The translations under genes and the position numbers were made by a program. DNA of 64,000 nt, from positions 3,799,501 through 3,863,500 of the forward strand of contig NZ_CP014796.1 in the NCBI RefSeq assembly GCF_001969385.1, in the 5' to 3' direction. Shown here piece after piece: positions 1-64,000 of this stretch (the first letter of the stretch is position 1; each line of letters opens with the position of its first letter). This DNA is from Salipiger profundus (GTDB lineage: Bacteria > Pseudomonadota > Alphaproteobacteria > Rhodobacterales > Rhodobacteraceae). The notes beneath the pieces are model-generated. The model saw nothing but the letters and a program-made list of their open reading frames with translations. It was not told where the DNA came from and searched no databases.

Positions 1-517
1 GCGCCGCGGCAATGCCGATCAGCTCGGCGCGGCTCAGCTCTCCGGTACCGCTGGTGAGCATCGAGAGGTTCGGCCAGGTGATGACGAGCACGCCGAGAAA
101 ACCGAAGGCGACGGCGCCCCAACGGTTCGGCCCCACGACCTCGCGCAGGAAGAGCGCCGAGAACGCCACAACGAAGAGCGGCTGGGTGTATTGCAGCGTC
201 ACCGCCTCGGGCAGCGGCAGCGCCTGAACCGCGACGAAAGTCAGCCCCATCATCGTCAGCCCAAGCGTGGTTCGCGTCACGTGGCCGAAGATCCGCTTGG
301 TCCGGAAGGCTGCGGTCAACTCGCCCCGCAGGATCAGGAGCCCCGCGATGGGAAGGATCGAGAAGAAGCAGCGGAAGAACATCAGCTCTCCCAGGGGGAC
401 GTCGTCGATCAGCTTGACGAGGGTCAGCATCAGAACGATGCAGATGACGTAGAGCACCTTGAAGAAGATGCCCCGCAAATGCGACTCGCGCGGGTCGCTC
501 AGCGCGATATGGGTCAT
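1..517 (-). CDS. EamA/DMT-family transporter, 3' part cut by window edge
   Basis: The 172 visible residues form the N-terminal half of an EamA-type drug/metabolite transporter, an inner-membrane exporter family with ten helices. About five hydrophobic helices are visible, with conserved segments RCFFSILP after the second helix and AVTLQYTQPLFV in the fourth. The second EamA repeat lies outside the window. The ATG at 517 is preceded by a strong GAGGAGGG ribosome binding site. The gene is divergent from the CoA-transferase at 709, and the shared intergenic region has a CATAGGC element. The substrate cannot be told from the sequence. Confidence 0.85.
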   Translation of the reverse strand, partial: MTHIALSDPRESHLRGIFFKVLYVICIVLMLTLVKLIDDVPLGELMFFRCFFSILPIAGLLILRGELTAAFRTKRIFGHVTRTTLGLTMMGLTFVAVQALPLPEAVTLQYTQPLFVVAFSALFLREVVGPNRWGAVAFGFLGVLVITWPNLSMLTSGTGELSRAELIGIAAA

Positions 518-589
518 GGCAGCCCCTCCTCACGGGCCGACTCCAGTCTGCCCAAGGTTGCGCGGCGCTCCCAGCCCGCCCGGCACGGT

Positions 590-596
590 CATAGGC
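590..596 (+). promoter_or_regulatory. CATAGGC element, site 1
   Basis: CATAGGC lies 113 bp before the CoA-transferase start at 709 and about 73 bp before the divergent transporter start at 517. Its flanks (CGGCACGGT before, CAAGG after) closely match site 6 at 21457. It belongs to the set of similar elements found in the promoter regions of this catabolic island. The operator role is inferred. Confidence 0.45.
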
Positions 597-708
597 CCAA
601 GGTGGCGCAGCCGAAGGGAAAAGCTCGGCGGTCCGCGAAGGGCGTCGTCCGCCACCCGGCCGGGATGATAACAAGTCCGCAGCACGAGACACAGGGAGCG
701 AGACCATC

Positions 709-1932
709 ATGCAAGGCATTCTCGAGGGCATCCGGGTTCTTGATTTCGGGCGGTGGATCGCCGGACCGTATTGCGCCCACCTGCTGGCCAGCTTCGGTGC
801 CGACGTGGTGCGCATCGAGCGGCCACGCGGCGAGGACGACCGATTTCTCATGCCGGTCACCGAGCACGGCGAGGGCGCGCAGTTCCTCCAGTGCAACGGC
901 GGCAAGCGCTGCCTCGCGCTGCACATGACCTCGCCCGAGGGGCGCGAGGCGATCCGCAAGATGATCGCCCAGGCCGACGTGGTCGTGGCGAACTACTCGC
1001 CGAGCGCGCTGAAGTATTTCGGCCTCGACTACGAGACGCTCAGGGAGATCAAGCCCGACATCATCCTTGCCAGCGCCAGCGCCTACGGCACCAGGGGGCC
1101 GATGGCCGAACGGATCGGCTTCGACGGGGTCGGCCAGGCGGTGAGCGGCGCTGTCTGGCTCACCGGCGAGGAAGGCAAGCCGCATCGCGCGGCCACGGCG
1201 CCCATCGATTTCGCCACCTCGCTGTCGCTGGCCTACGGAACACTCGCCGCGATCATCCGCAAGATGCGCACCGGCGAAGGCACCAATGTCGAGGCATCGC
1301 TGGTAGGCACATCGCTGAACCTCACCAACCAGATCCTGATGGAAGAGGCGACCGGCTTCCGCCATCGCACCCCCATCGGCAACCGCAGCCCCATGTCGGG
1401 GCCCTCTGACATCTTCAAGGCGCGCGACGGCTGGTTCATCATGCAGGTGATCGGGCAGAAGGTCTTCCAGCGCTGGTGCAAGATCGTCGAACGCGAAGAC
1501 CTGCTGGACGATCCGCGCTTCGCGACGGATGACAAGCGTGGCGCGAATGGCGAGGAACTCAGCGCAATCATGCAGAAGTGGTGCGCCGACAAGACGCGCG
1601 ACGAATGCATCGACATCCTCGGCAACGCGAGCATCGGCTGCGGCCCGGTCCTGTCGCCGGCCGAGGTCACGGGCGGAGCGCTCGACCTGCGCGAGACCTT
1701 CATGCGCGACGTGGCGTTCCCGGGCTCAGCGCCCTTCCCGCTGGTGCCGCCGCCGGCGCAGCTGTCGGCCGGGAGCGTCGCCTTCGACCGTCCGCCACTT
1801 CTGGGCGAGCACAGCGCCGAGGTCCTCTCGGACTACGGGTTCTCGGAGGCGGAGATTGCCGCCATGTGCGAAGCCGGCACCGTAAAGCTCGGCGATGCTG
1901 AAATTCCCGCCCCGCGCGCAGAAGCCGGCTGA
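709..1932 (+). CDS. Family III CoA-transferase (CaiB/BaiF)
   Basis: This 407-residue protein has the usual length of a family III CoA-transferase, which moves CoA between carboxylic acids through an aspartyl-CoA thioester. The N-terminal LDFGRWIAGPYCAHLL segment and the Asp in APIDFATS (about D167) match the family nucleotide-binding region and catalytic Asp. The start follows an AGGGAGCGA ribosome binding site. It stands alone on the plus strand and ends at a strong terminator, so it is probably a single-gene transcript. Its role is activation or recycling of an acid in the island's pathway; the CoA donor and acceptor are unknown. Confidence 0.9.
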   Translation: MQGILEGIRVLDFGRWIAGPYCAHLLASFGADVVRIERPRGEDDRFLMPVTEHGEGAQFLQCNGGKRCLALHMTSPEGREAIRKMIAQADVVVANYSPSALKYFGLDYETLREIKPDIILASASAYGTRGPMAERIGFDGVGQAVSGAVWLTGEEGKPHRAATAPIDFATSLSLAYGTLAAIIRKMRTGEGTNVEASLVGTSLNLTNQILMEEATGFRHRTPIGNRSPMSGPSDIFKARDGWFIMQVIGQKVFQRWCKIVEREDLLDDPRFATDDKRGANGEELSAIMQKWCADKTRDECIDILGNASIGCGPVLSPAEVTGGALDLRETFMRDVAFPGSAPFPLVPPPAQLSAGSVAFDRPPLLGEHSAEVLSDYGFSEAEIAAMCEAGTVKLGDAEIPAPRAEAG

Positions 1933-1992
1933 CTGCACGCGCTTCAAGACACATTCGCGGTGCGGCCCCCTGCCCCGCGAGACGCAATGACG

Positions 1993-2022
1993 AAGGCGCG
2001 GTCCGGGAGACCGCGCCTTTTT
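1993..2022 (+). terminator. Rho-independent terminator of the CoA-transferase
   Basis: A perfect 11-bp stem (1993-2003 with 2009-2019), a 5-nt loop CGGGA and a run of T at 2018-2022. It lies 60 bp after the CoA-transferase stop. Confidence 0.9.
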
Positions 2023-2137
2023 GCATGAGATGAGCCCAAATTCCAGCGAGCGCCGTTCAGTCACGGCGGAGCCGCGGTCGCGGTATCGACCCGCTCCGCC
2101 GGGGGCTACACGCGTCATGCGCCGCCGACGGTCGAAC

Positions 2138-2170
2138 GGAAAAGGCCCCGCGATCACCCGCGGGGCCTTT
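2138..2170 (-). terminator. Terminator of the minus-strand beta-oxidation operon
   Basis: A perfect 12-bp stem (2141-2152 with 2159-2170) around loop ATCACC. On the minus strand it is followed by TTTT, and it sits just after the crotonase stop at 2191. It closes the operon that starts at 8291. Confidence 0.85.
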
Positions 2171-2190
2171 CTCGTTTGATGTGGCGCGGG

Positions 2191-2994
2191 TCAGCGCTTG
2201 CGAGAGAAGTCCGGACGGCGCTTTTCGCGGTGGCTCGCGACGCCCTCGCGCACGTCGGGACCGCCGAAGCCCAAGAATTCCAGCGCAAGACCGGCCTCGA
2301 AGGTGCCCGCGTTCTGTTTCCAGAACAGGTTGAGCGTGCGCTTGGTCCACTGGATGGATTCCTGCGCGCCGCGGTTCAGCTTGCTTGCCGTCTTGCGGGC
2401 GGTCTCGAGCAGGTCCGCCTCTTCGACGGTCAGCGACACGAGGCCGATGCGCTCGGCTTCCTCGCCGGAGATCTTGTCGCAGGTCAAAAGCAGGTACTTC
2501 GCCTTGGCCATCCCGCAAAGCAGCGGCCAGACCGCCGCCGCGTGGTCGCCCGCCGCCACGCCGAGGCGGGTATGGCCATCGACGATCACCGCATCCTTGG
2601 CGGCGATCGAGATGTCGGCCATCAGCGCGACCACAAGCCCCGCGCCCACGGCAGGCCCGTGGATCGCCGAGATGATCGGCTTCGAGCAGTCGATCATGTT
2701 GTAGTAGAGATCGCGCGATTCCTTCAGCACCTGCGTAAGCGTGCCGTAGTCCTCGATCTGCGCGTCGATCAGCGCGAAATCTCCGCCAGCCGAAAAGGCC
2801 TTGCCCGCGCCGCGCACGATCACGACGTTCACGTCGGGGTCTTCGTCGATGACATTCCAGACGTAGGGAATGTCGGAGTGGACCCGCGCATCGACCGCGT
2901 TGAGATTGGGGCCGTCGAAGATGACTTCGAGCACGCCCGGCTCGTTCATCTCGAACTTGAACGCGAAGTCGTTGTATCTGTCGAGGTTGCTCAT
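2191..2994 (-). CDS. Enoyl-CoA hydratase/isomerase (crotonase) family protein with atypical active site
   Basis: A 267-residue crotonase-fold protein, last gene of the minus-strand operon and 11 bp after the thiolase. The oxyanion segment around AFSAGGDFAL and the AIHGPAVGAG turn are typical. The two catalytic Glu of classical enoyl-CoA hydratase are not seen: the usual GQPE position reads DGHT and the second reads GDHAA. This matches a recognised crotonase subgroup with His/Asp there, so simple hydration of an enoyl-CoA is not assured; isomerase, hydrolase or C-C cleavage are possible. Start chosen at MSNLDRY; a longer reading overlaps the thiolase. Confidence 0.85.
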   Translation of the reverse strand: MSNLDRYNDFAFKFEMNEPGVLEVIFDGPNLNAVDARVHSDIPYVWNVIDEDPDVNVVIVRGAGKAFSAGGDFALIDAQIEDYGTLTQVLKESRDLYYNMIDCSKPIISAIHGPAVGAGLVVALMADISIAAKDAVIVDGHTRLGVAAGDHAAAVWPLLCGMAKAKYLLLTCDKISGEEAERIGLVSLTVEEADLLETARKTASKLNRGAQESIQWTKRTLNLFWKQNAGTFEAGLALEFLGFGGPDVREGVASHREKRRPDFSRKR

Positions 2995-3005
2995 TTCCGT
3001 ATTCC

Positions 3006-4217
3006 TTAGCTGACGCGTTCGAAGATCGCGGCGAGGCCCTGGCCCCCGCCGATGCACATGGTCTCGAGACCGTAGCGGGCCTCGCGGCGCTCCATCTCGC
3101 GGAGCATGGTCGCAAGGATGCGCACGCCTGTCGCCCCGACCGGATGGCCGAGCGAGATGCCCGAACCGTTGACGTTGAGACGGGCGTAGTCGTCCTCGCC
3201 GAAGCCCCAGCTCTTGGTGCAGGCAAGCACCTGCGCCGCGAAGGCTTCGTTGAGCTCGACGAGGTCCATGTCCTTCATGGCGAGCCCTGCGCGGGAAAAT
3301 GCCTTTTCCACTGCCGGCACCGGGCCGATGCCCATGCGCTCGGGTCCGACACCAGCGACGCCCCAGTTCACGAGCCGGCCAAGCGGCTTCAGCCCCAGGG
3401 CCTCGGCCTTTTCACGGGTGGTGACGATGCAGGCCGCCGCCGCGTCGTTCTGCCCCGAGGCGTTGCCCGCGGTGACCGTGGACTCGGGGTCCGACTTGCC
3501 GAGGATGGCGCGCAGCTGCGACAGGCTCTCGGGCGTCGCGTCGTGGCGGATGTGCTCGTCGGTATCGAAGACGGTCTCGCCCTTGCGGCTCTTGATCGTC
3601 ACCGGCACGGTCTCGTCGGCGAACTTGCCCGCCGCCGTGGCGGCCGACGCCTTGGCGTGGGAGTTGGCGGCGAAGGCATCCTGCTCCTCGCGCGAGATCG
3701 AGAAGTCGCGGCGCAGGTTCTCGGCGGTTTCCAGCATGCCGCCGGCCACCGGGTAGAACTTGCCGCCCGAGGTGACACGGCCGCGCCCGATCCGGCACAT
3801 CAGCGATGCGTCACGGCCCTTGAGGCCCCAGCGCGCGCCCATGGTGTAATATTCCGCCTGGCTCATGGATTCAGCGCCGCCCGCGACGATGAGATCCGCG
3901 ACGCCCGTCTGCACGCACATCGAGGCGTTGATGACCGCCTGCAGGCCCGAGCCGCAGCGCCGGTCGATCTGGGTGCCGGGCACCGAGATGTCGAGCCCCG
4001 CGTCGAGCGCCGCGATGCGCCCGATGGCCGGAGCCTCGGAGTTGGGGTAGACTTGACCGAAGATCACGTCGTCGATGTCCTCGCTTTTCACCCCGGTGCG
4101 GGCGACGAGCGCCTTCATGACGGTGGCGGCAAGATCGGCGACGGGGACGTCGCGCAGGGAGCCGCCATAGCCCCCGACCGGGGTGCGGATCGGCTCGCAG
4201 ATGACTGCTTCGCGCAT
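3006..4217 (-). CDS. Acetyl-CoA C-acyltransferase (thiolase)
   Basis: A 403-residue thiolase. The nucleophilic Cys is C88 in RRCGSGLQ, the His is in GISLGHPVGATG, and the second Cys is in MCIGGGQG near the C-terminus. It performs the thiolytic last step of beta-oxidation, releasing acetyl- or propionyl-CoA. It lies between the acyl-CoA dehydrogenase (31 bp upstream) and the crotonase (11 bp downstream), so all three are probably co-transcribed. The start at 4217 (MREAVIC) fits the family N-terminus. Confidence 0.93.
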   Translation of the reverse strand: MREAVICEPIRTPVGGYGGSLRDVPVADLAATVMKALVARTGVKSEDIDDVIFGQVYPNSEAPAIGRIAALDAGLDISVPGTQIDRRCGSGLQAVINASMCVQTGVADLIVAGGAESMSQAEYYTMGARWGLKGRDASLMCRIGRGRVTSGGKFYPVAGGMLETAENLRRDFSISREEQDAFAANSHAKASAATAAGKFADETVPVTIKSRKGETVFDTDEHIRHDATPESLSQLRAILGKSDPESTVTAGNASGQNDAAAACIVTTREKAEALGLKPLGRLVNWGVAGVGPERMGIGPVPAVEKAFSRAGLAMKDMDLVELNEAFAAQVLACTKSWGFGEDDYARLNVNGSGISLGHPVGATGVRILATMLREMERREARYGLETMCIGGGQGLAAIFERVS

Positions 4218-4248
4218 GTTGTGTTCCTTCCTGTGTCCCGGAGTGGCG

Positions 4249-5409
4249 TCAGTACGACCGCGGCAGGCCGAGCACCTTGTCCGAGATGTAGTTCTGCACC
4301 ATCTGCTGGCTGATCGGCGCAATCTTGAGATGCCGGGCTTCCATCCAGAAGCGCGAGACGTGGTATTCCGTCGACATGCTGAAGCCGCCGTGGAACTGCA
4401 TGGCGCGGTCCGCCGCCTCGAACCCGGCATCGCTGGCAAGATATTTCGCGGCGTTGGCCTCGGGCCCGCAGGGCCGGCCTTCGTCGAACAGGCGCGCGGC
4501 CTTCTGGGTCACCAGATCGGCGGCCTCGAGCCGCATCCAGGCATCGGCGAGCGGATGCGCCACCGCCTGGTTCTTGCCGATGGGCCGGTCGAAGACGACG
4601 CGGTCCTTGGCGTATTGCACCGCGAGGTTCAGTGCGCCGCGCCCGAGCCCGATGCAGGTCTGCGCGACCGCGATACGCTCGGGGTTGAGCCCGTCGAGCA
4701 GGCAGCGGAAGCCTTTGCCCTCTTCACCGACGATCTCGTCCTCGAAGACCTCGAAATCCTCGAAGACGATCTCGTTGCTGTCGACGGCGTTGCGCATGAT
4801 CTTGTCGATGCGGTTGATCTGGACGCCCTTCTTGTCCTTCAGCCGGGTCAGGAACAGCGTCATGCCGTCGAACGGCTTTTCCGGGTTGCGCGGGCTGGTG
4901 CGGGTCAGCAGCAGGATGCGGTCGGCGTTGAGCGCGTTCGAGATCCAGACCTTGCGCCCGTTCACCACGTAGCGGTTGCCGTCCTTCTTCGCGAAGGTCT
5001 TGAGCCGCGAGGTGTCGACGCCGTTGTCGGGCTCGGAAACGCCGAAGCACATCATCTCCTCGCCGCTCGCGAGCTTGGGAAGGAATTCCTTCTTCATCTC
5101 GGGCGAGCCGTGATGGATGACCGGTCCCGGCGGGAAGACGTAGTACTGGAACACCGAGTTGGCGTTGAAGCCGCATTTCGCGCCCAGCTCGTCGAGCACG
5201 ATGCCGCATTCGGTGAGGCCGAGGCCCATGCCGCCATATTCCTCGGGCATCAGGATGCCCAGCCAGCCGCCCTCCGCCAGCGCGTCCTTGAACGCCCAGG
5301 GGTATTCCTTGGTCTTGTCCATCTTGCGCCAGTATTCGAGGTCGAATTGCTCGGCGATCTTGCTGACGGAGCCTCGGATCAGGTCGAGTTCGGATTGGTC
5401 GAGTGCCAT
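4249..5409 (-). CDS. Acyl-CoA dehydrogenase family protein
   Basis: A 386-residue flavoprotein that makes the 2,3-double bond of an acyl-CoA and passes electrons to EtfAB, encoded at 18235-19919. The FAD/substrate segment CFGVSEPDNGVD and the FHGGFSMSTEYHVSR segment are clear. The position used as base by medium-chain enzymes (YEGTSQ) reads IAPISQ, so that Glu is absent. A Glu in LNPERIA (E244) matches the helix-G base of isovaleryl- and long-chain-type enzymes, which suits branched substrates. The C-terminal VLGLPRSY is typical of this subgroup. It lies 14 bp after the acyl-CoA synthetase. Confidence 0.92.
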   Translation of the reverse strand: MALDQSELDLIRGSVSKIAEQFDLEYWRKMDKTKEYPWAFKDALAEGGWLGILMPEEYGGMGLGLTECGIVLDELGAKCGFNANSVFQYYVFPPGPVIHHGSPEMKKEFLPKLASGEEMMCFGVSEPDNGVDTSRLKTFAKKDGNRYVVNGRKVWISNALNADRILLLTRTSPRNPEKPFDGMTLFLTRLKDKKGVQINRIDKIMRNAVDSNEIVFEDFEVFEDEIVGEEGKGFRCLLDGLNPERIAVAQTCIGLGRGALNLAVQYAKDRVVFDRPIGKNQAVAHPLADAWMRLEAADLVTQKAARLFDEGRPCGPEANAAKYLASDAGFEAADRAMQFHGGFSMSTEYHVSRFWMEARHLKIAPISQQMVQNYISDKVLGLPRSY

Positions 5410-5423
5410 TTTGGGGTCTCCTC

Positions 5424-7394
5424 TCAGGCGGTCTGTTCGGTGTCGGCCTGCACCGGGATCAGGTCGAGCGGCGTCGACGCGTCGAGCGCGGACATGTCGC
5501 CGGTGGGCTGGCCGAGGTAGCGCGCGCGGATGGCGCGGCGCATGATCTTTCCGTTCTTCGTCTTGGGCAGCCCGGGCACCGGCACGATCCGCGACGGGAT
5601 CATCGCCTTGCCGACAAGCCGCGTGACGGCCTCGGCAGCCTTGGGCATGTCGAGTTCCTCGACCCCGGTCACGAGCGTCACGAAGGCGACGATGCGCGAG
5701 CCACGGTCCGGGTCCGGCACGCCGATCACGGCGGCCTCTGAGACCTCGGGGTTGGTGACCAGCGCGCTCTCGATCTCGGCCGGCCCGATGCGGCGTCCCG
5801 AGACCTTGATGGTGTCGTCCGACCGCCCGTGGATGCGCCAGTAGCCATCCTCCGCGACCGAGGCGAGATCGCCGTGCACCCATGTGTCCGGGAAGGTGCT
5901 CCAGTAGGTGTCGAAGTAGCGGTCGGGATCCTGCCAGAAGGCATGGGTCATGCCCGGCCAGGTGTTGTGGACCGCCAGTTCGCCGATCTCGCTCGTGGGT
6001 GCGCCCGTGGCGTCGAGCACGTCGGCATCCTGCCCCGGCAGCGGACCCGCAAAGGTCGCGCAGGAAATCGGCGCGCAGGTGTAGTTCGACAGGATCCCCC
6101 CGCCGGTTTCCGTCCCGCCGGTGTAGTTGATGATCGGCAGTTTCTCCTCGCCGACCTCGCGGAACAGCCACCACCAGGTCGGCTCGTCCCAGGCCTCGCC
6201 GGTCGATGTGAAGGCGCGCAGGCTCGAGATGTCCTGCGACGGAACACCGCCGTTCATCGCGGCGCGCAGCCCGCGCGCGGCGGTCGGCGCCATGCCGAGC
6301 ATGGTGACGCGGTTGCGCTCGACGATGTCCCACATCCGGTTGTGATCGGGATGGTTCGGCAGCCCCTCGACGAAGACGATGCCGGCACCGAACTGCAGGC
6401 AGCCGGTGATCATGAGCGGCCCCAGCATCCAGCCCATGTCCGCGATCCAGCCGACGATGTCGTCAGACTGCACGTCGAAGGCATAGCCGAAGTCGACCCC
6501 CGACTTGATGAGGTAGCCGGCGTGGCTGTGCACGATGCCCTTGGGCGCGCCGGTCGTCCCCGAGGTGTAGATGATGAGGAACGGATCGTTGGGATCGCAT
6601 TCCACCGTCGGCACCGGATCGAGCCCGCGCCCGACACCCGACCAGTCGTGGTCGCGCCCCTCGGTCATGTCGCAGCCGCTGCCGCTGTTCTCGATCACGA
6701 GGACATGCTTCACCCCCGGCGCCTGTGCCAGTGCGCCGTCCGCGGTCTCTTTCATGCCGACCGGCTTGCCCTTGCGCGTGGTGCCGTCGACCGTGACCAG
6801 TGCCACCGCCCCGGCGGCATTGAGCCGTGCCGCAAGCGGATCGGGCCCGTAGCCCGAGAACGCCGGAACCGCCACCGCACCGATCTTGGCGCAGGCCATC
6901 AGCGCCACCGCGGCCTCCGGGATCACCGGCATGAACAGGCCGACCCGGTCGCCCTTGCCGATGCCCATCGCCGCAAGCCCGGCGGCGATGCGCTCGACCT
7001 CGGCCCCCAGTTCGCCGAACGTGAGCGCACGGCGCGCGCCGCTGTCGGCCTCGCTGATCACCGCGGGGCGCTGTGCGGCCTGCGGGTCTTCGGCGTGACG
7101 CGTGACGCAATGGGTGGCGACATTGAGCCGCCCGCCCGTGAACCAGCGCGGAAAGGCGAAACCTTCACTGTCGTCGCGGAAGGTCTGCCACGGCGTGGTG
7201 AAGGCGACGCCGAGATCGTCGAGCGCCTTCGGCCAGAAGGTCTCGGGCGCGTCGATGGATGCCCGGTGCAGGTCCTCGAGGCTGTCGTATCCCCAGCGGA
7301 GCATCGCCGCTGCAAGACGGCTCCGGTCCATATGTTCGGGGCCGGGCAGCCAGTCCGCCGTGGCGGAGCTGCCGAAGCTGGCGCGTCCCTTCAT
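5424..7394 (-). CDS. AMP-forming acyl-CoA synthetase (acetyl-CoA synthetase-like)
   Basis: A 656-residue adenylate-forming ligase, the length of the acetyl/propionyl/acetoacetyl-CoA synthetase group. It has the ATP loop YTSGTTGAPKG, the A5 segment NYTGGTETGG, the hinge GRSDDTIKVSGRRIGPAEIE and the C-terminal catalytic Lys K616 in KTKNGK. It activates a carboxylic acid with ATP and CoA before beta-oxidation. It starts 3 bp after the CitE-like gene stop, so the two are probably translationally coupled. The substrate is unknown; the PrpE/AcsA-like length suggests a short or branched acid. Confidence 0.9.
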   Translation of the reverse strand: MKGRASFGSSATADWLPGPEHMDRSRLAAAMLRWGYDSLEDLHRASIDAPETFWPKALDDLGVAFTTPWQTFRDDSEGFAFPRWFTGGRLNVATHCVTRHAEDPQAAQRPAVISEADSGARRALTFGELGAEVERIAAGLAAMGIGKGDRVGLFMPVIPEAAVALMACAKIGAVAVPAFSGYGPDPLAARLNAAGAVALVTVDGTTRKGKPVGMKETADGALAQAPGVKHVLVIENSGSGCDMTEGRDHDWSGVGRGLDPVPTVECDPNDPFLIIYTSGTTGAPKGIVHSHAGYLIKSGVDFGYAFDVQSDDIVGWIADMGWMLGPLMITGCLQFGAGIVFVEGLPNHPDHNRMWDIVERNRVTMLGMAPTAARGLRAAMNGGVPSQDISSLRAFTSTGEAWDEPTWWWLFREVGEEKLPIINYTGGTETGGGILSNYTCAPISCATFAGPLPGQDADVLDATGAPTSEIGELAVHNTWPGMTHAFWQDPDRYFDTYWSTFPDTWVHGDLASVAEDGYWRIHGRSDDTIKVSGRRIGPAEIESALVTNPEVSEAAVIGVPDPDRGSRIVAFVTLVTGVEELDMPKAAEAVTRLVGKAMIPSRIVPVPGLPKTKNGKIMRRAIRARYLGQPTGDMSALDASTPLDLIPVQADTEQTA

Positions 7395-7397
7395 GGC

Positions 7398-8291
7398 TTA
7401 TCCCCTGTCCTTGAGCTGCTCGTACATGCCGATCACCTCGCGGGCGGTCTTCACGTGGGCGAGGTCGATGTGCATGCCCTCGTAGGCGACCGCGGCATCG
7501 CCCCGGGCGACACCGGCGTCGAAGGCGTCGATCATGCCCTGGTAGAATGCGACCTCCTGCTCGGTCGGCATGAAGACCTCGTTGGCGATGGCGACATGGC
7601 TGGGGTGGATCGCCACCAGCCCGCGGAAACCGAGCTTCTTGTTGTCACGGGCGAATTTCCACGCACCCTCGATGTCCTGAAGATCCTGCCACAGCCCGAC
7701 GATCGGGAAATCCCGGCCCGCCGCGCGCACCGCCAGCACCGCCCGCGACCGCATGTAGAGCGTCTCGAGCCCGTCCGGCGTGAACTCGAAGCCGATGGAG
7801 CGCGAGACGTCGGCGTCCCGGGCCGTGCCCGCGAACAGCGTCGCGCAACGCGGCGATGCCTTGATCATGTTCTCGCAGTCGGCATAAGCCTGCGCGGTCT
7901 CGAGCGAGAGCACGAATTCCAGCGTGCCCGCCTCGACGCCGTTGCGACGCTCGTAGTGGTCCACCAGCGCCTCGGCCTGGACGACGTCGCGCGCCCCGTA
8001 GGTCTTGGGCGGCAGGAAACCGTTGCAGCCCTTGATCGCCACGGCCTCGAGATCGTCGCCCATCATGCCGGTCTCGAGCGCGTTGAGCCGCACGTAGACC
8101 CCGACCTCGGGGTTGGACTTCGCGAGCTCGCCGATGGTTTCGGCGACCATGTGACGGGTTTCGGACTTCATGTCCTCGGGCACGGAATCCTCGAGATCAA
8201 GGATCACCGCATCCGCGCCGGCCGCCACGGCCTTCTTGGCCCATGCCTGCTTGTGGCCGGGAACGAACAGCATCGAACGTGTGGGTTTCAT
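7398..8291 (-). CDS. HpcH/HpaI-CitE family CoA-ester lyase
   Basis: A 297-residue TIM-barrel protein of the citrate lyase beta/malyl-CoA lyase family. It begins with RSMLFVPGHKQ and carries the metal-site segment AVILDLEDSVPEDMK; the LSLETAQAYAD and LFAGTARD segments follow in family order. Such enzymes cleave or form C-C bonds of 3-hydroxyacyl-CoA esters (malyl-, methylmalyl- or citramalyl-CoA). It is the first gene of the minus-strand operon that runs to 2191. The upstream region is AT-rich, with a palindrome at 8325 and a CATAGG element at 8395. Confidence 0.88.
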   Translation of the reverse strand: MKPTRSMLFVPGHKQAWAKKAVAAGADAVILDLEDSVPEDMKSETRHMVAETIGELAKSNPEVGVYVRLNALETGMMGDDLEAVAIKGCNGFLPPKTYGARDVVQAEALVDHYERRNGVEAGTLEFVLSLETAQAYADCENMIKASPRCATLFAGTARDADVSRSIGFEFTPDGLETLYMRSRAVLAVRAAGRDFPIVGLWQDLQDIEGAWKFARDNKKLGFRGLVAIHPSHVAIANEVFMPTEQEVAFYQGMIDAFDAGVARGDAAVAYEGMHIDLAHVKTAREVIGMYEQLKDRG

Positions 8292-8324
8292 ACCGGAAAA
8301 GCCTCCTCTTTCCCCTTTGAATGC

Positions 8325-8336
8325 ATAATATATTAT
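8325..8336. promoter_or_regulatory. AT-rich palindrome between divergent genes
   Basis: ATAATATATTAT is a perfect 12-bp palindrome in otherwise GC-rich DNA, 34 bp before the CitE-like gene start. On the minus strand TTGACC (8350-8345) lies just before it, so it overlaps the likely promoter of the beta-oxidation operon and could be a repressor operator. GntR-family proteins often use AT-rich palindromes like this, and the window encodes two such regulators. No regulator can be assigned from sequence. Confidence 0.5.
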
Positions 8337-8394
8337 TTTGGGTCAATCGACGCGTGCCGGTCTCGGCGCCTCGAAAGGCAAAAGCTGGCAAGCT

Positions 8395-8400
8395 CATAGG
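8395..8400 (+). promoter_or_regulatory. CATAGG element, site 2
   Basis: CATAGG lies 148 bp before the SDR start at 8548 and 104 bp before the divergent CitE-like gene. The next base is T rather than C, so this is a weaker member of the set. Confidence 0.35.
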
Positions 8401-8547
8401 TGCGCAAGACCAGGGCCTTGGAAACCCCGCCGAAAGGGCGCAGGGGTTGGGGCCTGTGGCCGCACAAGGCGGCGGCTTCGGGCGCGGCGATTGACAAGGC
8501 GTGCGTCCGGCGGAAGCTCGGGAAACGAGGGTGAGGGAGACAGGACC

Positions 8548-9348
8548 GTGAAGCGTTTCAGTGACAAGACAGCACTTGTGATCGGCGCGGGAACAGCCGG
8601 CGGCGGCTGGGGCAACGGCAAGGCGATCGCGGCGCAATTCGCCCGCGAGGGCGCGAAGGTCGTCTGTTTCGACCTTGATGCCACCCTCGCCGAGGAGGCC
8701 GCGCAGACCATCCGAGACGAGGGCTTCGACGCCGTCGGGATCGGCGGAAACGCCACGTCCTCGGAGGACGTTAAGGCCGCCGTCGACAGGGCGGTGAGCG
8801 AATACGGCGGTCTCGACCTGCTGGCCAACAACGTCGGCATCGTTGTCCCGGGCGACGTGGTCTCGCTGTCGGAAGAGGATTTCGACAAGGTCTTTGCCGT
8901 GAACCTCAAGAGCTGCTTCCTGTCGATGAAGCACGCCATCCCCGAGATGCTGAAGCGCGGCGGCGGCGCCATCGTCAACGTCTCGTCGATCTCGAGCATC
9001 CGCTATCTCGGCAAGAACTACGTCGGCTACTATTCCTCGAAGGCGGCGATGAACCACATGACCCGGGTGACGGCGGCCGAATACGCGGCGCGGCAGGTCC
9101 GGGTGAACGCGGTGCTGCCGGGCCTCATGGACACCCCGATGGCGCGGGCCTCGGCGCAACGGAACTGGGGCGCGACGCCCGAGAAGATGGAAGAGCTCTG
9201 GAAGGAACGCGCCGAGCGCGTGCCGATGCAGTGGCTCGGCGACGCCTGGGACATCGCGAGGGCCGCTGCCTTCCTCGCGAGCGACGAGGCCCGTTTCATC
9301 ACCGGGCAGACGCTGACCGTCGACGGCGGCATGACGCTGGGCTGCTGA
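8548..9348 (+). CDS. Short-chain dehydrogenase/reductase (SDR)
   Basis: A 266-residue SDR oxidoreductase. The nucleotide-binding motif is unusually long, GAGTAGGGWGNG, where most SDRs have TGxxxGIG. The NNVG segment, the Ser in VSSISS and the YSSK catalytic pair are present, as is the C-terminal TVDGG. It probably interconverts a hydroxyl and a keto group of a pathway intermediate. The GTG start at 8548 follows GAGGGAGACAGG; earlier in-frame codons have no family similarity. The MFS gene starts 3 bp after its stop. Confidence 0.88.
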   Translation: MKRFSDKTALVIGAGTAGGGWGNGKAIAAQFAREGAKVVCFDLDATLAEEAAQTIRDEGFDAVGIGGNATSSEDVKAAVDRAVSEYGGLDLLANNVGIVVPGDVVSLSEEDFDKVFAVNLKSCFLSMKHAIPEMLKRGGGAIVNVSSISSIRYLGKNYVGYYSSKAAMNHMTRVTAAEYAARQVRVNAVLPGLMDTPMARASAQRNWGATPEKMEELWKERAERVPMQWLGDAWDIARAAAFLASDEARFITGQTLTVDGGMTLGC

Positions 9349-9350
9349 CG

Positions 9351-10583
9351 GTGGCCCGCGCGTCCGCCCTGTCGCTCCTGGTCGATCCGGCCTTCCGGAA
9401 GCTCCTGCCCGCGATCGAGGTCTGTTTCCTCGGGCTCTTCCTGCACATCGTCGCCTGCTCCTGGGTGATGGCCGAACTGACCGACAGCGCCAGCATGGTC
9501 GCGCTGGTGACCACCGTGACCTCGCTGCCGCCGGTGCTGCTTTCGCTGCTCGCCGGCGGGCTGGCGGATGTGCTCGACCGGCGGCGTGTGATGATCCTGA
9601 GCCAGGTCTTCATGTTCACGGTCTCGCTGGTGCTCGTCGCGATGGCCGCGCTGCATGTCCTGACGCCGGCCTGGGTGCTGGTGCTGGCGTTTCTCGTAAC
9701 GTCGGGCAATGCCACGCTCGCCCCCGCCTGGATGGCGTCGCTGGGAGACATCGCCCCGCGCGAGCAACTCCCCGAGGCGATCTCGCTGCATACGATCTCG
9801 GCCAATCTCATGAAGACGCTCGGCCCGGTGCTGGGCGGGGTGATCCTCGCCACCGCCGGCAGCACGGCCGCCTTCGTCGCAGGCTCGCTGAGCTACGTTC
9901 CGGCCATCGTCGCGCTGGCGCTCTGGCGCGCGCCGAAACGCGAGGACGCGCAGGGCGCGACGATCCTCAGGGCGATATCGGAAGGTGTCCGCTTCATCGC
10001 CGAGGCCAAGCGGGTGCACCCCATCGTGCAGCGGGTGTTCCTCTTCGGGTTCTGTTCGAACGGGATGATCGCCCTGCTGCCGCTGGTGGCGCGCGAGCAG
10101 TTCGCCGGCGAGGCGGACATCTACGGCTACCTCTACGGCAGCATCGGCATCGGCGCGATCAGCGGCGGTCTGTTGCTGTCGAGACTGCGTGCGGCGTTCG
10201 GGATCGAACGGGTGGTCACCGGTGCCACGGCGGTGAACGCGGCCGGGATCGGTGTGCTTGCGCTCACGCACCAGGCCCCGGTCGGACTGGCGGCGACCTA
10301 CGTGTGCGGCGCCTGCTGGCTGGTGAACCTCACGCTGCTGAACTCGACGCTGCAGCTTTCGGCACCGCGTCGGCTGGTCGGGCGGATGGTGTCGATGCAC
10401 CTGACGTTCACCTATCTCGGCCTGACCCTGGGCAGCTGGGCCTGGGGCATCGTCGCCGAACAATTCAGCCTGCAGGTTGCGCTGCTGGCCTCGGGCGTGG
10501 CGATGGCGGGCACTGCGCTCATCGCGATCTGGCGCCCGCTGCCCGACGTCAGCGGCCCCGCTCCGGACCCTGCCCGTCCATGA
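9351..10583 (+). CDS. MFS transporter
   Basis: A 410-residue major facilitator with about twelve hydrophobic helices and a motif-A-like loop, GGLADVLDRRR. It resembles the EntS/MFS_3 exporter-like group. The GTG at 9351 is only 3 bp after the SDR stop and has no ribosome binding site of its own, which points to translational coupling with the SDR. It may import the island's substrate or export an intermediate; sequence does not decide. The DNA ahead of 9351 in this frame lies inside the SDR gene, so a longer start was rejected. Confidence 0.85.
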   Translation: MARASALSLLVDPAFRKLLPAIEVCFLGLFLHIVACSWVMAELTDSASMVALVTTVTSLPPVLLSLLAGGLADVLDRRRVMILSQVFMFTVSLVLVAMAALHVLTPAWVLVLAFLVTSGNATLAPAWMASLGDIAPREQLPEAISLHTISANLMKTLGPVLGGVILATAGSTAAFVAGSLSYVPAIVALALWRAPKREDAQGATILRAISEGVRFIAEAKRVHPIVQRVFLFGFCSNGMIALLPLVAREQFAGEADIYGYLYGSIGIGAISGGLLLSRLRAAFGIERVVTGATAVNAAGIGVLALTHQAPVGLAATYVCGACWLVNLTLLNSTLQLSAPRRLVGRMVSMHLTFTYLGLTLGSWAWGIVAEQFSLQVALLASGVAMAGTALIAIWRPLPDVSGPAPDPARP

Positions 10584-10644
10584 CGGTGGGCTGCGAAGAC
10601 TTTTCGTCCTGCAAATCTTCTGCCAGCCCGGGTGGCTGAGTGCG

Positions 10645-10674
10645 CCCCAGGATTTTCAGCTGAAGATCCTGGGG
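10645..10674. terminator. Long hairpin between convergent genes
   Basis: A 30-nt near-perfect inverted repeat: CCCCAGGAT (10645-10653) pairs with ATCCTGGGG (10666-10674), and inner bases continue the stem around CAGCTG. It sits between the MFS stop (10583) and the aldehyde dehydrogenase stop (10682) and can fold on both strands. There is no clear T run. Confidence 0.6.
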
Positions 10675-10681
10675 CTGACCG

Positions 10682-12151
10682 TCACGCGAGGCTGTCGGCG
10701 TAATCCTTGGGCAGGCCGATGGTGCGGATCTCGACATAGGGATCAAAGCCCTCGCGACCGTGCTCGCGACCGATGCCCGACGCCTTCACGCCACCGATCG
10801 GACAGTGGAAGCCGCAGCCGCCGCCGTTGACCTCGACCACACCGGACTTGATGCGCTGCGCGATCTCGACGCCGCGCGCCGTGTCGGCGGTAAAGACCGA
10901 TCCGTTCAGCCCGTAGGACGAGTTGTTGGCCACGGCGATGGCCTGCTCCTCGGTGTCGTAGGGGATCACCGACAGCACCGGGCCGAAGATTTCCTCCTGC
11001 GCGACACGCGCATCGGGGTCGACCCCACCGAGGATGGTGGGGCGCACGAACCAGCCCCGGTCGAGACCCTCGGGCCGCCCGGTGCCGCCGCAGACCAGCC
11101 GGGCCCCTTCCTTCACGCCAAGGTCGATGTAGCCCTCGACCCTGTCGCGCTGACGCTGGCTGACCATCGGGCCGATCTCGGTCGCCTCGTCGAGCGGATC
11201 GCCCACGGGCATCGAGGCGACCAGCGCCTCGAGCCGCTCGAGCACCTCGGCTTCCTTTGCGCGGGGCACGACGATCCGCGTCTTCAGGCTGCAGATCTGG
11301 CCCGAGTTGCGGAACGAGCCCACCCGCAGCGCGTCGATCGCCGCGCCGATGTCGGCGTCCTCGAGCAGAACTGCCGCCGACTTGCCGCCGAGTTCCAGCG
11401 TGATCGGGCGCAGCAACTCGCCGCACCCTTTCGCCAGCGTGCGCCCGGCCACCGTCGACCCGGTAAACGAGACCTTGTCGACGCCTGGGTGCAGCGCGAG
11501 ATACTCGCTTTCCGCGCGGTCGGCGCAGAGCATGTTGAAGGTGCCCGGCGGGAACCCCGCCTCCTGTATCATCTCGGCCAGCAGGTAGGCGCTCAGCGGC
11601 GATTCCGGCGCCGGTTTGAGGATCACCGTGCAGCCCGCGAGCAGCGCCGGCCCGATCTTGGCCAGCGTCACCATCAACGGTGCGTTCCACGGCACGATGG
11701 CCACCACAACACCCTTGGGCCGGCGAGTCACGAGACCGTTGCCGGTCTTCGATTGGCGCAGCTCGGTCCACGCGATCTGCGGCGCAAGATCAAGTTGCGC
11801 CTCCATCATCATGATCGGAATGGGCACCTGCTGCGTACGCGACGCGGTGATCGGGCTGCCCATCTCCGCGGTGATCGCCTGGGCGATTTCCTCGGCACGG
11901 CGTTCGAAGATCGTCTTGAGCTTCGCAAGGCACGCCATGCGCTCCTCGAGCGGTGCCTTCGGCCAGGGGCCCTCGTCGAACGCGCGCCGGGCTGCGGCGA
12001 CGGCCGCGTCCACGTCGTCGCGGGAGCCGGCCGGCACCGAGGCAATCGGTGCCTCGGTCGCGGGAGAAATGACCTCGATCCGGTCGCTGCCCTTCGCCGG
12101 GACCCAGTCGCCGTCGATGAAGATTGTGTCGAAAGTGCCGCTGCTGGCCAT
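10682..12151 (-). CDS. NAD(P)-dependent aldehyde dehydrogenase
   Basis: A 489-residue aldehyde dehydrogenase with PWNAPLM, the general base E253 in TLELGGKS and the catalytic Cys C287 in SGQICS. It oxidises an aldehyde to an acid, which suits a step after P450 or alcohol oxidation in this island. The start at 12151 follows AGGAGGAG. It is transcribed alone, divergently from the SDR at 12394. The 241-bp intergenic region contains an ACTGA-N8-TCAG box and an ATAGG-N5-CCTAT inverted repeat. Confidence 0.92.
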   Translation of the reverse strand: MASSGTFDTIFIDGDWVPAKGSDRIEVISPATEAPIASVPAGSRDDVDAAVAAARRAFDEGPWPKAPLEERMACLAKLKTIFERRAEEIAQAITAEMGSPITASRTQQVPIPIMMMEAQLDLAPQIAWTELRQSKTGNGLVTRRPKGVVVAIVPWNAPLMVTLAKIGPALLAGCTVILKPAPESPLSAYLLAEMIQEAGFPPGTFNMLCADRAESEYLALHPGVDKVSFTGSTVAGRTLAKGCGELLRPITLELGGKSAAVLLEDADIGAAIDALRVGSFRNSGQICSLKTRIVVPRAKEAEVLERLEALVASMPVGDPLDEATEIGPMVSQRQRDRVEGYIDLGVKEGARLVCGGTGRPEGLDRGWFVRPTILGGVDPDARVAQEEIFGPVLSVIPYDTEEQAIAVANNSSYGLNGSVFTADTARGVEIAQRIKSGVVEVNGGGCGFHCPIGGVKASGIGREHGREGFDPYVEIRTIGLPKDYADSLA

Positions 12152-12229
12152 GGTATCGCTCCTCCTGATCGTTGCCGGGACCACTCCCCGGCATCATGCG
12201 CCGCGCGCATGGTCTCGCGCAGGACGTTA

Positions 12230-12247
12230 ACTGACCCGGCGCTCAGT
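12230..12247. promoter_or_regulatory. ACTGA-N8-TCAGT box
   Basis: Arms ACTGA and TCAGT are separated by 8 bp, 79-96 bp before the aldehyde dehydrogenase start. A very similar box lies at 27436, before the second thiolase. The form resembles TetR-type operators with CTGA/TCAG arms. In both places the CATAG element lies farther from the gene than this box. The role is inferred. Confidence 0.45.
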
Positions 12248-12267
12248 GGAACTGCCGCGGGCGGCCT

Positions 12268-12284
12268 CATAGGCCGCACCTATC
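12268..12284 (+). promoter_or_regulatory. ATAGG-N5-CCTAT inverted repeat (CATAGGC site 3)
   Basis: ATAGG (12269-12273) and CCTAT (12279-12283) form an inverted repeat with a 5-bp gap, preceded by C to give CATAGGC. It is about 118 bp before each of the divergent genes at 12151 and 12394. The same geometry recurs at 18116. It is the best-formed site of the set together with site 5. Confidence 0.55.
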
Positions 12285-12393
12285 CGGGCGACAGGGCGCC
12301 CGACGCCCGCGATGACTGCAATCCCGGTGCAGAGTTGCCTATCGTGGAGCCAAGGCGCGAGAGCGCAGCACAACGGGAAAAGAGGAACACGCA

Positions 12394-13299
12394 ATGCTGG
12401 AAGGCAAGGTCGCCATCGTCACCGGGGCAGGCAGCGGGATCGGCAAGGCACTGGCACTGGCGCTGGCGCGCGCGGGCGCCGGCGTGGTGGTGAACGACAT
12501 CGGCGTGTCGCTCTCCGGCGAGGGAGGCTCTGCCTCCCCTGCGGAAGAAACACGCGACGAGATCCGCGCCTTCGGCGGCAAGGCCACGATCAGCACGGAC
12601 TCGGTATCGGACTGGGACGCGGCGCAGAACATGGTGGCGACGGCGCAGAAGGACCTTGGCGGGCTCGACATCGTCGTCAACAACGCCGGGATCCTGCGCG
12701 ACGCGATGTTCCACAAGATGGAGCCCGAGCAGTGGCTGTCGGTGCTCAACGTGCACCTGAACGGGACCTTCTTCGTCAGCCGCGCTGCCGCCCCGGTCTT
12801 CCGGGCGCAGGAATCCGGCGCCTATGTCAACATGACAAGCGCTTCCGGCCTTGTCGGCAACATCGGGCAGGCAAACTACTCGGCAGCCAAGCTCGGCATC
12901 GTGGCGCTGACGAAATCCATCGCGCTCGACATGGCGCGCTACAACGTCCGGGCCAACTGCATCTGTCCCTTCGCCTGGGGCCGGATGACCGGCAACATCC
13001 CGACCGAGACCCCGGACCAGAAGGCCAGGGTCGAGAAGCTGAAGCAGATGACGCCCGAGAAGAACACGCCGCTGGCGGTCTACCTCGCGTCCGACGCGGC
13101 CAAGGACGTCACCGGGCAGGTCTTCGCGGTCCGCAAGAACGAGATCCTGCTGATGAGCCAGAGCCGCCCGGTCCGCTCGGTCCAGCGCGATGACGGCTGG
13201 ACCCCGGAACAGATCCGCGATCACGCGGCCCCGGCGCTGAAGCCGTCGTTCTTCGGGCTCGACCGCAGCCAGGACGTGTTTTCCTGGGATCCGGTCTGA
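12394..13299 (+). CDS. SDR-family 3-hydroxyacyl-CoA dehydrogenase (MFE-2-like)
   Basis: A 301-residue SDR with GAGSGIG at residues 11-17, the NNAGILRD segment and YSAAK active site. The NNAGILRDAMFHKM stretch and the about 40-residue C-terminal extension resemble the dehydrogenase domain of peroxisomal multifunctional enzyme type 2, which acts on (3R)-hydroxyacyl-CoA esters, including methyl-branched and sterol side-chain ones. It probably oxidises a hydroxyacyl-CoA here. The NTF2-like gene starts 30 bp downstream behind GGAGGAGGAGAG, so the two form an operon ending at the terminator at 13868. Confidence 0.88.
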   Translation: MLEGKVAIVTGAGSGIGKALALALARAGAGVVVNDIGVSLSGEGGSASPAEETRDEIRAFGGKATISTDSVSDWDAAQNMVATAQKDLGGLDIVVNNAGILRDAMFHKMEPEQWLSVLNVHLNGTFFVSRAAAPVFRAQESGAYVNMTSASGLVGNIGQANYSAAKLGIVALTKSIALDMARYNVRANCICPFAWGRMTGNIPTETPDQKARVEKLKQMTPEKNTPLAVYLASDAAKDVTGQVFAVRKNEILLMSQSRPVRSVQRDDGWTPEQIRDHAAPALKPSFFGLDRSQDVFSWDPV

Positions 13300-13329
13300 C
13301 CACGTATTTTCTGGAGGAGGAGAGACAGG

Positions 13330-13830
13330 ATGGACAAGCTGGAGGAGTTGGTCGCCAAGCAGGAGATCCACGAGAACCTGCTGCGCTATGCCCGCGGTGT
13401 CGACCGCAGGGACTGGGCGCTGGTGCGTGACACCTACCATGACGGGGCAATCGACTGGCACGGAGAGTTCCACGGCGACGCGGACGCGTTCATCGCATGG
13501 GTCTCGGAGCGGCACGCCACGGTCCCGTTCTCGATGCACCTCATGGCCAACAGCCTGATCGAGATCACCGGCCCCGTCACGGCCTGCGCCGAAACCTATT
13601 TCATCGCCATGAGCCGGCGCGAGCCGCCGGACGGCGAGAACACGGACATCGAGGTCTTCGGTCGCTACATCGACCGGTTCGAGAAACGCGAGGACGGCGT
13701 CTGGCGGGTCGCGGCACGCAAGGTCGTCTACGACAGCACCCGCACCGCGCCCAGCACCAACCACCTGCGCACCCTTCAGGGCGCGCTCGGGCAACGTGAC
13801 GGCAGCGACGCCGTGTATGAACTGGCCTGA
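13330..13830 (+). CDS. NTF2-like/SnoaL-type protein
   Basis: A 166-residue protein of the nuclear transport factor 2 superfamily, a cone-shaped alpha+beta fold used by dehydratases, isomerases and hydroxylases. The opening helix with HENLLRYARGVDRRDW and the YIDRFEKR strand are characteristic, and Asp/His residues in RRDW and HLMANSL could be active-site groups. It is the second gene of an operon with the MFE-2-like SDR, which makes a dehydratase or isomerase role plausible. Exact function is not known. Confidence 0.8.
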   Translation: MDKLEELVAKQEIHENLLRYARGVDRRDWALVRDTYHDGAIDWHGEFHGDADAFIAWVSERHATVPFSMHLMANSLIEITGPVTACAETYFIAMSRREPPDGENTDIEVFGRYIDRFEKREDGVWRVAARKVVYDSTRTAPSTNHLRTLQGALGQRDGSDAVYELA

Positions 13831-13867
13831 ACCCGAGCCACGGCAGGCAGACATGGCAATGATCAAG

Positions 13868-13891
13868 CGGGGCCGTCAGGCCCCGTTTTTT
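13868..13891 (+). terminator. Rho-independent terminator
   Basis: Stem CGGGGCC (13868-13874) with GGCCCCG (13879-13885), loop GTCA, followed by six T. It ends the SDR-NTF2 operon. The stop codon of the convergent GntR gene lies in the loop. Confidence 0.9.
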
Positions 13892-14607
13892 CGATCCTCG
13901 CTCCAGAGCCCCTGCTCTTCGAGATGCTGCACCAGTGCATCGCCTCCGCTGACGATATGCTCGACCATCTGTGTGCGCGCCCTCTCGGGATCGCGGTCGC
14001 GGATCGCGTCGAGAATGCGCGGGTGATAGTCCATCGAGCCTTCGATCTGGCCCTCGATGCGACCATAGAACTCGTTCGGCAGCTGCTTGGTCATGTTGCC
14101 CAGCAGGTTTGCCAAGCGGTTCGAGCGCGCCGCGAGGTTCACCGCCCGGTGAAACCTGTGGCCAAGGCGTGTGTAGAGCGGCTCGTCGCCCGCTGCGACC
14201 GCTGCGCGGTGGTCGACGATGAGCTGCTCGAGCTCGGCGATTTCCTCGTCGCTCGCGCGTTCGGCGGCGCGGGCGGCCAGCTCTCCGGCCAGCGTGCCCT
14301 GCGCCCAGAAGATGTCGAGCACGTCCTGCGCCTCGACCCCCACCACGCGGAAGCCGCGGCGCGGCACCAGCTTCACGAAGCCTTCGAGCTGCAGCAGAAG
14401 CAGCCCCTCGCGCACTGGCGTCGAGCTGACATCCATCGCCCTCGCGATGCTGTCGATGCGCAGGTAGTCGCCCTCGCGCGCCTGTCCCGAGATGATGAGT
14501 TCCCGGACGTAGCTTGCCACGTCCTGGGACAGCTGGTTGCGGCGCCCCTGTGCGCCCCGGGGTAGCTCCATCGCGCCTGTCTTCCGGATGATACTGTTGT
14601 CGCCCAT
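13876..14607 (-). CDS. GntR-family regulator with FCD domain
   Basis: A 243-residue DNA-binding regulator. Residues about 17-80 form the winged helix, with SIARAMDVSSTPVREGLLLL as recognition region. The rest is all-helical with GHRFHRAVN and HPRILDAI segments typical of the metal/ligand-binding FCD domain. FCD regulators usually respond to a small organic acid or CoA-pathway intermediate. It is convergent with the SDR-NTF2 operon and upstream of the SDR gene at 14663 on the opposite coding order. It is a candidate controller of part of the island. The start at 14607 (MGDNSII) was chosen because codons upstream overlap the neighbouring SDR. Confidence 0.9.
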   Translation of the reverse strand: MGDNSIIRKTGAMELPRGAQGRRNQLSQDVASYVRELIISGQAREGDYLRIDSIARAMDVSSTPVREGLLLLQLEGFVKLVPRRGFRVVGVEAQDVLDIFWAQGTLAGELAARAAERASDEEIAELEQLIVDHRAAVAAGDEPLYTRLGHRFHRAVNLAARSNRLANLLGNMTKQLPNEFYGRIEGQIEGSMDYHPRILDAIRDRDPERARTQMVEHIVSGGDALVQHLEEQGLWSEDRKNGA

Positions 14608-14662
14608 CACAGGTACTGCGCGACCGGACGCGGTGCAAGCATCACCCCCGGCACCTCTGCGG

Positions 14663-15451
14663 TCACAGCGTCGTCGCGGTGCCGCCGTCCACCGGAAGGA
14701 CGACGCCGGTGATGTACGAGGCAGCATGGGACGCCAGGAACATCGCCGTGCCCGCCATGTCGTCCGGTCCGGTGAGGCGGCGCATCGGAACCTTCTCGGT
14801 CACCTTGTCCTCGCCCACGCGGTCGAGCGTGCCCTGCATCATCTTCGAGGGGAACATCCCCGGCGCGATCACATTGACCGTGATGTTGCGACCCGCGAGC
14901 TGGTCGGCGAGATGGATCGACAGCTGGTGCGACGCCGCCTTCGACGAGGAATAGGCGTAGGTCTCGTGCTTGGGAATGTGGAAGCCGTCGATGGAGCCGA
15001 TGTTGATGATCCGCGCCGGCGTCTCCCGGGTGGCGGCGGCTTCGAGCAGCGGCACCAGGTCGCGAATGAGGAAGAACAGCCCCTTCACGTTGAGGTCGAA
15101 CACCTTGTCCCAGCCGCTTTCGGGGTACTCCGCAAGCGGCGCCGCCCAGAGTGCGCCCGCGTTGTTGATGAGCACGTCGAGGCTGCTTTCGCGCGAGGTC
15201 ATCTCGGCCACGATGGCCGCCCGGCCCTCGGCCGACGAGATGTCACCCGGAACCGGCAGCGCGATGCAGGTACCGAAGGCCGACAGCCGCTCCGCGGTGG
15301 CCGCGCAGGTCTCGGGCTTGCGCGAGCAGATGTAAACCTTTGCCCCGGCCTTCACGAAACCTTCGGCGATGGATTCACCGATGCCGCGTCCGCCGCCCGT
15401 AACCAGAACCGTCTTGCCGGCGAGGCCGAAATACTGCTCGAGGATGGTCAT
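14663..15451 (-). CDS. SDR-family oxidoreductase
   Basis: A 262-residue SDR with TGGGRGIG at residues 18-25, NNAGALWA, and YSSSK catalytic pair; the C-terminus has VVLPVDGG. It resembles 3-ketoacyl-ACP/CoA reductase-like and gluconate 5-dehydrogenase-like SDRs. It lies 35 bp after the CoA-transferase at 15487, probably in the same operon and followed by the GntR gene. It likely handles a hydroxy/keto step of the pathway. Confidence 0.88.
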   Translation of the reverse strand: MTILEQYFGLAGKTVLVTGGGRGIGESIAEGFVKAGAKVYICSRKPETCAATAERLSAFGTCIALPVPGDISSAEGRAAIVAEMTSRESSLDVLINNAGALWAAPLAEYPESGWDKVFDLNVKGLFFLIRDLVPLLEAAATRETPARIINIGSIDGFHIPKHETYAYSSSKAASHQLSIHLADQLAGRNITVNVIAPGMFPSKMMQGTLDRVGEDKVTEKVPMRRLTGPDDMAGTAMFLASHAASYITGVVLPVDGGTATTL

Positions 15452-15486
15452 TTTGCTCTTCTCTCCCTTGGTCTTTGTCCGGCGGC

Positions 15487-16695
15487 TCAGGCGCTCGCGG
15501 CGATGGCCGGGCTCTTGGCCTCGGTCTCGGCCAGGACGCCCTCTCCGAACAGCCGGTCGATCTCGGCGGCATCGAGGACACGTCCCGCGATCTCGCGCGT
15601 GTGCTCCCCGATCTGCGGCGCGATGAAGTCACGCTCGGGCCGCTCTCCGGAGAACCGCCACGGCGCGCGCACCAGCGCCAGCCCGTCGCGTTCCGGCTCC
15701 ATCATCTGCAGCCAGTCGGTCTGCGGGTGGCGCACCAGTTCGGCCGCGGTCAGCACCGGGGCGAAGGGCACGTCGTATTCGATCAGGAGCCGCTCCCACT
15801 CCGAGCGGTCGCGGCGCGCGAACTCGGCCTCGACGATGGGACGCAGCTCGAAGTAATGCGTCAGCCGGTCCTGGTAGGTCAGGAACCGCGGATCCTCGGC
15901 CAGTTCGGGGCGACCCAGGGCGCGGGTCAGCGCCTCCCAGAATTTCTGCGACGAGGACAGGTGCAGCGTGATCGCGCCACCGTCGGACGTCTGGAGGCAG
16001 AAGTTCTGCGCCTGCGGGTGGCGGCTCTCGCGGGTGGGGGTGCGACCGCCGTCCTCGTACATCTGCGTCACCGCGTCGATGGTGATGGTCGACATCGCCT
16101 CGAGCAGCGAGGTCCGGATGTCGGACCCCTGCCCCGTCGTGCCACGGCCGACCAGCCCGGCTAGGATGCCCATGCAGGCAGTGATCGCGGTAATCAGGTC
16201 GCCGATGCAGGTGCCCGAGAGCCTCGCATCCTCGGCATCGTTCATGATCGAGTAGAAGGCCCCCATGCTCTGCCCGATCGAGTCATAGGCCGCCCGGTCG
16301 CGCCACGGTCCGCCATCGCCGAACCCCGAGACTGAGGAATAGACGATGTTCGGATTGACGGCGTGGATGTCCTCGACCCCGAGACCGAGCGCCGCCATCT
16401 TGCCGGGACGCGAGTTCTCGATCACGACGTCGAATTCGGGCAGCAACGACTTGATGAGCGCGATGCCGTCCGGCGACTTGAGGTTCACCGCCATGCTTTT
16501 CTTGCCGGCGTTGTATTGCACGAAATAAGGGCTTTCCGTGCCGACGCCGCGCCGGAACGGGTCACCGCCGCGCGGCGGCTCGACCTTGACCACCTCGGCC
16601 CCGAGCGAAACGAGAATGGCGGCGGCATAGGGTCCGGAAATATAGGCCCCGAGTTCGAGCACGCGGATTCCCGTCAGCGGTTTCGTCTGGCCCAT
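15487..16695 (-). CDS. Family III CoA-transferase (CaiB/BaiF)
   Basis: A 402-residue family III CoA-transferase, the second in the window. LELGAYISGPYAA and the Asp in GTCIGDLITA (D166) mark the CoA site and catalytic Asp. It heads a minus-strand operon with the SDR at 14663 and probably the GntR gene. A CATAGGC element on the coding strand lies 130 bp before its start. Three paralogous CoA-transferases in one island suggest separate acids are activated or exchanged. Confidence 0.9.
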   Translation of the reverse strand: MGQTKPLTGIRVLELGAYISGPYAAAILVSLGAEVVKVEPPRGGDPFRRGVGTESPYFVQYNAGKKSMAVNLKSPDGIALIKSLLPEFDVVIENSRPGKMAALGLGVEDIHAVNPNIVYSSVSGFGDGGPWRDRAAYDSIGQSMGAFYSIMNDAEDARLSGTCIGDLITAITACMGILAGLVGRGTTGQGSDIRTSLLEAMSTITIDAVTQMYEDGGRTPTRESRHPQAQNFCLQTSDGGAITLHLSSSQKFWEALTRALGRPELAEDPRFLTYQDRLTHYFELRPIVEAEFARRDRSEWERLLIEYDVPFAPVLTAAELVRHPQTDWLQMMEPERDGLALVRAPWRFSGERPERDFIAPQIGEHTREIAGRVLDAAEIDRLFGEGVLAETEAKSPAIAASA

Positions 16696-16824
16696 GTCTT
16701 TCTCCGTCTGGTCTGTGGCGCCCCTGGCGCGATGATCGGCGGTTCTGCGCGGGGGCCGTTCGGCGCCACCGCGGTGTTCAAGCGAACCTACCCGCTCGAC
16801 AGCGGCGGTTCCACGCGGGCAAGG

Positions 16825-16830
16825 CCTATG
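16825..16830 (-). promoter_or_regulatory. CATAGGC element, site 4
   Basis: On the minus strand CATAGG reads 16830 to 16825 and continues with CCTTGCCCGC. It is 130 bp before the CoA-transferase start at 16695, and it points towards that gene as the other sites do towards theirs. It is also about 40 bp past the stop of the third CoA-transferase gene. Confidence 0.4.
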
Positions 16831-16869
16831 GAGGCCAGCGATTGCTCCTGTCTCTGGAGACCATCGGGG

Positions 16870-18042
16870 TTACCTCTCGCTGGCGTGATCCGTGGCGTCA
16901 CCCTGCCGAAGCCATCCCTCCGCAAGCCCCTGTTCGATACGGACCGGCGCGATGCCCCAGGCCGCAAGCCCCTCGCGGGTGTCGGCTCCGTCCTGCGCCG
17001 GGGCAAGGCGCAGCGCGCCGGGCGTGCGTGAGAAGCGGGGCGCGGGCGCCGGGTGCTCGACCCCGGCAAAGCGCTGCGTCATCGCGCGGGCGGTCGCCTG
17101 AGGATGGGTCGCGGCCTCAGAGAGTGACAGCACCGGCGTCACGCAGGCATCGCTGCCATCGAAGATCCGCTCCCATTCGGCGCGAGTGCGTTCGCGGAAG
17201 CGGGCCGCGAAGATGCCGCGCAGCACTTCGCGCGCGCCGGGCGCCGAGCGGTCCGGAAGTGCCTCCGCCTTCAGCTCCAGGCGTTCGATGAAGCTGGCAT
17301 AGAACCGCGCCTCGAGCGCACCGACGGCCATCCATTCGCCGTCCGCCGTTTCATAGACCGCGTACCATGGCGCGCTGCCGTCCAGGTCGTTACCGCCGCG
17401 TCGGCCGGAAATGCGCCCCTCGGCCAGGAAGCCACGAAACACGGTGAGCAGGCTGCCGACCCCGTCGATCATCGCCGCGTCGACCACCTGCCCCCGGCTG
17501 CTGTGCCGCGCCTCGAGCAACGCGCAGACCACGCCGAAGGCCAGATAGAGCGCGCCGCCGCCGTAGTCTCCCACGAGGTTCAGCGGCGGCACCGGCGGCC
17601 CGCTTTCGGCCCCGATCATCCCCAGCGCGCCCGCGAGCGCGATGTAGTTGATGTCATGTCCCGCCGCCTGCGCCAGCGGCCCGTCCTGCCCCCAGCCGGT
17701 GGCCCGGCCGTAGACCAGCGCCCGGTTCGCGGCGAGGCACGGCTCGGGCCCCAGCCCGAGACGCTCCATGACGCCGGGCCGATAGCCCTCGATCAGCACG
17801 TCGGCGGACCGGACGAGATCGAGCAGCGTTTCGCGACCTTCGGCGCTCTTGAGGTCCAGCTGCACCGACCGCTTGTTACGCCCGCGCAGGTCCGCCGCCG
17901 CACCGCCGATGCCGCGCTCGGGGGCGACGGGCCGGTCGATGCGCAGCACGTCCGCGCCCATGTCCCCGAGAAGCATGCCGCAGAACGGGACCGGCCCCAT
18001 GCCTGCCATTTCCAGCACGCGCACCCCGCTCAGCGTTCCCAT
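16870..18042 (-). CDS. Alpha-methylacyl-CoA racemase-like protein (CaiB/BaiF family)
   Basis: A 390-residue family III protein that carries the racemase triad: H129 in AGHDINY, D159 in LVGDYGGG and a Glu in VYETADG (E231). These match His126, Asp156 and Glu241 of the mycobacterial enzyme. Alpha-methylacyl-CoA racemase inverts the 2-methyl centre of a branched acyl-CoA so that it can enter beta-oxidation, which hints at an isoprenoid or sterol side-chain-like substrate. The start at 18042 follows GAGGAGG. It is divergent from etfB with the inverted-repeat CATAGG site between. Confidence 0.88.
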
Positions 18043-18114
18043 GTTGGCCTCCTCCCCTCGTTTCCGGTGAAGACTTGCATGGAAGATCCGGCGGCGCCTG
18101 CGCGGAATCGGTTG

Positions 18115-18131
18115 CATAGGGCGTGCCTATG
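18115..18131. promoter_or_regulatory. ATAGG-N5-CCTAT inverted repeat (CATAGG site 5)
   Basis: CATAGG (18115-18120) and CCTATG (18126-18131) form a perfect 6-bp inverted repeat with a 5-bp gap. It is 104 bp before etfB and 73 bp before the divergent racemase-like gene. It has the same spacing as site 3 at 12269. Confidence 0.55.
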
Positions 18132-18234
18132 GGGCGCACAGAGCGGGTCCGGGTCGCAACCCGCGCGGATCTGTGCTTTGACTGCCTGCCAAGCCCGAAC
18201 CGAGGGCGCAACGGAACAGACTGGAGAACCGCCG

Positions 18235-18993
18235 ATGAAGGTGCTTGTACCTGTCAAACGCGTGATCGACTACAACGTGAAGGTCCGCGTGAAAGCGGAT
18301 GGCAGCGGTGTCGATCTGGCCAACGTGAAGATGTCGATGAACCCGTTCGACGAGATCGCGGTCGAGGAAGCCATCCGGCTGAAGGAAGCCGGCAAGGCCG
18401 ACGAGGTCGTGGTGGTCTCGATCGGTGTGAAGCAGGCGCAGGAGACGCTGCGCACCGGGCTTGCGATGGGCGCCGACCGCGCGATCCTCGTGACCGCGGC
18501 CGACGACGTGCACACCGACATCGAGCCGCTGGCGGTGGCCAAGATCCTCGCCAAGGTGGTCGAGGAAGAACAGCCCGGCCTCGTGCTGATGGGCAAGCAG
18601 GCCATCGACAACGACATGAACGCGACCGGCCAGATGCTGGCGGGCCTTCTGGGCTGGGCGCAGGCGACCTACGCCAACACGCTCGAGGTCGAGGACGGCG
18701 CCGCGGTGGTGGCACGCGAGGTCGACGGCGGCCTGCAGACCATCAAGGTGACCCTGCCGGCGATCGTGACCACCGACCTGCGCCTCAACGAGCCGCGCTA
18801 CGCGTCGCTGCCCAACATCATGAAGGCGAAGAAGAAGCCGCTCGACGAGAAGACCGCCGAGGACTACGGCGTCGACGTCTCGCCGCGTCTCGAGGTCGTG
18901 AAGACCGCCGAGCCGGCCGAGCGGGCCGCGGGCATCATGGTTGGCTCGGTCGACGAGCTGGTGACGAAACTCAAGGAAAAGGGGGCTCTGTGA
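18235..18993 (+). CDS. etfB: Electron transfer flavoprotein beta subunit
   Basis: A 252-residue EtfB, which with EtfA carries electrons from acyl-CoA dehydrogenases to ETF:quinone oxidoreductase. It binds AMP and holds the recognition loop, seen in the highly conserved [13 protein letters not shown] and KAKKKP segments; VDGGLQTI precedes it. The start [10 protein letters not shown] matches the family; in-frame codons upstream would read through the divergent promoter region. The etfA start overlaps its stop by one base (TGATG). Confidence 0.97.
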
Positions 18994-19919
18994 TGGCTGT
19001 TCTCCTTGTTGCGGAAATCAATGACGGCACGCTGGCGATGGACGCCACCGCGAAGGCCGTCGCGGCCTCGCAGCCGCTGGGCGACGTGACCGTTCTGGCG
19101 GTGGGCGCGACGGCGAAGGACGCCGCCGCCGAGGCCGCCACCATCGAGGGCGTGGCCAAGGTGCTGGTGGCCGAGGACGCGACCTACGGTCACCGTCTCG
19201 CGGAACCCACGGCGGCGCTGATCGTGTCGCTCGCTGGCGATTACAGCCACATCGTGGCGCCGGCGACGACGGATGCGAAGAACATCCTGCCGCGCGTCGC
19301 GGCGCTGCTGGATTCGATGATCCTGACCGATGTCACCTCCGTGGTGGATGCGGATACCTTCGAGCGCCCGGTCTATGCCGGCAACGCCATGCAGACGGTA
19401 AGGTCGAAGGATGAAAAGAAGGTTATCACCTTCCGGACCTCCACCTTCGATGCTGCCGGCACCGGCAACTCGGCTCCGGTCGAGGACGTGGCCAGCGCCG
19501 ACAACCCCGCGCTGTCGGAATGGGTCGAGGACAAGATGGCCGAGAGCGACCGCCCCGAGCTGACCTCGGCGAAGATCGTCGTCTCGGGCGGCCGCGGCGT
19601 CGGCTCGGAAGAGGACTTCGTGATCATCGAGAAGCTCGCCGACAAGCTCGGCGCGGCGGTTGGCGCCTCGCGCGCGGCGGTGGATTCGGGCTTTGCGCCG
19701 AACGACTGGCAGGTCGGCCAGACCGGCAAGGTCGTGGCGCCGGATCTCTACATCGCCTGCGGCATCTCGGGGGCGATCCAGCACCTCGCGGGGATGAAGG
19801 ATTCGAAGATCATCGTGGCGATCAACAAGGACGAGGAAGCGCCGATCTTCCAGGTCGCCGACTTCGGCCTCGTCGCCGACATCTTCGAGGCCGTGCCGGA
19901 GATGACCGACAAGGTGTGA
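18993..19919 (+). CDS. etfA: Electron transfer flavoprotein alpha subunit
   Basis: A 308-residue EtfA that binds FAD. The C-terminal FAD segment is clear: [17 protein letters not shown] followed by [10 protein letters not shown] and [10 protein letters not shown]. It is translationally coupled to etfB and followed by a palindromic repeat and a strong terminator. In this island it serves the acyl-CoA dehydrogenase at 4249, but EtfBA is usually shared by all such enzymes in the cell, so it may be the general copy. Confidence 0.97.
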
Positions 19920-19929
19920 TCCGCAGGCT

Positions 19930-19943
19930 GGGCAATATTGCCC
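19930..19943. repeat. Palindromic repeat GGGCAATATTGCCC
   Basis: A perfect 14-bp palindrome just after etfA, followed by GCCCTACC. As I recall, related GGGCAATATTGCCC units recur between genes of Rhodobacterales as short REP-like sequences. Only one copy is seen in this window. Confidence 0.5.
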
Positions 19944-19960
19944 GCCCTACCCCACGACAC

Positions 19961-19991
19961 AAAAGGCCCGCCGGACACCGGCGGGCCTTTT
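19961..19991. terminator. Bidirectional terminator after etfA
   Basis: A perfect 14-bp stem (19961-19974 with 19978-19991) with a 3-nt ACA loop; A4 and T4 ends let it work on both strands. It separates etfBA from the convergent P450 gene. Confidence 0.92.
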
Positions 19992-20071
19992 GCTTGGTCG
20001 GAATGGCGCGAGGTTCCGCTGCCCCGGGCCGGGAAGAACCGGGGCGGCTGGCGCCCCGGTGCGGATGCGCG

Positions 20072-21331
20072 TCAGGCCTTGTGCAGGATGACGGGCACGC
20101 TCTCCCAGGTGTCGTGCAGGTTGTCATGCGGACGCTGCGGCGGGTTGTCGGGGTCGAGCTCGGCTCCGAGTTCGTACATGGCCTTGAGAAGACGCACGGC
20201 GGTGCCGTGGGTGCCGTGCTTGGCGTCGCCCTTGTTCATGATGCCGGTCACGAGGTTCTGGCCGATGCACGAGTGCTTGCCGATGCCGAAGGTCATGCCC
20301 CACGCCTTCTTGCCCTTGGGCACCTCCCGGTAGGGGTTGAAGTAGCGCCCGTCGTCGCCGAAGGCCTCGACGTTTGCGACAGGCGCGTGGATCGCCACCA
20401 TCTCGCCGGCATCGACCTTCCGCCCGGTGCTCAGCTCGAGGTCCTTCACCGCCTTGCGGAACCGTGCCGGGGTGGTCTGGTGCAGGCGGAAGCTCTCCGC
20501 CGCGGCCTTGTGCAGCCACTCGGGGTCGGTGAGGTTCGGGCGGTCCTCCGGGTGCTCCTTGATCCACTCGTCGATGTGGATGAAGGCGTGCGGAAGCATG
20601 TGGCTTGTGGTCTTGATCGAGCCGGTCAGGAACTGCGCGCACTGGCGCCACACATAGGGGATGCGGGTGCCGTCGTCGGGACGCGACAGGTCCTCGGCCA
20701 GGCACAGCGACATCAGCACGTCTCGCGGCAGCTCCTCGGCCGGAATCTCGCCGGCCTTGTGCTTCGCCGCGAGCTCGATCCGCCGGTCGAGCGAGGCCTG
20801 CATCCACTCGTCGACGAGGGCCTGCAGCGCGTCCTTGCCCTTCTGGATGATCCGGCCCGGATCGCTGGCCGAGGAATAGCTCGCCGTGGTGGCGGCGCTC
20901 ACCGCGAGCACCATGTCACGGAAACGCTCGGTATCTTCGAGGCTGTCTACCCCGTCGACGCCCGTCACCTTGGAGGCGATGCGCACCAGCGCCGCGTGGA
21001 TCAGCGGGACCACGTCGGTGCGGACCTTGCCGTCCTCGCCACGCTTCGAACGCATGTCGTTGATCGACGCCTCGATCGCCGGCTCCACCAGTTTGAGCTC
21101 GTAGTAGGCGACGGCCTGCCGCGACATCAGCGGTGCGAAAAGGCGTGTCAGCTCGGAGTGCTGCTCGCCCTCGGCCATGATGAGCGTGTCCTCGAGGAAG
21201 ATGAACCGCTCATCCGCCCCGGCCATGACGAAGTCCTGCGACTTCATGATCTCCTCGATCTCGTCGTAGGTGTCGATGCGCTGAAGCTTGTTCACGAAGT
21301 CCGGCACCGCCGGATCCATCACGGGTTGCAT
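20072..21331 (-). CDS. Cytochrome P450
   Basis: A 419-residue soluble bacterial P450. The haem ligand is C355 in FGIGKHSC, and the K-helix ExxR is E279-R282. The I helix is unusual: GSIKTTS (237-243) places Lys where nearly all P450s have the Asp/Glu of the acid-threonine pair used for O2 activation. No ferredoxin or reductase gene is nearby, so electrons must come from elsewhere. The start at 21331 follows GAGGAGGAT. It probably hydroxylates the island's substrate, but the missing acid could mean altered chemistry. Confidence 0.92.
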   Translation of the reverse strand: MQPVMDPAVPDFVNKLQRIDTYDEIEEIMKSQDFVMAGADERFIFLEDTLIMAEGEQHSELTRLFAPLMSRQAVAYYELKLVEPAIEASINDMRSKRGEDGKVRTDVVPLIHAALVRIASKVTGVDGVDSLEDTERFRDMVLAVSAATTASYSSASDPGRIIQKGKDALQALVDEWMQASLDRRIELAAKHKAGEIPAEELPRDVLMSLCLAEDLSRPDDGTRIPYVWRQCAQFLTGSIKTTSHMLPHAFIHIDEWIKEHPEDRPNLTDPEWLHKAAAESFRLHQTTPARFRKAVKDLELSTGRKVDAGEMVAIHAPVANVEAFGDDGRYFNPYREVPKGKKAWGMTFGIGKHSCIGQNLVTGIMNKGDAKHGTHGTAVRLLKAMYELGAELDPDNPPQRPHDNLHDTWESVPVILHKA

Positions 21332-21456
21332 GGCTATCCTCCTCTCGGGGTCGCGCATCGCGCGACGGCTTCCTGTCTTGCTGGCGACTCCTCCGTCGCC
21401 GCGGCAGGGAAAGGCTAGTCCAGCCCGGACGGCCGCGAAACGCTGCCCGGCACGGC

Positions 21457-21463
21457 CATAGGC
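21457..21463 (+). promoter_or_regulatory. CATAGGC element, site 6
   Basis: CATAGGC followed by AAAGGCTGG, 103 bp before the gene at 21566 and 126 bp before the divergent P450. Its surroundings match site 1: both have CGGCACGG before and AAGG after. Confidence 0.45.
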
Positions 21464-21565
21464 AAAGGCTGGTCGAGCCATATCCTGAGCCGGCTCACAG
21501 GCGTCTGTCGCGGCGCCCGCCCCGATGCGAGGATGCCGGCAGACAAAATGACAAGGAGCCGCGGC

Positions 21566-21880
21566 ATGAGCCAGCCTTCACCCTATGATCTTGTCCCGGA
21601 GTTCGGCCGTCTGCGTGACGACGTGCTCTACGGGGATGTCTGGAACCAGCCGGAGCTCGGCAAGCGCGACCGCAGCCTCGTGACCTGTGCGGTACTCGCG
21701 GCACTCGGCAAGAATGCCGAGCTCGAGCACCACATGAAGCATGCCGTCGAGAACGGCGTGACGGCGGACGAGTTGCGCGGCCTGGTGGTTCAGGTGGCGT
21801 TCTACGCGGGCTGGCCGTGCGGCGTGAACGCGGCAAGAGCCGGGGCGCCGATCTTTGAAGAGAGCGCCGCCAGGGACTGA
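21566..21880 (+). CDS. Carboxymuconolactone decarboxylase-family protein
   Basis: A 104-residue AhpD-like all-helical protein. LGKRDRSLVTCAVLAAL and ELEHHMKHAVENG are typical of the carboxymuconolactone decarboxylase group; no CxxC peroxidase motif is present, so a lactone decarboxylase-like rather than peroxidase role is more likely. It follows AAGGAGCCGC and is divergent from the P450 gene. Its place in the pathway is not known. Confidence 0.88.
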   Translation: MSQPSPYDLVPEFGRLRDDVLYGDVWNQPELGKRDRSLVTCAVLAALGKNAELEHHMKHAVENGVTADELRGLVVQVAFYAGWPCGVNAARAGAPIFEESAARD

Positions 21881-22009
21881 TCCGCGCCCGTCGGCCCAGC
21901 CATGAGCCAAGTGCAATGCCGCATTGCAGCATCATGGCTGGTCCGAGCCCCGATGGTTTCCTATCTTCAGTGCAACACGGAACATAATGCACGATTCAGG
22001 AGACCAGAT

Positions 22010-22132
22010 ATGGAAACCCGCACCACCTCGAAAATCATTGCCGACGCCCAGCTCGACCGCGCCCAGATGATCCGCGCGTTCTTTGCGAAGATCTTCAGCT
22101 TCGGCTCGCACGGTCACCCCGTCCACCACTGA
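22010..22132 (+). CDS. 40-residue miniprotein, RSP_7527-like
   Basis: A small gene starting METRTTSK and ending HGHPVHH, behind an AGGAGACCAGAT ribosome binding site and followed by its own terminator. The central DRAQMIRAFFAKIF is an amphipathic helix. Length and helix resemble the RSP_7527/DUF1127-like small proteins common in Rhodobacterales, some of which act in RNA or phosphate regulation in other alphaproteobacteria. The family placement is tentative, but a clean ribosome binding site and terminator support a real gene. Confidence 0.6.
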   Translation: METRTTSKIIADAQLDRAQMIRAFFAKIFSFGSHGHPVHH

Positions 22133-22171
22133 GACCGGCCGCGGGGGCACACCTCCGCCCGGACATGAAAG

Positions 22172-22207
22172 CGCCCCATCGGATCTTCCGACGGGGCGTT
22201 TCTTTTT
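22172..22207. terminator. Terminator between miniprotein and MmgE/PrpD gene
   Basis: CGCCCC and TCGGA (22172-22183) pair with TCCGA and GGGGCG (22187-22198) with one mismatch; loop TCT; T-rich tail to 22207. It serves the plus-strand miniprotein gene and lies just beyond the convergent MmgE/PrpD stop. Confidence 0.85.
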
Positions 22208-22215
22208 TTCAACCG

Positions 22216-23619
22216 TCAGGCGCCCGGCAGAACCAGCGCCATCACCTCCGAGGCCGGGCGGTCCGGCTTCATCTCGTCCACCAGGGCCCAGAGCCGCATC
22301 GCCTGCTCCTTGCCGATGAAGGCCGTGGTCAGGTCGTCGAGCTTCTTCATGTGTTCCTCGGGAGTGAAGGGCTTCTTGGGCGAGCCCTTGGACTGTTCCT
22401 CGAAGATGTGCCGGCTGCTGCCATCCTTGAAGTGAACCGTCACGTCTGCGACGAAATAGGGGTATTTCTTGTCGAGGTCCGGTCCGATCTCGATCTTCAC
22501 CCGGTCGATCATCCGGCGCACCTCTGAGCCCTCGCCGAGGTCGATCTCCCCATCGAGAATGGCCTTGTGCGCCGTGAAGCCGTTGCCCATGCCAAGCACC
22601 GAAAGCGCCATCTGCGCGGGTAGCGAATACTGCACCTCCTCGATGTTGCGGGGGGTGTAGATGTTGACGTTGCGGGTGCCGACGATGCTGTTGACCATGG
22701 TCTGCACGCGGGCGTCGATGCGCTCGATATCGTCGGCGCGGTCCTGCACGTGTGCCATCGCCTCGATATACGAGAAGGTGCAGGCGCAGCAGCAGTAGGC
22801 CTTGTAGCTCAGGCCCGGCATGAAGTTCGGCGTCTCGGGCAGGAAATCGGCGATGGCCTCCTCGCCTACGGTCTTGTCGCAGAACATCCGGTAAAGGCCT
22901 CGGTTTCCGGTGAGGAAGTTGCGCGGGCCGGTGATCCCGGCGCGGGCAAGCTCGGCGGACTCGATACCGTTTCGCACGCAGATCCCCGCATGGGCACGCT
23001 TGATCGACCCGCCGGACGAGGCGTATTCCGTCGGCCCGCTGGCGTGGCTCAGCGCGATGGCCAGCGCGTGGAAGGTCTGCTCCTCGTCGAGGCCGTAGAT
23101 CTTCGAGGCCAGCGCCGCGATGCCGAAGCCGCCCCAGATCGCATGCGGCTGCCAGCCCTCGTTCAGGACCGCCGGCGAGCCCCACTTGCCGATCCGGACG
23201 TAGGTCTCGTAGCCGACGACCAGTGCGGTCATCACGGTCTCGAGGTCGGCGCCGGCCTCCTCGGCCATCGCGAATGCTGCGGGCACCACGGCACAACCCG
23301 GATGGGCGTTGCCGAAGAAGTCGTCGTATTCGAAACCGTGACCGTACGTGGCGTTCAGGTAGGCGGCATCCACCGCCGCCGCCTTCATGCCCGGATCGCC
23401 GACGATGGTCGCCTTGCCCGGACGGGGGTTGCGGAAGTCGCGGGTCTTCTTCGACCACGGCAGTTGCGACGCCCCGATCTGGATCGCGAACTGGTCCTTG
23501 GTCAGCATCTTCAGCGCGTCCATCGTCGCCGGATCGATGTCCTCGAAGCTGAAATTCACCACGAATCTCGCCACCGCCTGCTCAAGGGTAAGCGTTTCGA
23601 TACGCGTCTCTCCGTCCAT
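22216..23619 (-). CDS. MmgE/PrpD family protein
   Basis: A 467-residue member of the MmgE/PrpD family, which includes 2-methylcitrate dehydratase, cis-aconitate decarboxylase and iminodisuccinate epimerase. The helical N-terminal domain and the HAIWGGFGIAALA, YEDs-like and PRNIEEVQYSLPAQMA segments fit. It faces a second, divergent MmgE/PrpD gene at 23804 that is only moderately similar. A 2-methylcitrate-like dehydration or a decarboxylation of a branched di/tricarboxylate is possible; the substrate is unknown. Confidence 0.88.
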   Translation of the reverse strand: MDGETRIETLTLEQAVARFVVNFSFEDIDPATMDALKMLTKDQFAIQIGASQLPWSKKTRDFRNPRPGKATIVGDPGMKAAAVDAAYLNATYGHGFEYDDFFGNAHPGCAVVPAAFAMAEEAGADLETVMTALVVGYETYVRIGKWGSPAVLNEGWQPHAIWGGFGIAALASKIYGLDEEQTFHALAIALSHASGPTEYASSGGSIKRAHAGICVRNGIESAELARAGITGPRNFLTGNRGLYRMFCDKTVGEEAIADFLPETPNFMPGLSYKAYCCCACTFSYIEAMAHVQDRADDIERIDARVQTMVNSIVGTRNVNIYTPRNIEEVQYSLPAQMALSVLGMGNGFTAHKAILDGEIDLGEGSEVRRMIDRVKIEIGPDLDKKYPYFVADVTVHFKDGSSRHIFEEQSKGSPKKPFTPEEHMKKLDDLTTAFIGKEQAMRLWALVDEMKPDRPASEVMALVLPGA

Positions 23620-23728
23620 TGCCGATCCTCCCGGGTTCCTGGGCGCGGGCACCCTGCCAGCACGCCCGCGCATATTCCACGATCCGTCCGCCGGTTGCGA
23701 CTGGCGTGCAGTCCTTTCCGAAGGCGGG

Positions 23729-23735
23729 CATAGGC
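23729..23735 (+). promoter_or_regulatory. CATAGGC element, site 7
   Basis: CATAGGC followed by GAAGGCTTC, midway between the two divergent MmgE/PrpD genes, 75 bp before one start and 110 bp before the other. Confidence 0.45.
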
Positions 23736-23803
23736 GAAGGCTTCATGCCCCCTGCCCCGTCTGGCATGGTATACACGGCGCCAAACCCGAGGAGGACACT
23801 GAC

Positions 23804-25240
23804 ATGAGCACCATCGTCGAACAGCTTGCCGAATTCACGGCCGGCAGCCGCTACGAGGATCTTCCCCCGGAGGTCGCCAACGAGACCAAGCGGGTCGTGC
23901 TGGACTCGATCGGCTGCGCCCTTGCCGCGACCGACGAGCAGAAGGGCACCATCGGCCTCGAGATCGGTGCCCGGATGGGCAGCGGCGACGAAGCGACCAT
24001 CCTGGGCACCGGCGGGCGCGGCTCTGTCTACGGCGCGGCCTTCGCCAATGGCGAGCTCATCAACGCGCTCGATTTCGACGCCATCCTGCCGCCGGGCCAC
24101 GTGTCGCCCTACGTGATCCCCGGCGCGCTCGCCATGGCCGAGAAGGCCGGCACCAGCGGCGCCGATTTCGTTGCCTCGATGGCGGTCGCGCACGAGATGT
24201 CGAACCGCATCGGCAAGGCGATGGACTACCTCCGCGACATCAAGGACGACGCGATGAACACGCCGCAGGTCTATGGCTATGCCTCGACCATCTTCGGCGG
24301 CACCGCGGCGATCATGCGGGTCCAGGGGCTCGAGGCGTCGCGTATCGCCCACGGGCTCGGCGTCGCGGGCTGCATCTCGCCGATCAACTCGCACATGGCC
24401 TGGGTGCGTCATGCGCCGCCCACCACGATCAAGTATACCGTGGCCGGGGTGATGGCACAGGCTGCGCTGACCGCCGCCGCCATGGGAGAGCTCGGCCACC
24501 GCGGCGACATCCAGGTGCTCGACGATGCGGTCTACGGCTTCCCCGGCATGATCGGCACGAAGCGCTGGGAGCCCGAGGTCATCACCGCCGGGCTGGGCGA
24601 GACATGGCGCTACATCCACGAGAACAGCTACAAGCCCTACCCGCACTGCCGCGTGCTGCACAGCGTCTTCGATGTCATGCTCGACGTTCTGGAACAGCAC
24701 GACATCAAGCCCGAGGAGATCGAGCACATCTCGGTCTTCGGCGAAGCTTTCGTGCGGCTGCCGATCTGGGAGAACAACACCGTCGAGTTCCCCACCGACG
24801 GCCAGTTCAGCATCGCCCATGGCATCGCACTTGCCGCGCAGCGGGTGCGCCCGGGCCGGGCGTGGCAGGATCCGGACCTCGTGTTCGATCCCAAGGTGCT
24901 TGCCATGATGGACAAGGTTACGCATGAGCCGCACCCCGACTACATTCCGTTCCTGAAGGAAAACGGTGCCTCGCGCCCCGCAAAGGTCGAGATCTCGGCG
25001 CGCGGCCAGGTTTTCACCGGCGAGACCCGCTATCCCAAGGGCAGCCCGTCTCCCGACCCGTCGAGCTACTACAGCACCGAGGAGCTGGTCGCGAAGTTCC
25101 GCCACAACGCAGACGGCGTGCTGTCGGCGGCGGCCACCGACGACGTGGTGGACATGTTCCTCAACCTCGAGCGCGCGCCGGACATGGGCAAGGTCATGGC
25201 GCTCTTCGCCAAGGATTCAAAGGTGCGCATGGCTTCCTGA
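23804..25240 (+). CDS. MmgE/PrpD family protein
   Basis: A 478-residue MmgE/PrpD protein, paralogue of the gene at 22216. The N-terminal FTAGSRYEDLPPEV helix, LDSIGCALA, LDFDAILPPGHVSP and KPYPHCRVLHS (substrate-site Lys/His) are recognisable. The start follows GAGGAGGACACTGAC. It ends at a strong terminator. The divergent pairing suggests the two proteins act on related intermediates or together. Confidence 0.9.
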   Translation: MSTIVEQLAEFTAGSRYEDLPPEVANETKRVVLDSIGCALAATDEQKGTIGLEIGARMGSGDEATILGTGGRGSVYGAAFANGELINALDFDAILPPGHVSPYVIPGALAMAEKAGTSGADFVASMAVAHEMSNRIGKAMDYLRDIKDDAMNTPQVYGYASTIFGGTAAIMRVQGLEASRIAHGLGVAGCISPINSHMAWVRHAPPTTIKYTVAGVMAQAALTAAAMGELGHRGDIQVLDDAVYGFPGMIGTKRWEPEVITAGLGETWRYIHENSYKPYPHCRVLHSVFDVMLDVLEQHDIKPEEIEHISVFGEAFVRLPIWENNTVEFPTDGQFSIAHGIALAAQRVRPGRAWQDPDLVFDPKVLAMMDKVTHEPHPDYIPFLKENGASRPAKVEISARGQVFTGETRYPKGSPSPDPSSYYSTEELVAKFRHNADGVLSAAATDDVVDMFLNLERAPDMGKVMALFAKDSKVRMAS

Positions 25241-25267
25241 AGCCATGCCACACCGACGACCAACGAA

Positions 25268-25293
25268 GAAAGGCGCCCTGCGGGGCGCCTTTC
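25268..25293. terminator. Terminator between convergent genes
   Basis: A perfect 11-bp stem, GAAAGGCGCCC (25268-25278) with GGGCGCCTTTC (25283-25293), loop TGCG. It lies between the MmgE/PrpD stop and the 3-hydroxyacyl-CoA dehydrogenase stop. Confidence 0.85.
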
Positions 25294-25320
25294 CTGCTTT
25301 CCGGGTGAAGCGACGGGCCC

Positions 25321-26412
25321 TCAGGCAAAGACCCTTGCCAGTCCAGCCTCCGGAAACGGCGTGTCGAACCGCGCGCAATACGCTTCCACTTCCTTGCGAA
25401 CGCTGTCGGCGCCCTTGGCCCGCATGAGGGCGACCGGCGGCTGGCCGAACCGCAGCGCGAGGCTTGCGCCGGTGTCTATGGCATCGGGCGAGGCGACGTC
25501 CTCGGCCAGTTCCTCGAGCACCGGCAACCAGGTGGCCGCCCGCAGCCGCGCGCCGATCGTGGCGGCCACCGGCTCGGGCAGCGCCTCCGGCGTCTCCTCG
25601 ATCTGCCACGACTCGCCAGCCTCTCCGGTGGCGACGAGCCCCTCTGCCGGTGCGTAACTCGGCCCCAGAGCGCTGAGGTTGCGCACCGCGTTGAGGTTGA
25701 TGCGCGGCTTGATGATGTTCATCACCGCGAAGGGCCCGATGGCAAGGTCGAAGACCTGCCGGGCCACGAGGTCGATCTGCCCGGTGGTCGCAAGCCCCTC
25801 GTCGGCGATCCTGCAGGCCTCGTTGGTATAAGGACAGAAGAAGCGGTTCACGGCGAACCCGTTGGCGTCGCGGCAGGTCAGCGCCGTCTTGCCCATCGCC
25901 CCGACATACTCCTGCGCCAGCGCGAGGGCCTCGTCCGAGGTTGCCTCACCACGCACCACCTCGACCAGCGGGTTGATGTCGGCGGGGCTGAAGAAATGCA
26001 GCCCGAGGAAGCGCTGTGGATGCGGCAGGCAGCCCGCGAGATCGCTGACCCGCAGGGCGCTGGTGTTGGTGGCCACGACCGAGCCCGCGCCCACATGCGG
26101 TGCAAGCCGGGTGAGCAGGTCGGTCTTGACCGAAAGATCCTCGAAGACCGCCTCGATCACGAGCTCCGCTGACGAAACCGCCGCGAGGTCGGTCGACACC
26201 GTCAGCGCCGCGCGGCGGTTTTGCGCCTCTTCCGAAGTCGCGCGCCCCTTCTCGACCGCGCGGGCAAATGCCTTGTCGATGCGCGCCCCGGCGGCCTCGA
26301 GGGCAGCGCCTGTGGTGTCGATCAAAACAACATGCGCTCCGCCCGTCAGCGCGGCGATGGCGATGCCGCCGCCCATGGTGCCTGCTCCGATGATGGCCAC
26401 GGTCCGTGTCAT
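25321..26412 (-). CDS. 3-hydroxyacyl-CoA dehydrogenase
   Basis: A 363-residue NAD-dependent dehydrogenase of the HBDH/FadB type. The N-terminal VAIIGAGTMGGGIA is the NAD fold; GLHFFSPADINPLVEVV holds the catalytic His; NGFAVNRFFCPY begins the dimer domain. It is longer than the usual 280-320 residues by a C-terminal tail (about residues 290-363). It oxidises a 3-hydroxyacyl-CoA to the 3-keto form for the thiolase. It is divergent from the GntR/UTRA regulator at 26640. Confidence 0.9.
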   Translation of the reverse strand: MTRTVAIIGAGTMGGGIAIAALTGGAHVVLIDTTGAALEAAGARIDKAFARAVEKGRATSEEAQNRRAALTVSTDLAAVSSAELVIEAVFEDLSVKTDLLTRLAPHVGAGSVVATNTSALRVSDLAGCLPHPQRFLGLHFFSPADINPLVEVVRGEATSDEALALAQEYVGAMGKTALTCRDANGFAVNRFFCPYTNEACRIADEGLATTGQIDLVARQVFDLAIGPFAVMNIIKPRINLNAVRNLSALGPSYAPAEGLVATGEAGESWQIEETPEALPEPVAATIGARLRAATWLPVLEELAEDVASPDAIDTGASLALRFGQPPVALMRAKGADSVRKEVEAYCARFDTPFPEAGLARVFA

Positions 26413-26639
26413 CACGTCTCCCTTCCTGTTGCGGTCGCGCACTCACACGCGCGTGTCGCGCAAAGTATGATGCGAATACCGTCTAGAGGACATCCCCGGC
26501 ATCCTTTCGACCGGGCTACGGCTATGACCCTGATAGGGAAGTTCTGTTGCGACCAAGACCAAAGTTGGGTCTAGGAGGCGGATGCAGTTCAATGCTACGA
26601 CTTTTCCATTGTGCAGCCGCAGGCGGACCGGAATTCGGC

Positions 26640-27383
26640 ATGACGACGCATAACCTGAAACAGGGCTCGGTCACGCTTTACGCCCAGCTCGCCACCATCC
26701 TCAGGGACCGGGTCTACACCGGCACCTGGCCCGCGGGCTCGCCGATCCCCACGCTCGACGAGCTGACCCGGGAGTTCGAGGTCGCACGCGTCACCGCAAG
26801 ACAGGCGGTTCAGCTCCTTTGCCAGGAGGGCCTGCTGTCGAGCCAGCGCGGCAAGCGCACCCAGGTCATCTGGGAGCCGCCCGACATCTCGCACCGGCCG
26901 ATCTTCTCCTCGACCGGCTCGCTGGACGAGTCGCCGGCCACGTACTCGGTCGACGTGCTCGACTACGAGGAATTCGATCATCTCCCCCTGCGCCGACTGG
27001 CCGAGGGCACCGATGCCGGGCCCTACGTCCGCATCCGCAAACGCGATCTCTACAAGGGCATGCCCTATGCCTGCTCCGAGAACTACGTGAGACTGGATCT
27101 CTACCGCAGGTTTCCCCCGGGCGGCGAGACGGTGTCGAAGATCATCCGCCTCGTGCGCGACGCGGCGCGGCCCCGCCAGACGACCGGATCCGAGCTGATC
27201 CGGGTCTCGATGCCGACCGAGACCGAGGCGATGCAGCTGCAATGTGCCCTCGGCGCGCCCGTCGCCCGGATCAGCCGCGTGCTTCTCGACGAGGACGGGT
27301 CCGTCCTTCTGCATGGCGAATACACCTATTGCGCCCGCGACTTCGCCCTGACCCGCGACATCACCTCGCTGCTGCACGACTGA
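26640..27383 (+). CDS. GntR-family regulator with UTRA domain (HutC type)
   Basis: A 247-residue regulator. Residues about 8-75 form the winged helix, with IPTLDELTREFEVARVTARQ as DNA-recognition part; residues about 95-240 form the UTRA ligand domain with YVRIRKRDLYKG and the closing GEYTYCARDFAL. UTRA proteins are usually repressors released by a pathway metabolite. It is divergent from the 3-hydroxyacyl-CoA dehydrogenase and precedes the second thiolase, so it is a candidate regulator of these genes. Confidence 0.9.
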   Translation: MTTHNLKQGSVTLYAQLATILRDRVYTGTWPAGSPIPTLDELTREFEVARVTARQAVQLLCQEGLLSSQRGKRTQVIWEPPDISHRPIFSSTGSLDESPATYSVDVLDYEEFDHLPLRRLAEGTDAGPYVRIRKRDLYKGMPYACSENYVRLDLYRRFPPGGETVSKIIRLVRDAARPRQTTGSELIRVSMPTETEAMQLQCALGAPVARISRVLLDEDGSVLLHGEYTYCARDFALTRDITSLLHD

Positions 27384-27407
27384 CCCAGAGGCGCAGCCTT
27401 CTTCCCT

Positions 27408-27413
27408 CATAGC
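27408..27413 (+). promoter_or_regulatory. CATAGc element, degenerate site 8
   Basis: CATAGC, one base off the CATAGG core, preceded by CCCT and 98 bp before the thiolase start at 27511. It is included because its place and its order relative to the ACTGA box repeat the arrangement at 12230-12283. Weak on its own. Confidence 0.25.
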
Positions 27414-27435
27414 CTGTCCCGCCGCCACCCCTTGC

Positions 27436-27453
27436 ACTGACGCGCCGTTCAGC
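27436..27453. promoter_or_regulatory. ACTGA-N8-TCAG box
   Basis: Arms ACTGA and TCAG with an 8-bp gap CGCGCCGT, 58-75 bp before the thiolase start. It is the counterpart of the box at 12230 before the aldehyde dehydrogenase, and the next bases (CGGAA and TGGAA) are also similar. Confidence 0.45.
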
Positions 27454-27510
27454 GGAATGCTCGGCCCGGGACGAGGCGGGCAGTTCCCGCGTGTGGATGG
27501 AGGAAAGACC

Positions 27511-28692
27511 ATGACCAACGACATCGTGATCCTGAGCGCGGTGCGCACCGCGATCGGCACCTTCGGAGGCTCGCTCTCCGGCATCGCTCCCTGCGACCTC
27601 GGGGTGAGCGTCGCGAAGGAAGCCATCGCCCGTTCGGGCGTCGACGCGGCGCAGATCGGCCAGACGGTGATGGGCAACGTGATCCACACAGAGCCGCGCG
27701 ACATGTACCTCTCGCGCGTGACCGCGATCGGCGCGGGCGTGCCGGAGACCAGCCCCTCGCTGACATTGAACCGGCTCTGCGGCAGCGGGCTTCAGGCCGT
27801 GGTCACGGCATTCGAACAGATTTCCCTGGGGCATTGCGAAGCGGCACTCGCCGGCGGCGCCGAAAGCATGAGCCGCGCCGGGCACCTGCTGTCCTCCGCG
27901 CGCTTCGGGCAGAAGATGGGCGATGTCTCGGCGACCGACATGATGATCGGCGCACTGACCGACCCCTTCGGCAATGGCCACATGGGCATCACCGCCGAGA
28001 ACGTCGCCGAGCGCGACGGGATCACCCGCGAGCAGCAGGACGCGACGGCCGCCGAATCCCACCGCCGCGCCGCCCACGCGCAGGCCGAGGGCTATTTCGA
28101 CAGCCAGATCCTGCCGGTCGAAGTGCGCAAGGGCCGCAAGACAGACACCTTCGCCCGGGACGAGATGGTCCGCTCCGACGCCAGTGCCGAGGGGCTCGCC
28201 ACGCTCCGCGCCGCCTTCCGCAAGGATGGCAGCGTGACCGCCGGCAACGCCAGCGGCATCAATGACGGCGCCGCCGCACTGGTGCTTGCGCGCGCCGATC
28301 TCGCCGGGGATGCGAAACCCCTTGCGCGGATCGTTGCGACCGGTCTCGGCGGGGTAGCGCCCGAAGTCATGGGGCTGGGCCCGGTGCCCGCAACGCAGCA
28401 GGCGCTGTCCCGCGCCGGTCTCACGGTCTCCGACCTCGACGTGATCGAGAGCAACGAGGCGTTTGCCGCGCAGGCCTGCGCAGTCAGCAAGCAGCTTGGG
28501 CTCGATCCGGCAAAGGTGAACCCCAACGGCGGCGCAATCGCGCTCGGCCATCCCATCGGGGCGTCTGGTGCGATCATCCTGACCAAGCTGCTCTACGAGC
28601 TGGAGCGCACCGGCGGGCGCTACGGTCTTGCCACGATGTGCATCGGTGGCGGTCAGGGCATTGCGGTCATCGTGGAGAACCTGCGCCGCTGA
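27511..28692 (+). CDS. Acetyl-CoA C-acetyltransferase/acyltransferase (thiolase)
   Basis: A 393-residue thiolase with the nucleophile C90 in NRLCGSGLQ, the His in AIALGHPIGASG and the second Cys in MCIGGGQG. It is the biosynthetic/degradative acetoacetyl-CoA type by length and the AAHAQAEGYF segment. The start follows GGAGGAAAGACC. It stands alone before the psuK-psuG pair and ends at a hairpin. It could cleave the last C4 or longer 3-ketoacyl-CoA of the pathway. Confidence 0.93.
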   Translation: MTNDIVILSAVRTAIGTFGGSLSGIAPCDLGVSVAKEAIARSGVDAAQIGQTVMGNVIHTEPRDMYLSRVTAIGAGVPETSPSLTLNRLCGSGLQAVVTAFEQISLGHCEAALAGGAESMSRAGHLLSSARFGQKMGDVSATDMMIGALTDPFGNGHMGITAENVAERDGITREQQDATAAESHRRAAHAQAEGYFDSQILPVEVRKGRKTDTFARDEMVRSDASAEGLATLRAAFRKDGSVTAGNASGINDGAAALVLARADLAGDAKPLARIVATGLGGVAPEVMGLGPVPATQQALSRAGLTVSDLDVIESNEAFAAQACAVSKQLGLDPAKVNPNGGAIALGHPIGASGAIILTKLLYELERTGGRYGLATMCIGGGQGIAVIVENLRR

Positions 28693-28733
28693 CGGCTCGG
28701 CCCGACCACTCATATTTCCTCAGAGCCCCGGGC

Positions 28734-28764
28734 GCACGCGCTGTGCCCGGGGCTTCGCGGGCAG
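28734..28764 (+). terminator. Hairpin after thiolase
   Basis: A 10-bp stem, AGCCCCGGGC (28734-28743) with GCCCGGGGCT (28755-28764), and an 11-nt loop. No T run follows, so termination is probable rather than certain. Confidence 0.5.
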
Positions 28765-28906
28765 CAGGCCCGGCCCATCGGCCCCGGTCACGCCGCCGCG
28801 CTTCCGGCTCTTGTGGCCGAAGCAGATCCGAACGCGGGTCAGAAAGCGCACCGGGGAGTGCACGCCACCTCTTGTCGCGAGCCGCCGGCTCGGCCAAAAG
28901 GCGGCC

Positions 28907-29800
28907 ATGGACAAGACGCCAGACATTCTCTGCATCGGCTCCGTGCTCTGGGACGTCATCGGGCGCTCGGCCAGCCACATGCGCCAGGGCTCCGACGTGC
29001 CGGGCCGCATCACGCGCCTGCCCGGCGGCGTGGCGCTCAACGTTGCGATGACCTTTGCGCGCTTCGGTCTGCGCCCCGCGCTGCTGAGCGCCGTCGGTCG
29101 CGACCGCGAAGGCGACGAACTGGTCGAGGCCTGCGAGGCCTTGGGATGCACAACGTCCTACATCTATCGGTCCGAGGATCTGCCCACCGACAACTACATG
29201 GCCGTCGAGGGCGCCAACGGGCTGATCGCCGCCATCGCCGATGCGCATTCGCTCGAACAGGCCGGGGCGCGGATCCTCGCGCCGTTGCGGGACGGCACGC
29301 TCGGCTCGTCCACGGCACCATATGCAGGCTCGGTCGCCCTTGACGGCAACCTCACCGAAAGCCTGCTCGACGAGATCGCGCGGGACCCGGGTCTCGCTGC
29401 GGCAGACCTGCGGATCGCCCCCGCGAGCCCCGGCAAGGCCGAGCGGCTTCTGCCCTTCCTGCGTGCACGGCGCGGCGTGCTCTACGTCAACCTCGAGGAA
29501 GCCGGCATTCTCTGCCAGGACAGCTTCGACTCCGCCCCCGAGGCCGCCGCACGGCTGATCGAACGCGGCGCCGCGCGCGCCGTCGTCACCGATGGCGGCG
29601 CCACCGCCTGCGATGCCAGCCCCGACGGGCTGGTCGCCGAACGCCCGCCGGAGGTGCTGGTGACCCGTGTCACCGGCGCCGGCGACACCTTCATGGCCGC
29701 GCATATCGTGGCCGAACGCGCCGGTGCCGGCCGGGCCGAAGCGCTCGACAGCGCGCTCGCCGCCGCCGCCGCCTACGTCTCCGGAGACATCGCCACATGA
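28907..29800 (+). CDS. psuK: PfkB-family kinase, probable pseudouridine kinase
   Basis: A 297-residue ribokinase-fold kinase. The N-terminal LPGGVALNVAMTFAR substrate motif and the C-terminal TGAGDTFMAA with its catalytic Asp are clear. Assignment as pseudouridine kinase rests on the psuG gene that overlaps its stop by 4 bases (ATGA). The kinase makes pseudouridine 5'-phosphate. No dedicated nucleoside transporter is seen beside it. No strong ribosome binding site is seen before 28907; the start was chosen by family N-terminus. Confidence 0.85.
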   Translation: MDKTPDILCIGSVLWDVIGRSASHMRQGSDVPGRITRLPGGVALNVAMTFARFGLRPALLSAVGRDREGDELVEACEALGCTTSYIYRSEDLPTDNYMAVEGANGLIAAIADAHSLEQAGARILAPLRDGTLGSSTAPYAGSVALDGNLTESLLDEIARDPGLAAADLRIAPASPGKAERLLPFLRARRGVLYVNLEEAGILCQDSFDSAPEAAARLIERGAARAVVTDGGATACDASPDGLVAERPPEVLVTRVTGAGDTFMAAHIVAERAGAGRAEALDSALAAAAAYVSGDIAT

Positions 29801-30714
29801 GCCTTCTCAAGCTTTCCCCCGCCGTCGCCGAAGCGCTCGAGACGGGTGCTCCCGTCGTTGCACTCGAGTCGACGATCATCACCCACGGGATGCCGTGGCC
29901 GCAGAACCTCGAGATGGCGCGCAAGGTCGAGGACACGATCCGCGCCGAGGGGGCCGTGCCGGCGACCATCGCGGTGATCGACGGCGCGCTCTGCGTGGGT
30001 CTCGAAGATGCGCAACTCGAAGCGCTGGCGCAGGCGCGCGGTGTCGCCAAGCTCAGCCGCGCCGACCTTGCCGTCTGCATGGCGCAGGGCGGCACGGGCG
30101 CGACCACCGTCGCCGCGACGATGATCGGTGCCGCCCGCGCGGGCATCGCAACCTTCGCGACCGGCGGTATCGGCGGTGTGCACCGCGGTGCCGAGAGCAG
30201 CTTCGACATCTCGGCAGACCTGCAAGAGCTCGCACAGACCGCGGTCACCGTCGTCTGCGCCGGCGCAAAGGCGATCCTCGACCTGCCCAAGACCCTCGAA
30301 GTGCTGGAGACGCTCGGCGTCCCGGTCATCGCCTACGGGCAGGACCAGCTTCCGGCGTTCTGGTCGCGCGAGGCCGGGCTGCGTGCACCGCTGCGCATGG
30401 ACACGCCCAAAGCCATCGCCGAGGCGCAGGCGATGCGCGCCGCGCTCGACCTGCCGGGTGGGCAGCTCGTGACCAACCCGATCCCGGAAGAGGCCGAGAT
30501 CCCGCGAGACGAGCTCGCACCGATCATCGCCCGCGCCACCAAGGACGCCGAGACCCACAGCATCCACGGCAAGCATCTGACGCCCTACCTTCTGCAGCGC
30601 ATCTTCGAGCTCACCGACGGTCGGTCGCTCGAGTCCAACATCGCGCTCGTGCTGAACAACGCACGGCTCGGCGCACGCATCGCCAAGGAAATCAGCGCCC
30701 TGCCCGCGAATTGA
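29797..30714 (+). CDS. psuG: Pseudouridine-5'-phosphate glycosidase
   Basis: A 305-residue PsuG, which splits pseudouridine 5'-phosphate into uracil and ribose 5-phosphate. ALESTIITHGMPWPQN, the Lys in AKLSRADL and QGGTGATTVAATM are family hallmarks, and VNPI-like TNPIPEEAEIP follows. It is translationally coupled to psuK by the ATGA overlap, giving a complete pseudouridine salvage unit. Confidence 0.95.
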   Translation: MSLLKLSPAVAEALETGAPVVALESTIITHGMPWPQNLEMARKVEDTIRAEGAVPATIAVIDGALCVGLEDAQLEALAQARGVAKLSRADLAVCMAQGGTGATTVAATMIGAARAGIATFATGGIGGVHRGAESSFDISADLQELAQTAVTVVCAGAKAILDLPKTLEVLETLGVPVIAYGQDQLPAFWSREAGLRAPLRMDTPKAIAEAQAMRAALDLPGGQLVTNPIPEEAEIPRDELAPIIARATKDAETHSIHGKHLTPYLLQRIFELTDGRSLESNIALVLNNARLGARIAKEISALPAN

Positions 30715-30793
30715 GTTTGCGGCACCGCAGCGCCATTGTAGACAGGCAGGCAAATGCCTACCTTCTTGGCAGTGATCGCGCTTCGGGACAGAG

Positions 30794-31489
30794 ATGAACA
30801 CGCCCTTCGACGACAAACCGCGCAGACCCGGTCTGCTCTCGTCCCTCCGGGCAAGCTTCCTGACCGGCCTGGTTGTCATCATGCCGGTCGGTCTGACCAT
30901 CTGGCTGATCTGGACGCTGTTCGGCTGGGTCGACGGCTTCGTTCTGCCGGTCATCCCCGCGCGGTTCAATCCCGAGGAATACATCGGGATCAACCTGCGC
31001 GGCGTCGGCGTGATCTTCTTCCTGATCTTCACCATCGTCGTCGGCTGGGTCGCCAAGGGCCTGATCGGGCGGTCGCTGATCCGCTTCGGGGAAAGCCTCG
31101 TCGAGCGGACACCGGTGGTGCGCTCGATCTACTCGGGCATCAAGCAGATCGCGGAAACGGTGTTTGCCCAGTCCGAGCGGAGCTTCGAGAAGGCCTGCCT
31201 CGTGCAATATCCGCGCAAGGACATCTGGGCGATCGGCTTCATCTCGACGCAGGCCAAGGGCGAGGTCGCCCGCCGGGCCGAGACCATGGGCGACCTGATC
31301 TCGGTCTTCGTGCCGACCACGCCGAACCCCACCTCGGGCTTCCTGCTGTTCTTCCCCTCTGAGGACGTCATCGAGCTCGACATGAGCATCGAGGATGCGG
31401 CGAAGCTGGTCATCTCGGCCGGGCTGGTCTATCCGCCCGACCGTCCGGGCGGCAAACCCAAGGTCGAGGAAGTGCGCCGCGCCTCCTGA
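30794..31489 (+). CDS. DUF502 inner-membrane protein
   Basis: A 231-residue protein with two hydrophobic segments (about residues 17-42 and 70-92), conserved GLVVIMPVGLT and PVVRSIYSGIKQI. These are the marks of DUF502, a widespread membrane protein family of unknown function in bacteria and plants. The C-terminal soluble part includes VFVPTTPNPTSGFLLF. It starts 79 bp after psuG and may be a separate transcript. Confidence 0.9.
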   Translation: MNTPFDDKPRRPGLLSSLRASFLTGLVVIMPVGLTIWLIWTLFGWVDGFVLPVIPARFNPEEYIGINLRGVGVIFFLIFTIVVGWVAKGLIGRSLIRFGESLVERTPVVRSIYSGIKQIAETVFAQSERSFEKACLVQYPRKDIWAIGFISTQAKGEVARRAETMGDLISVFVPTTPNPTSGFLLFFPSEDVIELDMSIEDAAKLVISAGLVYPPDRPGGKPKVEEVRRAS

Positions 31490-31644
31490 GCGCGCCGGCG
31501 TGCCGAGCCGCTGGGCCACGCCCGCACCGCAGGCAGTTCCTTCCTACCGTGCGCCCTGAGCACGCCTAGTGACACCGTTCCACTTTGCCGGCGCGCGAAC
31601 CCGTGCGAGCATCGAGCAGCCCTTCCGCTGCAAAAAGGTGCCCG

Positions 31645-32688
31645 ATGCATTTCCCTTGCTTCCGTGCGCTCTGCCTGCCGCCCCTGCTCCTCTTCGCGCA
31701 GCCGGTTTTCGCACTCGAGCCGGTGACCGATTTCGGGTCCAATCCGGGGGCGCTGCGGGCATGGGAGCACATCCCCGACGACCTGCCGGCCGACCGCCCG
31801 CTCGTTGTCGCGCTGCACGGCTGCGACATGCAGGCCGAGGATTTCGATACCGAGACCGGGCTGACCGCGATGGCCAATGCGCTGCAGGTGGCGCTTCTCT
31901 TTCCCGAGCAGGACGACGATAACATGGGTGCGCTCTGCTTCCGCTGGCACGACCCGGAGGACAACCGCGCCGGCGTTGGAGAGACAGCGTCGATCATGCA
32001 GATGATCGACACGATGCGGACGCGCCGTCAGGTCGATCCCGCGCGCGTCTACGTTCTGGGCCTCTCGGCGGGCGGCGGCATGGCCGCAACGCTCATCGCC
32101 AACCATCCCGACCGTTTCGCCGGGGCTGCCATCATCGCCGGGGTGCCCTATGGCTGCAATCGTGCCTCGGGCAGCTTCGACTGGCGGTATGACTGGTACG
32201 AGACGTTCTGGCCCGACGGCACCGCCGCATCCTACGCCTGCGGCATCACGCCCGATAACCCCTTAGATCCGTTCGGGATCTTTCGGTTCCAGATCATCGA
32301 CCGTTCGCCGGACGACTGGGCCGGCTACGTGATGACCGCCGCAGGACAGGCGCCCTCGCACTGGCCGCTGCTGTCGCTGTGGCAGGGTCTCGGCGACACG
32401 GTGGTCGACCCGGACAACCTTCGCGAACTCACCGAGCAATGGACCGAGGTGCAGGGCATTGGTCGCGATCCGGCCAGCCCCGAGATCATCGACGGTGCCG
32501 AGCGGACAGTCTACCGCGATGCCTCGGGCGCCGCGCGGATCGAGACATGGACCATCGAGGGGTTCGATCACGCCGTGCCCGTCGATGCCGACGGAGAGCC
32601 CGCGCCATGCGGGGCCGCTGCGGCCTATGTCGCTGACGCCGGGATCTGCGCCGTGCGCCGCATCGCAGCGTTCTGGGGCCTAGAGTGA
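31645..32688 (+). CDS. Secreted PHB-depolymerase-like esterase
   Basis: A 347-residue alpha/beta hydrolase with a Sec signal peptide (residues 1-23, cleavage after VFA). The nucleophile is S141 in GLSAGGGM, the oxyanion region is LHGCDMQ, and a His near the C-terminus in FDHAVPVD completes a likely triad. The HGC and GLSAGG motifs are those of the LpqC/extracellular polyhydroxybutyrate depolymerase group. It probably hydrolyses an ester polymer or feruloyl-type ester outside the cytoplasm. It is convergent with lpxB, only 4 bp apart. Confidence 0.88.
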   Translation: MHFPCFRALCLPPLLLFAQPVFALEPVTDFGSNPGALRAWEHIPDDLPADRPLVVALHGCDMQAEDFDTETGLTAMANALQVALLFPEQDDDNMGALCFRWHDPEDNRAGVGETASIMQMIDTMRTRRQVDPARVYVLGLSAGGGMAATLIANHPDRFAGAAIIAGVPYGCNRASGSFDWRYDWYETFWPDGTAASYACGITPDNPLDPFGIFRFQIIDRSPDDWAGYVMTAAGQAPSHWPLLSLWQGLGDTVVDPDNLRELTEQWTEVQGIGRDPASPEIIDGAERTVYRDASGAARIETWTIEGFDHAVPVDADGEPAPCGAAAAYVADAGICAVRRIAAFWGLE

Positions 32689-32692
32689 GGGC

Positions 32693-33850
32693 TCAGACCC
32701 GGCCCAACCCCTCGAGCACCGCCTGTGCGGCCCGGTCGCCCGGATGCGGGCCGCTGCGCCCGAGGCGCTCCATCGTGAGCGCCATTGCCTCTGTCTGTGC
32801 CTCGGGTGCGTCGAGCACCCCGAGCAGCGCCCGGGCAATCGGATCGGGACGGCAATTCTTGCCGATGAACTCGGGCACGGCGCGGGTGTCAGAGACGAGA
32901 TTGACCAGTGTCACCGTATCCACCCGCAGCATCTGCCCGATGATCTGCCGCGACAGCCAGCCCATGTCGTAGGCCACGACCATCGGGGTGCCTGCCGCCG
33001 CAAGCTCCAGCGACACGGTGCCTGACGCGGCCAGCGCCACGTCGGCCGCCCGAAAGGCGGCGCGCTTCTCGGCCTGCATCTCGGGGCCCAGCTCGCGCGG
33101 ATCGAGGATCAGCGGCGCCACCTCCCAGCCGCCGCAGAGTTCGCGCACCATTCCGGCCACCGGCGCCGCCGCCGGGATGACGAGCCGCAGTTCCGGACGC
33201 GCCTCGTGAAGCCGCTTTGCCACTTCGCCGAAAACCGGCGCAAGACGCGAGACCTCGGAACGCCGCGAGCCCGGCAGGACCAGCGCCAGCGGCGCGGTGC
33301 CGAGATCGTGCCTCAGGCGAAACGCGGCTGCGTCGGCGGAGTCGGCCTGCGGCTCGGTCACCACCGGGTGTCCGACGAAATCGCAGCGCATCCCGGCGGC
33401 TTCCATGTAGGGAGGCTCGAACGGCAGCAGCGCCAGCACCTGGTCGACATGCGTGGCCATCTTGTCAGCGCGCCCCGGCCGCCAAGCCCAGACGGTGGGC
33501 GCCACGTAATGCACCGTGCGGATGTCCGAAGCTGCCTTGACCTGCTTCGCGACCCGCAGGCTGAACTCGGGCAGGTCGATCGTGATCAACACGTCGGGCT
33601 TCGCCGCGACCACGGCTTCGGCGGTCTCGCGGATGCGGGCCTTGAGCGTGCCATACTGGCGCAGGATCTCGGTGATCCCCATGACGCTGATCTCGTCCAT
33701 CGGAAACAGGCTCTCGAGCCCCTCGTCGAGCATCCGCTCGCCGCCGATCCCGGTGAACTGCACATCGGGCACCCGGGCGCGCAGCCCCTGCATGAGCGCT
33801 GCGCCCAGCTTGTCGCCCGAAGGCTCGCCCGCCGTGATGAAGACATGCAT
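32693..33850 (-). CDS. lpxB: Lipid-A-disaccharide synthase
   Basis: A 385-residue GT19 glycosyltransferase that joins UDP-2,3-diacylglucosamine and lipid X. The N-terminal FITAGEPSGDKLGAALM and LVLPGSRRSEV are signatures. It is the last gene of the envelope block, and its ATG overlaps the lpxI stop by one base (TGATG), implying translational coupling. lpxI upstream is frameshifted as sequenced, which would also affect expression of this gene. Confidence 0.95.
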   Translation of the reverse strand: MHVFITAGEPSGDKLGAALMQGLRARVPDVQFTGIGGERMLDEGLESLFPMDEISVMGITEILRQYGTLKARIRETAEAVVAAKPDVLITIDLPEFSLRVAKQVKAASDIRTVHYVAPTVWAWRPGRADKMATHVDQVLALLPFEPPYMEAAGMRCDFVGHPVVTEPQADSADAAAFRLRHDLGTAPLALVLPGSRRSEVSRLAPVFGEVAKRLHEARPELRLVIPAAAPVAGMVRELCGGWEVAPLILDPRELGPEMQAEKRAAFRAADVALAASGTVSLELAAAGTPMVVAYDMGWLSRQIIGQMLRVDTVTLVNLVSDTRAVPEFIGKNCRPDPIARALLGVLDAPEAQTEAMALTMERLGRSGPHPGDRAAQAVLEGLGRV

Positions 33851-34632
33851 CAGCCGCGCTCCCGCACCCAGAGGAATTTTCCCGCCGCATCCAGCGCCGC
33901 CACCGTGGCCTCGCGCTCCAGCACCATCACGCCGTCGGCCGACAACACGATGCCGTCGAGCCCCTTTTCGAGGATTCCGCGCGCGGTGCGCGGCCCGATG
34001 GCGGGCAGATCGGCGCGGCGCTCCTGTCCGGGCTTCTCGGCCTTGTAGAGGATCCCGCCCGGCCCGGCGGCAGGCCTGCGATCATCGCATCGGTGCCGGC
34101 GTCGTCCTCGCGGGCGATCACGGCGCCTTCGCGGATCACGCAGGCCTGACCGAGGTCCGCCTGCGCCTGCGAAACGCTCACCTCATCGCCGACACGGGCG
34201 GCATCGGACACTTCGGGATCGGGCGCGGTCGCAGTGAGCACGCCCGCCGGCGGCAACAGCTCCGGAGCGGCCTCAATGCGCGCCGATGACCGCGATGCCG
34301 GCGTCTTCGAAGACCGCGATGATCGCGCGCAACGCGCCATCGTCGCCAAGGCCGAGCGCCGCCGTCAGGCGCGGCACCAGGGGCACCGTCGCCGCATCGA
34401 TCCGGCCCGGGTCGATCTCGGGGCGTCGGATCGTGCCGCACATGCAGAGCCGGTCGACGCCGCGCGCGCGCAGCGTCTCGATCAGCGTGCCGAGGGTCTC
34501 GAGGCGAAAGGTCAGGTCGGGCGTCAGCGTGTCGGGCGCGAAGCCTTCGAGCGCGCAGACGAGCGGCGGCTGCGCCAGCGCATCGACCACCGCGCCGGGC
34601 AAGGCGCCCTGCCCTGCGATCAGCGCCAGCAC
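33850..34632 (-). pseudogene. lpxI: LpxI (UDP-2,3-diacylglucosamine diphosphatase), two compensating frameshifts
   Basis: Three consecutive reading-frame pieces match LpxI (DUF1009), which makes lipid X. Piece one starts at GTG 34632 (LALIAGQGALP) and runs to GAH, where TGA at 34275-34273 ends it; the next frame goes on with EAAPELLPP. One extra base near 34275 explains this. The middle piece (APDPEVSDAARVGDEVSVSQ to GTDAMIAG) runs to about 34070, where one base seems missing, and the first frame resumes with GGILYKAEKPGQ to WVRERG. The two changes cancel, giving about 260 residues. Either sequencing errors or a genuinely broken gene. Confidence 0.88.
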
Positions 34633-34637
34633 CCGGG

Positions 34638-35441
34638 TCAGCCCGGCGTCAGGAAATGACGGTCGCTGTCGCCGAGAATGAAGGCGACGATCTCGCGGAC
34701 GTAGTCGCTCTGGGTCTCGTTGCCGAGGCGTTTCGCACGGTCGGCAAAGGCGCCCTCACCCTGCGCAAGCATCTGGAAGGCCGCGCGCAGCGCTGTGATG
34801 TCGGCGCGGCTCACGCCCTTGCGCTTGAGGCCCACGAGGTTCAGCCCGTCGAGCTTGCCGCGCGGCGCCTGCACGAGGCCATAGGGTATCACGTCATTGG
34901 TCACCATGGTGACAGCGCCGATGATCGCGCCACGGCCGATGCGCACCCACTGGTGCACGCCCGACAGACCGCCGACGATCACGTCGTCCTCGATCACGCA
35001 GTGCCCCGCCAGTGCCGAGTTGTTCACCAAGATCACCCGATCCCCGACTCGCGCGTCATGCGCCACGTGGCAGCCGGCCATGAACAGCCCGTCGTCGCCA
35101 ACGCGGGTCACGCCGCCGCCGCCCTCGGTGCCGCAGTTCATGGTGACATGCTCGCGGATCCGGTTACGCTTGCCGATCACCAGCGAGGTCTGCTCGCCCT
35201 TGAACTTCAGATCCTGCGGGATCTCCCCGATGACCGCGAAGGAAAACACCATCGTGTCGTCGCCGATCTCGGTCTTGCCGGTGACGACGACATGCGATTT
35301 CAGCTCGACCCGCGCGCCCAGCACCACCTCGGGGCCGATGTGGCAGAACGGGCCGACCACGCAGCCCTCGCCGATCCGGGCGCCGTCTTCGACGATGGCT
35401 CCGGGATGGATGCTCGCAGTTTCGTGGATGCCCTGGGTCAC
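34638..35441 (-). CDS. lpxA: UDP-N-acetylglucosamine acyltransferase
   Basis: A 267-residue left-handed beta-helix acyltransferase, the first step of lipid A synthesis. Hexapeptide repeats fill residues 5-180; the catalytic His lies in [10 protein letters not shown], and NLVGLKRKG starts the C-terminal helical domain. The GTG start at 35441 overlaps the fabZ stop by 4 bases (GTGA), so it is coupled to fabZ. A longer reading into fabZ was rejected because it has no LpxA similarity. Confidence 0.95.
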
Positions 35442-35899
35442 GCCGGCAGGTCCATCATCGCGGTGAACTCGGCCTCGGCGGCCATTTCGCCCTCGACGGT
35501 GGCGCGGCCCGAGAATTTCCAGACCTTGCCGCCGGGCTTGCCACGCACGGTCGTAAGCTCCATGCGCAGCTGGTCGCCGGGCACCACCATGCGGCGGAAC
35601 TTGCACTTGTCGATGGCCATGAAATAGACCTTGAGCTCCTTGTCCGCGAGCTCGAGCGCGGTGCCCACCATCACCGCGGCGGTCTGCGCCATGGCTTCCA
35701 CGATGGTCACACCCGGCATGATCGGCTGCCCGGGGAAATGCCCCTGGAAATGCGGCTCGTTCATGGTGACGTTCTTGAGACCCACCGCGGAGTTGCACCC
35801 GTCGATGTCGACAACGCGGTCGACAAGCAGGAACGGGTAGCGGTGCGGCAGAATACGCTGGATAAGCTGGATATCCGCAGAAAGCAGCGTCTCGGTCAT
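35438..35899 (-). CDS. fabZ: 3-hydroxyacyl-ACP dehydratase FabZ
   Basis: A 153-residue hot-dog-fold dehydratase. [15 protein letters not shown] holds the catalytic His and VEAMAQT the Glu. It dehydrates 3-hydroxyacyl-ACP in fatty acid synthesis and competes with LpxA for 3-hydroxymyristoyl-ACP, which explains their coupling. The start [10 protein letters not shown] was chosen over a 62-residue N-terminal extension with no family match. Confidence 0.96.
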
Positions 35900-35978
35900 C
35901 TTGGGCCTTTCCTGTCCAACTGTTGCCCCGTCCCTAGCAACCCGCGACACGAGGCACAAGTTGCGGCGGCGGCCGGGC

Positions 35979-36629
35979 CTATTCCTTGGGCGGAACCACG
36001 ATGGGCGCGGGCACGGCGCCGTCGCCCGAAGGGTCCGGCTCAGAGGCCGAGACCTCGCCGATGTCGTCCCGGAAGTTGTCGCCACCGTCGCCGATCTGAT
36101 CGTCGATGCGGCTGATCGCGGTCTCGGTGATGTCGATCACATCCGCGGAGAGGAACACCGACCGCTTGTCGAGAATCACCGCCGCGCCGGCTTCGCGCAT
36201 GAGCCCGCCAAGGATCGGCTCGGCCTGCGCAAGAAACTGGCGCCGGTGTTCCTCGGAGAGATTGCCGAGCGCCCGCGCCTTGGCGTCCTGCTCGCGACGC
36301 AGGGCCTGCACCTTCTCGTCGAAGGCCTCGGCCAGTTTACGAAATTCCACCGGGTCGAGCGTCGATCGTTTCTCGGTCAGATCCCGCTCTTCAGCCGTGA
36401 GATCCGCTTCGATCCGCCGGTTCTCGGCCGCGATGGAGGCACCCTGCTCGTCGAGCATCTCGGAGACGCGCTGCCCGTAGGCGCTTTCGGCGAACAGCCG
36501 GTCGAACTCCACCGTCAGGATCGCGCTCTGCACGACGCCCGGCCGAACGCTTTCCTGCGCGATGGCAGGTGCGGCGCCGGCCAGTGCAAGGCCGAGCGCC
36601 AGGGATACGGGCCGGAGCCAGACGCGCAT
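35979..36629 (-). CDS. OmpH/Skp-family periplasmic chaperone
   Basis: A 216-residue protein with a Sec signal peptide (cleavage after AIA, about residue 24), then a long charged coiled-coil (about residues 60-150) typical of OmpH/Skp chaperones for outer-membrane proteins. The C-terminal tail is acidic and proline-rich. It starts 1 base after the bamA stop and lies between bamA and fabZ, the classical position of skp. Confidence 0.92.
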
Positions 36630-36630
36630 C

Positions 36631-38994
36631 TCAGAAGTCGGTCGAGATCGACAGGCTGAAGTTCTGGTCGCGGTCGTGTTTCTCTTTCTTGATCGGCCGC
36701 GAGAAGTTCAGCCGGAGCGGCCCGAGCGCCGAGTCCCAGAAGATCGAGACACCAAGCACGTGCCGGGCCGAGAAATCTTCGTAGAGGACATCGTTCGTGG
36801 TCTGGCCGAGCGTCTCGTCCGACAGCCCCCAGACCGAGCCGATGTCGTAGAACACGCCGCCGGTCACGCCGTATTCGTCCGGCAGACCGATCGGGAATTC
36901 CGCCTCGAAGCGCGCCACGGCGAAATAGTTGCCGCCCAGCGAGTCGTCGATGTCGTCGGCGGAGTTGTATTCGCGCGGACCGATGCCGCCGTATTCGAAG
37001 CCCCGCAGCGTCGAGTCGCTCAGCAGGAAGCGGTCGGTGACGCGGGTCTCGCCACTCGTGTAGTTCAGCGCGCCAGCCTCGAACGACGCCCGCAGGGTCA
37101 CTTCCTCGTTCCAGATCTTGGTCTGGGCGACGGCCCGCAGGTTGGTCTTGATGAAGCTCGTGTCGCCGCCGACGCCGCCGAAATCCTGTCCGAACTCGAG
37201 CAGCACGCCCGCGTTCGGGTCAAGCCCGGTGCGGCGGGTGTCGTAGCTGTAGGTGTAGCCGAGGCTGCTGTCGAAGCGCCTTCCAAGGTCTTCCTCGGCC
37301 CGGATGATCTGGCCGGTATCGCCGTCCGAGGAGTTGCGGATGTCCGAGAAACGCGCCGTGTAGCGCAGGCTCAGGCGGCCGCTTTCGGAGACCGGGAACG
37401 AGAAGCTCGGGCGGAAGACACCGGTCGCGGTGTCGAACTCGGCATACTCGTTGTCGGTCTCGTTGTAGTTCAGCGCGAGACCGAAGGCGACGTCGCGTCC
37501 CAGGAACGCCGGCTCGACGAAGTTGAAGTTGTAGCTCGACGCGGAGCTTGCAGTGTTCACGCCAAGCGACAGGGTCTGCCCGCGCCCGAGGAAGTTCTGC
37601 TCGCTGAACGAGATCGAGGCGCCGAAACCGCTGGTGGTCGAGTAGGACCCGCCGAACCCGATGGAGCCGGTCGGCTGCTCTTCGACGTTCACGTCGACGA
37701 TCACCTGCTGCGGCGTGCTGCCTTCGCGGGCCTCGACATCGGCGTTGGCGAAGTATCCCAGCGCGCGGATGCGCTCGGCGGCCTCGCGGATGGCGCGGGG
37801 ATTGAACGGGTCACCCTCGGCGGTCTCGAACTGGCGGCGCACGACGCGGTCGAGCGTCGTGGTGTTGCCCTCGATGTCGATGCGCTCGACGAAGATGCGC
37901 GGGCCACGGGTCAGCACGAAGTTCACGTCGAGCGTCAGGTCACGGTCGTTGCGGCTGATGCGCGGATCGACACGGACGAAGTTCAGCCCCTGCTGGATGG
38001 CCAGGCGTTCAAGCCGGGCGATCTCGTTCTCGACCAGAGACGGCGAGTAGGTCTTGCCCGACTTCATCTTGATCGCGTCGCGGAACGCCTCGGTATCAAC
38101 CTCGGCAAGGTCGGACTCGACCGTGATGTTGCCGACGTCGAACTGCTGCCCTTCCTGAACGTTGAAGGTAATGAAGTAGGCGTCACGTTCCTCGGCAAGC
38201 TCGGCGTTCACGCCGGTGATGCGGAAGTCGACGTAACCGCGCGAGGCGTAGAAGTCCTGAAGGAGCTGTCGGTCGAAGGCGATGCGGTCCTCGATGAACG
38301 TGTCCTTGCGGATGATCGCGCGAAGCAGGCCCGCCTGCTTGGTTTCCAGAACGCGGCGCAGGCGCCGGTCGGAATAGGCATCGTTGCCGACGAAGCCGAT
38401 GCGCTCGACCTCGGTCACGCCGCCCTCGAAGATCTCGTAGACGAGGTCCACGCGGTTTTCCGAGCGGCGGATGAGCTTCGGCGTCACCCGGGCGGCGATG
38501 CGCCCCTGCTGGGTGTAGGCATCGGCGATGGACTGCGCGTCCTGCTCGGCGGTGCTGGGGTTGTAGACCCGGCGCGACTGCGAGCGGACGATGCCGGCGA
38601 GCTCTTCGTCGTCGATGCGGCGATTGCCCTCGAAGGCGATGCGGTTGATCGTCGGGTATTCCACCACGCGGATGATCAGCGTGTTGCCCTGCGGCACGAT
38701 CTCGACGGTTTCGAAAAGTCCCGAGTTCGCAAGGCGCTGGTAGGCATCGTTGAGCTCGGCAGCACTGACCGCCGCACCGCGCGCGATTCCAGCGTAGCTC
38801 AGGATGGTGCCGGGCTCGATGCGCTGGTTGCCCTCGATCGAGACATTGTTGAAGCTGAACGCCTGCGCGACGACCGGCGACGGAAGCGCCGTGAAAGCCA
38901 TGGTGAAAGCGACCGAAATCGCTGCAATTGAAACGCTTTTCTTGAAAACGTGCGCGCTGCGCCGGGGGCTGTCCCCCGAAAGCCCGTAGGTCAT
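36631..38994 (-). CDS. bamA: Outer membrane protein assembly factor BamA
   Basis: A 787-residue Omp85 protein. After the signal peptide (about 45 residues, cleavage after VVAQA) come five POTRA domains (beginning FNNVSIEGNQRIE; each opens with an IEGN-like strand) and a C-terminal beta barrel ending in Phe (ISTDF). It inserts outer-membrane beta barrels. The ATG at 38994 (GGAG 12 nt upstream) is preferred; an in-frame TTG at 39024 would add 10 residues. It is preceded by a small membrane-protein gene and rseP. Confidence 0.95.
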   Translation of the reverse strand: MTYGLSGDSPRRSAHVFKKSVSIAAISVAFTMAFTALPSPVVAQAFSFNNVSIEGNQRIEPGTILSYAGIARGAAVSAAELNDAYQRLANSGLFETVEIVPQGNTLIIRVVEYPTINRIAFEGNRRIDDEELAGIVRSQSRRVYNPSTAEQDAQSIADAYTQQGRIAARVTPKLIRRSENRVDLVYEIFEGGVTEVERIGFVGNDAYSDRRLRRVLETKQAGLLRAIIRKDTFIEDRIAFDRQLLQDFYASRGYVDFRITGVNAELAEERDAYFITFNVQEGQQFDVGNITVESDLAEVDTEAFRDAIKMKSGKTYSPSLVENEIARLERLAIQQGLNFVRVDPRISRNDRDLTLDVNFVLTRGPRIFVERIDIEGNTTTLDRVVRRQFETAEGDPFNPRAIREAAERIRALGYFANADVEAREGSTPQQVIVDVNVEEQPTGSIGFGGSYSTTSGFGASISFSEQNFLGRGQTLSLGVNTASSASSYNFNFVEPAFLGRDVAFGLALNYNETDNEYAEFDTATGVFRPSFSFPVSESGRLSLRYTARFSDIRNSSDGDTGQIIRAEEDLGRRFDSSLGYTYSYDTRRTGLDPNAGVLLEFGQDFGGVGGDTSFIKTNLRAVAQTKIWNEEVTLRASFEAGALNYTSGETRVTDRFLLSDSTLRGFEYGGIGPREYNSADDIDDSLGGNYFAVARFEAEFPIGLPDEYGVTGGVFYDIGSVWGLSDETLGQTTNDVLYEDFSARHVLGVSIFWDSALGPLRLNFSRPIKKEKHDRDQNFSLSISTDF

Positions 38995-39073
38995 ACCGCC
39001 AATCCACTCCGCCGTGTTTTTCAAGGTGAGTATCGGGATTGGGGGGGCTTGTCAAAAGCCGATAGTGCTTGAC

Positions 39074-39199
39074 TCAGAGGGATCCGAGAAAGGCGCCGAA
39101 ATACAACGCGCCGACGATGACGGCCACGTAAAGCAACCGATCCCAGTTGATCGTCAAAAGCAGCCCGAGGCCGCGATATCCGTGCTGAAGGGTGTGCAT
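39074..39199 (-). CDS. 41-residue single-helix membrane miniprotein
   Basis: A short ORF starting MHTLQHGYRGLGLL with a hydrophobic stretch LYVAVIVGALYFGAFLGSL to its stop. The INWDRLLY segment before the helix looks conserved in style. A GGAAG ribosome binding site lies 5-9 bases before ATG 39199. It sits between rseP and bamA on the same strand, 80 bp before bamA. I do not recognise a named family. The size, membrane helix and setting suggest a real small protein linked to the envelope operon. Confidence 0.6.
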   Translation of the reverse strand: MHTLQHGYRGLGLLLTINWDRLLYVAVIVGALYFGAFLGSL

Positions 39200-39279
39200 C
39201 CGTCTTCCGCCAGTTCTTGCCCGAAGGGTGGTTTCCGGCGTCTTTATGGATGCTCATTATGTTCGAATTGGGACGAATT

Positions 39280-39309
39280 TGCGCGAAGAAGGTGACCCCT
39301 CTTCGCGCA
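39280..39309. repeat. Inverted repeat between rseP and the miniprotein gene
   Basis: TGCGCGAAGA (39280-39289) and TCTTCGCGCA (39300-39309) form a perfect 10-bp stem with a 10-nt loop. It lies 37 bp after rseP and before the bamA unit. There is no T run on either strand, so it may be an RNA-processing hairpin or operator rather than a terminator. Confidence 0.55.
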
Positions 39310-39345
39310 TCATGAAAGTTCCCGGGACTCGGCTGCGCGCCCCGA

Positions 39346-40689
39346 TCAGGGGCAGAACAGGTCGTTCGTCAGCGCGAAGGTCATCAGCGACAGGATCAGG
39401 ATCAGCCCGATCGACATCGCCACGTTCAGCGCCTTGTCCGACGGCGGTTTGCCGGTCACCGCCTCCCAGGCGTGGAACACGAGATGCCCACCGTCGAGCA
39501 CCGGCACCGGAAAGAGGTTCAGAAGCCCCACCGCCGTGGACAGCACCGCGATGAATGTGATGAAGCTCTGCCCGCCCTGGCTGGCCATGGCGCCGCTGGT
39601 CTGCGCGATGCCGATGGGCCCCGACAGGTTGCACGACGAGATCTTGCCCGCCACCATGTGCCACAGGCCCGAGAGCGACCCCGAGATGATCGAGCCGGTG
39701 CGCTCGACGCCACCGTTGAAGGCCTCGACCGGGCCGACCATCGTGGTCGCCGGCTCGAACGCGAGGCCGCCCACGATCCCGATCCGGTAGACGGCGTGGT
39801 AGCCGCCGTCGGGCAGCGGCTCGTCGGTCCGCTTCGGCGTCATCGCGACCTCGAGCTCCTCGCCGTCGCGCCACACCAGAAGATCCAGCGCCTCGCCGTT
39901 GGAGTTCTCGACCTTGTCCTTGAGTTGCGAGAAGGAATAGGCCCGCTCGCCGTTGATCGACAGGATGACGTCGCCCGGCTCGAGCCCCGCCTCGTTCGCG
40001 GCCGACCGCGGCACGATCTGGGTGGCCAGCGGCGGGTAGACATAGGGGCCGTCGACCTCCTGCGTCGTGCCGTTCCGCTCGACGGTATAGGGCAGAACCG
40101 CCTGGTCGGGCAGCGCCTGCATGAAGGCTTCGAAGCCCTCGGCGTCGGCGAAATCGGGCATCGGCTGGCCGTCGATCTCGAGGATGACGTCGCCCTCCTG
40201 CAGCTCCTGCGCCACCGGGAGCGCGCGCAGCTCGCCCACGGTGAACGGCTCTGCCACCTTGCCCTGCACCATGTAGATGCCGGTGAAGATCAGGATCGTC
40301 AGCGCGAAGTTGAACACCGGGCCCGCCGCCACGGTCGCGGCCCGAGCCCAGAGCGGCGCACCGTTCATCGTGCGGCGGCGCTCTTCCGGCGTGAGCTCGG
40401 CCATGGCATCGGCATCGCTGCCGCCGCTGGCGTTGGCGTCGCCCTTGAACTTCACGTAGCCGCCGAAGGGTAGCGCCGCGATCTGCCACTTGGTGCCGCG
40501 CTTGTCGTAGCGCGAGAAGATCACCGGCCCGAAGCCCAGCGAGAAGACATCGGCGTCGATCCCCGACCAGCGTCCCACGATGTAGTGGCCGTATTCATGG
40601 ATCGCGACGATCACCGACAGTGCGATGACGAAGAAGATCAGCGTGTAGAGCAGGCCTCCGAACTGCGGGATCAGCTGCGTGATGTCCAA
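39346..40689 (-). CDS. rseP: Site-2 intramembrane metalloprotease RseP
   Basis: A 447-residue inner-membrane zinc protease. The zinc motif is H31-E-Y-G-H35; two PDZ domains fill the middle (repeating GLEPGDVILSING and QEGDVILEIDGQ segments), and the C-terminal VLDGGHLVF supplies the third zinc ligand. It cleaves anti-sigma factors in the envelope stress response. It follows dxr with a 12-bp gap, the usual order for alphaproteobacteria. Confidence 0.95.
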   Translation of the reverse strand: MDITQLIPQFGGLLYTLIFFVIALSVIVAIHEYGHYIVGRWSGIDADVFSLGFGPVIFSRYDKRGTKWQIAALPFGGYVKFKGDANASGGSDADAMAELTPEERRRTMNGAPLWARAATVAAGPVFNFALTILIFTGIYMVQGKVAEPFTVGELRALPVAQELQEGDVILEIDGQPMPDFADAEGFEAFMQALPDQAVLPYTVERNGTTQEVDGPYVYPPLATQIVPRSAANEAGLEPGDVILSINGERAYSFSQLKDKVENSNGEALDLLVWRDGEELEVAMTPKRTDEPLPDGGYHAVYRIGIVGGLAFEPATTMVGPVEAFNGGVERTGSIISGSLSGLWHMVAGKISSCNLSGPIGIAQTSGAMASQGGQSFITFIAVLSTAVGLLNLFPVPVLDGGHLVFHAWEAVTGKPPSDKALNVAMSIGLILILSLMTFALTNDLFCP

Positions 40690-40701
40690 GATCTCTGCCT
40701 C

Positions 40702-41871
40702 TCAATGCCGTTTCTTGATGATCGCGTCCGCGGTAACACGGGCGAGATGGTCCGCCGCCTGCACGTTATCAAGAGTGATACCGGCGGCAATGAGGCCGCT
40801 TTCGGCCGAAACACGGTTAATTGTCTGCTCCACGACCTCGGCCATGGCGGGAAACCCGATGCGGCGGTCGATGAAGGCGTCGAGCGCATGTTCCTTGGCC
40901 GCGTTGAACACGGCCCCCGAAAGCCCGCCCGTCTGCATCACCTCGCGCGCCAGTCGCAGCGCGGGCCAGCGGGCATCGCAGGCCTCGCGGAAGGTGAACT
41001 TGCCGAGCTTCACGAGATCGAGCCGTTCGACCGGCAGCGCCTGCCGCTCGGGATGGTGCAGCGCGAAGCCGATGGCGTGGCGCATGTCCGGCGGGCCGAC
41101 ATGCGCCATCAGCGCCCCGTCGCGGAAGCCGACCAGCGCGTGGATCATCGATTCCGGATGGACCAGCACCTCGATCAGCGCCGGGTCGATCTGGAAAAAC
41201 TCTTTGGTCTCGATGACTTCGAGCGCCTTGTTGAACATGGAGGCGCTGTCGATGGTGATCCGTTGGCCCATGTCCCAGTTGGGATGGGTCGCCGCCTGCT
41301 CGGGCGTAGCCTCGGCCAGGTTCTCAAGCGGCCAGTCCCGGAAGGCGCCGCCGCTCGCGGTGATGATGACCCGCTCGACCGCCGCGAGATCCTCGCCGAT
41401 GAGCGCCTGGAAAACCGCCGAATGTTCGCTGTCGACCGGCAGCACGCGGCCCCCGTTGGCCTCGGCGGTCTGCATCACCAAGGGCCCGGCACAGACCATG
41501 CTTTCCTTGTTGGCCAGCGCCAGCGTCGCGCCCTGCTCGAGCGCCGCCAGCCCCGGCGGCAACCCCGCCGCGCCGACGATGGCCGACATGACCCAATCCG
41601 CCGGACGCCGTGCCGCCTCGACAAGTGCCTCGGGCCCGGCCGCCGCCTCGACACCGCTGCCCGACAGCCGCTCGCGCAGTTCCGGAAGCAGCGCAGGCTC
41701 GGAGGTCACCGCCACATCAGCGCCGAGTTTCCTTGCATCATCAGCGAGTTGCGAGACGTTCTTGCCACCACTCAGGGCGACCACGTCGTAGCTTTCGGGG
41801 TCGCGCGAGATCAGGTCGATGGTGTTCTGTCCGATTGATCCGGTGGCCCCGAAAATCGATACGCGCTTCAT
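40702..41871 (-). CDS. dxr: 1-deoxy-D-xylulose-5-phosphate reductoisomerase
   Basis: A 389-residue Dxr of the MEP isoprenoid pathway. The N-terminal IFGATGSIGQNT binds NADPH; LALANKESMV and the metal site DSEHSAVFQAL are signatures, and HPESMIHALV closes the catalytic loop. Its ATG overlaps the cdsA stop by 4 bases (ATGA). Longer reading through cdsA was rejected. Confidence 0.96.
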   Translation of the reverse strand: MKRVSIFGATGSIGQNTIDLISRDPESYDVVALSGGKNVSQLADDARKLGADVAVTSEPALLPELRERLSGSGVEAAAGPEALVEAARRPADWVMSAIVGAAGLPPGLAALEQGATLALANKESMVCAGPLVMQTAEANGGRVLPVDSEHSAVFQALIGEDLAAVERVIITASGGAFRDWPLENLAEATPEQAATHPNWDMGQRITIDSASMFNKALEVIETKEFFQIDPALIEVLVHPESMIHALVGFRDGALMAHVGPPDMRHAIGFALHHPERQALPVERLDLVKLGKFTFREACDARWPALRLAREVMQTGGLSGAVFNAAKEHALDAFIDRRIGFPAMAEVVEQTINRVSAESGLIAAGITLDNVQAADHLARVTADAIIKKRH

Positions 41872-42659
41872 TGAACCCCCGGCGGGAAATTCACGATCTG
41901 ACCGGCGATCAGCAGGAAAAGCGCGGCGCCCAGCATGCCGTCGAACCGGTCGAGCAGGCCACCGTGGCCGGGCACGAGATTCGAGCTGTCCTTGACGCCG
42001 GCCCGCCGCTTGATGGTGCTTTCCGCCATGTCGCCGATCTGGCTTGCCATCGAGACCGCGATGGAAACCCCCATGAGCCCGGCCCCGGCGTGTGTGGTGC
42101 CGGCGAAGATCAGCCCGATCACCGCCGCGCCGATCCACCCGGCAATGGCGCCCGACCATGTCTTCTTGGGGCTGACGCGCGGCCAGAGCTTGGGGCCGCC
42201 GAAGATGCGCCCGGCGAAATAGCCACCGATGTCGGTGATCGCGACGACGCAGACCAGCCAGAGCATCCAGACAAGGCCGAAATCGGCGCGCAGGGCCATG
42301 AAACCGTAGCCCGCGAGCAGGATGAGCGCGGTGAAGACCGCATAGGTCACCCCGCCCCGCTCCATCCGCCCGAAGCCGGCCATCGACGGCAGCAGCAGCA
42401 GAGGCAGCGCGAAGGATGGCGGCAGGTAGATTGCCGCAAGCGAACAGACCCCCGCGACGATTCCCAGCACATGCGCCGAGCGGTCGCGCGCGGTGTCGAC
42501 CATGCGCACGAGCTCCCAGACCATGATGCCGCAGGCCAGCGCGATGAAGGCACGCCAGGCGATGCCGCCGATCCACACCGTGGCAAGGCTCAGCGCGATG
42601 AGCACCGCCGCCGAGATCATCCGGGGCCGCAGGTCGTTCCAGCGAGAAGTGGTCGTCAT
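41868..42659 (-). CDS. cdsA: Phosphatidate cytidylyltransferase
   Basis: A 263-residue membrane enzyme making CDP-diacylglycerol. About seven helices are visible, and the C-terminal signature SQIGDMAESTIKRRAGVKD and PGHGGLLDRFDG is exact. It overlaps uppS upstream and dxr downstream by 4 bases each, so the three are tightly coupled. Confidence 0.95.
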   Translation of the reverse strand: MTTTSRWNDLRPRMISAAVLIALSLATVWIGGIAWRAFIALACGIMVWELVRMVDTARDRSAHVLGIVAGVCSLAAIYLPPSFALPLLLLPSMAGFGRMERGGVTYAVFTALILLAGYGFMALRADFGLVWMLWLVCVVAITDIGGYFAGRIFGGPKLWPRVSPKKTWSGAIAGWIGAAVIGLIFAGTTHAGAGLMGVSIAVSMASQIGDMAESTIKRRAGVKDSSNLVPGHGGLLDRFDGMLGAALFLLIAGQIVNFPPGVQ

Positions 42660-43381
42660 GCTTTTACGCCTCCGTAGCGGCGGTCGCGGGCACCGTAGGA
42701 ACTCACGAGACGCCCGAATTCCTCGGCGCCGAAATCCGGCCAAAGCGTGTCGACGAATTCATATTCGGCGTAGGCCGACTGCCACAGCAGGAAGTTCGAG
42801 ATCCGTGCCTCGCCGCTGGTGCGGATCACCAGGTCGGGGTCCGGCAGCACGCAGGTGTCGAGATACTTCGGCAGGGTCTCCTCGTTCACCGAGGCCGGGT
42901 CGAGCCGGCCGTCGGCCACGTCCTGCGCGAGCCGCTTGGTGGCCCGGGCCACTTCGTCGCGACCGCCGTAGTTGATTGCAATGGTCAGGTTCACGCCGGT
43001 GCAGTCCGAGGTCATCTGCTCGAGCTCGTCCATCAGCGATACCAGCTTCTTGTCGAGCCGGACCCGGTCGCCGATGAACCGCACGCGCACGTTCTCCTCG
43101 TGCAGCGAGCGGGCTTCCTTGGTGATGTAGCGACGGAACAGGCTCATCAGCCCCGCCACCTCGGACTGGGTGCGTTTCCAGTTCTCGGTGGAAAAGGCAA
43201 AGATCGTCACGTAGCCCACGCCGAGATCCGGGCAGGCCTCGACGATCTCGCGAACGCGCTTGGCGCCCGCGTGGTGTCCGAACAGACGCGGGCGGCCCCG
43301 CCGCTGTGCCCAGCGGCCGTTGCCGTCCATGATGATCGCCACATGACGCGGTCCGGCGCCATCTCGGATCGGTTTGGGCAT
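42656..43381 (-). CDS. uppS: Isoprenyl transferase (undecaprenyl diphosphate synthase)
   Basis: A 241-residue cis-prenyltransferase supplying the lipid carrier for peptidoglycan. IIMDGNGRWA with its catalytic Asp, FAFSTENWKR and LVIRTSGEARISNFL are signatures. The start at 43381 follows GGAGGGGCCAGG; ATG 43399 and a GTG 43411 further up are possible but lack spacing. It lies 42 bp after frr. Confidence 0.95.
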   Translation of the reverse strand: MPKPIRDGAGPRHVAIIMDGNGRWAQRRGRPRLFGHHAGAKRVREIVEACPDLGVGYVTIFAFSTENWKRTQSEVAGLMSLFRRYITKEARSLHEENVRVRFIGDRVRLDKKLVSLMDELEQMTSDCTGVNLTIAINYGGRDEVARATKRLAQDVADGRLDPASVNEETLPKYLDTCVLPDPDLVIRTSGEARISNFLLWQSAYAEYEFVDTLWPDFGAEEFGRLVSSYGARDRRYGGVKA

Positions 43382-43423
43382 CAGCCTGGCCCCTCCCATT
43401 ACCTTCGGCACCGGCGGACCGGC

Positions 43424-43987
43424 TCAGACCTGCATGATCTCTTCTTGCTTGTGCTCCAGCGCCTCGTCCACCTTCTTGATGTAGGTGTCGGTCATGTCCT
43501 GCACCTCGGTCTCCCAGAATTTCTGGTCGTCCTCGGACATGCCGTCGGCCTTGGCCTTCTTGATCTGGTCCATGCCGTCACGGCGCACGTTGCGGATCGC
43601 GACGCGGGCGTGTTCGGCATACTGGCCCGCGACCTTGGTCAGCTCGCGCCGGCGCTCCTCGTTCAGCTCGGGGATCGGCAGCATGATGATGGTGCCGTTG
43701 AGCTGCGGGTTGATGCCCAGTCCGCTCTCGCGGATGGCCTTCTCAACCTTGCCCACCATGGACTTGTCCCAGACGTTGATGGTGACCATACGCGGCTCGG
43801 GCACGTTCACGGTGCCAACCTGGTTGATCGGCGTCATCTGCCCGTAGGCTTCGACCTGCACCGGCTCGAGCATCGAGGACGAGGCCCGGCCCGTGCGAAG
43901 CGAGGCGAATTCCGTGCGCAGGTTCGACATGGTCCCGTCCATCCGGCGCTTGAGGTCGTCGGTATCGAGTTCGAAATCTTCTGACAT
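43424..43987 (-). CDS. frr: Ribosome recycling factor
   Basis: A 187-residue RRF that splits post-termination ribosomes. The three-helix bundle is shown by [37 protein letters not shown] and [13 protein letters not shown]. It heads the frr-uppS-cdsA-dxr-rseP run. In most bacteria frr directly follows pyrH; here pyrH is 2.3 kb away, behind the plus-strand ktrAB pair. Confidence 0.96.
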
Positions 43988-44154
43988 GATTGGTCTTGCC
44001 CGCTCAGGTGTTTGTCTTTCGGAGCGTGTTCTAGGACAGGTGGACCCGGATGTATAGCGGTTTGCGCGGATCGGTGCCCGGCGGGCTCCCTTGACTCGCT
44101 CCCGTGCCGGTGGAAACGTCGCGACGAAATTCTTCCCGGCAAAGGACATGCGGC

Positions 44155-44817
44155 TTGGCCCGATCGAACTCCACCTACGTCGTGATCGGCCTCGGCGCCT
44201 TCGGCAGCACCGTGGCGCAGGAGCTGGCGCGGTTCGGCAATCACGTGATGGGCGTCGACATCGAGGAGAAACCCGTGTCGCGCCTCGCCGACACGCTGAC
44301 CGCCTCGGCGATTCTCGACACCACCGACGACACCGCGATGCGCGAGGCCGGGATCGACCAGTATGACGTGGCGCTGGTGGCAATCGGCACGGACATCCAG
44401 TCGAGCATCCTCACCACGATGAACCTGCGCCTGCTCGGCATCGACCGGATCTGGGTGAAAGCCGCGAACCGGACGCACCACCGCATCCTGTCGAAGCTCG
44501 GCGCCGACCGGGTGATCCTGCCCGAGCAGGAGATGGGCCGCCACACCGCGCAGATGCTCAACAACCCGGCGATGAAGGACTACATGAGCCTTGGCAACGG
44601 CTACAGCGTGGTCAACATCGTGCTGCCCGAACGGCTCGATGGCTGCCGGATCGGCGAGCTCGAGCTCGAAGAACGTCCCGACATGCGCCTCCTGGGCATC
44701 ATGCGTGGCACCGAGTTCCGCGACTGCACCAACCCGGACTCCACGATGCAGAAGGACGACCGCCTGATCCTCGTTGGAAAACGCGGAGACCTGCGGGCCT
44801 TCGGCGAAGAGCTCTGA
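44155..44817 (+). CDS. ktrA: KtrA/TrkA-type potassium channel regulatory subunit
   Basis: A 220-residue RCK protein with an N-terminal Rossmann nucleotide fold ([17 protein letters not shown]) and a C-terminal TrkA_C domain (about residues 140-220). It gates the partner KtrB in response to nucleotides. Start chosen as TTG 44155, which has AAAGGA 8 bases before it and gives the family length; the in-frame codons further up lack a ribosome binding site. ktrB starts 5 bp after its stop. Confidence 0.9.
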
Positions 44818-44822
44818 TCCGC

Positions 44823-46181
44823 ATGACCCTCGGGCTGGGCAGCATCAGCGCACACCGGCTCCTGCGCCGGCTCCTGCATATCTCACCGCCGCTGAGCCTT
44901 GCCGGGCTCTACGCAGGCTTCATCCTGCTGGGCGGGCTCTGCTTCAAGCTGCCCGGCGCCATGCTCGGCGAGCTCAGCTGGTCCGACGCCTTCTTCACCG
45001 CCGCCTCGGCGGTGACGGTGACCGGGCTCTCGGTGGTCGACGCGGGCACGCAGTTCAACCTGCTCGGCGAGGCGGTGCTGCTGGTGCTGATCCAGCTCGG
45101 CGGGCTGGGGCTGATGACCTTCGCGGTGCTGGTGCTTGCCGCGCTCAAGGTGCCGGTCGGGCTGACCGGCCAGATCTACCTCAGCGAGGAGCTGAACCAG
45201 AGCTCCATGCACCGGCTCATGCGGCTGGTGAAACGCATCTTCCAGGTGGTGCTCGTCTGCGAGCTCGCGGGCGCGGCGCTTCTCGCCACCAGCTTCGTGC
45301 CGATGCTGGGGCTCGGACGCGGGCTCTGGGTCTCGCTCTTCCATGCCGTCTCGGCCTTCAACAACGCGGGCTTCTCGACCTTTTCGGACGGGCTCGTGCC
45401 GCTCGCCGCGGACCCGATCATCAACATCGTCATCCCGGCGCTCTTCATCGTCGGCGGCGTCGGCTATGTCGTCATCGACGACGTGATCCGCAATCGTCGG
45501 TGGGGCCGCTTTTCGCTGCACACCAAGATCATGCTGTCGGGAAGCACCATCCTCATCTTCTGGGGCTGGGGCGCGTTCGCCGCGCTCGAGTGGCACAATC
45601 CCGGAACGCTGGGCCAGTTCGACGGCGCGCCACTACGCCTGATGGTTGCCTGGTTCCAGGGCGTGACGCCCCGCACCGCCGGCTTCAATACCGTCGAGAT
45701 GGCGGAGATGCACGACAGCACCGCGCTGATGGTGATTTCGCTCATGCTGATCGGTGCCGGACCCACCTCGACCGCCGGCGGCATCAAGGTGACCACCTTC
45801 GTGGTCATGTGCCTTGCCACCGTGGCGTTCTTCCAGCGCCGCACCCAGCTCAACGCCTTCGGCCGCTCCATCGGCCTGCACGAAGTGCTCAAGGTCATGG
45901 CCCTGACCGCCATCAGTGTGATCGTGGTCTTCGTGGGGGTGTTCCTGCTCGCCGCCACGCAGGAGGGGCATTTCCTCGACGTGAGCTTCGAGGTGGCCAG
46001 CGCCTTCGGCACCGTTGGCCTGTCACGCGGCTTCACCGGGGAGCTCACAGACCCTGGCCGCGCGGTGATCGTCGCGATCATGTTCATCGGCCGCGTCGGC
46101 CCGCTGACGCTGGGCTACTTCCTCGCGACCCGCTCGGTGCCGCGCGTGCGCTACCCCGAAGGGCGCATCCACCTCGGCTGA
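44823..46181 (+). CDS. ktrB: KtrB/TrkH-type potassium uptake channel
   Basis: A 452-residue membrane protein of the TrkH/TrkG/KtrB family with four membrane-pore-membrane repeats. The filter-region segments TVTGLSVVD, AFNNAGFSTF, TPRTAGFNTVE and FGTVGLSRGF are visible. With KtrA it takes up potassium. The pair is on the plus strand between pyrH and frr, both on the minus strand. Confidence 0.92.
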   Translation: MTLGLGSISAHRLLRRLLHISPPLSLAGLYAGFILLGGLCFKLPGAMLGELSWSDAFFTAASAVTVTGLSVVDAGTQFNLLGEAVLLVLIQLGGLGLMTFAVLVLAALKVPVGLTGQIYLSEELNQSSMHRLMRLVKRIFQVVLVCELAGAALLATSFVPMLGLGRGLWVSLFHAVSAFNNAGFSTFSDGLVPLAADPIINIVIPALFIVGGVGYVVIDDVIRNRRWGRFSLHTKIMLSGSTILIFWGWGAFAALEWHNPGTLGQFDGAPLRLMVAWFQGVTPRTAGFNTVEMAEMHDSTALMVISLMLIGAGPTSTAGGIKVTTFVVMCLATVAFFQRRTQLNAFGRSIGLHEVLKVMALTAISVIVVFVGVFLLAATQEGHFLDVSFEVASAFGTVGLSRGFTGELTDPGRAVIVAIMFIGRVGPLTLGYFLATRSVPRVRYPEGRIHLG

Positions 46182-46235
46182 CGCGCCCGGTGCGGGGGAG
46201 CGAGACCGCCCACTCTACGCGGACAGCATCCCCGC

Positions 46236-46327
46236 AAGACCCGCACCCCGCGTTTCTTCTGGCCCGAAATATCCCGGGGAGTCCGCGCCCGCGCGGACGG
46301 GGCAGAGCCCCATCCGGCGCAAGCGCC
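46236..46327. repeat. Intergenic repeat with three small hairpins
   Basis: Between the convergent ktrB and pyrH genes lie three adjacent hairpins: GTCCGCGC/GCGCGGAC (46281-46298), GGGGC/GCCCC (46299-46311) and GGCGC/GCGCC (46316-46327), preceded by TTCTTCTGGCCCGAAATATCCC. As I recall, AAATATCCCGGGGAGTC followed by GGGGCAGAGCCCC is a common intergenic repeat in Rhodobacterales, often acting as a terminator. Confidence 0.55.
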
Positions 46328-46328
46328 G

Positions 46329-47054
46329 TCAGCCGTGAACAGTGGTCGAGGTTCCCTGCCCCGCCAGGATGCCGCGGAAGCCGCCCGGCTCGTCGAGCGA
46401 GAACACGATGATCGGCAGGTTGTTGTCGCGCGCCAGCGCGATCGCCGAGGCGTCCATCACCTTGAGGTTCTTCTGCAGCACCTCGTCGTAGCTCACCCGG
46501 TCGTAGCGCACCGCGTCGTCATGCTTCACCGGGTCCTTGTCGTAGATGCCGTCGACCTTGGTCCCCTTGAAGATCGCCTCGCAGTTCATCTCGTTGGCGC
46601 GCAGCGTGGCGGCCGTGTCGGTGGTGAAATACGGGTTGCCGGTGCCGGCGGCGAAGATGCACACCCGCTTCTTCTCGAGGTGCCGCACGGCGCGGCGGCG
46701 GATGTAGGGCTCGGCCACCTCGTCCATGCGGATGGCCGAGATCACCCTCGTGTAGACGCCCTGCTCTTCCAGCGCCGACTGCATCGCCAGCGCGTTCATC
46801 ACGGTCGCCAGCATCCCCATGTAATCCGCGGTGGTCCGCTCCATCCCCTGCGCGGACCCGGCGAGCCCGCGGAAGATGTTGCCGCCGCCGATGACCATGC
46901 AGATCTCGACGCCCATCTCCTGCACCGATCGCACCTCGCGCGCGATGCGCTCGACGGTCGGCGGGTGCAGGCCGTAGCCCTGGTCCCCCATCAACGCCTC
47001 TCCCGAGATTTTCAGCAGGACGCGTTTGAAGGTGGTCTGCGGGATCTCGGTCAT
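46329..47054 (-). CDS. pyrH: UMP kinase
   Basis: A 241-residue UMP kinase of the amino-acid-kinase fold, phosphorylating UMP to [26 protein letters not shown] and [16 protein letters not shown] are signatures. It is divergent from miaA. Its usual partners rpsB and tsf are not upstream, and frr is separated from it by ktrAB, so pyrH here is probably transcribed alone. Confidence 0.96.
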
Positions 47055-47154
47055 GTTGCGCTCCGTCTCGAGAGGGGTCTAGGATCGGCGCCATATGTGG
47101 CCGAAAACCGGCCCGGCTGCAATGCCGCGCATGACGTGCCGAAAGGAGATCCCG

Positions 47155-48051
47155 GTGAACGAAGACCTGATCCGGCTGGCCCCCGACCCGGCCCGCCCGG
47201 TGCTGATCGCGGGGCCGACCGCAAGCGGGAAATCCGCCCTCGCGCTCGAGATCGCCGCCCGCCAGGGCGGGGTCATCGTCAATGCCGACGCGATCCAGGT
47301 GTTCTCGGACTGGCGGGTGCTCACCGCCCGCCCCTCCAGGGCCGAGGAGGCGCAGGCGCCGCACCGTCTCTACGGCCATGTTCCGGGCACCGAGCCCTAT
47401 TCCGTCGGCCAGTGGTTGCGCGATCTCGAGCCCATTCTCACCGGCCCCGAACGACCGATCATCGTCGGCGGCACCGGGCTCTACTTCACCGCGCTGACCG
47501 AGGGGCTTGCCGAGATCCCCGCCACGCCCGACGACATCCGCGCGGAAGCGATGGCGCGGCTCGACGCCGGAGAGCTGGCGCAGATGATCGCCGAACTCGA
47601 CGCCGAGACCCGCGCCCGCATCGACCTTGCCAACCCGATGCGGGTGCAGCGCGCCTGGGAGGTCCTGAAGGCCACCGGGCGCGGGATCGCTGCCTGGCAG
47701 AAAGAGACGCCGCCGCCGCGTCTGCCGCTTTCGCAGGCGCAACCGATCCTTTTCGATGCACCTAAGGAATGGCTGACGCCGCGAATCGAGACCCGGTTCC
47801 GGAAGATGGTCTCCGGAGGCGCGCTGGACGAGGCACGGGCGAACCTGCCGGGCTGGTCGCCCGACCTGCCCTCGGCCAAGGCGATCGGGGCCGCCGAGCT
47901 GATGGCGCACCTGCGCGGAGAGATCACGCTGGACGACGCCATCGACCGGGCGACGGTGCTCACCCGGCAATTCGCGAAGCGCCAGCGCAGCTGGTTCCGC
48001 GCGCGCATGGGCGACTGGCCCCGCATCGCCCCCGCGCAGGTCGGCGCCTGA
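47155..48051 (+). CDS. miaA: tRNA dimethylallyltransferase
   Basis: A 298-residue MiaA, which adds a dimethylallyl group to A37 of tRNAs reading U-starting codons. The P-loop is [12 protein letters not shown], then [12 protein letters not shown] and [10 protein letters not shown] follow. The GTG start at 47155 has a perfect AAAGGAG ribosome binding site; the ATG at 47095 in the same frame has none. The prenyl donor comes from the MEP pathway of dxr. Confidence 0.94.
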
Positions 48052-48189
48052 GAGCCGGACCGTCGCTTGTCGGCGACGGCCCCCGGGCCATGTGATGTCA
48101 CAGGAAAGACCTTGCCCCGACAGGAGCACATGGGCTTTCATCCCGCTCGCGGGAAAGGGGGATCCCAGGCACATGGAGAAGGACGCAGC

Positions 48190-49869
48190 ATGACGCAGAC
48201 CGGTGACAGCGAGAGGATCCATCCCGCCGCCCGGATGTGCGCCGATGCGCTGAGCGCCGGCCGCATGGACCGGCGCGAGTTCCTGACCCGCACCACGGCG
48301 CTCGGCCTGAGCAGCGCCTCGGCATATGCGCTCGGCGGGCTTTCACGCCCCGCGGCGGCCGAGGAAGCCGAAGAGACGGCGGCGGGAAGCCGGCTGCGCA
48401 TCCAGATGGAGGTGCGCCCGCTCAAGGACCCCCGCACCTTCGACTGGCCCGAGATCGCCAACTTCACCCGCGGATGGCTGGAATACCTCGTGGAATACCA
48501 GCGCGACGGCACGGTGCGCGGCATGCTGCTCGAAGGGTGGGACGTGAGCGACGACGCCACGCGCTACACGCTGCATGTCCGGCCCGGCGTCACCTGGAGC
48601 AACGGCGATGCCTTCACCGCCGCAGATGTCGAGCGGATGTTCCACTACTGGTGCGACCGCGAGGTGGAGGGCAACTCGATGGCGGGCCGGCTGAGCACGC
48701 TGGTCGACCGCGAGACCGGCAAGCTGCACGAGGGGGCGGTGACGCGTGTCGACGAGCTCACGGTGCAGCTCGACCTGCCCAGCCCCGACGTCGCGCTGAT
48801 GGTCGGCCTCTCCGACTACCCCGCCGCCGTCGTGCACGAAAGCCACGACCCGGACGCCATGCTCGCCAACCCGGTGGGCACCGGCCCATACCTTCCGGTC
48901 ATGCTCGCGCCGGCCGAACGTGCCGAGCTTGTGCGCAACGAGACCCACGACTGGTGGGGCGCACGGGCCGAGGGCTACGGCGGCGCGACCATCGACCGTA
49001 TCGTCTTTCTCGACTACGGCACCGACCCGGCAAGCTGGATCGCCGCCGCCGAGCGGGGCGAGATCGACATGCTCTACGAGAACCTCGGCGAATTCATCGA
49101 ACTCGCGGACCGGATGGGCTGGGAAAGCTCCGAGGTCGTGACCGGATCGACGCTGGTGCTGCGCGGCAACCAGCGCACGCTGGTCGACGGCAGCGCGCCC
49201 TATGCCGATCTCAAGGTGCGCCGCGCGCTGCAACTTGCCATCGACAACGCCATCTGTCTCGAACTGGGCTACGCCGGGCACGGCACGCTGGCGGCAAACC
49301 ATCACGTCGCCCCGGTGCACCCGGATTACGCCGACATCGGCCCGTCGGACTTCGACCCCGAGGCCGCCCATGCGCTCATGGAGGAGGCCGGGATGCTCGG
49401 GTTCGAGCATGAGCTCATCACCCTCGACGACGGGCTCACCATGCTCACCGGCGACGCGGCGGCGGCGCTTCTGCGGGATGCCGGCTTCAAGGTCACGCGG
49501 ACGGTGCTGCCCGGCTCGCGGTTCTGGTCGGAATGGAAAAGCTATCCTCTGTCGATCACCGAGTGGAACCACCGCCCGCTCGGGATACAGGTGCTGGCGC
49601 TCGCCTACCGCTCCGGCGAGCCCTGGAACGAGACCGGCTACGCCAACCCCGAGTTCGACGCCCTCGTGGCCGAGGCGCTTGCCATCCCCGACGACATCGC
49701 GCGTAGCGAAATCATGGCGAAACTGGAACGCATCCTGCGCGAGGACGCGGTGATCGTGCAGCCCTTCTGGCGCTCGCTCTATCGGCACTTCCGTCCTGGT
49801 GTGACCGGGGCAGAAATGCACCCCGCCTCGGAGATTCACCTCTACAAGCTCGGGCTGCGCAACGGCTGA
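48190..49869 (+). CDS. Tat-exported ABC transporter substrate-binding protein (family 5)
   Basis: A 559-residue extracytoplasmic solute-binding protein. The N-terminus carries the twin-arginine motif [16 protein letters not shown], so it is exported folded. The SBP_bac_5 fold is shown by [21 protein letters not shown] and [26 protein letters not shown] is the typical middle segment. Ligands of the family are peptides, nickel or opines. No permease or ATPase gene lies beside it, so its transporter is elsewhere. The start follows GGAGAAGGACGC. Confidence 0.88.
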
Positions 49870-49881
49870 GACGCACCGGCC

Positions 49882-51030
49882 TCAGTCCTGAAGCAGGTGC
49901 TCGTAGCGCTTGTCGGTCAGAGTATTCAGGAACGCGACAAGCGCGTCGATGCGCTGGTCCTCCAGTGCCGGCCCCTCGGTCAGCTTGTCCATCGCGATGT
50001 TCTCGGGCACTTCGGGCGGGCCGAAGGGCGCGCCGGTCTCGGGGTTGATCTTCCGCTTCTCGCTGCGCGTGTTGTAGCTGTTGTAGAACAGGATGACCGA
50101 GCGCAGGTCCTCGAACACGCCGTTGTGCATGTAGGGCGCCGTCACCGCGACGTTGCGCAGCGTCGGCGTGCGGTAGCGCCCGCGGGTCTCGTCGGTGCCA
50201 CCTGCGTCCGGGTGGGCCGCGAGCCCGGTGTCGGCTTCGGTCACACCGTTGGCCGCGCGCAGCGCGCCGTTCTCGGGCACGCCGAGATTGTAGTAATGGT
50301 AGTCCGAAAACGTCTCTTCCGGGTCGATCGCGCTGCGCTTGAGCTGGTGGCACTGGTTGCAGTTGGTGAACTGCTGCGAGAAGAACAGCAGCCGTCCGAG
50401 CTCTTCCTGCCGCGTCAACTCGGCCTCGCCGCGCAGGAAGCGGTCGTATTTCGAGTCGAAGGTCGAGAACTCGGGCCCCCGCTCATAGGCGGCGATGGCC
50501 CGGGTCATCGCATCATAGGCGGCCTCGGGGTCGTCGAGCACACCCTCGCCGAAGAGCGCCGGGAAGCTCTCCCGGTAGACCGGATCGTCGCGCAGTCGGG
50601 CGGTGACCTCGGCCTTGTCGGCCATGCCCATCTCCATCGGGTTGAGCGGCGGTGCACCCGCCTGCGCCTCGAGCGTGCCGGCGCGGCCGTCATGGAACAG
50701 ACCGCCCATCCATTCGCCCTCGGGGTCCTTGCCGAACTCGGGGATAAAGGCAGCATAAGTCGCGGTGGGCGCGTTGCGATCACCCAGCGACACGCCATCG
50801 TCGCCCGGCGAGGCCGCGCCGCGCGGATCCGCGAAACCGTAGGCAGGGTCATGGCAGCTCGCGCAGCTCTGGGTGCGGTTCTTCGACAGGTTCACGTCGA
50901 AGAACAATGCCTCCCCCAGCGCCTCGAGATCTTGCGGCGCCTCGGAGGGCGTCGAGCGCAGCGCGGACGCACCAAGCCCCGCGGCAAGCGCGGCGACGAC
51001 GGCGATGCTGAGAATGGGGGCGGTCTTCAT
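49882..51030 (-). CDS. Di-haem cytochrome c peroxidase (CcpA/MauG family)
   Basis: A 382-residue periplasmic protein with a signal peptide (about 22 residues) and two haem c sites: C56xxC59H60 and C224xxC227H228. The TPTLRNVAVTAPYMHNG segment with its Met is typical of the family. It probably reduces H2O2 with electrons from cytochrome c; MauG-like oxidation is the alternative. It is convergent with the ABC binding protein, 12 bp apart. Confidence 0.9.
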   Translation of the reverse strand: MKTAPILSIAVVAALAAGLGASALRSTPSEAPQDLEALGEALFFDVNLSKNRTQSCASCHDPAYGFADPRGAASPGDDGVSLGDRNAPTATYAAFIPEFGKDPEGEWMGGLFHDGRAGTLEAQAGAPPLNPMEMGMADKAEVTARLRDDPVYRESFPALFGEGVLDDPEAAYDAMTRAIAAYERGPEFSTFDSKYDRFLRGEAELTRQEELGRLLFFSQQFTNCNQCHQLKRSAIDPEETFSDYHYYNLGVPENGALRAANGVTEADTGLAAHPDAGGTDETRGRYRTPTLRNVAVTAPYMHNGVFEDLRSVILFYNSYNTRSEKRKINPETGAPFGPPEVPENIAMDKLTEGPALEDQRIDALVAFLNTLTDKRYEHLLQD

Positions 51031-51162
51031 CCCGGTCTCCAGAAGCTTGCGGAGAATGACCTCCGTCTAGTCCGTTGCCGGTCGCCCGTCAATTCCCGAG
51101 CGTTTCACTTGGGCAAGCCGCGACGCCCTGCCGCGGCTTGTCATGCGCATCTCAGGCCCGCG

Positions 51163-51780
51163 TTACGAGCCCCAGATCGTCTTCACGTAGTTGCGGGTCT
51201 CGCGATAGGGCGGCACGCCGCCATGCTTCGCGACCGCCCCCGGCCCGGCGTTGTAGGCGGCCAGCGCCAGCCGCCACGAGCCGAACTTGAGGTATTGCGC
51301 CTTGAGATAGCGCGCCCCGCCCTCGAGGTTCTGTTTCGGATCGGTCGGATCCACCCCCAGCCGCTTGGCGGTAAAGGGCATGAGCTGCGCGAGCCCGATG
51401 GCTCCCTTGTGCGACTTGGCGCGCGGATTGAAGTTGGATTCCTGCTTCACCAGCCGCAAAAAGAGATCCTCGGGCACGCCATGCCGGCGGGCGGCGATGC
51501 GCGCCATCTCGGCGAACGGCCCCTGGTAACGACCGCGATACACGGGCGTGCTGCCCTCGTCGCCGCCCATCGGTCCCCACTTCGTCGGCGTCACCACCGA
51601 CGGCGGCTTCAGCCGGACCGAGCTGCGGTATTGCTCGGAGGCCCGCGAGTCGAGAACGTTGGTCTGCTTGCGGAAAAGCATGACCCGGTTCTTCGTCGAA
51701 AGTGTCTCGGCCTTGGCAGCCGTGACGGAAAGCGCGGCGCAAACGAATGCCGCCAGCACGCTACGCGACAGTTTCTGCAT
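51163..51780 (-). CDS. Lytic transglycosylase
   Basis: A 205-residue periplasmic SLT-domain enzyme with a signal peptide (cleavage after AKA, about residue 24). The catalytic Glu is E114 in KQESNFNP, then [10 protein letters not shown] and [10 protein letters not shown] follow. It cleaves peptidoglycan with formation of 1,6-anhydro muropeptides. It is divergent from ssb, with a 261-bp region between. Confidence 0.9.
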
Positions 51781-52041
51781 GAAGCACCCTGTCCTGTCCC
51801 TGTTTCCCTGCGACGCGACCATACAGGAAACGCGGATTTTCGCTACCCCTGCGTGGCGTGGCGGCAAACCGCCGCCCAGCAGCGTACAAGACACGGTTAA
51901 CCATTTATCGGGCAAGCTTCCCGCGATCCGGCAGGCCGCCGGATTGGCCGGAACGATCCGGTGGCGTCGGGCGGCGCGGCTGTGTAAGGCTGGCCGAAAC
52001 CCCGGACGGGGAAGGAATCGGAACAAGCGAGTGAGGATGAG

Positions 52042-52557
52042 ATGGCCGGATCCGTGAACAAGGTGATCCTGGTGGGCAACCTGGGGGCCGACCCCGAGAC
52101 GCGCACCTTCCAGAACGGTGGCAAGGTCTGCAACCTGCGCGTCGCCACCTCGGAGACCTGGAAGGACCGCAACACCGGCGAGCGGCGCGAGCGCACCGAA
52201 TGGCACCAGGTGGCGATCTTCTCGGAGCCGCTGGCGCGCATCGCCGAGCAATATCTGCGCAAGGGCTCGAAGGTCTACCTCGAGGGCCAGCTCGAGACGC
52301 GCAAGTGGCAGGACCAGTCCGGCCAGGATCGCTATTCGACCGAGGTCGTGCTGCGCCCCTACCGTGGCGAGCTGACCCTGCTCGACAGCCGCGGCGGCGG
52401 TGGCGGCGGCGGTGACTTCGGAGGCTCCGGCGGCGGCTACGGTGGTGGCGGCGGCGGAGGCGGCTACGGCGGTGGCCGCGACGACTCCTACGGCGGCGGT
52501 GGTGGCGGCGGTGGCCGTGCGCCCTCGCGCGACCTCGACGACGAGATCCCGTTCTGA
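52042..52557 (+). CDS. ssb: Single-stranded DNA-binding protein
   Basis: A 171-residue SSB. The OB fold covers residues 1-112 (starting [15 protein letters not shown], with [20 protein letters not shown]), then a Gly-rich linker of about 45 residues and the acidic tip DLDDEIPF that docks partner proteins. I looked for an SOS box of the GTTC-N7-GTTC or GAAC-N7-GAAC type upstream and saw none. Confidence 0.97.
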
Positions 52558-52581
52558 GATCACGCCAAACCCGTGATGACG

Positions 52582-52616
52582 AAGGCCCGGTGCGCAGAAT
52601 GCGCCCGGGCCTTTTT
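52582..52616 (+). terminator. Terminator after ssb
   Basis: AAGGCCCGG (52582-52590) pairs with CCGGGCCTT (52605-52613), and GCGC (52592-52595) with GCGC (52601-52604) around loop AGAAT; one T bulge. Five T follow. Confidence 0.9.
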
Positions 52617-52714
52617 CCGTTCTCGAACAATGATCGCGCCGCAACGATGCGCCTTGGCCTTCTCACCGGGGTGCGCGCTCCGGCGCAGGGTGGGCTTGCA
52701 ACCCTCCACTCCGC

Positions 52715-53827
52715 TCAGAGCGGCCCGTCCTCGAGCACGCCGTCGGCCGACATCTGCGCGTAGAGCAAACCCTCGCGCAGACCGCGATCGGCGACCGAAA
52801 GCCGGTCCGTCGGCCACAGCCGCAGCAGCGCCTGCAGGATCGCGGCCCCCGACATGATGAGCGCCTGCCGGTCCTGCCCGATGCGCGGGTCGCGCCGCCG
52901 GCCGACAGGCCCGAGTTCCAGATATTGCGCGATGACCGCCTCGATCTGGTCGGTGGTCATCCGCAGACCGTCGACCTTGGTGCGGTCGTAGCGCCGCAAC
53001 CCGAGATGCGATGCGGCCACGGTGGTCACCGTCCCCGACGTGCCGACGATCTGGAACCCCTCGCGCGCCTGCACGTCCTTGTAGGGCGCGAATTCTGAAA
53101 GGTTTTCCTCGAAATACCAGCTCATCAGCGCGTAGCGCGCAGCGTCGTCCTCGACATCGGAGAATTGGTCGCGCAGGGTCGCCACCCCAAGCGGCACCGA
53201 AATCCAGTCGACGACCTTGGCCGCTGGAAACGGACTTTCGGGTGGGTGGAAGCCCGCGTGCAGCCGCATGATCGCCGCCGGCCGGTCGCGGCGCGGCACC
53301 GAGGACAGGTCGATCCAGACGAGCTCGGTCGAGCCGCCGCCGATGTCGACCACGAGAAGCTGCTCGGTGCGGGTCGAGACCAGCGGCGCACAGGAGATCA
53401 CGGCGAGCCGCGCCTCTTCCTCGGGCTGGATGATCTCGAGTTGCAGGCCGGTGTCGCGCCGGACCTGCCGGATGAAGTCGCGCGCGTTGGCCGCCCGACG
53501 GCAGGCCTCCGTCGCGACGAGCCGCATCCGCTCGACCTTGTGCCGCTTGATCTTCTGCTGACAGACCCGAAGCGCGCCGATCGTGCGTTGCATCGAGGCA
53601 CGCGACAAGCGCCCGCTCATCTCGAGGCCATGCCCGAGCTGAACGGACTTCGAAAACGAGTCCACCACATGAAACTGGCTGCCCTTGGGCTGGGCAATCA
53701 GCATGCGACAGCTGTTCGTACCGAGATCCAGCGCGGCATACAGCGCACTCGGATCCGGCGGTTTCGGCGCGGGGCTCTCTACCGGTTTCGGGAAAGCGCC
53801 CGCACCCTTGGGACGCCTTGGCGCCAT
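52715..53827 (-). CDS. Ppx/GppA-family phosphatase
   Basis: A 370-residue actin-fold phosphatase. The phosphate loops are LDLGTNSCRMLIA and VVDIGGGSTELVW, with GTSGTVTT as third site. Members hydrolyse polyphosphate or pppGpp. The start at 53827 follows GGAAAGG; the first about 25 residues are Pro/Lys-rich and precede the domain. It is usually found before rlmE in related genomes, but that gene is not in the window. Confidence 0.9.
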   Translation of the reverse strand: MAPRRPKGAGAFPKPVESPAPKPPDPSALYAALDLGTNSCRMLIAQPKGSQFHVVDSFSKSVQLGHGLEMSGRLSRASMQRTIGALRVCQQKIKRHKVERMRLVATEACRRAANARDFIRQVRRDTGLQLEIIQPEEEARLAVISCAPLVSTRTEQLLVVDIGGGSTELVWIDLSSVPRRDRPAAIMRLHAGFHPPESPFPAAKVVDWISVPLGVATLRDQFSDVEDDAARYALMSWYFEENLSEFAPYKDVQAREGFQIVGTSGTVTTVAASHLGLRRYDRTKVDGLRMTTDQIEAVIAQYLELGPVGRRRDPRIGQDRQALIMSGAAILQALLRLWPTDRLSVADRGLREGLLYAQMSADGVLEDGPL

Positions 53828-54291
53828 TTCACTGCGCCTTTCCGAATATGAAGTTGTTCTAAAGATACGCTCGGCACGCTCACCACGCAAGGGAGATGCA
53901 GAGGCAGATCAGGGCCATTGTGGAAGAAATTCGATGGACAGGGCTTTCCGGTAGCGCACTATTCCCGCCGCAAGTCACCGCGCCCGACGCCAGGGCCCCG
54001 AGACAAGCTGCTGATTTGTCGAGCGTTTATCATTTACTTCCAAAAGGTCCGGCCGATTGTTCTCCACTCGGATCACGGGAGCGTGTCGCCCCCGGAACGC
54101 GGATCGGCGGCGCGCCATGTCAGTGGCGCGTTGGCTCGGTGGCAACTGCCCGTCAGGCGTCCGGCGACAGGCGCGCAGGGGTTCCCGGAGCGTTTCGAGG
54201 TCGCTCATCGCGTCGCTTGTGTCGAAATCCGACCCCGCGATATCGCGACACGCCGCTAAACAGGTCTTACTGGAGAGGGGGAATCAAACCC
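53828..54291. other. 464-bp region without a convincing gene
   Basis: This stretch between the Ppx/GppA start and the C1 cluster has no ORF with a ribosome binding site or recognisable family. It is the promoter region for both sides. A perfect palindrome lies at 54236-54247. A 77-codon minus-strand ORF (53975-54208) has no ribosome binding site and no family match. No riboswitch motif (SAM-II, SAH, cobalamin) was recognised. Confidence 0.6.
54236..54247. promoter_or_regulatory. Palindrome CGCGATATCGCG before the C1 cluster
   Basis: A perfect 12-bp palindrome 45-56 bp before the start at 54292, in the position of a promoter or operator for the C1 operon. Function is inferred only from place and symmetry. 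Confidence 0.4.
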
Positions 54292-54588
54292 ATGCCCGAG
54301 GTCACAATCGTCTACTGGCGCGATATTCCGGCGCAGGTCATCGTCGGTCGCGGACGCCGCGGCGCGAAGGCTCCGCTGCCCGAACGTTTCGAGCAGGCGA
54401 TCGACCGGGCCGCAATGAAGGTCGGCGCGCGGGATACCGACGCCTACCTCGCGGAGTGGCGCAAGGGCGACCCCTACCCGGCAGAGGGCGATCCGCAGGA
54501 GGCGGCGCAGGCCGAGGCCGAACGGATCGACCGGGAGTACGATCAGGACCGCATCAAGGCGCTGATCGCCAACGATGGCTGGGCGTGA
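54292..54588 (+). CDS. Small PF13769-type protein ('virulence factor' family)
   Basis: A 98-residue acidic protein starting MPEVTIVYWRDIPAQVIVGRG. Such proteins are usually labelled 'virulence factor', a misleading name. Here it opens a C1 operon and is followed after 27 bp by the MetF-like gene, which points to a role with methyl-group or methylenetetrahydrofolate chemistry. It has no membrane segment or catalytic motif that I can identify. The start follows GGAGAGGGGG. Confidence 0.82.
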   Translation: MPEVTIVYWRDIPAQVIVGRGRRGAKAPLPERFEQAIDRAAMKVGARDTDAYLAEWRKGDPYPAEGDPQEAAQAEAERIDREYDQDRIKALIANDGWA

Positions 54589-54615
54589 GCTCCCGATGAG
54601 CAAGAGGAACGCCGG

Positions 54616-55539
54616 ATGGCCCTTCTGAACTTCCGCAGCGCGAAACCCGCAAAGCCCACCGGCACGCTCGGCTCGCTGTTGTCCGACTACTCCATCGAGG
54701 TGATGCCGCGCACCGCCGCCAAGGTCGAGGACTTCCGCGCCCTGCTGCCCCGGTCCACCCGGGTCTACATCGCCCATATCGACGGCACGCCGATCGACGA
54801 GATGGTCGCCACGGCGAAACGGATCTCGGCCGAGGGGTTCGAGGTCATGCCGCATTTCCCCGCGCGCATCATCCGCGACAGGGCGACGCTCGCCGACTGG
54901 ATCGCCCGCTACCAGGGCGAGGCCGGCGTGCACCAGGGCCTCATTCTCGCGGGTGGCGTCCCCGAGCCGCAGGGCGATTTCCATTCGTCGATGCAGTTGC
55001 TCGAGACCGGTCTCTTCGACAAGGCGGGCTTCGACCGGCTGCACGTCGCCGGCCACCCCGAGGGCAACCGCGACATCGACCCCGCGGGCGGCGAGGACAC
55101 CGTCATGGAGGCCGCGCGCTGGAAGCAGGACTTCTCCGAGCGCACCGACGCCGAGATGGCGCTCGTCACGCAGTTCGCCTTCGAGGCCGAGCCGGTGCTT
55201 GCCTGGGGCGCCCGTCTGCGCGACGCCGGCGTGACGCTGCCGATCCATGTCGGGCTTGCCGGCCCGGCAAAGCTCCAGACCCTCATCAAGTTCGCCGTGG
55301 CCTGCGGCGTCGGCCCCTCGCTACGGGTGCTGCAGAAACGCGCGCTCGACGTGAGCAAGCTGCTGCTGCCCTACGAGCCGACCGACATCGCCACCGAGCT
55401 CGCCGCGCGCAAGGCCGCCGATCCGGCGTTTCCGATCGAGCAGGTGCATCTCTTCCCGCTTGGCGGTATCAAGAGCTGCGCCGAATGGGCCGCCACGCAC
55501 GGCGGCACAGCGACACTGCCCGCAGCACGGGCAGTGTAA
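54616..55539 (+). CDS. Methylenetetrahydrofolate reductase-like protein
   Basis: A 307-residue TIM-barrel protein of the MetF superfamily (FAD-dependent). YSIEVMPRTAAKVEDFRALL, LILAGGVPEPQGDF and the C-terminal VHLFPLGGIKSCAEWA fit. It would interconvert methylene- and methyl-tetrahydrofolate, and in this cluster could work in the oxidative direction, taking methyl-THF formed by the corrinoid system to methylene-THF. The start follows AAGAGGAACGCCGG. Confidence 0.88.
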   Translation: MALLNFRSAKPAKPTGTLGSLLSDYSIEVMPRTAAKVEDFRALLPRSTRVYIAHIDGTPIDEMVATAKRISAEGFEVMPHFPARIIRDRATLADWIARYQGEAGVHQGLILAGGVPEPQGDFHSSMQLLETGLFDKAGFDRLHVAGHPEGNRDIDPAGGEDTVMEAARWKQDFSERTDAEMALVTQFAFEAEPVLAWGARLRDAGVTLPIHVGLAGPAKLQTLIKFAVACGVGPSLRVLQKRALDVSKLLLPYEPTDIATELAARKAADPAFPIEQVHLFPLGGIKSCAEWAATHGGTATLPAARAV

Positions 55540-55562
55540 GACCGAAAGGCACCGCAACGGGC

Positions 55563-56225
55563 ATGGCCAAGGCACTTCTTTTCGACCTCGACGGAACGCT
55601 GCTCGTCTCCGATCCCCTTCATATCGCCGTCTTCGGCGAGTTCTTCGCCGAGCGCGGGATGCCCTACTCCGAAGAGGTCTACGAGCGGCAGATACACGGC
55701 TCGCACAACGCCGAGATCTTCCCGCGGCTCTTTCCCGGCGAGGACGCCAAGGCGCTGGCCGAGGAAAAGGAACGCCGGTTTCGCGAACGGCTCGCGCCCG
55801 GCACGCCGCCGATGCCCGGTGCCCGAGCGCTGCTCGACCGCGCGGTCGAAAGGAACTGGCGTCTTGCCGTGGTGACCAACGCCCCGCGCATCAACGCCGA
55901 GCACATGCTGAACGCCATCGGTCTGCGCGACTACTTCGAGACGCTCGTCATCGGGGACGAATGCGCGCGCGGCAAGCCCGACCCAGAGCCCTACCTCGCG
56001 GCGATGCGCGCGCTCGACGTGAGCCCGCGCGACTGCATCGCCTTCGAGGACAGCCAGAGCGGCATGCGCGCCGCCGCGCGCTCCGGTGCCTTCGGCGTGG
56101 GCGTCCTTTCGGGCGTGGCCCCCGACCGGCTGATCGAGGTCGGCGCCAAGGCGACGATCCGCGATTTCGAAGATGACACGTTGCCGGAAATCCTGGCGCG
56201 CCTGGAAGGAGAGACCACCCCATGA
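55563..56225 (+). CDS. HAD-superfamily hydrolase
   Basis: A 220-residue HAD-IA phosphatase. The nucleophile motif DLDGTLL is at residues 8-14, motif II is VVTNAPR, motif III is CARGKPDPEPY, and motif IV is IAFEDSQSG. It lies between the MetF-like gene and the corrinoid methyltransferase; its stop overlaps the next start by 4 bases (ATGA). It may clear a phosphorylated by-product; the substrate is unknown. Confidence 0.9.
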   Translation: MAKALLFDLDGTLLVSDPLHIAVFGEFFAERGMPYSEEVYERQIHGSHNAEIFPRLFPGEDAKALAEEKERRFRERLAPGTPPMPGARALLDRAVERNWRLAVVTNAPRINAEHMLNAIGLRDYFETLVIGDECARGKPDPEPYLAAMRALDVSPRDCIAFEDSQSGMRAAARSGAFGVGVLSGVAPDRLIEVGAKATIRDFEDDTLPEILARLEGETTP

Positions 56226-57286
56226 CAAGGACCGTAGTCGAGTCCAAGAGCAAGACCGTCACCATCGGCTTCGACGAGCCGTTCTGCGTGATCGGCGAAC
56301 GCATCAACCCGACCGGCCGCAAGAAGCTGGCCGCGGAGCTCGAAGCGGGCGACTTCTCGACCGTCGAGAAGGATGCGCTGGCGCAGGTCGCCGCCGGGGC
56401 CGCGGTGCTCGATATCAATGCGGGCGTGGTCTACAACTCGAACCCCAACCCCAACGAGACCGAGCCGCCGCTGATGCGCTCCATCGTCGAGCTGGTGCAG
56501 GGCCTCGTGGACGTGCCGCTCTGCATCGACAGCTCGGTGCCGGGCGCACTCGAGGCCGGGCTCGAGGCGGCGAACGGCCGCCCGCTGCTGAACTCGGTCA
56601 CCGGCGAGGAAGAGCGGCTCGAACTGGTGCTGCCGCTGGTCAAGAAATACAACGTGCCGGTCGTGGCGATCTCGAACGACGACACCGGCATCTCGGAAGA
56701 TCCCGACGTGCGCTTCGCGGTGGCGAAGAAAATCGTCGAGCGGGCCGCCGATTTCGGCATTCCCGCGCATGACATCGTCGTCGATCCGCTGGTCATGCCC
56801 ATCGGCGCCATGGCGACCGCCGGCCAGCAGGTCTTTGCCCTCGTGCGGCGCCTGCGCGACGAGCTGGGCGTGAACACCACCTGCGGCGCGTCCAACATCT
56901 CGTTCGGGCTGCCCAACCGGCACGGCGTCAACAACGCCTTCCTGCCGATGGCCTGCGGCGCGGGCATGACCAGCGCGATCATGAACCCCGTCGCCCTGCC
57001 CGTCACCCAGAGCAAGATCGCCGAGAAGAAGGCCGAGGTCGCCGCCGCCGGCGTCGTGCTGCCCGAGGACATGGACGACGAGACCTTCGTGACGCTCTTC
57101 GGGCTGGGCTCGACCAGGCCAAGGCCGGGGTCCGAGATGACCGCGATCCGCGCCGCGAACCTGCTGATGAACCAGGACCCGCACGGCGGCAGCTGGATCT
57201 CGTTCAACAAGGCGCTCGAAGGCGGTGCCGAGGCGGCCGGCGCGCGGGGCGGACGCCGTGGCGGCGGGCGCCGTCGCCGGGGCTGA
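56222..57286 (+). CDS. Methyltetrahydrofolate:corrinoid methyltransferase
   Basis: A 354-residue pterin-binding TIM barrel of the AcsE/MetH-pterin type. IGERINPTGRKKL, LDINAGV, SNDDTGI and ASNISFGLPNRHG are the folate-site signatures. It moves a methyl group between methyl-THF and the corrinoid protein at 62476. The C-terminus is odd: a low-complexity tail of Gly and Arg (GGRRGGGRRRRG). The homocysteine methyltransferase next to it ends similarly. The gene is coupled to the HAD gene. Confidence 0.92.
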   Translation: MTRTVVESKSKTVTIGFDEPFCVIGERINPTGRKKLAAELEAGDFSTVEKDALAQVAAGAAVLDINAGVVYNSNPNPNETEPPLMRSIVELVQGLVDVPLCIDSSVPGALEAGLEAANGRPLLNSVTGEEERLELVLPLVKKYNVPVVAISNDDTGISEDPDVRFAVAKKIVERAADFGIPAHDIVVDPLVMPIGAMATAGQQVFALVRRLRDELGVNTTCGASNISFGLPNRHGVNNAFLPMACGAGMTSAIMNPVALPVTQSKIAEKKAEVAAAGVVLPEDMDDETFVTLFGLGSTRPRPGSEMTAIRAANLLMNQDPHGGSWISFNKALEGGAEAAGARGGRRGGGRRRRG

Positions 57287-57318
57287 CGCGCGCCCTGCCC
57301 TCCGATCTCCTTTCATGG

Positions 57319-57344
57319 CGGGGCGCCTTGCGGGCGCCCCGTTT
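57319..57344 (+). terminator. Hairpin between the two methyltransferase genes
   Basis: CGGGGCGCC (57319-57327) pairs with GGCGCCCCG (57333-57341), loop TTGCG, then TTT. It may end or weaken transcription after the methyltransferase at 56222, so the next gene can be controlled separately. Confidence 0.65.
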
Positions 57345-57350
57345 CCCGTT

Positions 57351-57374
57351 TCATAATCATTCCGGAGATTATGA
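57351..57374. promoter_or_regulatory. TCATAATC-N8-GATTATGA inverted repeat before the homocysteine methyltransferase
   Basis: Perfect 8-bp arms, TCATAATC (57351-57358) and GATTATGA (57367-57374), with an 8-bp spacer containing TCCGGA. It is AT-rich in GC-rich DNA and 58-81 bp before the start at 57432, just after a terminator-like hairpin. That is where an operator is expected. The regulator is unknown. Confidence 0.55.
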
Positions 57375-57431
57375 ATTCCCCTCACCGAGCGGGCTGTGGA
57401 CCACCCGACCCGACGATCAAAGGCAGGACAC

Positions 57432-58448
57432 ATGAGTGACGCGCTGACCGACCTCCTCTCGACCCGCGACTGGCTGATGGCAGACGGTGCCACCGGCACC
57501 AACCTCTTCAACATGGGCCTCAGCTCGGGCGACGCGCCGGAATTCTGGAACGAGGATCATCCCGACCGCATCCGCACGCTCTACCGCAACGCGGTCGAGG
57601 CGGGCTCCGACATCTTCCTGACCAACAGCTTCGGCGCCAACGCCTCGCGGCTGAAGCTGCATGACGCCCAGCACCGCGCGCAGGAGTTGTCGCGCATGGC
57701 CGCCGAGCTCGGTCGCGAGGTCGCAGACGCCGCGGGCCGCAAGGTCGTGGTCGCGGGCTCGGTCGGCCCCACCGGCGAGATCATGGGTGCCGTCGGCACG
57801 CTCAGCCATGAGACCGCCGTCGAGATGTTCGAGGAAACCGCGACCGGCCTCAAGGAAGGCGGCGCCGACGTGCTCTGGGTCGAAACGATCTCGGCGGCCG
57901 AGGAATTCGCCGCCGCCGCCGAGGCCTTTGCCAACGTCGGCATGCCGTGGTGCGGCACCATGAGCTTCGACACCGCTGGGCGCACGATGATGGGGCTCAC
58001 GTCCGAGAACTTCGTGAAGCTGGTCGAGGGGCTGCCGAACCCGCCGCTGGCCTTCGGGGCCAACTGCGGCGTCGGTGCGGCGGACCTGCTGCGCACCGTG
58101 CTGGGCTTCTCGGCCACCGGCACCGAGCGCCCGATCATCGCCAAGGGCAACGCCGGCATCCCGCGCTACGAGGACGGCCACATCCATTACAACGGCACGC
58201 CCGAGCTGATGGCGAAATACGCCTGCCTGGCGTGGGAGTCCGGCGCCCGCATCATCGGCGGCTGCTGCGGCACGATGCCCGAGCACCTGCGCGCCATGCG
58301 GGCCGCGCTCGAAAGCCACACCAAGGGGCCGCGCCCCACGCTCGAGCAGATCGCCGAGACGCTGGGCGGGTTCAGCTCGGACAGCGACGGCACCGGCGAC
58401 ACGTCCGATGCGCCGAAGCGGGAACGTCGCGGCCGCCGTCGCGGCTGA
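57432..58448 (+). CDS. bmt: Homocysteine S-methyltransferase-family protein (betaine-type, BMT)
   Basis: A 338-residue TIM-barrel zinc enzyme. The three zinc Cys are in GANCGVG and GGCCGTMP; MADGATGTNLF opens the barrel. It transfers a methyl group to homocysteine, and the family includes betaine:homocysteine methyltransferases of Rhodobacterales. The C-terminal tail is basic (PKRERRGRRRG), like that of the methyltransferase before it. It has its own upstream operator-like repeat. The methyl donor (glycine betaine or a corrinoid) cannot be settled here. Confidence 0.88.
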   Translation: MSDALTDLLSTRDWLMADGATGTNLFNMGLSSGDAPEFWNEDHPDRIRTLYRNAVEAGSDIFLTNSFGANASRLKLHDAQHRAQELSRMAAELGREVADAAGRKVVVAGSVGPTGEIMGAVGTLSHETAVEMFEETATGLKEGGADVLWVETISAAEEFAAAAEAFANVGMPWCGTMSFDTAGRTMMGLTSENFVKLVEGLPNPPLAFGANCGVGAADLLRTVLGFSATGTERPIIAKGNAGIPRYEDGHIHYNGTPELMAKYACLAWESGARIIGGCCGTMPEHLRAMRAALESHTKGPRPTLEQIAETLGGFSSDSDGTGDTSDAPKRERRGRRRG

Positions 58449-58480
58449 ACACTGGGCGCCGCCCCTCGCGGCGGTCAAAG

Positions 58481-58512
58481 AAAAAGGGCCGGCCCCCGAT
58501 GGAAGCCGGCCC
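58481..58512 (-). terminator. Terminator of the RTX gene
   Basis: GGGCCGGC (58486-58493) pairs with GCCGGCCC (58505-58512), and on the minus strand five T follow (58485-58481). It ends the RTX transcript convergent with the homocysteine methyltransferase gene. Confidence 0.85.
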
Positions 58513-58516
58513 GTCG

Positions 58517-58542
58517 ATCCCGGCGCATGCGCGCGCCGGGAT
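58517..58542. repeat. Second hairpin after the RTX gene
   Basis: ATCCCGGCGC (58517-58526) and GCGCCGGGAT (58533-58542) form a perfect 10-bp stem with a 6-nt loop, 12 bp after the RTX stop. It may strengthen the neighbouring terminator. Confidence 0.7.
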
Positions 58543-58553
58543 ATGCGCCTGTC

Positions 58554-61097
58554 TCAGACGAACTCGATGTTGGCCATGCTCAGCTCGGCCTGGGTCACAC
58601 CCTCGAAGGTGATCATGTGACCGTCCGCCTCGACCATGGTCGAGGTCATGCCGTCCATCGTGGTCTCGGTGAAGGTCAGGTCGTCGGCGCTGACACCGAA
58701 GAGCTCGACCACGTCCTCGGAGACATCGAAGTCGGTGACCACGTCGGACTCGCCGTCGCGGATGTCGTTGAAGACGAAGGTGTCGGCACCGTCGCCACCC
58801 GACATCATGTCGTCGCCCCAGCCGCCGACCATGCGGTCGTCGCCCGAGCCACCCATGAGCATGTCGTTGCCGTTGCCGCCTGCGACGAAGTCGTTGCCTG
58901 CGCCGCCGTCGACATGGTCGTCAGCCGCGCCCGCGCCGATCACGTCGTCGCCGTCGCCGCCTTCGATCCAGTCCATGCCGCCGCCGCCGCCGAGGCTGTC
59001 GGCGCCGTCACCGCCCATGACGGTGTCGTCGCCTGCGGCGCCACCCATGGTGTCGCTGCCGGTGCCGCCGGTGAGCATGTCGTCACCGTTGCCGCCGTTG
59101 ACGATGTCGTCGCCCGCGCCGCCGTCGACCGTGTCGTTGCCGTCGCCGCCACCGAGAGCGTCGTCACCGGCACCGCCCGAAAGCATGTCCATGCCGGCAC
59201 CGCCGCCAAGCGCGTCGTTGCCATCACCGCCGTCGGCCGTGTCGTTGCCGTCGCCGCCGGAGATGACGTCATTGCCCGCGCCGCCGTTGAGCACGTCGTC
59301 GCCCTCGGCACCCACGAGGCTGTCGGCACCGCCGCCGCCGCCGATGTTGTCGTTGCCGGCATCGCCGCGCAGGAAGTCGCGACCGTTGTCGCCCCGCAGG
59401 ATGTCGTCGCCGTCACCGCCATAGGCCCAGTCGAACGAATTGCCGGTGTGGCTGTTGTCGAAGCCGTCGTCACCGTCGGCCCAGCTGCCGGTGTGGATCT
59501 CGTCATTGCCGGCACCTCCGTAGATGGTATCGGAGCCGTCGGCCATGGCGTTGAAGCCACCGCCTGTCGCCGTCGAGACCCGGCTGTCGTCGTCGCCGGT
59601 GATGATGTCGTCACCGTCGCCGCCCTCGATCATGTCGTTGCCGGCACCGCCCGCGTAGCCGTTGTCGTATTCCGACAGCGGCAGCGCGCCCGAGGCACCC
59701 GCATCGGCCAGGTTCAGCATGTTCGTATCACCGTCGCCCGCCTGCAGCGTGTCGTTGCCGACACCGCCATCAAGCGCATCCATACCGCCGTTGCCGAACA
59801 GCAGGTCGTTGCCGGAGCCGCCGAGCATGGTGTCGTTGCCGGCACCGCCGCCCATGTTGTCGTCACCGGAGTTGCCTTCGAGCCAGTCGTTGCCGCCGGC
59901 ACCGCGCAGGATGTCGTCGCCACCCTGGCCATAGGCGCTATCGTCGGCCATGCCGGTGTGGCTGTTGTCGAAGCCGTCGTCGCCGTCGGCCCAGCTGCCG
60001 GTGTGGATCTCGTCATTGCCGTCACCGCCATAGATCACGTCGGAGCCGTCGGCATCGGCATCGAACTCGCTGCCCGCGGCCGAGGACACGCGGCTGTCGT
60101 CGTCACCGGTGATGATGTCGTCGCCGGCACCGCCGTCGATGGTGTCGTCACCCGCTCCGCCGGCATAGCCGTTGTCGTAGTCCGAGAGGCCAAGGCTGCC
60201 CGACGCGCCGTCGTCGGCGGCGTTCTCGGCGTTGTCGTCGAGACCGCCCATGATCCGGTCATCGTCGGCACCGCCGTCGATGGTGTCCGCACCGCCATTG
60301 CCGGTGAGCGAATCGTCACCGCCAGCACCGGTGATCAGGTCGTCACCGTTGCCGCCCTCGACCATGTCGTTGGCGTCGGTGGCCATGTAGGTCTCTCCGT
60401 CCGCGCCAAGCATCACGTCGGCACCGGCTGCGTCACGCTGCATGTCGAGCAGGGTCAGCGCATCCTCGAGCGAGCTCATCTCCAGTTCGCCGGCCGCCGC
60501 GGGAAGGATCGCGGTAAAGCCGTTCTCGCCACCGTCGACCTCGCCGTCGGTGCCCTCGCCGATCCCGTCGGGCACGGTGACGCCGTGCAGCACGATCTCG
60601 CGGAAGTCGAGCGGCATGATGTCGGAGCGGTTGTAGTCACCACCCGAAACCGGGCTGAAGAAGTTGGCCGCGTCGTTCAGGTCGAACGACATGATGTAGG
60701 TGAAGTTGCCGTCGGCGTCGGTCATCGGCGCGTCGCCGTCACCGTTCGTGAGCGGCATCAGCACGTCGCCGTAGGCGCCGAGACCCTCGAGCACCTCGAC
60801 CATGCCGTCGCCGTCGGCGTCGTCGGTGATGTCGGGCGTGGTCGAGTCCGCCGGGTTTCCGTCCTCGTCGAAGAGACCGTGGATGTGCTGCGGCACGGGC
60901 GCGTTCGCTTCCATCCCGGTGACGGTGATCGCGACGTTGATATACTGGGTGCCGTCATCGTTCATCGCGCCGACGGCGGCAATCGCGGAGCCGCTGACGC
61001 CGGAGCTGTTCAGGGCCGTGAGCTGGGTGCTGTAGATGGACTCGGCCGAGTTCAGGAATGCCTCGAAATCGGAATAGCTGGTGCCGGGAACTGGCAT
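58554..61097 (-). CDS. CHRD-domain RTX protein, probably secreted by a type I system
   Basis: An 847-residue very acidic protein. Residues about 5-185 resemble a CHRD domain (VAITVTGMEANAP, PQHIHGLFDEDGNP). From about 265 to 770 run calcium-binding RTX nonapeptides (GGxGxDxxx). Within them a 170-residue module is repeated, containing DYDNGYAGGAG, IITGDDDSRVS and HTGSWADGDDGFDNSHTG. The C-terminal 80 residues (ADTFVFNDI and DFDVSEDVVEL) match the secretion end of serralysin-type proteins. No signal peptide. Start 61097 follows GGGAGGAAG. The gene lies inside the C1 cluster but has no evident link to it. Confidence 0.9.
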   Translation of the reverse strand: MPVPGTSYSDFEAFLNSAESIYSTQLTALNSSGVSGSAIAAVGAMNDDGTQYINVAITVTGMEANAPVPQHIHGLFDEDGNPADSTTPDITDDADGDGMVEVLEGLGAYGDVLMPLTNGDGDAPMTDADGNFTYIMSFDLNDAANFFSPVSGGDYNRSDIMPLDFREIVLHGVTVPDGIGEGTDGEVDGGENGFTAILPAAAGELEMSSLEDALTLLDMQRDAAGADVMLGADGETYMATDANDMVEGGNGDDLITGAGGDDSLTGNGGADTIDGGADDDRIMGGLDDNAENAADDGASGSLGLSDYDNGYAGGAGDDTIDGGAGDDIITGDDDSRVSSAAGSEFDADADGSDVIYGGDGNDEIHTGSWADGDDGFDNSHTGMADDSAYGQGGDDILRGAGGNDWLEGNSGDDNMGGGAGNDTMLGGSGNDLLFGNGGMDALDGGVGNDTLQAGDGDTNMLNLADAGASGALPLSEYDNGYAGGAGNDMIEGGDGDDIITGDDDSRVSTATGGGFNAMADGSDTIYGGAGNDEIHTGSWADGDDGFDNSHTGNSFDWAYGGDGDDILRGDNGRDFLRGDAGNDNIGGGGGADSLVGAEGDDVLNGGAGNDVISGGDGNDTADGGDGNDALGGGAGMDMLSGGAGDDALGGGDGNDTVDGGAGDDIVNGGNGDDMLTGGTGSDTMGGAAGDDTVMGGDGADSLGGGGGMDWIEGGDGDDVIGAGAADDHVDGGAGNDFVAGGNGNDMLMGGSGDDRMVGGWGDDMMSGGDGADTFVFNDIRDGESDVVTDFDVSEDVVELFGVSADDLTFTETTMDGMTSTMVEADGHMITFEGVTQAELSMANIEFV
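59443..60180. repeat. Internal 510-bp-spaced duplication in the RTX gene
   Basis: Blocks starting near 59443 and 59953 are nearly identical over about 75 bases, and the similarity extends through a module of about 100 residues (SDYDNGYAGG / SEYDNGYAGG to ILRG). The offset is 510 bp (170 codons). It is an in-frame tandem duplication rather than an intergenic repeat. Confidence 0.8.
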
Positions 61098-61157
61098 GAT
61101 CTTCCTCCCTGTGGGATCGTTGCAAGTGCCGTAGTCACGGCCCCCCGGAAAAGGCAG

Positions 61158-61189
61158 TTTCAAAAAACATCAAAAAAACTTGGATTTAT
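61158..61189. promoter_or_regulatory. A-tract region upstream of the RTX gene
   Basis: Two A-tracts, six and seven long and about one helical turn apart, lie 66-80 bp before the RTX start in an otherwise GC-rich context. Phased A-tracts bend DNA and often mark strong or silenced promoters. Read on the minus strand they also give T-rich RNA just after the radical SAM stop. Confidence 0.45.
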
Positions 61190-61217
61190 TGCGAGCACCC
61201 CCGGCGCGGGCGACATC

Positions 61218-62312
61218 TCAGGTCGCGTCGAAGAGCGAAAGCTGGTCGCCCGCACGCGGCGGCGGTCGGAAGAGATCGCACCTGAGCGGCGGCAGATCGC
61301 GGTCCAGACCGAGCCTGCGCGCGGCCTTGCGAAACCGCTGCGCAATGATCTGGGCATAGTGCCCCTCGCCCCGCATGCGGGTGTGCCATGTGGCGCTGTA
61401 ATCCTGCCCGCCGTGCATCTCGCGCAGCCGCGCCATGACCCGCGCCGCGCGGTCGGGATAGTGCTCGGCCAGCCACTCCTGCCAGAGCGGCGAGACCTCG
61501 TGCGGCAGCCGCAACATGATCCAGCTCGCCGCGCTGGCACCGGCCTCGGCCCCCTCGGCAAGGATCGCCTCGAGCTCGTGATCGGTGAGCGCGGGCACCA
61601 CTGGAGACACCATCAGCCGCACCTCGATGCCCGCCTCGGACAGGCGCCGGACCGTGGCCAGCCGCCGCGCCGGGGATGGCACCCGCGGCTCCATCCGCCG
61701 GGCGAGCCCCGCATCCAGCGTGGTGACCGAGATTCCGACCCGCGCGAGCCCCTGCCCGGCCATGTCTGACAGGATGTCGATGTCGCGCTCGATCAGCGTG
61801 CCCTTGGTGACGATGGCCACCGGGTGGCGAAAGTCGCGCAGCACCTCGAGACAGGCGCGCATGATGCCACGGTCGCGCTCGATCGGCTGGTAGGGATCGG
61901 TGTTGGTGCCGATGGCGAGGGTCGCGACCCTGTAGCGGCGCGATCTCAACTCGCGCGCCAGCACCTCGGGGGCATCGGGGCGCGCCACCAGCCGGGTCTC
62001 GAAATCGAGCCCCGGCGAGAGCCCGAGGTAGGCATGCGTCGGTCGCGCGAAGCAGTAGATGCAGCCATGCTCGCAACCGCGATAGGGGTTGATGGTCCGG
62101 TCGAACGGGATGTCGGGCGAGGCGACGTAGTTGATGAGGCTGCGCGGCCGCTCGTCGCTGACGCTCGTGCGCAGGGGCGGCAGCTCTTCGGGAATGTCCC
62201 AGCCGTCAGAGGTGTCCTCGTAGTGCAGCCGCTCGAACCGGCCGCTCTCGCGGCTGGCGGCCCCACGTCCGGGACGGCGGTCTTGCGGAACGAAACGCTG
62301 GCTATGACTCAT
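61218..62312 (-). CDS. PA0069-family radical SAM protein
   Basis: A 364-residue radical SAM enzyme related to spore photoproduct lyase-like proteins. The [4Fe-4S] site is C80xxxC84xxC87 in RGCEHGCIYC, with GTNTDPYQPIE and AIVTKGTLIERD following. The reaction of this family (PA0069) is not known. The start at 62312 follows GGAG; a farther ATG at 62330 is possible. It lies 120 bp before the RTX gene on the same strand and is divergent from the corrinoid-protein gene. Confidence 0.88.
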   Translation of the reverse strand: MSHSQRFVPQDRRPGRGAASRESGRFERLHYEDTSDGWDIPEELPPLRTSVSDERPRSLINYVASPDIPFDRTINPYRGCEHGCIYCFARPTHAYLGLSPGLDFETRLVARPDAPEVLARELRSRRYRVATLAIGTNTDPYQPIERDRGIMRACLEVLRDFRHPVAIVTKGTLIERDIDILSDMAGQGLARVGISVTTLDAGLARRMEPRVPSPARRLATVRRLSEAGIEVRLMVSPVVPALTDHELEAILAEGAEAGASAASWIMLRLPHEVSPLWQEWLAEHYPDRAARVMARLREMHGGQDYSATWHTRMRGEGHYAQIIAQRFRKAARRLGLDRDLPPLRCDLFRPPPRAGDQLSLFDAT

Positions 62313-62475
62313 GGCTCCATGGTAGAACATAAGAGGAACACGTGCAACGCAGACCGCCACAGGTCGCTGGCGGACCCGCGCGTGTCGCAAACATCCAAGC
62401 GCCTTCGGCCATCCGGTCGCAGGAAGAATCCCAGACCCCGCGTGCCAAGCCACGCCCAAACCCAGGGAAACGCGC

Positions 62476-63180
<705 letters not shown>

Positions 63181-63362
63181 CCGGACGGGAGCATGCAGGG
63201 GTCCGGAAGCTCACGACCTGGCCCCTGTCACGTATCCTGAACCAAGCCTTCGGAGGCGGGCGCCACGTGGCGGAATTTGGCGGAATACATCGACAGGAGC
63301 GGAATTGGCTTTAATTGTAAGGCCCAAGCGCCTATCTTTCGAGTACGCGAAAGGAGTCGATC

Positions 63363-63536
63363 ATGCCGGTGACACAACTCGTGACCCTCATCATCGCGGT
63401 TCTGGCGATGTCGGGGCTGACCATCTGGGCGTTCCTGTCCTGGGGCGCAGGCACCGTGATCCCCGTGCTTCTGGCCGCGGCCCTGCTCGTCCGGTGGGCG
63501 ATGTCCCCGGTCGCGCCGGATGACGGACACGCCTGA
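63363..63536 (+). CDS. 57-residue two-helix membrane miniprotein
   Basis: A short gene beginning MPVTQLVTLIIAVL behind a perfect AAAGGAG ribosome binding site 7 bases before ATG. Two hydrophobic stretches (residues 5-25 and 30-48) would cross the membrane, and the acidic end (PDDGHA) follows. The DUF1638 gene starts 17 bases before its stop in another frame, so the two are coupled. No family recognised. Confidence 0.72.
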   Translation: MPVTQLVTLIIAVLAMSGLTIWAFLSWGAGTVIPVLLAAALLVRWAMSPVAPDDGHA

Positions 63537-64000
63537 CCGTTCCGCGCCCGATGACGCGACACTGACCCGCAAGGGCCTTGCGCCTGCGGGCCGGGGTCGG
63601 GTCCTGTTGATCGCCTGCGGCGCGCTCGCCCGCGAGATCGTCGACCTCAAGCGGCAGACGGGCTGGGATCATCTCGACCTCACCTGCCTGCCCGCCATCC
63701 TGCACAACCATCCCGAAAAGATCACCGACGCGGTGCGCGCCGCCGTCGCGAAACATCGCGATGCCTACGACCGCATCTGCGTCGTCTATGCCGATTGCGG
63801 CACCGGCGGGCGGTTGCAGGCCGCCTGCGACGCGCTGGGCGTCGAGATGATCGCGGGCCCGCACTGCTACGCCTTCTACGAGGGCCTCGACCGCTTTGCC
63901 GAGATCGACGAGCCGACGAGCTTCTACCTCACCGATTTTCTCGTGCGCCAGTTCGATGCCTTCGTCTGGGAGCCGCTTGGGCTCGACCGTCACCCGGCAC
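63520..64000 (+). CDS. DUF1638 domain protein, 3' end cut by window edge
   Basis: The first 160 residues of a DUF1638 protein, in the frame starting MTDTPDRSAPDD. GRVLLIACGALAREI opens a Rossmann-like fold; LPAILHNHPEKI, VVYADCGTGG and AGPHCYAFYEG follow. The Cys residues in IACGA, ADCGTGG and AGPHC are candidate metal or cofactor ligands. Its function is not known, but it is repeatedly placed beside corrinoid C1 genes as here. The ATG at 63520 overlaps the miniprotein gene by 17 bases. Confidence 0.85.
   Translation, partial: MTDTPDRSAPDDATLTRKGLAPAGRGRVLLIACGALAREIVDLKRQTGWDHLDLTCLPAILHNHPEKITDAVRAAVAKHRDAYDRICVVYADCGTGGRLQAACDALGVEMIAGPHCYAFYEGLDRFAEIDEPTSFYLTDFLVRQFDAFVWEPLGLDRHPA

Follow-up and report, generated by a model that had tools for sequence, protein, structure and literature searches.

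Does a single regulator control the catabolic gene island found on the Salipiger profundus chromosome, and if so, which protein is it? The island occupies part of a 64,000-nucleotide stretch of DNA (the window, in whose numbering coordinates are given here unless marked otherwise, negative values denoting bases upstream of it), and the question arises from a short word, CATAGG, that recurs in front of its genes. The initial annotation listed eight places, all of which are present in the sequence: CATAGG at 590, 8395, 12268, 16825 (minus strand), 18115, 21457 and 23729, and CATAGC at 27408. The two perfect ATAGG-N5-CCTAT inverted repeats that it described are likewise there, at 12269-12283 and 18116-18130. 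With genes called by a simple codon-usage caller of our own and functions assigned from HMM scans, the distance from each of the seven CATAGG sites to a gene start is 73-153 bp, in agreement with the 70-150 bp first estimated, and six of the seven fall between divergent gene pairs, the exception being 16825, which lies between two minus-strand genes.

In window positions 1-28700 there are eight intergenic copies of CATAGG (at seven places, one of them palindromic) in 2,860 bp, where the background density of the genome itself predicts approximately 1.05, a figure that matches the earlier guess of roughly one chance hit. The hexamer had also been said to occur inside genes, and seven genic copies are found in the same interval. 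Background was sampled as 36 segments of 20 kb from the S. profundus genome (720 kb in all) and 20 segments of 20 kb from Salipiger bermudensis HTCC2601, giving 62,448 bp and 38,034 bp of upstream DNA, respectively, for comparison with 4,984 bp from the gene block described below. CATAGG is present in 15 of 23 block upstream regions in S. profundus versus 20 of 294 in the background (Fisher test, 5e-11) and in 17 of 23 versus 10 of 172 in S. bermudensis (5e-13). The predicted intergenic enrichment is thus borne out in the 720-kb sample, and in both genomes it amounts to 10- to 14-fold over background.

Conservation was analysed in depth in two genomes, those of S. profundus and S. bermudensis, the syntenic block in the latter being located via a cytochrome P450 gene (84% identity). 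A P450 search of the genome collection returned two loci, and the P450 was abandoned as an anchor for a wider set of relatives: of 198 family genomes, 10 gave a match, one of them S. profundus itself, and the other matches all had 35% identity or less. An unbiased count took in every upstream region of the block with an orthologous counterpart, 23 in total, drawn from 71 reciprocal-best genes with regions shorter than 60 bp dropped. Here CATAGG is the top over-conserved 6-mer, being found in both genomes in 14 regions where 0.2 would be expected (20 mononucleotide shuffles), and CATAGGC is the top conserved 7-mer (11 of 23 regions); both words outrank those of the Shine-Dalgarno type. The shorter CATAG is seen in both genomes in 16 of the 23 regions when position is ignored (the copies in region 27384 do not align); in six, in addition to region 16696-16869, it is found in neither genome or in one only. 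In 14 island regions, examined by hand and selected for holding the motif, CATAG stands at the aligned place in S. bermudensis in 12, the exceptions being 16825 and 27408. The expectation that relatives would conserve the sites is therefore upheld, S. bermudensis keeping them in promoter DNA that has otherwise diverged. The recurrence of CATAGG in block upstream DNA is not due to chance.

Closer inspection reveals a fuller element, comprising ATAG-N7-CTAT and a third half-site at a distance of one more helical turn, such that half-sites are found every 11 bp (+11, +22). Six perfect ATAG/CTAT pairs at 11-bp spacing are present in 124 kb of S. profundus sequence, every one of them intergenic: three face inward (-5975, 12269 and 18116) and three outward (-29917, -8608 and 26522). 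A seventh is located in the promoter of a LysR gene discussed below. All seven lie in the upstream DNA of the block, 4,984 bp in which 0.02 pairs would be expected, and all seven have counterparts in S. bermudensis, which has an extra perfect pair at 348532. Background upstream DNA yields one such pair in S. profundus and none in the S. bermudensis sample; this lone background array (L108:17675; G000:C1:3017675) has a GerE match about 0.5 kb away. Six promoters carry one clear half-site each. For CTAT, single-copy sites (eight per genome) weakly favour offset +11 in S. profundus and S. bermudensis alike; for ATAG they favour +22, which in S. bermudensis ties with -43. The consensus of single and inward sites reads CATAGGC-N5-CTnn-N7-nnAGG, its first five bases being fixed by site selection. 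The T-N11-A inverted repeat of LysR-type sites is present in the seven perfect pairs and weakly so in the single-copy class, whilst the outer half-sites expected of an OxyR-like array are mostly missing at the outward block sites. The spacing of the element is thus of the T-N11-A/OxyR-like kind seen with LysR-type regulators.

Across the whole S. profundus genome, exact CCTATG-N5-CATAGG occurs twice, both times within the block, and exact ATAGG-N5-CCTAT three times, twice in the island and once at the 3' end of a LysR gene. This last copy, a perfect ATAGGAATATCCTAT at L001:1501-1515 (G000:C1:1960244-1960258), precedes formate dehydrogenase-like genes; we take the LysR gene to be FdsR-like and its neighbours to be fds genes, and the palindrome is likely to be a site for the adjoining LysR regulator.

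Within the window, the sites at 590..616 and 8395..8421 (both plus strand) each offer a single clear CATAGG half-site. The first lies between genes for an EamA transporter (minus) and a CaiB CoA-transferase (plus, 709-1932) and has an S. bermudensis counterpart at 396514; the second, also conserved, lies between a CitE-like lyase (minus, 7398-8291) and an SDR (plus, 8548-9348). Inward arrays of the form ATAG-N7-CTAT-N7-ACAG are found on the plus strand at 12268..12294, between aldehyde dehydrogenase (minus) and SDR (plus) genes, and at 18115..18141, between a CaiB CoA-transferase (minus, 16870-18042) and ETF beta/alpha (plus, 18235-19919). The former is almost identical in S. bermudensis and the latter is kept with an altered spacer. 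At 21457..21483 (plus), CATAGG is followed by degenerate half-sites at +11 and +22, between the P450 gene (minus, start ~21331) and one for a CMD-family protein (plus, start at 21533 or 21566), and at 23729..23755 (plus) it separates a minus-strand MmgE/PrpD gene (22216-23619) from a plus-strand one (23804-25240) that is missing from the corresponding place in S. bermudensis. A conserved site at 26522..26547, which the initial annotation overlooked, comprises an outward pair, CTAT-N7-ATAG, with CTGT at +22, and lies between genes for a 3-hydroxyacyl-CoA dehydrogenase (minus) and a GntR-UTRA protein (plus). Two of the eight places originally put forward lack an aligned counterpart in S. bermudensis. 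These are CATAGG at 16825..16830 (minus), upstream of CaiB-SDR-GntR genes, and the degenerate CATAGC at 27408..27413 (plus), upstream of a thiolase gene; probably neither is a site of the regulon, and both were rejected as conserved members. Beside the former, the GCGATTGCTCCTGTCTCTGGA stretch upstream of CaiB2 (16830-16875) is identical in S. bermudensis although the adjacent CATAGG is lost.

Further conserved sites are found upstream of the window. The block itself extends from approximately -68.5 kb, the edge of the DNA fetched, to +28.7 kb, a span of at least 97 kb that is syntenic with S. bermudensis apart from insertions and some rearrangement. The part in the window encodes enzymes of acyl-CoA metabolism (CaiB CoA-transferases, enoyl-CoA hydratase, thiolases, acyl-CoA dehydrogenase, acyl-CoA ligase and 3-hydroxyacyl-CoA dehydrogenase) together with a CitE-like lyase, SDRs, aldehyde dehydrogenase, ETF, the P450, two MmgE/PrpD proteins and two regulators, GntR-FCD (13876-14607) and GntR-UTRA (26640-27383). 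The P450 has weak matches only among solved structures, the best being CYP101J2 (E 1.2e-6). Upstream of the window the block encodes TRAP transporters, a MaoC hydratase, molybdopterin and [2Fe-2S] dehydrogenase subunits, more CaiB, HMGL-like and acyl-CoA dehydrogenase proteins, and a TetR protein (~-41683 to -41045).

Which protein reads the sites? The S. profundus genome has 53 LysR_substrate matches (52 above the cut-off), one of which lies within the mapped block. Its gene (G000:C1:3734061-3735110) is at the far end of the block, about 65 kb before the window, and encodes a 349 amino acid protein with an N-terminal HTH_1 domain (PF00126, E 2.1e-20) and a C-terminal LysR_substrate domain (PF03466, E 1.1e-31) that is 90.6% identical to its S. 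bermudensis orthologue (block median 88%). The gene's own promoter contains ATAG-N7-CTAT 57 bp before the start, kept in S. bermudensis. The side facing the divergent DctP gene carries CATAGGCAAAgCC, its CATAGG-type site again kept, and two copies of CCTAT precede the SDR gene downstream of LysR. One of these copies reads CCTATGGC in each genome, whilst the second is CCTATG in one and CCTATC in the other. In the recognition helix, the block protein has a proline aligned with P30 of CatM, the position that, in the account given in PMC12609908, contacts the T of T-N11-A in BenM and CbnR.

More distant relatives give a mixed picture. Elsewhere in the family, a LysR gene abuts 6 of 15 sites matching ATAGG-N5-CCTAT-N8-CAG, versus 0 of 15 for the mirror pattern (P 0.017), adjacency being scored by tblastn with one LysR query and one of the six lying at the 3' end of an FdsR-like gene. 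That the outward palindromes never adjoin a LysR gene in 15 other genomes counts against a simple reading. Two pattern searches across 394 family genomes found no genome besides that of S. profundus with more than one separate site (the two rows for G332 being one palindrome read on both strands). Amongst 12 homologues of the block LysR protein (35-42% identity), three have an inward array in the 40 bp preceding the protein match, exact in two and with one mismatch in the third; the other nine have none, even with one mismatch allowed. In Celeribacter naphthalenivorans, a LysR homologue (40% identity, with alanine in place of the recognition-helix proline) is divergently transcribed from an orthologue of the P450 (61%), and this neighbourhood links the two genes, although the gap between them is without an array. 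The same locus (L019:8820-11263) continues with genes for proteins of 107 and 404 amino acids that are perhaps electron-transfer partners of the P450 orthologue.

Taken together, these results lead us to propose, with a probability of roughly 0.75, that the block is coordinated by its own LysR protein through binding to the CATAGG arrays. On the same sequence evidence, CATAGG itself is probably the strongest half-site of a candidate LysR-type binding array, ATAG-N7-CTAT plus a third half-site. A LysR dimer or tetramer would sit on each array between the mostly divergent operons, sense a pathway metabolite as inducer and activate both sides together, such that the CoA-transferases, beta-oxidation enzymes, P450, ETF, aldehyde dehydrogenase and TRAP transporters would be expressed in concert; it would also control its own gene, with the TetR and the two GntR proteins of the block adding local control. 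The primary site of LysR-type regulators is usually centred near -65 from the transcription start, as described in PMC4834489; this is approximately where the array centre falls in a single predicted promoter (region -30034), whilst the other predicted promoters do not show it.

Other explanations for the repeated word have to be weighed against this one. That it is a product of chance or composition is barely credible: CATAGG is indeed found inside genes too and the whole window is enriched (25 copies against 7.9 expected from shuffles), yet neither fact accounts for intergenic enrichment of the magnitude seen in two genomes, nor for conservation where the surrounding promoter DNA has diverged. 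A less improbable idea, though still an unlikely one, is that the reader is another regulator of the block, GntR-FCD, GntR-UTRA or TetR. The genes for all three lie within the conserved block, the outward site at 26522 is directly upstream of the GntR-UTRA gene, and TetR operators can be palindromes of the length of the CATAGG array. Against this, TetR has a better operator candidate in CTGA-N8-TCAG (see below), GntR operators do not usually take the form of an 11-bp array with a third half-site, and the GntR-FCD promoter region is without a conserved CATAGG whereas the LysR promoter has a conserved site.

It is more doubtful still that the sites are read by a LysR-type regulator encoded elsewhere, whether OxyR or another. 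OxyR sites are tandem ATAG-N7-CTAT (PMC5002191 and PMC8787470), and the exact palindrome outside the block adjoins the FdsR-like gene. Since ATAG-N7-CTAT is, according to PMC5002191, generic to several LysR-type proteins, the site alone cannot name one of the 53 LysR matches. The block, however, retains a LysR gene of its own, accompanied by the same sites, in both S. profundus and S. bermudensis, and at the island sites ATAG is preferentially followed by G and CTAT preceded by C, in contrast to the form ATAGnt given for OxyR in PMC5002191. An OxyR regulon as such is not supported, the sites having at most three half-sites, with G after ATAG, rather than a four-half-site tandem ATAGnt..CTAT array. 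The initial annotation had likened the half-site to GerE/LuxR-type boxes. These do have short palindromic half-sites, and the lone background array lies close to a GerE match, but none of the genome's 10 GerE matches is in the mapped block (the nearest, at 3708320, is about 22 kb beyond the fetched edge), and the T-N11-A spacing with its 11-bp repeat, together with the block's own LysR gene bearing the same sites, makes this identity very improbable. Conservation and enrichment lend good support to the broader suggestion, that of a single regulator for the island in its entirety; its attribution to GerE/LuxR is not supported.

Two further elements occur in block promoters. The palindrome CTGA-N8-TCAG occurs four times in three S. 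profundus promoter regions of the block (12231-12246, 27437-27452, ~-29962 and ~-29847), the copies at -29962 and 12231 having S. bermudensis counterparts, and with its N8 spacing it is absent from the 62,448 bp of S. profundus background upstream DNA. In region -30034, a predicted minus-strand promoter has its spacer overlapped by one copy, the arrangement expected of a repressor operator, and because the TetR gene is the last in the minus-strand run beginning there, our guess is that TetR reads this palindrome as its operator, hinting at a TetR layer of control. Stretches of the TGCATNAT/ATNATGCA type, kept in S. bermudensis, are found in four block upstream regions (8322-8335, 21984-21991, ~-7256 and ~-2614) and might, again as a guess, be the operator of a GntR protein. 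The fullest version of our proposal, in which a single LysR master regulator governs a block of at least 97 kb through some 15 upstream regions, its half-sites read inward or outward in helical phase and the TetR palindrome layered on some promoters, is tentative and less likely than not.

On the proposed LysR reading, an uncharacterised degradation gene block becomes a single regulon open to testing, with a candidate regulator already named, the inducer of which would point to the block's substrate, and the mixed orientation of its half-sites provides a clean test of how flexibly LysR-type oligomers read DNA.

The proposed regulon is of an already known kind. Among the best solved-structure matches of the block LysR protein are TsaR (3fxq, E 8.5e-16) and CatM (2h98, E 2.6e-14), both of low similarity, which we take to be LysR-type catabolic regulators; their operons are smaller than the regulon proposed here. 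Similarity to the OxyR structure 4x6g is also distant (E 4.3e-14). In common with OxyR as described in PMC5002191 and PMC8787470, the element has ATAG half-sites one turn apart on the same face of the helix; it differs in reading ATAGG...CCTAT, usually with one strong and two weaker half-sites, and in its catabolic targets. A comparable system is that of ThnR in tetralin catabolism by Sphingopyxis granuli TFA where, in the account of PMC4834489, one LysR-type activator serves several catabolic operons from close divergent promoters with T-N11-A primary sites. The proposed regulon would share each of these features, a single LysR-type activator, several catabolic operons, divergent promoters and T-N11-A sites, and differs from ThnR in its half-site pairs facing both ways and in its extent, with 14 upstream regions bearing aligned sites here as against the four operons described there (PMC4834489).
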